Positions 1 through 26,754 of a stretch of 26,754 nucleotides of DNA are shown one piece after another. Numbering within the stretch: the first letter of the stretch is position 1; each line of letters begins with the position of its first letter. Under the pieces are notes generated by a model. It was not told the origin of the DNA and made no database searches. It worked only from the letters and a program-made list of their open reading frames with translations. The translations under genes were made by a program, and so were the position numbers. Location of the stretch: the IMG/VR virus record IMGVR_UViG_3300019768_000019, positions 1 to 26,754 of that record. The stretch is one strand, 5' to 3'. The DNA is from a virus.

Positions 1-130
1 GTAAATAGTTATAAAGACCAGCCCCTTGCTGATTGATAAATCCAGCTCTTAGTAAAAACTGATGTGACGGTAATATCGCATCTGATGGTGTTTCTTTTGT
101 TGTTGGTATAAATAGATTTGAAAATTTCAT
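1..130 (-). CDS. proS: Prolyl-tRNA synthetase, N-terminal fragment (cut by window edge)
   Basis: The 43 readable residues begin [13 protein letters not shown] and continue with [22 protein letters not shown]. This matches the conserved start of bacterial class II prolyl-tRNA synthetases (pattern FxPTxKExPxDAxxxSHxxLxRAGFIxQxxxGLYNxL), which charge tRNA-Pro in the cytosol. The start is the ATG at 128-130, with a TAAGG about ten bases upstream. The rest of the gene lies left of the window. Base usage (TTT, AAA, ACA, TCA) differs from the CTA/GTA/AGT-rich phage genes beside it. I infer a host housekeeping gene, and the residues resemble Campylobacterota versions as I remember them. The alternative, a phage-carried synthetase, is less likely for a small podovirus. 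It is transcribed in the same direction as the phage early genes. Confidence 0.85.
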
Positions 131-197
131 TTGTATAGTGCCTTATTTTTTGTAATTTGTCAGTAGTGAGTTAGTACAAGGCTCTTCAGCATATGTA

Positions 198-218
198 GAC
201 TACCTATGGACGGTAGTC
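198..218. repeat. Perfect 7-7-7 inverted repeat near the phage/proS boundary
   Basis: The arms GACTACC and GGTAGTC are perfect complements separated by a 7-nt spacer (TATGGAC on the plus strand). The repeat overlaps the stop of the last small phage ORF and lies about 70 bp upstream of proS. As RNA it makes a 7-bp hairpin with a 7-nt loop, but no U-run follows on either strand, so it is not a classic intrinsic terminator. The geometry also resembles a tyrosine-recombinase core (two arms around a 6-8 bp crossover), so an attachment site is possible. Neither role is shown. Confidence 0.5.
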
Positions 219-299
219 GCACTTTTCCCAAGTAAGCTTTTCAATGTAACCATAATTGATGACATGAGTAGCTACTTTAGTTGGTAGACCAGTTTTCAT
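204..299 (-). CDS. Hypothetical 31-residue peptide, last ORF of the leftward block
   Basis: A short ORF starting MKTGLPTKVATHVINYGYIE. Its ATG overlaps the TGA of the preceding 65-residue gene (ATGA), the same coupling used elsewhere in this block. There is no convincing Shine-Dalgarno, so translation would depend on reinitiation. Its stop lies in the inverted repeat at 198-218. I recognise no family. It could be a chance ORF; the overlap is the main support. Confidence 0.35.
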   Translation of the reverse strand: MKTGLPTKVATHVINYGYIEKLTWEKCDYRP

Positions 300-493
300 G
301 ACAGTAGCTGTTTCAGAGTAAGCTTCTTAGAAGCTAATACATCAAGCTTTTTGGTAATCTTAATTTTGCCAGTACGCTTAAGTTTAGTAGGTACATCAGG
401 TAGTCTACTAGTAGTAGGTATAGGCTTAACCACTTTAGGTGGATATACTTTGCGTGGTTTATTGTGGTCTCTGCATTGTGTAATTTTAGGCAT
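296..493 (-). CDS. Small basic, proline-rich early protein (65 aa)
   Basis: The ATG at 491-493 was chosen because AAGGAG sits seven bases upstream. The in-frame ATG at 557-559 would give 87 residues but has no ribosome binding site. The protein is rich in Lys, Arg and Pro, with pieces such as NKPRKVYPPKVVKPIP and KLKRTGKIKITKKL. It has no hydrophobic segment, which suggests a cytosolic nucleic-acid or acidic-partner binder, although no family is recognised. It follows a 179-bp gap and is coupled to the 31-residue ORF downstream. Confidence 0.65.
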   Translation of the reverse strand: MPKITQCRDHNKPRKVYPPKVVKPIPTTSRLPDVPTKLKRTGKIKITKKLDVLASKKLTLKQLLS

Positions 494-672
494 AATTTGC
501 TCCTTGTAGTGTATGTAAAAGTAGAGGTATATAATTTCGAGTCGTGTATGTTTTTTCATATTACGTCACATATAAATAACTAAAGTAGTTACTTAAATGT
601 AAAGTAAGATACGGACTATGCCAAGTTCGTACCTATGTAAATAGAGAGTAGTTGTTCATAGCCACGTATAGA

Positions 673-879
673 CTAGTTTGTTGTAGTGGATTCTACGGAG
701 GTTAGTGCCATTTTCTCTACACCTGTTACAAATAAAAATAGTCCAAGTAAAAAGACACTAACATGCTCAAGACGGGTAGCTACTTGTGCTAAAGTTACAT
801 CCCCTGTAAGGGCTATGTGTAGATCGCCCATAGTCATCGCCATTAACATGAGTACAGTACCTGATAGTAAACGTATCAT
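673..879 (-). CDS. Small two-TM membrane protein (68 aa)
   Basis: It begins MIRLLSGTVLMLMAMTMGD and has a second hydrophobic stretch, VSVFLLGLFLFVTGVEKMAL, so two membrane helices joined by a short loop are likely (about residues 3-18 and 40-58). The ATG overlaps the stop of the upstream 59-residue gene as ATGA, and AGGAG sits seven bases before it. The family is unknown. Early phage membrane peptides of this size often alter the host envelope or block superinfection, but nothing here shows which. Confidence 0.7.
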   Translation of the reverse strand: MIRLLSGTVLMLMAMTMGDLHIALTGDVTLAQVATRLEHVSVFLLGLFLFVTGVEKMALTSVESTTTN

Positions 880-1055
880 GATATACTCCTGTGCTGCTTA
901 TGTGAGTAGCAGCCTGTAATGTCTTGCTCACTTATGGCTGCTCTGATGTCAGCTACAGAAGGATTTCTACGGATACCACTCTTTGTTTTAAGAGCTGCTT
1001 TGAGTTGTTTTGTAGACATCTTGCCTAACTTGTCGTAGTATGATTTACCTTGCAT
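876..1055 (-). CDS. Hypothetical small basic protein (59 aa)
   Basis: Reads MQGKSYYDKLGKMSTKQLKA and ends near CYSHKQHRSIS. AAGGA lies about seven bases before the ATG. Its first 11 bases overlap the end of the upstream 62-residue gene, and its TGA overlaps the ATG of the next gene (ATGA), so it fits tightly into the operon. The sequence is rich in Lys and Arg with a helical middle (KQLKAALKTKSGIRRNPSV). No family is recognised. Its overlaps at both ends and its own ribosome binding site make it a likely real gene despite its size. Confidence 0.65.
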   Translation of the reverse strand: MQGKSYYDKLGKMSTKQLKAALKTKSGIRRNPSVADIRAAISEQDITGCYSHKQHRSIS

Positions 1056-1233
1056 GTCTTTTCCTTTTTAGTTTGAACCTGATACGATTCTTTTTACTGT
1101 AGTATTGAGCGGTTTGCTCATTACAAAATTTGATGTAACGCTGCTGTGCTTCGTACTCCGCTTCTCTAGCTTCAAGTACGTCAGCTAGTATATGAAAGAA
1201 GTCAGAAGAGTTGTTATTTGGTGTATACATCAT
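1045..1233 (-). CDS. Hypothetical helical protein with basic tail (62 aa)
   Basis: The N-terminal part is acidic and helical (DFFHILADVLEAREAEYEAQ) and the C-terminus is strongly basic (KKNRIRFKLKRKRHAR). The start is supported by AGGAG seven bases upstream, placed in the gap after the 74-residue membrane gene. A charged helix followed by a basic tail suggests a small nucleic-acid or partner binding protein, but I recognise no family. Confidence 0.65.
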   Translation of the reverse strand: MMYTPNNNSSDFFHILADVLEAREAEYEAQQRYIKFCNEQTAQYYSKKNRIRFKLKRKRHAR

Positions 1234-1241
1234 AGTATCTC

Positions 1242-1466
1242 CTAAGCCATTAGTTTAGGCGGGAAGAACCAAAGATAGATTGATAAAAGCAATGACGCTA
1301 TCATAGCGACTAAAGAGCCACCTAACGTACCTCCAAATATATAAACAAGTACTAGTAACCCACATACGTCAAGTATTAGGTCAGGTATCCTGTCATTTTC
1401 AAATTTAACTTTAAGTATCAGTAAGTTCAAAAACGTTACGATACCCATTACTGCTATAGTTGTCAT
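1242..1466 (-). CDS. Small multi-TM membrane protein (74 aa)
   Basis: Hydrophobic segments at about residues 2-19, 30-46 and 50-68 (for example LVAMIASLLLSIYLWFF) suggest two or three membrane helices, with a charged loop KFENDR after the first. AAGGAG lies just upstream of the ATG. It sits between the membrane-anchored HNH protein and a small charged protein, so this stretch of the operon is enriched in membrane products. No family is recognised. It is too short and too early in the genome to call a holin. Confidence 0.7.
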   Translation of the reverse strand: MTTIAVMGIVTFLNLLILKVKFENDRIPDLILDVCGLLVLVYIFGGTLGGSLVAMIASLLLSIYLWFFPPKLMA

Positions 1467-1475
1467 TATGTCTCC

Positions 1476-1940
1476 TTAGATTAGTGGTGCGTTCCACTCG
1501 TTGTAACCCTTCATAGTAGAAGGATAGCCGTAGTGCTCGTGCTGTTTTGTATGACAAGCTTCACAAAGAGAGACTAACCAAGTTAGTGACTCATTTGGAA
1601 TATCAACATAGCCGCCTGTGTGGTGGACATGAAGAGGTACATCAGTAGCTCCACATGATTGACATGTATAGCGGTCTAACTTAAGACGAGCTTTACGCTT
1701 TCTGTTCCAGATAGGTCCATCCATGTAGTCTTTCTTGTCTGCTCGAAACATAGCTACATCATAGTCATCAGAGACTTGCGAGTTAGCTTGCTTGAAGGCT
1801 TCTTTGTTGTTTCTTTTAGTTTCTTCCTGTTTATCTACTATAGTAGCTAGTAGTAGTAATAGCCAAAAAGGAGGAAACATAGCTCCTGCGACTAGAACTA
1901 CTAGTATGGATACATACCACAGCCTAGTACGCCAGGTCAT
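1476..1940 (-). CDS. HNH endonuclease domain protein with N-terminal membrane segment (154 aa)
   Basis: The C-terminal half is an HNH nuclease fold. It has a zinc pair CQSC (about residues 93-96), then HVHH (about 104-107), then CEAC-HTKQH (about 125-133), with N at the expected site in IPNESL. HNH domains cut DNA with a beta-beta-alpha metal finger. Unusually, residues 8-36 are very hydrophobic (SILVVLVAGAMFPPFWLLLL), predicting one or two membrane helices before the nuclease. The ATG abuts the upstream TAG (TAGATG) with no clear ribosome site, so translational coupling is likely. A later start would give a soluble enzyme but has poor signals. The role is unknown: homing, packaging help, or attack on incoming DNA at the membrane. 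Confidence 0.8.
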   Translation of the reverse strand: MTWRTRLWYVSILVVLVAGAMFPPFWLLLLLATIVDKQEETKRNNKEAFKQANSQVSDDYDVAMFRADKKDYMDGPIWNRKRKARLKLDRYTCQSCGATDVPLHVHHTGGYVDIPNESLTWLVSLCEACHTKQHEHYGYPSTMKGYNEWNAPLI

Positions 1941-2252
1941 CTATACGAACTTTGGTTTCTGTACAGTAGTAACTACATCACCATCAACTACGGTTGATTC
2001 TGTGTTATCACCATTGTCAACTACTTCGATAGTAGAATGGGTTTCAGCTTCTTTCGGAGCAACTTGTGCGTCAGATGAGAATAACTCTTCATCGTAACCT
2101 TTAGTGATTGTGTCTGTGCTGTTAACTACAGCATCTTTTAATTCTACGACTTCATCAATTACTATGTCGTATACTTTTCCTGTTTGATGAGCAAGCTCAC
2201 CTACTGCTTGTGATGTGTACTCAAGCGCACCTGTAAATAATTTTCCTAACAT
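1941..2252 (-). CDS. Hypothetical early protein (103 aa)
   Basis: The start at the ATG 2250-2252 has AAAAGGAT about six bases upstream. A longer in-frame start at 2321 would run into the upstream gene and lacks a ribosome site. The first 55 residues form an amphipathic helical region (MLGKLFTGALEYTSQAVGEL, then an acidic helix). The C-terminal third is acidic and Val/Thr rich, probably disordered or beta. No family is recognised. It ends directly against the HNH protein start. Confidence 0.65.
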   Translation of the reverse strand: MLGKLFTGALEYTSQAVGELAHQTGKVYDIVIDEVVELKDAVVNSTDTITKGYDEELFSSDAQVAPKEAETHSTIEVVDNGDNTESTVVDGDVVTTVQKPKFV

Positions 2253-2275
2253 TTTATATCCTTTTCTTTTTAGTT

Positions 2276-2599
2276 TTATTGTATACTTACGCCTTCTGGC
2301 CAGTTTGTTCCAGCGTCCCATGTAGGTTGCTCACTTTGCATAATAAAGCAGTCTTGTTTTTCTCCATCGATTTCAATCTCAGGAGTAGCCCATGTAGAGG
2401 CTAGATAAGCTCCACCGTTCATAGGTTTACCATCTTCTAGGATAGTACCACCGGTGTATTCCCAATCTCCTGCTAGCCCTGCGGAAGCTTCCTTAGCACC
2501 TGATTCTTTAATCAGCTTAGCAGCTTTATGCCAGTCAAACACCATCAGTTCTTTACCTCTATTTGCTTGACCATTTGCAAATGCACTCATTGTATCCAT
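2276..2599 (-). CDS. Hypothetical soluble protein (107 aa)
   Basis: Starts MDTMSAFANGQANRGKELM with AAAGGAT before the ATG. Residues 18-42 look helical (VFDWHKAAKLIKESGAKEAS). The rest is Gly, Trp and Asp rich with beta-like spacing (DWEYTGG, TWATPEIEIDG, QPTWDAGTNWPEG). There is no signal peptide or membrane segment, and no family is recognised. It is the first gene after an intrinsic terminator and a structured leader (2646-2694), so it probably begins its own transcription unit. Confidence 0.65.
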   Translation of the reverse strand: MDTMSAFANGQANRGKELMVFDWHKAAKLIKESGAKEASAGLAGDWEYTGGTILEDGKPMNGGAYLASTWATPEIEIDGEKQDCFIMQSEQPTWDAGTNWPEGVSIQ

Positions 2600-2645
2600 A
2601 GTATATCCTTTAGTTTAAAATCTTGTAGTCTTAACTACATATATA

Positions 2646-2694
2646 AGTAGCCACCAGCCCAGAGAGTAAGGCTGTTAAGGAGGACGCGGCTACT
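2646..2694 (-). ncRNA. Structured leader or small RNA with an anti-Shine-Dalgarno-like segment
   Basis: Outer arms AGTAGCC/GGCTACT (7 bp) enclose a second stem, CAGCC/GGCTG, with a 10-nt loop. The minus-strand RNA carries CCTCCTTAA unpaired on one side of the junction, and this equals the 3' end motif of 16S rRNA. Flanking ATATATA tracts could extend the stem or serve as a -10 box. It lies just downstream of an intrinsic terminator and about 50 bp before the ATG at 2599. No known RNA family fits. It could simply be a stabilising 5' hairpin. Confidence 0.45.
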
Positions 2695-2707
2695 CATATA
2701 TATAGTT

Positions 2708-2735
2708 AAAAGAACAGGCAAGTACATACCTGCTC
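2708..2735 (-). terminator. Intrinsic terminator after the 89-residue gene
   Basis: On the minus strand GAGCAGG pairs with CCTGTTC (7 bp with one G-U) around a 10-nt loop and is followed by TTTT. It begins nine bases past the stop of the gene at 2745-3014, in the correct orientation. It would separate the transcript carrying the RNA polymerase side of the block from the genes at 2599 and beyond. Confidence 0.6.
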
Positions 2736-2744
2736 CTTTAGGGT

Positions 2745-3014
2745 TTACCATCTAAGCTTGTTAGCTTTAGCGGCTTCTTTCTTTTCATCTGATGCAACTA
2801 GTACATCGTACTTATGTTGAAATAAGGCGTTTTGCAAGTCTGCAATTGTTTCTACAGGTAGCTCATCGTTCCCTGTAAACACTACATCTAGCATCGGCTT
2901 TACCGACATCTGCCAGTCTCTTTTTGCGTATTCTTCCGCTTTCTTTTCAATTTCCGGGTTTAATCCACTTGGGTTAACTCCAGCTGCGATTTTGTCTAGG
3001 TCTATGCCATCCAT
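2745..3014 (-). CDS. Hypothetical charged protein (89 aa)
   Basis: Starts MDGIDLDKIAAGVNPSGLNP. It is predicted mostly helical, with an acidic/basic alternating pattern and a Lys-rich end (EKKEAAKANKLRW). AAAGGA is placed before the ATG within the recurring A/T leader (ATTAAAACAAAAGGA) also seen near 6105-6123. No membrane segment or known motif is visible. It lies between a GC-richer structured gap upstream and an intrinsic terminator downstream. Confidence 0.65.
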   Translation of the reverse strand: MDGIDLDKIAAGVNPSGLNPEIEKKAEEYAKRDWQMSVKPMLDVVFTGNDELPVETIADLQNALFQHKYDVLVASDEKKEAAKANKLRW

Positions 3015-3038
3015 TTTATTCCTTTTGTTTTAATTTTT

Positions 3039-3237
3039 AGTAGTTACCTACTATCATAAAGCACCGGCCACGTTCGGTGTAAAGCTTGGGCGAGAAAAGT
3101 CGGTGAGACCTTCCGGTAGAAATATTGCGTGTATACATCGCCATGTTCTGTGTCCTAATGTACTAGCCGCCATTATGCGGTACTTAGTAACAAACACATA
3201 GTACAAGACTCGGTTAGGAGTCCTGCGTATATGTTAC
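3039..3237 (-). other. GC-richer structured non-coding gap with several hairpins
   Basis: No convincing gene lies between 3015 and 3237. Four hairpins are visible by eye. GACTC/GAGTC lies at 3207-3222. CCGC/GCGG lies at 3160-3183 with outer GTAC pairs. CACCG/CGGTG lies at 3062-3079 with an 8-nt loop. AGTAG/CTACT lies at 3039-3052 and closes a GTAA tetraloop on the minus strand. The segment is GC-richer than its neighbours, which is typical of structured RNA in AT-rich genomes. No tRNA cloverleaf could be drawn. It may be a leader for the 89-residue gene, a small RNA, or RNA processing sites. Confidence 0.4.
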
Positions 3238-3426
3238 CTAGTGTTCCCAGTCTATATCTACGAACATCATAGCTGTTCTGTTTTGGGTAAGAAAGACTTG
3301 CTCTACTAGCTCATCAAATGTTAATATATCATCTTGAGGTTGATCTAACTGATCTAGCCACAGATCATCTAAAGCTTCTTCGTTTACTAATGTGAATGTT
3401 TCTATGTCTGTTATGATTGTTTTCAT
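3238..3426 (-). CDS. Small strongly acidic protein (62 aa)
   Basis: About sixteen Asp/Glu against two Lys/Arg, with runs such as EEALDDLWLDQLDQPQDD. AAGGAT precedes the ATG, which overlaps the upstream stop (TAATG). Very acidic small proteins made early by phages often mimic DNA or bind host RNA polymerase or nucleases. Here that is only an inference from charge and from its place just downstream of the phage RNA polymerase. No family is recognised. Confidence 0.65.
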   Translation of the reverse strand: MKTIITDIETFTLVNEEALDDLWLDQLDQPQDDILTFDELVEQVFLTQNRTAMMFVDIDWEH

Positions 3427-3710
3427 TATTTATCCTTTTTATAGTATTTTCCACATAGTGCACATCTTGATCCAGCCCATATATGACTACAATAGTCTTG
3501 ATTTCTTTTAGGGTACTTAGGCATGATCGACTTTTGGTACCTCCATACTGACCATTTTAGTAGTTGTTCTGGGGAAGGAGATGACTTCTTTAAGGACGTC
3601 ACCTCTTTACTCTTTTGTACTGACTTGTACCATATTACACACCATGTAAGTGAGCATACTGCCCCTATTGCTGCACTATCCCAACCAATTGGTATTATAT
3701 TATTTATCAT
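3426..3710 (-). CDS. Membrane-anchored protein with a Cys/His cluster (94 aa)
   Basis: The ATG at 3708-3710 is preferred, with AAGGTG eight bases upstream. A GTG at 3719 would add three residues but lacks a site. Residues 9-26 (WDSAAIGAVCSLTWCVIW) form a likely membrane helix. The C-terminus has CSH-x6-CALC, a possible zinc knuckle, in a Lys-rich setting. The gene follows the RNA polymerase stop closely and is coupled to the acidic 62-residue gene downstream. The family is unknown. Confidence 0.65.
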   Translation of the reverse strand: MINNIIPIGWDSAAIGAVCSLTWCVIWYKSVQKSKEVTSLKKSSPSPEQLLKWSVWRYQKSIMPKYPKRNQDYCSHIWAGSRCALCGKYYKKDK

Positions 3711-3720
3711 AACGCACACC

Positions 3721-5778
3721 TTATCTTAAGATGTACGAAGAATTATTAATATCAGCCGTAGTAAGTGTGCCTTTAGCAAGCTTACCTTTCTTGATGTTCC
3801 ATTGTGTTTGTACAGGATTTAGCTCCATTAGGATGTCTTCAAGTAAGTTAGACTCTAATATCATTATAGCAACTTCTCTAGCAATCTCATGTAGTCTTGC
3901 AGAGTTGTTTGGGTGTACACCGAATGAATCATGAATGAATGATACTTCAATACCTTCACTAGCACATCTTCTAATCACTTCCCTACCAAAGTAGCTATCT
4001 ATAGAATGGATAATGTTAGGAGCTAGAGATCTACTAAACTTAGCGTACTCTTCTAGCTTGATTGATGCACTACCTTCATGTGTCTTACCTTTTAGGTCTA
4101 TGAACCAACCTTTGATTTGCTTGTTCTTATCATCATCTTCTGTACCAGAGTATGATACTACTGAAGTAGTCTCTACTTTGAAACCATCAGGCATAGTCCA
4201 TTGGAACTTTGTAGTACCTTCAGTATTATATGTATACATAAGGTTCATTAGCTTGATAGCTGCTGGTGCAATAGCTTCCATTGCTTCTGTAAATGTAGTC
4301 CACATAGCTTCTTCTGACCAGTCTTCAGGAAAGAATTCTGCAATACCTGCAGTAACTCCATTCTTCTTATCTTCTATTTTAAATAGGATATTCTTAGCCA
4401 TAGAACCGTATAGGAATACCATAAAGGCATTCTTTACATTACTTCTGTTAAACGAGTCTGTGTCTGTTGCTTTGTTAAGTGCTACTGCAAGTGCTTTGTA
4501 TGCATCTGCTATAGAACCTGTATCGAATACATTACATAAGCTAGCTGTTTGTCTATCTGCACCTATAAGTGAATAGAACTGTAATCCTGAGTTTGTTGCA
4601 TCCCAGTGTGTTATAGTACCTATAGCTTTACCTTGTAGTGCATCACAATAGTCGGCTACTAATGTAGTTGCGATTGGGTTACCTTTAGTTAATTCTCTTA
4701 ACTCCGTAATCTCTCTAGCATCTATCCACTCCACAGCATCGTTAAACGATATCTTATCGTCATGCAACTCATTACATATAGCAATAGCTAAGTATGTAAG
4801 ACCCTCATCTGTACAATGTTCTTTCTTGCTAAACTCTAGCATAGACTTTTGGAACTTGTCTCCTTGGTATTTTAAGTATGCACTTAACTCATATAGTCTA
4901 CCTCTGTCATCTGCTGATACAGCAAAGTAAAATGGACCTTCTTTAGCTAGCTTAACGTCTGCTATTAACTTATTCCATTCACCTTGCATGAACTGACCAT
5001 CTTCGTTGAACCATTTATCCTCTGATGTGTACTGTACAAGTACTTCTTCAGTAAGGTTTGTTCGTAACTCGTAGGCTACATCTTGTAAAGCGTTCATAGC
5101 GTCACAAGTAGACTGTGACTGTAGTTTAACGCTATTAAAACCAGAGCTGTTAAGCATTGTTTTACCTGCTGTAATCATACCACCTTGCTTTTTAGTAGTG
5201 TGTGGAATTGGTTTGCATAGCATGATAGTGTTTGCTCTTACTTGCTGAGCAGCGTGCGTTAGTGTATGTGGGATTAAGTTAGGATTTATTTCAAGGGAAC
5301 TAATATTGTGCTTCTCGGCGTTAATAATCCCCCTATAGCTCGCAAGATTCATGCTTGCAGCAATATTTACAAGGTTTAATCCTAAACTCAGTGCAGCAAT
5401 TTGTCTATTAACAGCAGAGCCCTTCTTAGCAGACTTTGGAAGTAACTTTTTACCAACTTTAGACGCTACCACATTTCTATCTATGTAAGAGTACGCTGTT
5501 ACCCCTTCTTTTATAAGAACTCTTAGTAGTGTAGTTATAGCTTTTTCTGGTACGATACTTGTAAGTAATTGCATGTGGAAGTCTTTATACTTACTCTCTA
5601 CTTCCTCCAGCTTCATCATGTACTGTTCATACTTGTTAACCAATGAACTTATGTCTGTAGCTTCTACAGTAGTTCTAATTAGGGCGTCTAATGCTGCCAT
5701 TGACATACTTGTTTCTAGTCTTGTTTGTTTTACTTCGTTGCTTATTGTTGTTCCGTTGTTGTTTGTAGTATTTGTCAT
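3721..5778 (-). CDS. Single-subunit (T7-type) DNA-directed RNA polymerase, compact (685 aa)
   Basis: Transcribes phage genes from phage-type promoters as one polypeptide. With the chosen start (ATG 5776-5778, AAGGAG six bases upstream), the family motifs fall in order. DDRGR is at 290-294. Motif A, HWDATNSGLQ, has the metal-binding Asp at 393. Motif B, RSNVKNAFMVFLYGS, has Arg445, Lys449 and Tyr457, equivalent to T7 R627, K631 and Y639. Motif C, FIHDSFG, has His616 and catalytic Asp617. NIIHSIDS matches the T7 APNFVHSQD region. T7 RNA polymerase has 883 residues. Most of the shortening is N-terminal (about 130 residues before DxxGR), with about 40 fewer between motifs A and B. An upstream in-frame ATG (5835) lacks a ribosome site. 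Confidence 0.95.
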   Translation of the reverse strand: MTNTTNNNGTTISNEVKQTRLETSMSMAALDALIRTTVEATDISSLVNKYEQYMMKLEEVESKYKDFHMQLLTSIVPEKAITTLLRVLIKEGVTAYSYIDRNVVASKVGKKLLPKSAKKGSAVNRQIAALSLGLNLVNIAASMNLASYRGIINAEKHNISSLEINPNLIPHTLTHAAQQVRANTIMLCKPIPHTTKKQGGMITAGKTMLNSSGFNSVKLQSQSTCDAMNALQDVAYELRTNLTEEVLVQYTSEDKWFNEDGQFMQGEWNKLIADVKLAKEGPFYFAVSADDRGRLYELSAYLKYQGDKFQKSMLEFSKKEHCTDEGLTYLAIAICNELHDDKISFNDAVEWIDAREITELRELTKGNPIATTLVADYCDALQGKAIGTITHWDATNSGLQFYSLIGADRQTASLCNVFDTGSIADAYKALAVALNKATDTDSFNRSNVKNAFMVFLYGSMAKNILFKIEDKKNGVTAGIAEFFPEDWSEEAMWTTFTEAMEAIAPAAIKLMNLMYTYNTEGTTKFQWTMPDGFKVETTSVVSYSGTEDDDKNKQIKGWFIDLKGKTHEGSASIKLEEYAKFSRSLAPNIIHSIDSYFGREVIRRCASEGIEVSFIHDSFGVHPNNSARLHEIAREVAIMILESNLLEDILMELNPVQTQWNIKKGKLAKGTLTTADINNSSYILR

Positions 5779-6186
5779 CTTTTTCTCCTTAATATGTGGG
5801 AATGACCCCGTTAGCTGTACCAGTGGTACATACATAGTTTTATGACGTTACGGTCAACTCTTTGTTACTACGATTGCTTGTTGCTACAATGTCCTATGTT
5901 GTAGTTGTGTAGTTGTGATTGTTACTACATATAATGTAGTACGATGCTGTTGACTTGTGTAGTAGTACTGTACTACTTGATTGATAGTACTGCTTGAAGC
6001 TACCCTTCCCTTCGGTCAGGATTGCTTCATCCTATAAGCCAGGTGACATCTAGTGTGATACTGTTGATGATCAGCATTTTCACAATTCAACTGTAACAAG
6101 CAGTCTCCTTTTTGTTTTAATTTGAGTCTAATTTAATAGCGCTCACTGCAACCCACCTACTCTCTTATAGATGGGCTGTGTGAATA
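5779..6186 (-). other. Long leader / non-coding region upstream of the RNA polymerase gene
   Basis: 408 bp with no strong gene. It holds a perfect inverted repeat, AGTAGTAC-T-GTACTACT, at 5961-5977. GAAGC/GCTTC arms lie around 5996-6029. A stem CCCACCTA/TAGATGGG (8 bp with a wobble, 8-nt loop) lies at 6152-6175, just after the stop of the 113-residue gene. A ribosome-site cassette at 6105-6123 is followed by a TTG. The plus strand is rich in GTAGT/GTACT strings. It probably carries a processed or attenuated leader, plus any promoter for the RNA polymerase gene, but I cannot fix a -35/-10 pair. Confidence 0.45.
6016..6099 (-). CDS. Possible 27-residue peptide with TTG start
   Basis: AAGGAG lies five bases before a TTG at 6097-6099, inside the A/T leader AAATTAAAACAAAAAGGAG, which nearly repeats the leader of the gene starting at 3014. 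The frame runs 27 residues (LQLNCENADHQQYHTRCH, then LAYRMKQS) and stops with TGA at 6016. The strong ribosome site argues for translation. The unusual start and His/Cys-rich short product argue for caution. It may be a leader peptide or the stub of a decayed gene. Confidence 0.3.
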   Translation of the reverse strand: MLQLNCENADHQQYHTRCHLAYRMKQS

Positions 6187-6528
6187 CTACTTAATGTCTA
6201 GGTCAGCCATAGCTTTGTCTAACTCAGCGTGTCTAGCCTTTTGGACTTTGAATGCATCTTTATATCTAACATTTGATTCCCTTCTTTGTTTAGTATAAGC
6301 TTCTTTATACGATGCTTTGTACTCATCACCCATTGTCTCTACCTGAACTTTGTATTCTTTGTTTTGTAGTTTAGCTTCTTCTGCTACCCATCTAGTTGCA
6401 TTAGGAACTTCTGCTACACCTCTAGCTACTACTTTACCTGTCTCTTTGGCTGCACCTACTAAGTTTAAACCGTGTACTACCATAAAGTAACCTATCACTA
6501 CTACTACTGCTATAATTAATAATTCCAT
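6187..6528 (-). CDS. Membrane-anchored coiled-coil protein (113 aa)
   Basis: Residues 2-20 (ELLIIAVVVVIGYFMVVHG) are a membrane helix. The remaining 90 residues are charged and helical, with Lys/Glu/Tyr periodicity (KEYKVQVETMGDEYKASYKE), predicting an extended coil in the cytoplasm. AGGAGG precedes the ATG. It is an early gene located before the RNA polymerase. No family is recognised. A scaffold attaching phage DNA or enzymes to the membrane is one possibility, not shown. Confidence 0.7.
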   Translation of the reverse strand: MELLIIAVVVVIGYFMVVHGLNLVGAAKETGKVVARGVAEVPNATRWVAEEAKLQNKEYKVQVETMGDEYKASYKEAYTKQRRESNVRYKDAFKVQKARHAELDKAMADLDIK

Positions 6529-6609
6529 CTTCTTGTCCTCCTCAGAACGATTGAGAGTACTCTGCTCTCTTATGTGTACACCTTATCCCTGTGTACTAGG
6601 TAACCAATA

Positions 6610-6789
6610 CTAAGAAGTATAAGCTGCTATAGCCTGTTCTGTCTTAGTACATCTCTGCTTTACCTCTAGCTTATAGCTTACGAATGTAGGCTTAGCTTTA
6701 GGTACCTCTACGATAGGAGTAGCTAGGTCATCTATCAACCTGTGTATCTCCTGTATCTTTAACTCTTTAAGTGTGTACCGTTGTTGCAT
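6610..6789 (-). CDS. Small charged helical protein (59 aa)
   Basis: Reads MQQRYTLKELKIQEIHRLID and continues to EQAIAAYTS. The ATG overlaps the TAA of the upstream membrane peptide (TAATG), and GGAAG lies six bases before it. The N-terminal half is an amphipathic helix; the middle holds VPKAKPTF. No family is recognised. Tight coupling with the membrane peptide suggests the two are made together. Confidence 0.65.
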   Translation of the reverse strand: MQQRYTLKELKIQEIHRLIDDLATPIVEVPKAKPTFVSYKLEVKQRCTKTEQAIAAYTS

Positions 6790-6884
6790 TACAGCTTCCA
6801 GTCAGACCATTGGCCTCTCTCTGACTTACTACTTGTTAACCAGATACCTACTATACATATCACTACTATCGCTATTGCTTCCAT
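6789..6884 (-). CDS. Single-TM micro-protein (31 aa), first leftward gene
   Basis: Starts MEAIAIVVICIVGIWLTSSK and ends in a short polar tail (SERGQWSDWKL). AAGGAG lies six bases before the ATG at 6884; a second ATG one codon earlier (6887) is too close to it. It is the first gene downstream of the leftward sigma70-like promoter at 6942-6970 and is coupled to the 59-residue gene. A 31-residue membrane protein in the immediate-early position could change host membrane properties. The function is unknown. Confidence 0.65.
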   Translation of the reverse strand: MEAIAIVVICIVGIWLTSSKSERGQWSDWKL

Positions 6885-6941
6885 CATACTCTCCTTGTTA
6901 TGTGGTACAGTTGCCTAAGCTGTATAGTTATTTAAACAGGC

Positions 6942-6970
6942 ACTATAAAATATATGGTACCTTCTATCAA
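6942..6970 (-). promoter_or_regulatory. Leftward sigma70-like promoter (PL)
   Basis: On the minus strand TTGATA (6970-6965) and TATAGT (6947-6942) are separated by 17 bp, the optimal bacterial vegetative spacing. The predicted start near 6935 lies about 50 bp before the first leftward gene. An inverted repeat GGTAC-N11-GTACC at 6956-6976 overlaps the -35 box and could be an operator. This would let host polymerase start the early block, including the phage RNA polymerase. Confidence 0.65.
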
Positions 6971-7022
6971 AGTACCGGGGGCCTATATCGGAATAAGTCC
7001 CACAAACCCTATACTGACCCTC

Positions 7023-7207
7023 TACGCAAAAATATAAAAATACCACACATGAGGCTAAGCTTCGTTTAAGTTAAATACGCATTTATACGTACCTGAGACT
7101 AACTACGCACAACATATAGATAGTTATATATAACAAAGCTACCGAATACAAGTACGCATTTATGCGGTTAAGTATTTATTAAGCACAATTAACGTATAAT
7201 ATACGCA
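7023..7207. repeat. Five TACGCA repeats in the divergent control region
   Basis: TACGCA occurs at 7023, 7076, 7104, 7153 and 7202, all on the plus strand, spaced 53, 28, 49 and 49 bp. The copy at 7153 is part of the perfect palindrome CGCAT-TT-ATGCG (7155-7166). The copy at 7076 is in a similar but imperfect one (CGCATTTATACG). The last copy covers the predicted start of rightward transcription. The pattern suits operators for a dimeric regulator, or iteron-like sites of a replication or partition system. The ParB-like gene directly downstream is the obvious candidate binder. Confidence 0.6.
7179..7200 (+). promoter_or_regulatory. Rightward phage promoter, copy A (TTAAGC-N10-TATAAT)
   Basis: Boxes at 7179-7184 and 7195-7200. 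The TATAAT ends 19 nt before the ATG of the ParB-like gene. The left box differs from the consensus at its last base. TACGCA elements flank it (7153) and overlap its start point (7202), so it is the only one of the six copies with apparent operator sites. Confidence 0.7.
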
Positions 7208-7219
7208 TAAGGAGTATAA

Positions 7220-7933
7220 ATGACATACGAGATACACGAATTAGCTGGTATAGTAGCACTAGCCAGCGAAGCGGAACAACTAGCACTCACTGAAGATATA
7301 AGAGCTAACGGGCTGCAGGATGATATTGTACTGTGGGATGACGGTACTGGAGAGAAGGTTGTAGATGGTAGATGCAGACAGATAGCTTGCGTAGCTACCG
7401 ATACTCTTATAACAACTAGAGTACTAAGTCCAGAACTAGATTACGCTACTGTGGCTAAGATTGTAAAGAGCCTCAATACTAGAAGGAACCTAACAGATAC
7501 GCAGAAAGTAATGAGTGCATTAAAACAATACCAGACTACCAAAGGTAAGCAAAGTGACATAGCCAAACAATGGGCAGTAGGTCACAGGACACTACAGAAC
7601 GCAGTGTACATAGCTAAGCATAGACCGGAGTACATAGATCCGTTGTTTAACGGTAATAGTATAAAAGTGTACGACAGTACTAAAGGTATAACCATTACAA
7701 CTAACAAGGTAACTGGTATAGCTAAGATCATTAAGACGACTGAAGAGATGAACGTCACTGAAGATACTAGCAATAAAGTAGAATGGTCATCCGATGCGTA
7801 TATAAAGACAGAAGCAGGTAAGGCATGGTACTACACTTCAGTTGCGATGGATAATATAACTACAGATAACATAGCAACTAGGATGAAATATGCGGAGCTG
7901 GCTAACTACAAGTTTAAAGTAGAAGAAAAATAA
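7220..7933 (+). CDS. ParB-like nuclease/partition-domain DNA-binding protein (237 aa)
   Basis: Residues 20-60 follow the ParB N-terminal pattern. IRANGLQDDIVLW is followed by VVDGRCRQIA (VDGRxR at 48-53), then SLNTRRNLTDTQK (84-96). A helix-turn-helix follows at about 110-131 (QSDIAKQWAVGHRTLQNAVY). Such proteins bind specific DNA sites, and some have CTP switch or nuclease activity. The tail from 150 on is unassigned. AAGGAG lies seven bases before the ATG. It is the first rightward gene, beside the TACGCA repeats, which suggests it binds them to control itself, replication, or prophage partition. No ParA partner is seen in the window. Confidence 0.8.
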   Translation: MTYEIHELAGIVALASEAEQLALTEDIRANGLQDDIVLWDDGTGEKVVDGRCRQIACVATDTLITTRVLSPELDYATVAKIVKSLNTRRNLTDTQKVMSALKQYQTTKGKQSDIAKQWAVGHRTLQNAVYIAKHRPEYIDPLFNGNSIKVYDSTKGITITTNKVTGIAKIIKTTEEMNVTEDTSNKVEWSSDAYIKTEAGKAWYYTSVAMDNITTDNIATRMKYAELANYKFKVEEK

Positions 7934-7944
7934 TAAGGTATAAT

Positions 7945-8469
7945 ATGATAAAGTTAATAAAGAATAAGACAAAAGAGTTACTAGGGTTACCAATAATGGT
8001 AGACCTAGCTATAGAGGATGTAGTGATAACTACTAGTGAGTTCGTAGAATATAGAGTGGTAGAGGAGCTAGAAGATGGTACCGGGTTTGTAGTATACACT
8101 GAAAGCGGTGTTGTGTACCTAGGTAACTACGAAGGGTTCATGTTTAATACAGATGACATCCTAACAACTACGATAAGACATAAAGAGATTAGGTCAGTAG
8201 TGGTTGCACCTAAAAGCAATAAGACACAGTACTTAAGTGCTAGAATAGCTAAACATATTGCAGAATATAATGAAGAGCCTCAGAAGCTTACATTTTGTCC
8301 TAGTCGCTATAGTATACAGGATACGTACGAAGAAAGATGGGCTATGCTGTCAGCTAAGTTACACGCCCTAGGTATAGTACCAACACGTGCAGAAGATGAT
8401 GGTTATGAGATGATAGTACCGCATAATCTGGTAGAAGAAGTAACTACACTTATCAGAATACACAGATAA
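7945..8469 (+). CDS. Hypothetical protein (174 aa)
   Basis: Starts MIKLIKNKTKELLGLPIMVD. AAGG sits six bases before the ATG. The N-terminal half looks beta-rich with acidic loops (VEELEDGTGFVVYTESGVVYL). The C-terminal half is helical (YLSARIAKHIAEY, ERWAMLSAKLHALGI). No known motif is visible. It follows the ParB-like gene by 11 bp and overlaps the next start as TAATG, so it shares that operon. Confidence 0.7.
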   Translation: MIKLIKNKTKELLGLPIMVDLAIEDVVITTSEFVEYRVVEELEDGTGFVVYTESGVVYLGNYEGFMFNTDDILTTTIRHKEIRSVVVAPKSNKTQYLSARIAKHIAEYNEEPQKLTFCPSRYSIQDTYEERWAMLSAKLHALGIVPTRAEDDGYEMIVPHNLVEEVTTLIRIHR

Positions 8470-8846
8470 TGAAGTTCAATGTAAGTAGGAACCTAGGTAA
8501 GGAGAAGGTACAGCGATTGTACCTAATGGAGATACATGTGGAAGGTTATGATAAACCTGCGTACAAATTCGGTAAGGCCAGTGGGCATAGTAGTAAGGAT
8601 AGAATGCTACAGATTATTAGTAGTTACTTCGATTGCTATAGATGTACACCGATTATCAAAATAGTGAGAGATAGGGAAGTGGATGATGTATTTACTAAGG
8701 AGACTAGCTTACACCAGGAGTTTGTAGATGACAAGATTAGCTGTGAAGGTAAGAAATGGAGTGGTATGACTGAATGCTTCCTACTAGATAAGGATGTAGC
8801 TATAGAGGCTTATGAAAGGGTAGTAGATGCAGCTAGTAGTGAGTAA
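8469..8846 (+). CDS. GIY-YIG-like (T5orf172/Mug113-type) domain protein (125 aa)
   Basis: The layout is LYLMEI (17-22), AYKFGKAS (31-38), DRM (44-46), then FTKETSLHQEF (75-85) and a closing CEGKKWSGMTECF. This matches small phage proteins of the T5orf172 branch of the GIY-YIG superfamily, with YK-x-GK-x-S, an Arg, a Glu (E78) before LH, and a C-terminal aromatic strand. Members are predicted DNA nucleases or DNA-binding modules. The start overlaps the previous stop. It is less typical than the clear GIY-YIG gene at 24225, so the call is by pattern only. Confidence 0.6.
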   Translation: MKFNVSRNLGKEKVQRLYLMEIHVEGYDKPAYKFGKASGHSSKDRMLQIISSYFDCYRCTPIIKIVRDREVDDVFTKETSLHQEFVDDKISCEGKKWSGMTECFLLDKDVAIEAYERVVDAASSE

Positions 8847-9042
8847 GGATGTAGAAGAGGATATAGATACTAGCTATGAACTGGATAAACTAGAGCTGCT
8901 GAATGGGTTACCAAATTGGTTCTATACGAAGAATGAGGTTAGGAAATATGTAGTAACTAGAAGTAAGTTACTTAGGTTACAGAGAGAAGAGGAAGAGTAT
9001 AGCTACGAGCATACTAAATATGGCACAAAGGAAATAAAATGA
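8827..9042 (+). CDS. Hypothetical charged protein (71 aa)
   Basis: Its first 20 bases overlap the end of the previous gene, with AAAGGG six bases before the ATG. The sequence is helical and highly charged (LLRLQREEEEYSYEHTKY). The TGA overlaps the next ATG (ATGA). No family is recognised; it looks like one more small gene in the right early cluster. Confidence 0.65.
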   Translation: MQLVVSKDVEEDIDTSYELDKLELLNGLPNWFYTKNEVRKYVVTRSKLLRLQREEEEYSYEHTKYGTKEIK

Positions 9043-9206
9043 ATATACAAGAAAAAATAGAATTCGTATCACACTATGATGTGGTGTACTTAGATGATGC
9101 AGATAAGTATCTAGCTACTGCTGATAGAGAGCTACTGCAGTACTACACAAAAACAGATGTGGTTACGCTGTCATCAAATGAAAGGAATGTTATGCTAAAT
9201 GATTAG
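9039..9206 (+). CDS. Hypothetical protein (55 aa), ends at an in-frame TAG
   Basis: Reads MNIQEKIEFVSHYDVVYLDD and ends ERNVMLND. AAAGGA is ideally placed, and the ATG overlaps the previous TGA. After the TAG at 9204-9206 the same frame stays open for another 61 codons, to 9392. The real gene may therefore be 117 residues long with a nonsense codon or readthrough; see the entry at 9207-9392. Confidence 0.6.
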   Translation: MNIQEKIEFVSHYDVVYLDDADKYLATADRELLQYYTKTDVVTLSSNERNVMLND

Positions 9207-9392
9207 GTAGTTCCATTATGCCATAAGGAGCTACAAGATATCGTAAGCATAGTTGATAAACTGTTACAAGTACTAGTTGACAGAATTACTAAATCTGAGG
9301 TGGTGCGTATTAGAGAAGCTAAAGCATACGAACTGTTGCGTAAAGAAATGGCAGAAGTCGAAGCATCTATGGGCAAGGATATAGGTATATGA
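9207..9392 (+). pseudogene. In-frame continuation after TAG (split or readthrough gene)
   Basis: The frame of the 55-residue gene continues past the TAG for 61 codons without another stop. It encodes a protein-like helical sequence (VDKLLQVLVDRITKSEVVRI, then AKAYELLRKEMAEVEASMGK). Its TGA overlaps the ATG of the next gene (ATGA), the coupling typical of real genes here. No ATG, GTG or TTG occurs early in the segment, although AAGGAG lies at 9221-9226. Explanations are a recent nonsense mutation, programmed TAG readthrough, or a rare start codon. TAG ends other phage genes normally, so global recoding is unlikely. Confidence 0.5.
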
Positions 9393-9520
9393 GTACCAAA
9401 CAAAAACGAGACTATAATAAAGAGCTATTCGCTAGACGAGAGATTGACCTGAGGACTAAAAGTGTTCCGGATAAGACGAAGTATAGTAGGAAAGCCAAGT
9501 ACAAGAATAAGGAACACTAA
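9389..9520 (+). CDS. Hypothetical small basic protein (43 aa)
   Basis: Reads MSTKQKRDYNKELFARREID and ends KAKYKNKEH. About a third of its residues are Lys or Arg, so nucleic-acid binding is plausible. The ATG overlaps the TGA of the upstream frame, with AAGGAT about nine bases before it. It ends the right early cluster, followed by promoter copy B. Confidence 0.55.
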   Translation: MSTKQKRDYNKELFARREIDLRTKSVPDKTKYSRKAKYKNKEH

Positions 9521-9527
9521 CCGTAGT

Positions 9528-9549
9528 TTAAGGCTTAGTACTGTATAAT
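9528..9549 (+). promoter_or_regulatory. Rightward phage promoter, copy B (TTAAGG-N10-TATAAT)
   Basis: Boxes at 9528-9533 and 9544-9549. TATAAT ends 20 nt before the ATG at 9570, leaving a leader that holds little besides TTAAAGGAT. It drives the packaging transcription unit. Confidence 0.7.
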
Positions 9550-9569
9550 TAGGTATTAAAGGATAAACT

Positions 9570-9836
9570 ATGATTAAAGATAGTAGTGGTATAGCTGGTA
9601 TAGTAAGACTTGACGAAAGTGTTGAGTTCGGTATCTATACAGTAGACGAAGTGTTCCAGCATATCAGAACAATACAAAGTAGTGATTATACTACAGATAA
9701 TAGACAAGAAGATGAAGCAGAGTGGGTTTATAGACTAGCTGTGGATAATGGTGTTGAGTTAGTACTCGACAGTGATGACTATGTGGTTAAGTACCTGAAT
9801 GATAATGGTATTAAAGCACAGAAAAGTAAAGGGTAA
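9570..9836 (+). CDS. Hypothetical acidic protein (88 aa)
   Basis: Starts MIKDSSGIAGIVRLDESVEF. AAAGGAT lies before the ATG within the promoter-leader cassette. The protein is rich in Asp/Glu and probably alpha/beta, with a central VDEVFQHIRTIQ helix and a C-terminal VVKYLNDNGIKAQKSK. No family is recognised. It is the first gene of the unit that carries the terminase genes. Confidence 0.65.
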   Translation: MIKDSSGIAGIVRLDESVEFGIYTVDEVFQHIRTIQSSDYTTDNRQEDEAEWVYRLAVDNGVELVLDSDDYVVKYLNDNGIKAQKSKG

Positions 9837-9839
9837 TAA

Positions 9840-9935
9840 ATGATAGGGTTAGAAGAGCAAACCAAGATAGCTATATTAGCAGCTTCAATTATTGGACTAC
9901 TACTAATGATTGACCTAGGTCTAGTGAGTTACTAA
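9840..9935 (+). CDS. Single-TM micro-protein (31 aa)
   Basis: Reads MIGLEEQTKIAILAASIIGL and ends LLMIDLGLVSY. Residues 9-28 form one membrane helix. AAAGGG lies seven bases before the ATG, and the TAA overlaps the start of the terminase small subunit gene (TAATG), so it sits in the operon with signals at both ends. No known family. It may be too small to have been annotated in relatives. Confidence 0.6.
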   Translation: MIGLEEQTKIAILAASIIGLLLMIDLGLVSY

Positions 9936-10675
9936 TGGGCTTAGGTATAGTAAAAAGAGAGACTACTGAGTATACAGTAGAGAAGCTAAAGGAACTATTC
10001 CCAGCTAAGAAGAATACGATTACAGAAGAGACAGCTAGAATGCTTAATGAAGCTAATAGTGATCCGATGTTCAATGGTGATGAGTTCATGGATAACTTGC
10101 TTACATATAGTAATGTAATGCTAGAAGGTCAGTACTCGATGAGGAACTACATCAATGCGTTGAAGTTCTGTGCATACTTGGAATCAGAAGAGAACGTTAC
10201 AGAGGCGTATAGAAGAGCTAGAGCAAGTGATCAGTTTGTTATAGACAGGATTGGTGTAGACACTGAGAGTATGGAATACAGAGAGCTAACTAACGCAGCT
10301 AGTAGGTTCAGACGTACTCCGATGGTACAGAAGATACTGACACAGAGTGATATGCCATTGCATCTAATGTTTCAATCATCAAGGTACGAAGCTGTAGCTG
10401 TACTAGCTAAGGAGATGACTGGTGCCTACCATAGTAAGGATAGAATTAATGCTGCTGATAAGTTACTGACACATGTTAAGCCACCAGAGAATGCTCAGAT
10501 AGAATTGAGTGTAGGTATGAGTGCAGAGACTAAAGATATGCAGACACAGTTGAATGAACAACTAGCTGTACTAGCTAATAACCAGAGAAAGATGCTGGAG
10601 AATGGTTATAGTATGAAAGATGCGCAGAAGCTAGGTAGTGCAGTAGTACTTGATGCGGAGATAGTAGATGGCTAA
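9935..10675 (+). CDS. Probable terminase small subunit (246 aa)
   Basis: The protein is long and helical, with a central region NYINALKFCAYLESEENVTE-AYRRAR that resembles the DNA-binding part of phage small terminases. Position supports this: it overlaps the large terminase start by 8 bp. Small terminases recognise the packaging site and present DNA to the motor. The C-terminal tail (MQTQLNEQLAVLANNQRKML) looks like an oligomerising coil. An acidic, repeat-free N-terminus precedes residue 60. The identity rests on order and fold impression, not a diagnostic motif. Confidence 0.7.
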   Translation: MGLGIVKRETTEYTVEKLKELFPAKKNTITEETARMLNEANSDPMFNGDEFMDNLLTYSNVMLEGQYSMRNYINALKFCAYLESEENVTEAYRRARASDQFVIDRIGVDTESMEYRELTNAASRFRRTPMVQKILTQSDMPLHLMFQSSRYEAVAVLAKEMTGAYHSKDRINAADKLLTHVKPPENAQIELSVGMSAETKDMQTQLNEQLAVLANNQRKMLENGYSMKDAQKLGSAVVLDAEIVDG

Positions 10676-12395
10676 GCATAACGATAGCGTATTTGATATA
10701 GAAGAAGCACTACTTAATATAGACTTGGAGTTCAGGAACTATATACCTAGTGCTGATGCGATTGACTTCTTCAATATAATGAGGTTAGTTAATGGAGCGG
10801 ATTTTGAGTTCGATTCACCGTTGGTACACTACTGGATAGTAGACTTGCTGTTCGGTAACATAACTAGAGAGAATTACCCGTATAGTAAGGAAGTACAGGA
10901 TAAGATTAATATCAATAATAAACGTATAGCTATTATGATGAGTAGGGGATTAGGTAAGTCGAGTGTAATTACAGCGTTCCTACCTGTTTACTGTGCAGTT
11001 AAGGGCGAGGTACCAAATTATGGACCAATATACTTTATACTAGCTGTAGGTGCTAGTGCACAAGGTGGGGGGCGTGTAATGGCGCTTGCGTTGAGATCGA
11101 TGTGTGAAGATAGCGAGTTCTGTAAGAGTTACTTCGAGAGTATGAGGTTTACCGAAACAGAGGCTGAGTGGGTTAGAAAGCCGGTTAAGGCTAATGAGAA
11201 GCTAGATAAGAGAGTGTTCCTGTTAAGGACTATGGGGGCGAGTTCAGGTAATATCAGGGGGGTTAGATCGAATCATGGTGCACATAGACCAGATTGGATA
11301 CTGTTCGATGATATCATACCAAATATGGCAGCTGCTTACTCAGAGACGATAATGGGTAACTTAGAGGATATGATTAATGCCGATGCGATCAATGCACTGA
11401 AAGGTGGAGGTAAAGGTAAGATAATTAACGTGTTTACACCATTCCATATGAGAGACCCAAATGTTAAGACATTACTAGATGGATCATACACACCTGTAGC
11501 TATACCGATTTGTGAGAAGATAGATGAGACTACTACTGAAGAGGAGTTCAGAGGTGCGTGGGTAGAAATGCATCCGTATGAAGCTGTTAGGGAGCAGTAC
11601 CTGCAAGCAGTTAAGAGTAATACTACTAGAGCGTTCAATCAAGAGCGTATGCTTAAGATGGCGAATGAAGAAGATAGAATGGTACCAGACAGCTTGATTC
11701 AGGAGTACAATAGAGAGAATATTATGCAGAACTTAGGTGCGTATACACTGTACATAACTACTGACTTCACAACTACAAGTGAAGCTAAGAGTGACTTCAG
11801 TGGATTGATGGTATGGGCTGTGAGTCATAATGCGGACTACTTCCTGCTGGATGTGTGTGTAAGAAGACAAGGAATACAAGAGCAGTATAATGAGTTGTTT
11901 AGGATGCTACAAACATGGGGTAGGTACGGAAACCACATTGAAGTAGGTATTGAGGTAGATGGACAGCAGAAGGCTCACGTGTTTGCCCTAAAAGAGATGA
12001 TGCAGAAAAGGAATCAGTACTTCAGCTTTGCTAAACAGAAAGGTGCTCCAATTACTAGAGAGGGGATACTGAGTAAGGGTACAGGTACTAATAAACATGA
12101 GAGGTTCAGATATATGTTACCACAGTTCCAGAATAAGAAGATGTGGTTTCCGCAACAGCTAGCTGATACGCCAGATATGCAGGAGACTATGAAGCAGTTG
12201 AAGTATACTACATATAGTGGCTTTGCGGGTCATGATGACGCGATCGACTGCATTAGTCAGTTAGGTATGATTGATATTAGGTTACCGAGTGAGCAGGTAA
12301 GCGGTGAGTTCGGTGATGAGGAAGCTATCGATAGTATATGGGCTAGGTTCAATCATGATGAGGATCATGGATCAGGTTGTTCAACAGTGTTCTAG
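10668..12395 (+). CDS. terL: Terminase large subunit, ATPase-nuclease packaging motor (575 aa)
   Basis: Pumps DNA into the prohead and cuts it. Walker A is MMSRGLGKSS at 90-99 (Lys97) and Walker B is ILFDD at 211-215, in the usual order. The C-terminal RNase-H-like nuclease shows TTDFTT (Asp366), IEVGIEVDG (about 425-432) and GHDDAID (521-527), supplying the acidic metal site. Length is normal for podovirus large terminases. No insertion or break is seen. It ends in TAG, followed at once by promoter copy C. Confidence 0.93.
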   Translation: MAKHNDSVFDIEEALLNIDLEFRNYIPSADAIDFFNIMRLVNGADFEFDSPLVHYWIVDLLFGNITRENYPYSKEVQDKININNKRIAIMMSRGLGKSSVITAFLPVYCAVKGEVPNYGPIYFILAVGASAQGGGRVMALALRSMCEDSEFCKSYFESMRFTETEAEWVRKPVKANEKLDKRVFLLRTMGASSGNIRGVRSNHGAHRPDWILFDDIIPNMAAAYSETIMGNLEDMINADAINALKGGGKGKIINVFTPFHMRDPNVKTLLDGSYTPVAIPICEKIDETTTEEEFRGAWVEMHPYEAVREQYLQAVKSNTTRAFNQERMLKMANEEDRMVPDSLIQEYNRENIMQNLGAYTLYITTDFTTTSEAKSDFSGLMVWAVSHNADYFLLDVCVRRQGIQEQYNELFRMLQTWGRYGNHIEVGIEVDGQQKAHVFALKEMMQKRNQYFSFAKQKGAPITREGILSKGTGTNKHERFRYMLPQFQNKKMWFPQQLADTPDMQETMKQLKYTTYSGFAGHDDAIDCISQLGMIDIRLPSEQVSGEFGDEEAIDSIWARFNHDEDHGSGCSTVF

Positions 12396-12406
12396 TTAAT
12401 AGTGGA

Positions 12407-12428
12407 TTAAGGATAAAATTGCTATAAT
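12407..12428 (+). promoter_or_regulatory. Rightward phage promoter, copy C (TTAAGG-N10-TATAAT)
   Basis: Boxes at 12407-12412 and 12423-12428, with TGC before the TATAAT giving an extended -10 (TGnTATAAT). TATAAT ends 19 nt before the ATG of the adaptor gene; the leader contains TTTAAAGGAT. Drives the adaptor and tail fibre genes. Confidence 0.72.
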
Positions 12429-12447
12429 GGGGATTTAAAGGATAGAA

Positions 12448-13077
12448 ATGACAGTAGAAAAAGTAATAGACTTAGCTGTTAAAGGCGAGTTAAAAAAGTT
12501 AGCAGTTAAGGATGATACTGACTCTGTTATATCATTCATTAACTTAGGGATGATAGAGCTGTATAAGAGGTTCCCTCTTGATACAGAAGAAGTCATTATA
12601 GAGTTGGGTAGAATAACTGATAACAATGATAGCTATGAAAGAATAAGTGATACAGTGTACAAGCTACCTAATGACTTGATGTACATAAGTGCAGCGTATG
12701 AGGAAGATGGAACTGAGATTGGGATTAATAGAGAAGACGATCCGTTAAGTATTATGACGATTAGTTGGAATAAGATTCAAGTACCTGTGGCTACTGGTGG
12801 TGCGTATATCAGTGTGATATATGTAAAACAACCAACATTGATAGTGAACACACCAGAGATACTAGCTAGTGATATAGATCTGCCAGTACAGTTAGTAGAG
12901 GCGTTGTTGCACTACATAGGGTATAGAGGACATGGTTCGATTGATGGTAATATACAAGCAGAGAATAACACGCACTATCAAAGGTTTGAAGCAAGTGTAC
13001 AAAGAGCTAAGACCTTGGGTGTAATGACTGCAGATGGACCACTTAATAGGAATATACAAGAAAAAGGATGGGTGTAG
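12448..13077 (+). CDS. Head-tail adaptor-like protein (209 aa)
   Basis: The pattern recalls phage adaptor (connector) proteins. An N-terminal helix SVISFINLGMIELYKRFP is followed by a central beta region. The characteristic C-terminus has DLPVQLVEALLHYIGYRGHG (about 149-168), then HYQRFEASVQRAKTLG. These proteins bridge the portal and the tail. It follows the large terminase in its own unit and ends abutting the first collagen-like gene (TAGATG). The family call is from recollection of marine podoviruses. Confidence 0.75.
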   Translation: MTVEKVIDLAVKGELKKLAVKDDTDSVISFINLGMIELYKRFPLDTEEVIIELGRITDNNDSYERISDTVYKLPNDLMYISAAYEEDGTEIGINREDDPLSIMTISWNKIQVPVATGGAYISVIYVKQPTLIVNTPEILASDIDLPVQLVEALLHYIGYRGHGSIDGNIQAENNTHYQRFEASVQRAKTLGVMTADGPLNRNIQEKGWV

Positions 13078-13599
13078 ATGAGACGACAGACTAGTTTTAC
13101 GTCTCCAGTTGACTTAGCTGTTGATAGGGAGATAGATAGTAAGTATGATGTAGTACGATCCGTAGCAGAACAAATAGGTGCTATTGAGGATATTAATACA
13201 GCTATTACAGATGGTACATTGGCTAACATGCTAAACATCATCAATATGACGGTAGCTACCGGAGCACCTGGCAGTAATGTGACGTGGGATGGTACTACCT
13301 TAACGGTACCAAAAGGTGATACAGGTGCTGATGGACAAGACGGACAGGACGGATTAGAAGGTGCTGTAGGCCCACAAGGTGTACAAGGTATACAAGGGAT
13401 AAGAGGACTACAAGGTTTGCAGGGGTTACGCGGCTTGCAGGGAATTAGAGGTGCATCAGGGTACAACGGGCTTACTCCTGTAGTAGAGTTTGATGTGGAC
13501 GGTGCAGGTAACCTAGTTTATGATGTAGCTTCTTACGCAGACATAAATGGAAGCAGTGTGAATGTAACTGTAGCAGATGCTACTGAGAAGGAGTGGTAA
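13078..13599 (+). CDS. Collagen-like tail fibre protein (173 aa)
   Basis: It has an N-terminal helical region (residues 10-60) followed by 17 consecutive Gly-X-Y triplets at 80-131, such as GADGQDGQDGLEG and GIQGIRGLQGLQG. A small C-terminal domain starts GLTPVVEFDVDGAG and ends KEW. Gly-X-Y repeats form collagen triple helices that make trimeric, flexible fibre shafts. GGATGGG lies before the ATG, which abuts the upstream TAG. The GLTP domain recurs in the next gene, so this is one of a modular set. The exact place on the virion is unknown. Confidence 0.8.
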   Translation: MRRQTSFTSPVDLAVDREIDSKYDVVRSVAEQIGAIEDINTAITDGTLANMLNIINMTVATGAPGSNVTWDGTTLTVPKGDTGADGQDGQDGLEGAVGPQGVQGIQGIRGLQGLQGLRGLQGIRGASGYNGLTPVVEFDVDGAGNLVYDVASYADINGSSVNVTVADATEKEW

Positions 13600-14027
13600 T
13601 GAGTACTATTATATTCAATATACACGATAAGATAGAAGAAGCAGCAGAGGAGTTCTTACTTAATAACGTTAGTACGTTTAAGAGTAATGTAGCAGGGCCG
13701 GCAGGTATTGACGGTGAACAAGGAGCTAGAGGGGAGCAAGGTGTAAGCGTACACCATGTAACACCTACTAATACCACTGATCCTGAAGGTGACTTTAGTA
13801 CTGTAGGTGAGGTAGATACATATACTATATACGGTGATGCTGATGAGTTGATTAACTTAGGGCACATCGATGTACGTAATGGGCAAAAAGGTGATCAAGG
13901 TGAAAGAGGCCTTCAAGGTGACATAGGACTGACGCCTGTGTACGAATTCACACTGGTTGGTGGTGACTTAGAAGCTAATATAGTTGGTTATACAGAAGCT
14001 GTAGATACAATAGAATGGAGTAGTTAA
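13599..14027 (+). CDS. Collagen-like tail fibre protein with VHHV module (142 aa)
   Basis: The ATG at 13599 overlaps the previous TAA, with AAGGAG five bases upstream. Order: a helix (KIEEAAEEFLLNNV), a short Gly-X-Y run (33-48), a 45-residue module starting VHHVTPTNTTDPEGDF and ending VRNG (51-95), a second Gly-X-Y run (95-110), and a GLTPVYEFTLVGG end domain. The VHHV module reappears in the next gene and the end domain in the previous gene, which points to duplication and shuffling. A fibre or decoration protein is likely. Confidence 0.78.
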   Translation: MSTIIFNIHDKIEEAAEEFLLNNVSTFKSNVAGPAGIDGEQGARGEQGVSVHHVTPTNTTDPEGDFSTVGEVDTYTIYGDADELINLGHIDVRNGQKGDQGERGLQGDIGLTPVYEFTLVGGDLEANIVGYTEAVDTIEWSS

Positions 14028-16657
14028 TGGCACAAATAGTAGGAGACTTTACAGAGTTTGTAAAGCAAATAATAATAGATGAGAACATAAGTCAAGGTCC
14101 GCAAGGCGACATAGGTCCAGAAGGCCCACAAGGCAATCAAGGACCTGTTGGCGTACAAGGTAATACAGGAGATAAAGGTGATAGTGTAACAGTTACAGAC
14201 ATACAAAGTAACCCAGATTATAGTATTACATTGACGTTCAGTGACGGTACGGTGTTTACTAGTGACCCTGTAAGAGGGGCTAAAGGTGAGCAAGGTGACA
14301 CAGGACTACAAGGTACTACTGGACCACAAGGTAATGATGGAGTTGATGGAGATAATCTAACAGTTACAAGCGTTACTAATAATAATGATAATACCATTAC
14401 TATAGTGTTCAGTGATGGGACTAGCCATAATACTGGAGTAATTAAAGGTGATCAAGGAGACCAAGGAGAAGATGGGCCTAGAGGTATACAAGGGATTCAA
14501 GGAGTTCAGGGCGTTGAAGGGCAGAAAGGTGAGAAGGGCGACCAAGGACAAGGAGTACACCATGTTACGGCTGTAGGTACTACTGATCCAGAAGGAGACT
14601 TCCAAACACCAGGAGAGACTGATACGTACGTGATGTATGGAGATGCCGATGAGACTATAAACATAGGTGGGTTCGAAGTTAGAAATGGTGATGATGCGTA
14701 CTCCTATGTAACTAAGTATGGATATACAGGAACAGCTCAGGAGTTCGGAGAAGCGTTGACCAACTTCGCGGACTTAGTAAATACAGGAGTAGTTAGCTCT
14801 TTTAATGGTAGGGACGGTAACGTGGCGCTTACTAACTTGGATATAACAGGTGCAGTTGGTGTTGACCTAAGCGGGGTGGAAGCTGGAGCAACAGCAGATC
14901 AGACTGCAAGTGAAATAGAGGCACTATACGAAAGTACTATAGGTACAGAAAAGTACACTACAGTAGATAAAACCAAAGTTGGGCATATAGCGGTAACACA
15001 ACATGTAGATTTAGACTTACTGGAGATAAGTGCATCAAGTAGTAACGCACATACGTTACGAACAGATAACCCACACAGTGTGACTAAAGCACAAGTAGGG
15101 TTAAATCAAGTAGATAATACTAGTGATGTCAATAAGCCAGTAAGTAATGCGACACAAACAGCACTAAACGGTAAAGCTGACAATGCTATTACATTAGCAG
15201 GGTATGGGATAACTGATGCAGATACAAGTGCGGAAGTGGATGCAAAGATAGCAGGATTAGTAGGTGCGGCTCCAAGTACGTTAGATACGTTAAACGAGTT
15301 AGCTAACGCACTAGGTGACGATCCGAACTTTGCCGCAACTACAGCTGCTCAGATAGGCACAAAGCAAGATCAGCTAGTGAATCAAACTAATATTAAGAGT
15401 GTAAACGGGGACACACTGCTTGGTAGTGGTGACTTGACAATTGCTGCTGGTAGTGGTGGGTACGCTGCTGCGTTGTACTTCAGTGATGTAGTATCAACGG
15501 TTGAGGGGAGCTACAAGACATTAAGCTACACACCAGACGTTGCAGAAACTACTGTAGCGGCTGTAGTTATTGGTGGTGGAGGCGAGCAACTAATGGAGAC
15601 ATACCTGTTCAGCTTACCAATAGGAGTTACAGTAATTGACGCAGGTAAGTGGACAGCTAACTTCTATGGAAGTGTAGATAATGATAACGGAGACACTAGA
15701 TTACGGTACGAAGGGTTCATGAAAGAAGATGGAACTGGAGTAGAGACTACACTATTCACATCGATTAGTCCAGAGCTAACAACTACAGTAGGCCATATAG
15801 AATTCGAAGTAACAGAGCCAGTAAAAGTAGTAAGTGCAACAGCTAGGTATGGAATAAGAGTGTACGCAAGTACTACGTCAAATAGCAATAAGACTGTATC
15901 GTATATAGTTGGTAACGGAAACGCATCAAATACAAATACACCATTAGCTACAAGACACGATCAGCTAAGAGCAAGAGATGCCGTAAATCAGCATCCGATT
16001 AGTGCCATTACAGGACTTAGTAATTCTAGCGCAGATAGTGATACGCTTAGAATAAACCTAGTAGCTGACTTACCGAACGCAACAGCAGACCATAAGTTAC
16101 AAGTTGGTGGTATACCGATGCATGGATTGATATGGAAGGATTTGATTGCTGAATTCATCCCTGCAAGAGGTGGGGCAATTAACGAACCAGCATGGGCAGA
16201 CATAGGTAATGGGATAGTAATGTCACAGTGGGCCGCCGGTGAGGAGTTACCAGTAGCTTACCACGTAAATCATGATTATGCGTTAGGTACAGATGCTTAC
16301 CCACATATTCACTTCATGTGTGCAGATTCTCAAAGTGCAGGAGCTCAGGTAACGTGGAGGTTCAGTCACGTAATAGCTAGAGGTCACAGTCAAGGTGAGA
16401 GCCTGACTGCCGCTACTACAGATGTAGATATGACTTACACGTATACAGGCTTAGAAGTACCGGGAGAGCATATCGTATTGGAGTGTAATGATGCGCAAGC
16501 GTTCGATTTACTAGAGCCGGATACTGTAGTACTTGCACAAGTTATACTACTAAGCGAGAATGTAGCAGGAGCTATATACGGGATACAAGCAGACTTACAT
16601 TATCAAGCAGACGTTGAGGGTACTATTAGTAAGAGCCCTGATTTTACAGTGGCATAA
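14027..16657 (+). CDS. Large collagen-like tail fibre / receptor-binding protein (876 aa)
   Basis: The ATG overlaps the previous TAA. Gly-X-Y runs at 24-51, 84-108 and 141-176 alternate with two related small domains (SVTVTDIQSNPDYSITLTFS and NLTVTSVTNNNDNTITIVFS). The VHHV module follows at 187-230. Typical tail-fibre linkers come next: VVSSFNGRDGNVALT (256-269), VEAGATADQTASEIEALYE (293-311), NPHSVTKAQVGLNQVDNTSD (358-377) and LNELANALGDDPNF (432-445). The C-terminus contains a DAYPHIHF-type domain known from virion proteins. It probably trimerises and contacts the host surface. It is the longest gene in the window. Confidence 0.88.
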   Translation: MAQIVGDFTEFVKQIIIDENISQGPQGDIGPEGPQGNQGPVGVQGNTGDKGDSVTVTDIQSNPDYSITLTFSDGTVFTSDPVRGAKGEQGDTGLQGTTGPQGNDGVDGDNLTVTSVTNNNDNTITIVFSDGTSHNTGVIKGDQGDQGEDGPRGIQGIQGVQGVEGQKGEKGDQGQGVHHVTAVGTTDPEGDFQTPGETDTYVMYGDADETINIGGFEVRNGDDAYSYVTKYGYTGTAQEFGEALTNFADLVNTGVVSSFNGRDGNVALTNLDITGAVGVDLSGVEAGATADQTASEIEALYESTIGTEKYTTVDKTKVGHIAVTQHVDLDLLEISASSSNAHTLRTDNPHSVTKAQVGLNQVDNTSDVNKPVSNATQTALNGKADNAITLAGYGITDADTSAEVDAKIAGLVGAAPSTLDTLNELANALGDDPNFAATTAAQIGTKQDQLVNQTNIKSVNGDTLLGSGDLTIAAGSGGYAAALYFSDVVSTVEGSYKTLSYTPDVAETTVAAVVIGGGGEQLMETYLFSLPIGVTVIDAGKWTANFYGSVDNDNGDTRLRYEGFMKEDGTGVETTLFTSISPELTTTVGHIEFEVTEPVKVVSATARYGIRVYASTTSNSNKTVSYIVGNGNASNTNTPLATRHDQLRARDAVNQHPISAITGLSNSSADSDTLRINLVADLPNATADHKLQVGGIPMHGLIWKDLIAEFIPARGGAINEPAWADIGNGIVMSQWAAGEELPVAYHVNHDYALGTDAYPHIHFMCADSQSAGAQVTWRFSHVIARGHSQGESLTAATTDVDMTYTYTGLEVPGEHIVLECNDAQAFDLLEPDTVVLAQVILLSENVAGAIYGIQADLHYQADVEGTISKSPDFTVA

Positions 16658-16666
16658 GGAGCATAG

Positions 16667-17527
16667 ATGGCAAGAATTAGAAGAGTAGATACGCAAGGGT
16701 TAGGAGCTGGAGAACTCCTAGCTAGAGGTGAGTTCGGTATTGACCTGTCGGGTACAGGTGATAACGGTAGAGTGTACATAGGTACAGGTACAGAGAATAA
16801 GGTACTTGCGTTAGTAGACGACGTAGAGGCATTCATAATAACTGTAGGCACAGCAGGACAAGCTAGTATAAGTGTGGCAGACTCAAGTAAGGTACTCATA
16901 CTGGTGGATGGTAGCATAGCTGAATACACGGTAGTAGATGGTACTACAGTAGAGTTAACCACACCCCTAGTAGGCGGTGAGCAACTAAAGGTAATAGACC
17001 TGACACTACTAAGTACTAAACTTGATGTACTGGATGTAGAACTTAAAGCTAATAAGAATACGCCTGATGGTTATGTCGGGCTGAATGGGTTAGGGTTGAT
17101 AGATGCAGCACAGTTACCAAGTTATGTAGATGATATAGTGGAAGTAGCTGCATATGCAGATTTACCTGCAAGTGGAGAGGTTGGCAAGATATATATAGTA
17201 GTAGCTGATGAGACAAGTGGAGGTGACACTAGTACGTATAGATGGACTGGTACAGTATACGCTATGGTAAGTAACACACTAACAGCAGCTGACATTGAGG
17301 CACTGTACGAAGGTATTGCTAATACTAATAAGTATACTGATGTGGAGAGGGTTAAGTTAGCAAATACTGAAATAACTGCTCAGCTTGATGCAAGAGATAC
17401 GAATAATCGTAATACAGATAACCACACTGATGGTACTACTAATGGGGTATACACGTTAGTGGAACGAGCTACGTTAGTAGCTAATACAAACACCATCAGT
17501 ACACTAACTAGTACAGTAGAGTGGTAA
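16667..17527 (+). CDS. Tail fibre-type protein (286 aa)
   Basis: The N-terminus, ARGEFGIDLSGTGDNGRVYI, is the short structural domain found at the start of many phage fibre proteins; a related form (DEGRVGVGT) starts the next gene. The middle contains GYVGLNGLGLIDAAQLPSYV followed by a TYRWTGTVYA strand, a well-known tail fibre linker pair. The protein ends STVEW, like other fibre genes here that end in or near EW. AAGGAG precedes the ATG. Promoter copy D follows. Probably an accessory fibre or side tail component. Confidence 0.8.
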   Translation: MARIRRVDTQGLGAGELLARGEFGIDLSGTGDNGRVYIGTGTENKVLALVDDVEAFIITVGTAGQASISVADSSKVLILVDGSIAEYTVVDGTTVELTTPLVGGEQLKVIDLTLLSTKLDVLDVELKANKNTPDGYVGLNGLGLIDAAQLPSYVDDIVEVAAYADLPASGEVGKIYIVVADETSGGDTSTYRWTGTVYAMVSNTLTAADIEALYEGIANTNKYTDVERVKLANTEITAQLDARDTNNRNTDNHTDGTTNGVYTLVERATLVANTNTISTLTSTVEW

Positions 17528-17535
17528 AGTATTAC

Positions 17536-17557
17536 TTAAGGTAAGATTTGTTATAAT
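17536..17557 (+). promoter_or_regulatory. Rightward phage promoter, copy D (TTAAGG-N10-TATAAT)
   Basis: Boxes at 17536-17541 and 17552-17557, with TGT before the TATAAT (extended -10). TATAAT ends 20 nt before the ATG at 17578; the leader contains ATTAAAAGGATT. Drives the propeller fibre and the lysis genes. Confidence 0.72.
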
Positions 17558-17577
17558 AGGCAATTAAAAGGATTATA

Positions 17578-19620
17578 ATGAGTAAGATACTATATATAAA
17601 TACAGATGGTACCAAAAGTTCACTACCAGAAGGTATGTTGGGTTATGATGCCTACGCTGCAGGTGGTGACGAAGGTAGGGTAGGTGTAGGTACAGCAAGT
17701 GGTACAGATATACTACTAAGTAAAAAAGAAGAAGTAGATGCTCTTGAGAATAGAGTAGACACTATCGAGAATACACAGGTAGTAGCCAATGTAGTTGCAG
17801 GTACAGGAGTTACTGTAGACGCTACTGATCCAGCCAACCCTGTAATTAATGTGGATGGTAATCAAGGTACATTAGCGGAACAGACAAAGACATACAATGC
17901 AAATGAAGAATCTATTATAGTTATGTTAGAAGCTAAGAGTCTACCTGTAGTTAGTGTAGCTAAAGAGTTACCGCAAATAGGACAAAGTAATAATGATTGG
18001 AATGTAGATAGTACAAACTACACTTATGAAGATTTTGTTTTAGATACTACAATAACACCTAGTGCTACAACTGGGGATATTACACTTACATTAGGAACTG
18101 GAAACTTTACAGCAGACAATGTAGGTATGAGAATAGTAGGCAATGGTGGTGAAGTAGTTCTAACAGCTACTGATGGTAGTGCTACAGTGACTACTGACTT
18201 TAATGATACAATTACTATTGCTAGTGGTGATTGGAATATGTATGGTATTAGTGCTAGTGATGATGGAATTGAGTGTAGCGGAGTTAACAACGGATACTCA
18301 ATATCAAATGCTATATATACAACAGATACTTTTAGCGTTATAGCACAAGATGGTAATATGGATGACATTGTATTTGGTGATGATGGATACAGTATGTATT
18401 TATTAAGCTTCGGGACTGACACAGTTTATAGATATACATTATTAAGTCCTTACGATATAACAACTGCATCTTATCTAAATAGCAAATCAGTTACTAGCGA
18501 AGATTCAGCTCCAAAAAGTATTGATTTTAGTGTTGATGGGACAAAAATGCTACTTGCTGGGCTTGGGAATGACAGTATATATTCATATACTTTATCAACT
18601 GCTTGGGACATTACTACAGCAGTGTATGATAATGTAAGTGTTATGTTTACTGGAACAACAATAATCACAGGTGTAAGATTTGCTGATAATGGGTACAAAA
18701 TATATGCTGGTTATGGAGAAATATATCAATATGGTTTAACTACTCCTTATGACTTATCAACAGCTTCTTACTCTACAGTGTCAAGCCTTTCACTTACAAC
18801 AGACAATAGTCTTTGTGAAGTATCTACTGATGGTAAAATTGTAGTAATGTCGTCAGCAATAGATAACTTAATTACCAAAATAGTTTTAAGTACTCCTTAT
18901 GATTTATCAACAGCTAGTGTAGATTCTTCTTTTAATGTAAACACAGAAGACGATACAGTAACATCAGTTGCTTTTAGTAAAGGTGGTGCTGAAATGTTTA
19001 TGCACGGAAAAACTACTGACAACGTATATAAATATGACACTGGTTCAGTTGTGTATATATCAAACCAAAACCTTACAGCTATATCTCCTACAATATCTAC
19101 AGATTTATGGACTGATATTAACTCAATGACAGTTAATGAAACAGATAATGGTAAAGATGTACATTATGCTTTATCTACAGATAACAAGAGCAGTTTCTTT
19201 GTAATGAAAGATGGAGAAGGTGATAGAAGTATTGTTAGAGGTAATGGTGGTACTTGGGAGTATAACTCAAGTGTTACTTATACTATTGAAACTTGGACAC
19301 CAGCTACTAGAAACAATGTATATGGAGCATTAAGCGAAGCTATGGATATAGCATCTAATAAGATGCCTAAAGCTCAATTAGAAGCAGTACAAGACACTAA
19401 CTTTCCAGCTACTACAACTACACTAGACTTAGCTATCGTACTTAAAACAGATGATAGTACAGTAAGTCCAATTAGTGATGGTGTAACTGTAAACTATGAT
19501 AGTAATAGCTATTGGGGTGGTGCGGTATTAGGTACAGATTATGAGTGGACTCAAACAGCACCTGATAAGGTTAAGATTAAATCTTTAATAGCTAGTAATA
19601 TGAAGACAAGGATTGTATAG
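17578..19620 (+). CDS. Tail protein with beta-propeller-like repeats (680 aa)
   Basis: The N-terminal virion domain (1-50) and a short coil (50-66) lead to a fibre linker (GTGVTVDATDPANPVINVDG). From about 262 to 490 there are five repeats of about 50 residues, each with F-x-x-DG-x-KM, a strand Y-x-Y-x-L and then PYDITTAS, AWDITTAV or PYDLSTAS (positions 291, 342, 390, 440). This matches propeller blades found in phage and bacterial surface proteins. The C-terminal end (DTNFPATTTTLDLAIVLKTD) resembles other phage fibre tips. The propeller part uses TCA, TCT, TTT and ATT far more than its neighbours, which suggests it was acquired. Likely receptor binding. Confidence 0.75.
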   Translation: MSKILYINTDGTKSSLPEGMLGYDAYAAGGDEGRVGVGTASGTDILLSKKEEVDALENRVDTIENTQVVANVVAGTGVTVDATDPANPVINVDGNQGTLAEQTKTYNANEESIIVMLEAKSLPVVSVAKELPQIGQSNNDWNVDSTNYTYEDFVLDTTITPSATTGDITLTLGTGNFTADNVGMRIVGNGGEVVLTATDGSATVTTDFNDTITIASGDWNMYGISASDDGIECSGVNNGYSISNAIYTTDTFSVIAQDGNMDDIVFGDDGYSMYLLSFGTDTVYRYTLLSPYDITTASYLNSKSVTSEDSAPKSIDFSVDGTKMLLAGLGNDSIYSYTLSTAWDITTAVYDNVSVMFTGTTIITGVRFADNGYKIYAGYGEIYQYGLTTPYDLSTASYSTVSSLSLTTDNSLCEVSTDGKIVVMSSAIDNLITKIVLSTPYDLSTASVDSSFNVNTEDDTVTSVAFSKGGAEMFMHGKTTDNVYKYDTGSVVYISNQNLTAISPTISTDLWTDINSMTVNETDNGKDVHYALSTDNKSSFFVMKDGEGDRSIVRGNGGTWEYNSSVTYTIETWTPATRNNVYGALSEAMDIASNKMPKAQLEAVQDTNFPATTTTLDLAIVLKTDDSTVSPISDGVTVNYDSNSYWGGAVLGTDYEWTQTAPDKVKIKSLIASNMKTRIV

Positions 19621-19808
19621 TGAAACGAACACAAGAGGAATTAGAAGCGTTAGTAGATACAGCTCAGGCAGTTAAGGAAGCAAAAGCTTTCCTTACTAAG
19701 ACAGACAACAGAGAGTTTCCATCATACATATGTAAAGATGGTGAGATACTAGAAGAAACAATCGCTAAGAGAGTAGAAGCTAGAGAGTTCATTAGGGCTA
19801 ACAAATGA
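19620..19808 (+). CDS. Hypothetical small helical protein (62 aa)
   Basis: A GTG start overlapping the previous TAG (TAGTG), with AAGGAT seven bases upstream. The protein is helical and charged (EELEALVDTAQAVKEAKAFL and ETIAKRVEAREFIRANK), with one Cys (SYICKDG). Its stop overlaps the next ATG (ATGA). No family is recognised; small proteins after fibre genes are sometimes fibre chaperones, but nothing here proves that. Confidence 0.6.
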   Translation: MKRTQEELEALVDTAQAVKEAKAFLTKTDNREFPSYICKDGEILEETIAKRVEAREFIRANK

Positions 19809-20185
19809 CATTAGTCGAATTCAACAAAGTATACACCTACCAATCGGACTTACAGAAGTTCGGTAGGGTAGAAGTATGGGAAGTACCTGCACCAATAGGC
19901 GGAAAGTACAAAGCAGACTGCGAGAGCTACTTGCTGGCACTACAAGAGCTAACTGATGAGTTAGTTGATGCTGAGTTGTACTATTGTAGAATTAATGGCG
20001 AAGGACATTGCATAGCAATTAGAGATGATATGGTACTAGATTGCAACTGTCAAAGATGGTTAGGAATAAAAGAGTATACGAAAGTATACAACATGACAGA
20101 CTTAAGTAAGTACTGGAGAATAGGTATACTACTACGTAAACTGAGCACTAAGGTATTCGGTTATGTGGTATTGGCAAGGAGATAA
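19805..20185 (+). CDS. Transglutaminase-like cysteine peptidase fold protein (126 aa)
   Basis: The pattern ADCESYLLAL (Cys39), GEGHCIAI (His68) and VLDCN (Asp79) gives the Cys-His-Asp triad, in order and spacing, of bacterial transglutaminase-like cysteine peptidases. These cleave or modify proteins or peptidoglycan-linked peptides. At 126 residues it is a minimal form, with no signal peptide. It sits between the fibre genes and the holin, so it may help lysis, or may process a structural protein. The ATG overlaps the previous stop. The fold call rests on three short motifs. Confidence 0.6.
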   Translation: MTLVEFNKVYTYQSDLQKFGRVEVWEVPAPIGGKYKADCESYLLALQELTDELVDAELYYCRINGEGHCIAIRDDMVLDCNCQRWLGIKEYTKVYNMTDLSKYWRIGILLRKLSTKVFGYVVLARR

Positions 20186-20187
20186 AT

Positions 20188-20688
20188 ATGTTACCAATAT
20201 TAGCACCAATAGTAAGTATGCTAGCAGGGAAAGGACTAGATGTACTAAGTAATGCCATAGAAGGCGGAGCTGACAAAGCAATAGAGCTAGTGAGTGAGAA
20301 GACAGGAATTGACCTAAGTAAAGGGTCAGTAACAAATGAAGAAATAGCTGAATTGAAGAAGTTCCAAAGAGAGCATGAAAGTGAGTTACTAGCTTACCAT
20401 GCAAAGAATACAGCTAGTGCTAGAGACATGCAGAAGACTGCGTTGGAGCAAGATGATGAGTTCAGTAAGAGGTTCATATACTACTTCGCTACGTTGTGGA
20501 GTATAGCAGCTATAGCGTTCATGTTCGGGATTACGTTTATTGATATACCAGCTGGTAGTGAGAGATTCGCAGACACTATACTAGGGTTCCTGTTAGGTAC
20601 TATAGTAGCTACAATAATTAACTTCTTTTACGGGTCTAGTAAAGGAAGTCAGGATAAGACTACACAGATTAATAGATTAGCAGGTTAA
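20188..20688 (+). CDS. Three-TM-type holin (166 aa)
   Basis: An N-terminal hydrophobic stretch (1-14), a charged helix (50-90), then SARDMQKTALEQDDEFSKRF leading into two clear membrane helices (about 97-118 and 128-148), ending in FFYGSSKGSQDKT. The ARDM motif and the FGSS-like, Lys-rich end match the phage/gene-transfer-agent 3TM holin family. The holin forms membrane lesions that time lysis and release endolysin. AAGGAG lies before the ATG. The neighbouring endolysin and membrane coil protein support a lysis cassette. Confidence 0.8.
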   Translation: MLPILAPIVSMLAGKGLDVLSNAIEGGADKAIELVSEKTGIDLSKGSVTNEEIAELKKFQREHESELLAYHAKNTASARDMQKTALEQDDEFSKRFIYYFATLWSIAAIAFMFGITFIDIPAGSERFADTILGFLLGTIVATIINFFYGSSKGSQDKTTQINRLAG

Positions 20689-20694
20689 GTAGGT

Positions 20695-21378
20695 ATGAAC
20701 GATATGTGGAATAGAGTACAGAAGGCTACAACTAGGTTACTAGGTAGGTTAGACGTACTCGGTATAGGTAAGTCAGTAGCAAAGGTTGAAGCTACGCATA
20801 AGACGCTCAAGGATTGCATGGTATGTAAGGATGACATGCTCAAAAGGCATAGAGATGATTTACAGCAAGCTAAGTTGAAGTACAAGGAAGCTAATAATAT
20901 GTTTACGCAAGTTATAGACCACTTACCTGATATGGTATGGGCTAAGGACATTGACGGTAGGTACATAATGGCTAATAAGGCGTTCATGGTAAACTTCTGC
21001 TATGGGATGACATGGGACGAACTAAAAGGCAAAACTGATGCAGAGATAGCTACTGAGTTCAAAGCTAGGGTGGGTAATGCTAACCACACATTCGGTGAGA
21101 CTTGTGCTAATTCAGATGTGATAGTTAAGGACACGGAAAAGGCTAGAAGGTTCCTTGAGCTTGGTAATATAAACGGTAAGCAGATGAAGCTAGAAGTACA
21201 TAAGAGTCCTGTATACAACTTAGAAGGTACACTGTATGCAATATGTGGTGTAGGTAGAGACATAACAGAGATGCACGATGAGTTGATGGAAGCTATAGAT
21301 GCATCGGATGCGTGCTTCGGTAGAGAAGGAAGAGAGTTCCTTAAGACAATAGCAAATAAGTATGAGTTTAAGGATTAG
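20695..21378 (+). CDS. PAS-domain protein inside the lysis cassette (227 aa)
   Basis: The N-terminal 70 residues form a basic coil with a CMVC pair (41-44). Residues about 72-195 are a PAS domain: VIDHLPDMVWAKDIDGRYIM, then ANKAF, GKTDAEI, and the closing EVHKSPVYNLEGTLYAICGVGRDITE. PAS domains sense redox state, light, or small ligands and pass signals between proteins. No kinase, cyclase or DNA-binding domain follows; the tail is short. It lies 7 bp after the holin and ends 5 bp before the membrane coil protein, so it probably acts with them. The ribosome site is weak, so coupling is likely. A redox or energy-dependent lysis timer is one inference. Confidence 0.82.
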   Translation: MNDMWNRVQKATTRLLGRLDVLGIGKSVAKVEATHKTLKDCMVCKDDMLKRHRDDLQQAKLKYKEANNMFTQVIDHLPDMVWAKDIDGRYIMANKAFMVNFCYGMTWDELKGKTDAEIATEFKARVGNANHTFGETCANSDVIVKDTEKARRFLELGNINGKQMKLEVHKSPVYNLEGTLYAICGVGRDITEMHDELMEAIDASDACFGREGREFLKTIANKYEFKD

Positions 21379-21383
21379 GTCTG

Positions 21384-21800
21384 ATGGGTATGGATGAGAT
21401 GGTAGTAAGCCAGATAAATTTACGAATTGATGATGTAAATAGCAGGCAAGATAGTACTGATAGTATAATAGAGAGTATGAGAAAAGAGAACTCAGATGCT
21501 AATGGGCAAATGCTTGCAGCTGTTAACGAGCAGACTGTGGCGTTTAGTGAGATCAAAACTAAGCAGACTATATACGTGTCCATAGCAGTGTTTATTATGA
21601 CTATAGGGCTTAACTTCGGTATTGATATGTTTAAGGGTTATGAAGAGCCTGAAAAGGTAGCGTACTACAATAAGCGTATCAGGGACTCACAGACAGCAAT
21701 AGACCTGCAAAAGCAAGTTGATATGTTGACAGTACTGCTCAATAAAGAGCTGGAAAAAAGTAATAAGCAAAGTAATAAACAAAGGATAATAAATGAGTAA
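21384..21800 (+). CDS. Membrane protein with two coiled-coil arms (138 aa), possible spanin or holin partner
   Basis: The first 58 residues are helical and polar (SQINLRIDDVNSRQDSTDSI). A membrane helix follows at about 62-83 (TIYVSIAVFIMTIGLNFGI), then a second coil (90-130) with Lys/Gln-rich heptads. A mid-protein membrane helix is unlike classic inner-membrane spanins, which anchor at the N-terminus, so a spanin call is only tentative. It overlaps the endolysin start by 8 bp. The alternative ATG two codons in cannot be excluded. Confidence 0.6.
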   Translation: MGMDEMVVSQINLRIDDVNSRQDSTDSIIESMRKENSDANGQMLAAVNEQTVAFSEIKTKQTIYVSIAVFIMTIGLNFGIDMFKGYEEPEKVAYYNKRIRDSQTAIDLQKQVDMLTVLLNKELEKSNKQSNKQRIINE

Positions 21801-22206
21801 ATTCAAGTTTGGTAAGAAAAGTAAAGAAAAGTTAGATGGAGTAGATGAAAGAGTAAAGAGGCTGTGCGAAAAGGCGTTAAAGTACTCAACAGTAGACTTC
21901 AGTGTGATTGATGGGCTAAGAACTCAAAGTGAGCAGAAAGCTATGTTCGATAAGGGTGCAAGTGAGTTGGATGGGCAGATGCGTATAAGTGATCACCAGT
22001 TAGGGTTAGCTATTGATGTGATACCATATGTAAAGGGAATGGACCCATGGGACGTAGCAGATGATCAAGTTAAGCTAGCTTATATGGAGATGTACAGAGC
22101 GTTCATGAGAGCGAGTATGAAGTTAGGGATGTCACTAGAGTTCGGATTCGGCTACAATATCGGTGGCGGAAGAGACATGCCACACATATCCGTAAAGCAG
22201 ATGTAA
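21793..22206 (+). CDS. M15-family peptidoglycan endopeptidase (endolysin, 137 aa)
   Basis: Cuts peptide bridges in the cell wall at the end of infection. Motifs follow the VanY/T5-endolysin pattern: VIDGLRTQSEQ (38-48), SDHQLGLAIDV (66-76) with zinc ligands His68 and Asp75, and DMPHISVK (128-135) with catalytic Asp128 and zinc ligand His131. There is no signal peptide, so it needs the holin for export. AAAGGAT lies before the ATG. Length is typical for a single-domain enzyme of this class. Promoter copy E follows. Confidence 0.88.
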   Translation: MSKFKFGKKSKEKLDGVDERVKRLCEKALKYSTVDFSVIDGLRTQSEQKAMFDKGASELDGQMRISDHQLGLAIDVIPYVKGMDPWDVADDQVKLAYMEMYRAFMRASMKLGMSLEFGFGYNIGGGRDMPHISVKQM

Positions 22207-22218
22207 CTTAAGTGTAGT

Positions 22219-22240
22219 TTAACTAAGGAGTAGGTATAAT
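22219..22240 (+). promoter_or_regulatory. Rightward phage promoter, copy E (TTAACT-N10-TATAAT)
   Basis: Boxes at 22219-22224 and 22235-22240; the left box is TTAACT, the most divergent of the six. TATAAT ends 20 nt before the portal ATG. A seven-codon ORF (22241-22264, MANRKYK) starts immediately after the box and overlaps the portal start as ATGA, but it has no ribosome site. Drives portal and head genes. Confidence 0.6.
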
Positions 22241-22260
22241 ATGGCTAACAGGAAGTATAA

Positions 22261-24225
22261 ATGAAAATAAATAAAAGTAAATTACTTAAAGGTCTCAAGG
22301 CTGACCTAAAAGCCGCTGAGCCGATGCATGACGACTTACAAGGTAAGATTGAAGGATGGATTAGCGCTTATAACGGCGAACCATACGGCAATGAACAAAA
22401 AGGCAAGTCAGCTATTGTATCTAGAGATATAAAGAAGCAAAGTGAGTGGCAGCACTCTACTATTATAGATCCGTTCGTAAGTGCAGTTGATATAATTAAA
22501 GCTACTCCGGTTACTGCAGAGGACGTAGAGTCAGCTAGGCAGAATGAGCTAGTACTAAATACACAGTTCTGTAGACAGTTCAATAGATACAATTTCATGA
22601 CTAAAGCAGCTAAAGTACTAGATATGGAAGGTACAGCAGTTATTCAATGTGGTTGGGATTATGAAGATGAAGAGGTTGAAGTAGAAGTTCCTATTATTGG
22701 AAGAATGCCAGATGGATCAGAGATGATACTAGGTACACAGACTGTGACAGAGACTAGGATCATTACTAATAGACCAACTGCTATAGTATGTAGAAATGAA
22801 GACATATACATAGATCCGACTTGTATGGATGATATGGACAAGTGCCAGTTCGTAATATATAGGTACGAGACTGATATGAGTACGCTGAAGTCAGATGGTA
22901 GATATAAGAATCTAGATAAGGTAGCTAAAGGTTCACTAGGTGAGAATGAAGTAGACTTCGATAGTGAAGATGAGACTGAGTTCAGGTTCGAAGATGACCC
23001 GAGAAAGAAGAAGGTTGTATACGAGTACTGGGGTAACTATGATGTAGATGGTGATGGAATTACAGAACCGATAGTATGTACATGGATAGATGACGTAGTT
23101 ATTAGATTAGAGGATAACCCGTACCCAGACGGTAAACCACCATTCATAGTAGTACCATTCAATAGTGTACCATTCCAGATGCATGGAGAAGCTAATGCAG
23201 AGTTCATAGGTGACAATCAGAAGATCAAGACAGCAATTACTAGAGGTATTATTGATAATATGGCTCAAAGTAATAATGGGCAGAAAGGTATCCGTAAAGG
23301 AGCACTTGATGTAGCTAATAGACGTAAGTTCATCAATGGAGAGAACTTCGAGTTCAACGGTACACCAAATGACTTCTGGGATGGTAGCTACAACAGTATA
23401 CCAGGAAGTGCATTCGATATGCTAGGTATGATGAACAATGAGATTGAGTCAATTACTGGAGTTAAGTCGTTCAGTGGTGGAATCAGCGGTAACTCACTAG
23501 GAAGTACTGCCACTTCAGTTAGAGGCGCGTTAGATGCAACTAGTACAAGAAGGCTGAATATCGTTAGGAACATAAGTGAGAACTTAGTTAAGCCGTTAAT
23601 GAGAAAATGGATGAGTTACAATGCAGAGTTCCTAGATGATACAGAAGTAGTTAGGATGACTAATAACGAGTTCGTTGAAATTAGAAGAGATGACCTAGAA
23701 GGTAACATCGATATCGAGATTACGGTAAGTACTAATGAAGATAATGCAGCTAAGGCACAAGAGATTACATTCATGCTACAGACTCAAGGTCAGAGTATGA
23801 GTGAAGAGATGCAGTACAAGATGCTAGCTCAGTGGGCAGACTTAACTAAGCAACCAGAACTAGCTCAAGAATACAGAAACTGGCAACCACCTCAACCTAC
23901 TGAGACACAGATGAGAATGGAAGCAGCTGCAGTAAGAAAAGCTGAGTTAGAGAACATGAAGTTAGAAGCTGAGATTAATGACAGAAATGCAAGAGCTCAA
24001 GAGAATCAAATTGATGCATTTGCGAAAGAAGCTAAAGCAAGAAAAGAAATGGCGTCTGCTCGTAAAATAGAAAGTGAAGCAGATAGAATTGATTTAGATT
24101 TCCTTGAGAGAGATAGTGGAATAGCTCATGCAAGAAAAATGGAAGAGAAGGAATTTGATCGCCTAAGTAAATTAGACGAAAAGGCTTTTGACGCTATGCA
24201 TGGTAAAGAAAAAGGTACTAAGTAA
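22261..24225 (+). CDS. Portal protein (654 aa)
   Basis: Forms the ring at the head vertex through which DNA passes. The N-terminus has the portal pattern found in many podoviruses: AYNGEPYGNE, then SAIVSRDIKKQSEWQHSTII and DPFVSAVDIIKATPVTAEDV. The mid-region includes PFIVVPFNSVPFQMHGEANA (clip/stem side) and FDMLGMMNNEIESITGVKSF. The C-terminal 130 residues are a long Ala/Glu/Lys coiled coil (from about residue 545), matching portal barrel regions. AGGAAG precedes the ATG. It ends overlapping the homing endonuclease gene (TAATG). Confidence 0.88.
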   Translation: MKINKSKLLKGLKADLKAAEPMHDDLQGKIEGWISAYNGEPYGNEQKGKSAIVSRDIKKQSEWQHSTIIDPFVSAVDIIKATPVTAEDVESARQNELVLNTQFCRQFNRYNFMTKAAKVLDMEGTAVIQCGWDYEDEEVEVEVPIIGRMPDGSEMILGTQTVTETRIITNRPTAIVCRNEDIYIDPTCMDDMDKCQFVIYRYETDMSTLKSDGRYKNLDKVAKGSLGENEVDFDSEDETEFRFEDDPRKKKVVYEYWGNYDVDGDGITEPIVCTWIDDVVIRLEDNPYPDGKPPFIVVPFNSVPFQMHGEANAEFIGDNQKIKTAITRGIIDNMAQSNNGQKGIRKGALDVANRRKFINGENFEFNGTPNDFWDGSYNSIPGSAFDMLGMMNNEIESITGVKSFSGGISGNSLGSTATSVRGALDATSTRRLNIVRNISENLVKPLMRKWMSYNAEFLDDTEVVRMTNNEFVEIRRDDLEGNIDIEITVSTNEDNAAKAQEITFMLQTQGQSMSEEMQYKMLAQWADLTKQPELAQEYRNWQPPQPTETQMRMEAAAVRKAELENMKLEAEINDRNARAQENQIDAFAKEAKARKEMASARKIESEADRIDLDFLERDSGIAHARKMEEKEFDRLSKLDEKAFDAMHGKEKGTK

Positions 24226-25082
24226 TGACGCAGTGGGTAATATACAAGCATACAAGTGAAAGGTCAGGTAAGTCTTACGTAGGACTTACCAAGCGATCTA
24301 TGGAGTTAAGATGGAAAGAGCACTGCAGAGATGCTAGCATGGGAAGTGATAAGCACTTTCATAGAGCTATTAGGCTGTACGGAGAAGACAACTGGAAGCA
24401 TGAAGTGATCATAGAAGGTATTGATACTGTAGAGGAGGCTAACGCACTAGAGAAATTCTACATAAAACAATGTGATACGTTTGAGAATGGGTATAACCTA
24501 ACGCTCGGAGGTGATGGCGCGTTGTTTAATGATGATGAATTTACATTCTACAATAAGGAGCTCAATACTACTGAGACGTGTACAGTACATGAATTAAGTA
24601 TGAAGTACGAGCTACACCCAGGTTACGTTAGATACGTAGCTAAAGGAGAACGTGACCATTGCAGAGGTTGGTTCATATGGGTAGGAGATGAAGGTAACTA
24701 TGACACAGATCCGGTATACAAGTTTGAGCATAAGGATTACGGAGTTGAGGAGCTTACACTAAAAGGTATGGTAGATAAGTATAACCTTAGTAAAGGAAAC
24801 CTACATAGTGTAACTACAGGTAAGCGAAACCATACAAAAGGTTGGACACTGGTAGGAAACCAAGCAGTACTTACCGAACGCAAGGTGGCTCATAACGCTA
24901 TAGAAGTAGAAAAATACGATATGGACGGTAATACTGTATGTACTTACCCATCAATACTGCAAGCTGCTGAGGACAATGGGGTAGGTGAGCACATAGTAAG
25001 GGATAGATGTACAGGAAGAGCTGAAGGTATGTACAATTATCAAGGATACAGATTCAAAAACAAGAAAGAAGGAAGTAAGTAA
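24225..25082 (+). CDS. GIY-YIG homing endonuclease (285 aa), free-standing
   Basis: The GIY-YIG catalytic domain occupies residues 1-98: WVIYKH (Tyr7), YVGLT (Tyr18), ELRW (Arg29) with His33, ALEKFYIKQC (Glu76) and GYNLTLGGDG (Asn91). Two related DNA-binding modules follow at about 107-152 and 164-211; the cores HPGYVRYVAKGERDHCRGW and SKGNLHSVTTGKRNHTKGW show they are repeats. A third C-terminal module of NUMOD type (KYDMDGNTVCTYPSILQAAE) closes the protein. Such enzymes cut cognate alleles and copy themselves into them. No intron or intein border is visible; it overlaps genes on both sides by one base, in the portal-scaffold interval. Confidence 0.9.
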   Translation: MTQWVIYKHTSERSGKSYVGLTKRSMELRWKEHCRDASMGSDKHFHRAIRLYGEDNWKHEVIIEGIDTVEEANALEKFYIKQCDTFENGYNLTLGGDGALFNDDEFTFYNKELNTTETCTVHELSMKYELHPGYVRYVAKGERDHCRGWFIWVGDEGNYDTDPVYKFEHKDYGVEELTLKGMVDKYNLSKGNLHSVTTGKRNHTKGWTLVGNQAVLTERKVAHNAIEVEKYDMDGNTVCTYPSILQAAEDNGVGEHIVRDRCTGRAEGMYNYQGYRFKNKKEGSK

Positions 25083-25315
25083 TGGCAAATGGATTAGCAA
25101 CAGGAGCGGGTCAGGTTGACCCAAGAATGGTAGAAGAGGTAGCTATGATGCTACAACAAGGCGCGAACCCAGATGAGTTACTAGCTCAGGGAGTACCAAT
25201 GGAAGTACTAGAGATGGCTATGCAAATGCTACAAGGGCAAGTTGCTCAGGAGCAAGGACTAGCTAGAGGTGTACAAGGTGGTGGAATAGCACAAGCTCAA
25301 GGACTGATGGCGTAA
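25082..25315 (+). CDS. Small head-region protein (77 aa)
   Basis: Rich in Gln, Met, Ala and Gly, with helical pieces MVEEVAMMLQQGANPDELLA and GVPMEVLEMAMQMLQGQVAQ. Similar short proteins sit between portal and scaffold genes in related marine podoviruses, as I remember them; their role is unclear. AAGGAAG precedes the ATG, which overlaps the homing endonuclease stop. Promoter copy F follows. Confidence 0.65.
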   Translation: MANGLATGAGQVDPRMVEEVAMMLQQGANPDELLAQGVPMEVLEMAMQMLQGQVAQEQGLARGVQGGGIAQAQGLMA

Positions 25316-25322
25316 GCTTGAA

Positions 25323-25344
25323 TTAAGGAACTGGGTGCTATAAT
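25323..25344 (+). promoter_or_regulatory. Rightward phage promoter, copy F (TTAAGG-N10-TATAAT)
   Basis: Boxes at 25323-25328 and 25339-25344 with an extended -10 (TGC). Unlike the other copies, the leader is long (74 nt to the ATG at 25419). It holds hairpins GAACA/TGTTC (25357-25372) and CGAC/GTCG just after it. The -10 itself lies in a weak inverted repeat (CTGG/CCAG). Such 5' stems may stabilise the scaffold/capsid message. Confidence 0.7.
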
Positions 25345-25418
25345 ACCAGTAATAAAGAACATAATAGTGTTCGACTAGAAGATGTCGTTAAACTCAAAAT
25401 CAACAATTAAGGACTTGC

Positions 25419-25742
25419 ATGAACGCAAACAACCCACAAACTGAACAAGAGATGGAAATGGTGGAGACTCAATACTGGGCCGACCAATACGAAGCACTGA
25501 CAAGATTAGAGAGCAATAAAGACTTTCAGTTAGTAATCCTACAAGGTTACTTCAAAGACAGAGCATTAGACAACGTAAGTATGCTAGGTACAGACTATGC
25601 GAAGAAGACAGGAACAAGGCCTGAAATTATGGAAGCGTTAGTAGCTATCAGTACGTTACAAGATCACTTTAGTACTATTAAGAACATTGGTGGCATAGCT
25701 GAGGAAGATATTTCTGACTTAGAAGGACCAGAGGTAGAATAG
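25419..25742 (+). CDS. Small structural/head protein (107 aa)
   Basis: The pattern TRLESNKDFQLVILQGYFKD, then MLGTDYAKKTGTRPEIMEAL and LQDHFSTIKNIGG, recalls the small conserved protein preceding the scaffold gene in many podoviruses. It is helical, acidic and lacks a membrane segment. AAGGA is placed before the ATG. It is probably involved in head assembly; the exact function is unknown. It ends one base before the scaffold gene start. Confidence 0.7.
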   Translation: MNANNPQTEQEMEMVETQYWADQYEALTRLESNKDFQLVILQGYFKDRALDNVSMLGTDYAKKTGTRPEIMEALVAISTLQDHFSTIKNIGGIAEEDISDLEGPEVE

Positions 25743-25743
25743 T

Positions 25744-26754
25744 ATGGCGGAACTTACAGAAGATGAGTTTTATGCTATGGACGAAGAGGCTCAAGAAGCA
25801 GCCTTTCGTGAAGCTAAAGCAGCAATGGATGAAGAAGTTAGCCTGGATATGGACGAGGTAGAAGAGAAATACGAACCTGAAGCCGTATATGAAGAGGACG
25901 AAGTAGACGATGTCAACGAGGATGAAGATTCGGAAGAATCAGAAGACGAAGAGAACGAAGAAGCTATCCCAGAGGAAGATGAAGAAGAATTGGAACAACC
26001 TGATGAGGACTCCGACAAAACTGAAGATACTCAGGAAGATGGAACTGAAGATGAAGATGAAGCAGAAGATAAGGACTCTGATAGGGAGCTTGACAAAGAC
26101 GCTGAAGACAATCCTGAAAAAGAAGTAGAAGCTAAAACAGAAGAACCTAAGATATCAACGTATAAAGTTAAAGCACACGGAACAGAGTTAGAACTTACAC
26201 AAGAAGAGCTAATAAAACTGGCACCAAAGGCGTTAGATTATACAAAGAAGATGCAAGAGATTGCTCCACATAGGAAGAATATCAGCATCATGGTAGATAA
26301 TGAAATTACAGCAGATGACTTAAATCTATTAGTAGATATGAAGAAAGGTAATGTAGAAGCATTTAGCGCTATGTCGAAGATTGCCGGAGTAGACACAATG
26401 GAGATTGATGAGGAAAAGGCTGCTAGTTATCAACCGAGAGAGTACGGACGTACTGAGCAACAGCTTAAGATAGATGATGTAGTATCTAGCATAAGTACTG
26501 ATAAAGAATTTGAGATTACACAGAGTATTGTAGATAGACAATGGGATGCCAAGTCTAGAGACTACTTCAAGGGTAAGCCAGAGGACATTCAAGTGCTACA
26601 CGACGATATTAAGAGCGGTAGATACGGAGATATATCAGCTAAGGCAATGAAGTTGCGAGTGTTGGACAATGGTCCAGCTAAGTCGGATGTAGAATACTAC
26701 ATTGAGGCCGGACATCAGTACTACGCAGAGCAGGCGAAAACTGCAGAAGCGGAA
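25744..26754 (+). CDS. Acidic scaffold-like capsid assembly protein (partial, cut at right edge)
   Basis: Starts MAELTEDEFYAMDEEAQEAA and reads without a stop for 337 residues to the window end. Residues 20-135 are extremely acidic (long runs of Asp/Glu with scattered Lys), probably disordered. A more ordered part follows (YKVKAHGTELELTQEELIKL). T7-like scaffolds have this acidic, helical character, and this gene sits where a scaffold belongs, before the expected major capsid gene. Scaffolds fill the prohead and leave before DNA enters. The C-terminal capsid-binding end is not visible. Confidence 0.72.
   Translation, partial: MAELTEDEFYAMDEEAQEAAFREAKAAMDEEVSLDMDEVEEKYEPEAVYEEDEVDDVNEDEDSEESEDEENEEAIPEEDEEELEQPDEDSDKTEDTQEDGTEDEDEAEDKDSDRELDKDAEDNPEKEVEAKTEEPKISTYKVKAHGTELELTQEELIKLAPKALDYTKKMQEIAPHRKNISIMVDNEITADDLNLLVDMKKGNVEAFSAMSKIAGVDTMEIDEEKAASYQPREYGRTEQQLKIDDVVSSISTDKEFEITQSIVDRQWDAKSRDYFKGKPEDIQVLHDDIKSGRYGDISAKAMKLRVLDNGPAKSDVEYYIEAGHQYYAEQAKTAEAE

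Follow-up and report, generated by a model that had tools for sequence, protein, structure and literature searches.

A tandem HsrA/CosR-type box at the predicted late promoters of an N4-like phage

Six short segments of a 26,754 bp virus record (the window, that is, the whole stretch of DNA analysed here) combine a TTAA(G/C) box with a TATAAT hexamer 10 bp further on, ahead of rightward genes. Which polymerase would use these sites, and what would read the box to the left of the -10? The original prediction had left the choice between a recognition element of a phage RNA polymerase and the binding site of an activator. We analyzed the architecture of the six copies, their recurrence in related phages, unrelated phages and candidate hosts, and their likeness to known promoters.

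The six copies and their second half-site

Its sequence marks the window as part of the genome of an N4-like phage. It encodes a portal (phrog_1216, SU10_portal), a terminase (phrog_38), an adaptor and a phrog_2120 protein, and the late genes, with an N4-type portal, terminase and gp57-like structural set, all lie on one strand. The portal is 64% identical to that of Alteromonas phage AD45-P1, which is annotated as N4 gp59-like in a record that labels homologs of N4 gp57, gp59, gp68 and gp69. The genes for the virion RNA polymerase and N4SSB fall outside this 26.7-kb fragment; an N4SSB-family protein was found in a relative rich in the motif (G002).

All six copies were recovered on the + strand, with exactly 10 bp between the left box (TTAAGG in four cases, TTAAGC and TTAACT in the others) and TATAAT, and none was found on the - strand of the window, as had been predicted. 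The same is true of the TGn that precedes TATAAT in three copies (-10 at 12423, 17552 and 25339). The copies are located within gaps upstream of rightward late operons, or at the borders of such gaps, and split the late region into six units (Table 1); there is no copy in the 99-bp gap before ORF 9935, nor in the few-base gaps between other ORFs. The close placement of TATAAT, 19-20 nt before the ATG in five of the six copies, holds in the window but is a local property, since the distance from the -10 to the start codon is mostly 24-34 nt in the relatives described below. The leader before ORF 25419 was checked for structure, and here the alignment was too divergent.

Table 1. Predicted late promoters and the phage RNA polymerase gene of the window (positions in nt; the left box is the one first reported)
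Feature	Position	Strand	Left box	Distal half-site	Proximal half-site	-10	End of TATAAT to start codon (nt)	Genes driven, or remark
Late promoter 1	7167-7200	+	7179	GTTAAG 7167-7172	ATTAAG 7178-7183	7195-7200	19	7220-9206: ParB-like and small genes
Late promoter 2	9516-9549	+	9528	ACTAAC 9516-9521	TTTAAG 9527-9532	9544-9549	20	9570-12395: 88-aa ORF, phrog_2109 protein at TerS position, terminase large subunit
Late promoter 3	12395-12428	+	12407	GTTAAT 12395-12400	ATTAAG 12406-12411	12423-12428	19	12448-17527: SU10-type adaptor, collagen-like fibre proteins
Late promoter 4	17524-17557	+	17536	GTAAAG 17524-17529	CTTAAG 17535-17540	17552-17557	20	17578-22206: 680-aa protein, small membrane-type protein, PAS-domain protein, endolysin
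Late promoter 5	22207-22240	+	22219	CTTAAG 22207-22212	TTTAAC 22218-22223	22235-22240	20	22261-25315: portal, GIY-YIG nuclease, small gene
Late promoter 6	25311-25344	+	25323	CGTAAG 25311-25316	ATTAAG 25322-25327	25339-25344	74	25419 to window end: conserved 107-aa protein, N4 gp57-like protein annotated as tape measure
Single-chain phage RNA polymerase (T7/N4-RNAPII type)	3721-5835	-						Divergent; motif not upstream of gene

The left box proved to be a real element, but it is only one of two boxes, the one nearer to the -10. A second half-site lies 11 bp upstream of it in all six copies, giving the full element xTTAAG-N5-xTTAAG-N11-TATAAT, which can also be written (t)TAAG-N6-TTAAG-N11-TATAAT. 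This is a direct repeat of hexamers with a 5-bp spacer, 17 bp long in all and separated from the -10 by 11 nt. The weaker half has at most one mismatch to TAAG, the second (proximal) half is the better conserved in the window, and promoter 1 has a third phased copy, TTAAC, at 7190. We found no TTGACA-like -35 box: allowing 15 to 19 bp before the -10, the best match was 1-4 of 6 bases in all six copies, so that the TTGACA-like box found 16-18 bp before the -10 of classical sigma70 promoters is absent.

Could such sites arise by chance or from the composition of AT-rich intergenic sequence? The G+C content of the window is 39%, as this explanation would have it, but for TTAA-N12-TATAAT, 400 second-order Markov sequences modelled on the window gave 0.145 copies on average and never more than 3, vs. 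6 observed on the + strand and 0 on the - strand. For the tandem form, the Markov mean was 0.005 and the maximum 1, again vs. 6 observed. A loose scan allowing 3 mismatches was uninformative (52 found vs. 53 expected). The Markov controls, and the reversed-pattern and spacing-shift controls given below, refute an origin in chance or composition, to which we attach a negligible probability.

Recurrence in related phages, candidate hosts and an unrelated phage lineage

In divergent phages with a related portal, the positions of TAAG before TATAAT peaked at -15 (29 occurrences) and -26 (24 occurrences), vs. a mean of 5.9 per position, and did so on the late strand only. When the box-box spacing or the gap from box to -10 was varied, 44 sites were found at exactly 11 bp and 11 nt, respectively, and no more than 7 at any other spacing tried; the one-base-shifted pattern TAAG-N7-TTAAG was absent. 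The combined scan of these relatives gave 52 sites on the late strand vs. 1 on the other. Late-strand sites numbered 9, 10, 6, 5 and 4, respectively, in contigs G001, G002, G018, G019 and G007, compared to 6 in the window and a Markov expectation of 0 to 1. The site matrix reads TTAAG, TTAAG and a TG-extended -10; its half-site columns are biased because the sites were picked for TAAG, while its TG columns are unbiased.

AD45-P1 and about ten other relatives that were scanned lack the element, which is thus not a general feature of N4-like phages, and a close relative of 107.7 kb (G543) has only weaker or fewer copies. At the homologous portal promoter, several sister phages have a perfect TTGACA-N17-TACAAT. 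The tandem and TTGACA-type portal promoters cluster apart on the portal tree (2 label changes each vs. a mean of 8.0 after shuffling). The occurrence of plain vegetative and activator-box forms at one promoter position would be expected if a single host polymerase reads both.

A portal scan of 85,000 genomes returned four relatives, binned with Sulfurovum, Sulfurimonas, a Campylobacteraceae bacterium and a Desulfobulbaceae bacterium. The exact pattern was present at 77 sites in 44 of 120 genomes of the order of the Sulfurovum MAG, which we take to be the Campylobacterales, vs. 0 for the reversed control. It was found in none of 118 genomes of the Desulfobacterota, the phylum of the Desulfobulbaceae MAG, a control unmatched in base composition. 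The host sites whose surroundings we inspected are about 250 bp ahead of 16S rRNA genes and immediately ahead of tRNA genes. Many copies in host genomes had been named beforehand as a sign that the element is simply the host vegetative promoter; this was partly borne out, because the element is a host promoter type.

The three campylobacterotan MAGs themselves contain one exact double site in total, suggesting that environmental hosts may use looser boxes. The Sulfurovum-binned relative (L171) lacks the motif and the Sulfurimonas-binned one (L172) has a single strong copy. A search for CRISPR spacers linking phage and host gave no convincing match in 399 genomes. From the MAG bins and the promoter type, we infer that the host of the window phage is campylobacterotan.

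In IMG/VR, the element was present in 112 stretches, vs. 6 for the reversed pattern and 1 when the -10 was moved by 3. Many of the 112 are on contigs of 132-135 kb, one of which was identified by BLAST as Campylobacter phage CP30A, a T4-like Fletchervirus of C. jejuni that is unrelated to the window phage. In CP30A the tandem sites number 27, with 26 on one strand (Markov mean about 1.3). They lie just upstream of the genes for DNA polymerase, ssDNA-binding protein, ligase, topoisomerase, clamp loader and sigma factor, among others; in T4, genes of this kind are of the middle type.

A candidate reader of the box

The promoters that the element most resembles are those of HP1043/HsrA (CosR) in Helicobacter pylori and Campylobacter, which have two TTTAAG-like hexamers with a 5-bp spacer and centres 11 bp apart, an extended -10 and no -35 (PMC5253667, PMC8345958). 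HP1043/HsrA is an essential orphan regulator of the OmpR family that binds its two TTTAAG half-sites just upstream of the -10 in promoters lacking a -35 (PMC5253667). Its consensus has been refined to ttTAAG-5bp-tTTAAg, deletion of either half-site abolishes binding, and the protein stimulates transcription 5-fold in vitro (PMC8345958). At every important base, the phage consensus is the same as that of HP1043, and in the window sites, too, tandem TTTAAG-like hexamers stand immediately before a -10, extended in half of the copies, with no -35. A TTAAGC-like box of Helicobacter promoters, described in the original prediction as lying at a longer distance, pointed in the right direction: the distal half-site is 21 nt from the -10. 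HsrA/CosR orthologs are encoded in all three campylobacterotan MAGs with phage relatives (Sulfurovum, Sulfurimonas and Campylobacteraceae), the window phage's own host being presumed. One of these orthologs matches CosR (8uvx, 2e-109) and HP1043 (2hqr, 4e-82) in the PDB, where 8uvx and 8uuz are titled DNA-binding response regulator; we take them to be C. jejuni CosR from PMC10936212.

We propose that the six elements are probably late promoters of a Campylobacterota N4-like phage, transcribed by host RNA polymerase with its vegetative sigma factor and activated by host HsrA/CosR. The host vegetative holoenzyme would bind the -10, often in its extended form (TGn TATAAT), without a -35. A dimer of HsrA/CosR would sit on the same side of the helix at both half-sites, 11 nt before the -10, where it would stand in for the -35 contact and recruit host RNA polymerase to the late operons. 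An N4SSB homolog may also co-activate. The close likeness of the phage sites to those bound by HsrA/CosR suggests that the phage borrows a host master regulator instead of using its own RNA polymerase.

The window phage does encode a single-subunit RNA polymerase (Table 1), and the box could be the recognition element of that enzyme. However, the -10 is of the sigma70 type, the polymerase lacks close homologs in the motif-rich relatives, and the motif is found both in host genomes, at rRNA and tRNA promoters, and in the T4-like CP30A. Late genes of N4 itself are transcribed by the host sigma70 polymerase with N4SSB (PMC4496689). We regard this explanation as very unlikely. Between the two options originally put forward, the tandem activator-like box, the sigma70-type -10 and the host copies thus favor the activator site.

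An activator might be dispensable if the tandem box were read by the host vegetative sigma factor or by RNA polymerase itself, as a phylum-specific substitute for the -35. The tandem elements at host rRNA and tRNA promoters are consistent with this idea, as is the lack of a classical -35 in vegetative promoters of the Campylobacterota (PMC5253667). We nevertheless consider it unlikely: the repeats are exact, one helical turn apart and orientation-specific, and match the footprinted HP1043 site half by half, which argues for a dimeric DNA-binding protein, and HP1043 needs both halves to bind (PMC8345958).

A different activator, either a phage protein of unknown fold or another host regulator of the OmpR family, could also bind the box. 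The 11-bp geometry is shared by PmrA and PhoP boxes, the latter lying 11-12 nt before the -10 (PMC3973317, PMC3335776), and each candidate host genome encodes several OmpR-type regulators. Against this, no OmpR-type DNA-binding domain is encoded in the window, in CP30A or in the records of 23 relatives, and a comparison of gene content revealed no DNA-binding protein confined to the motif-rich phages; both counts speak against a MotA-like or phage-encoded OmpR activator. The presence of one element in two unrelated phage lineages and at host rRNA genes points to a single host factor, and we judge another activator to be improbable. CtrA and PmrA/QseB boxes were also considered as lookalikes; the half-sites of PmrA match almost equally well, but most of the hosts found belong to the Campylobacterota.

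Two observations count against HsrA/CosR as the reader: H. pylori conserves the first half-site better and the window the second, and the box resembles those of other OmpR-family proteins, such as the PmrA box CTTAAG-N5-NTTAAT (PMC3973317).

Known promoters and implications for phages of the phylum

Going by its sequence features, the element is a known kind of promoter in a new setting, with an HsrA/CosR-type box serving phage late genes. It differs from known HP1043/HsrA promoters in its place in phage late operons, in half-sites that are nearer to consensus, in a proximal half that is often the better conserved, and in its 11-nt gap to the -10. The late promoters of N4 offer a second comparison: here too the phage is N4-like, the sites are on the late strand, a host sigma70-type polymerase is expected and a motif-rich relative has an N4SSB-family protein. 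N4 late promoters, however, have no conserved activator box upstream, N4SSB acting through the beta' subunit of the polymerase (PMC4496689), whereas the box described here is conserved and strictly spaced, which argues for an activator bound to DNA.

Promoters of PhoP (architecture I), PhoB and PmrA likewise replace the -35 with two directly repeated hexamers that are separated by 5 bp and lie 11-12 nt before the -10 (PMC3335776, PMC3973317), but they involve other regulators and half-site sequences and act on host stress genes. The T4 middle promoters are phage promoters in which an activator, bound at the MotA box, replaces the -35, as is predicted here; MotA, in contrast, is phage-encoded and its box is single and of different sequence. 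Among the open-access papers searched, we found none that links HsrA/CosR to phage promoters or describes the element in phages.

The element could serve as a DNA signature by which metagenomic phages are assigned to the Campylobacterota. It may be one of the two A/T-rich promoter motifs that drive most transcription in phage NCTC 12673 according to RNA-seq, a report whose main text neither gives the motif sequences nor mentions CosR (PMC6024767). Late transcription would hinge on a known host activator that is essential and of solved structure, so that phage gene timing in the Campylobacterota could be tested directly with purified parts. HsrA/CosR would also be a possible mechanism for reports that link the success of Campylobacter phages to oxidative stress, in which CosR is only mentioned as a possible regulator (PMC8540345).

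More tentatively, the N4-like and the T4-like phages of the Campylobacterota may each have made HsrA/CosR the required activator of a whole class of genes, although we hold this broader proposal to be somewhat doubtful. If it is true, the timing of phage gene expression would follow the state signalled by HsrA/CosR (oxidative stress, translation arrest), and many phages of the phylum would share a dependence on a single host protein. As the regulator is essential, escape of the host through its loss would be costly.

The lysis region and the 680-aa ORF

The PAS-domain gene has the gene for a small membrane-type protein on one side and the endolysin gene on the other, and its product is possibly a sensor of lysis timing. 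Homologs within the phage group occur in L012 and in four contigs rich in the motif: G001, G018, G020 and G007, the last with two copies. IMG/VR contains 25 loci found in this analysis.

In the large relative L387/G543 (IMGVR_UViG_3300019760_000001, 107.7 kb), the lysis cassette shares 73-87% protein identity with that of the window, vs. about 54% for the portal, which argues that the cassette was swapped by mosaic exchange. The boxes at the late promoters of this relative are weaker.

Within the 680-aa ORF, positions 18000-18235 (+) show 68% DNA identity (E 4.5e-16) to a stretch of the 3.3-Mb genome G519, which belongs to the Sulfurovum order. The two have this late-gene sequence in common, which would fit the inferred host.

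Other features of the window

The GIY-YIG nuclease and the T5orf172-domain gene are probable homing-type insertions into the late region, and the GXY-repeat proteins are probably fibres. No recognisable -10 lies at the right distance from the extra tandem box.

Features of the window
Feature	Position	Strand	Remarks
Single-chain RNA polymerase	3721-5835	-	phrog_414 (T7-like) and phrog_2166 (N4-like) profiles both match
Extra tandem box TAAGCTTCGTTTAAG	7056-7070	+	11-bp phase; upstream of promoter 1
T5orf172-domain gene	8469-8846	+	probable homing-type insertion
Adjacent proteins with collagen-like GXY repeats	13078-16657	+	first protein: Collagen profile, 1.3e-9
PAS-domain protein	20695-21378	+	PAS_4 profile, 2.8e-12
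GIY-YIG nuclease	24225-25082	+	immediately 3' of portal gene

The RNA polymerase

Among the phage relatives, only the contig G011 encodes a clear homolog of the RNA polymerase. Whereas RNAPII of N4 has two subunits, the polymerase of the window phage is a single chain, and may substitute for the two-subunit enzyme.
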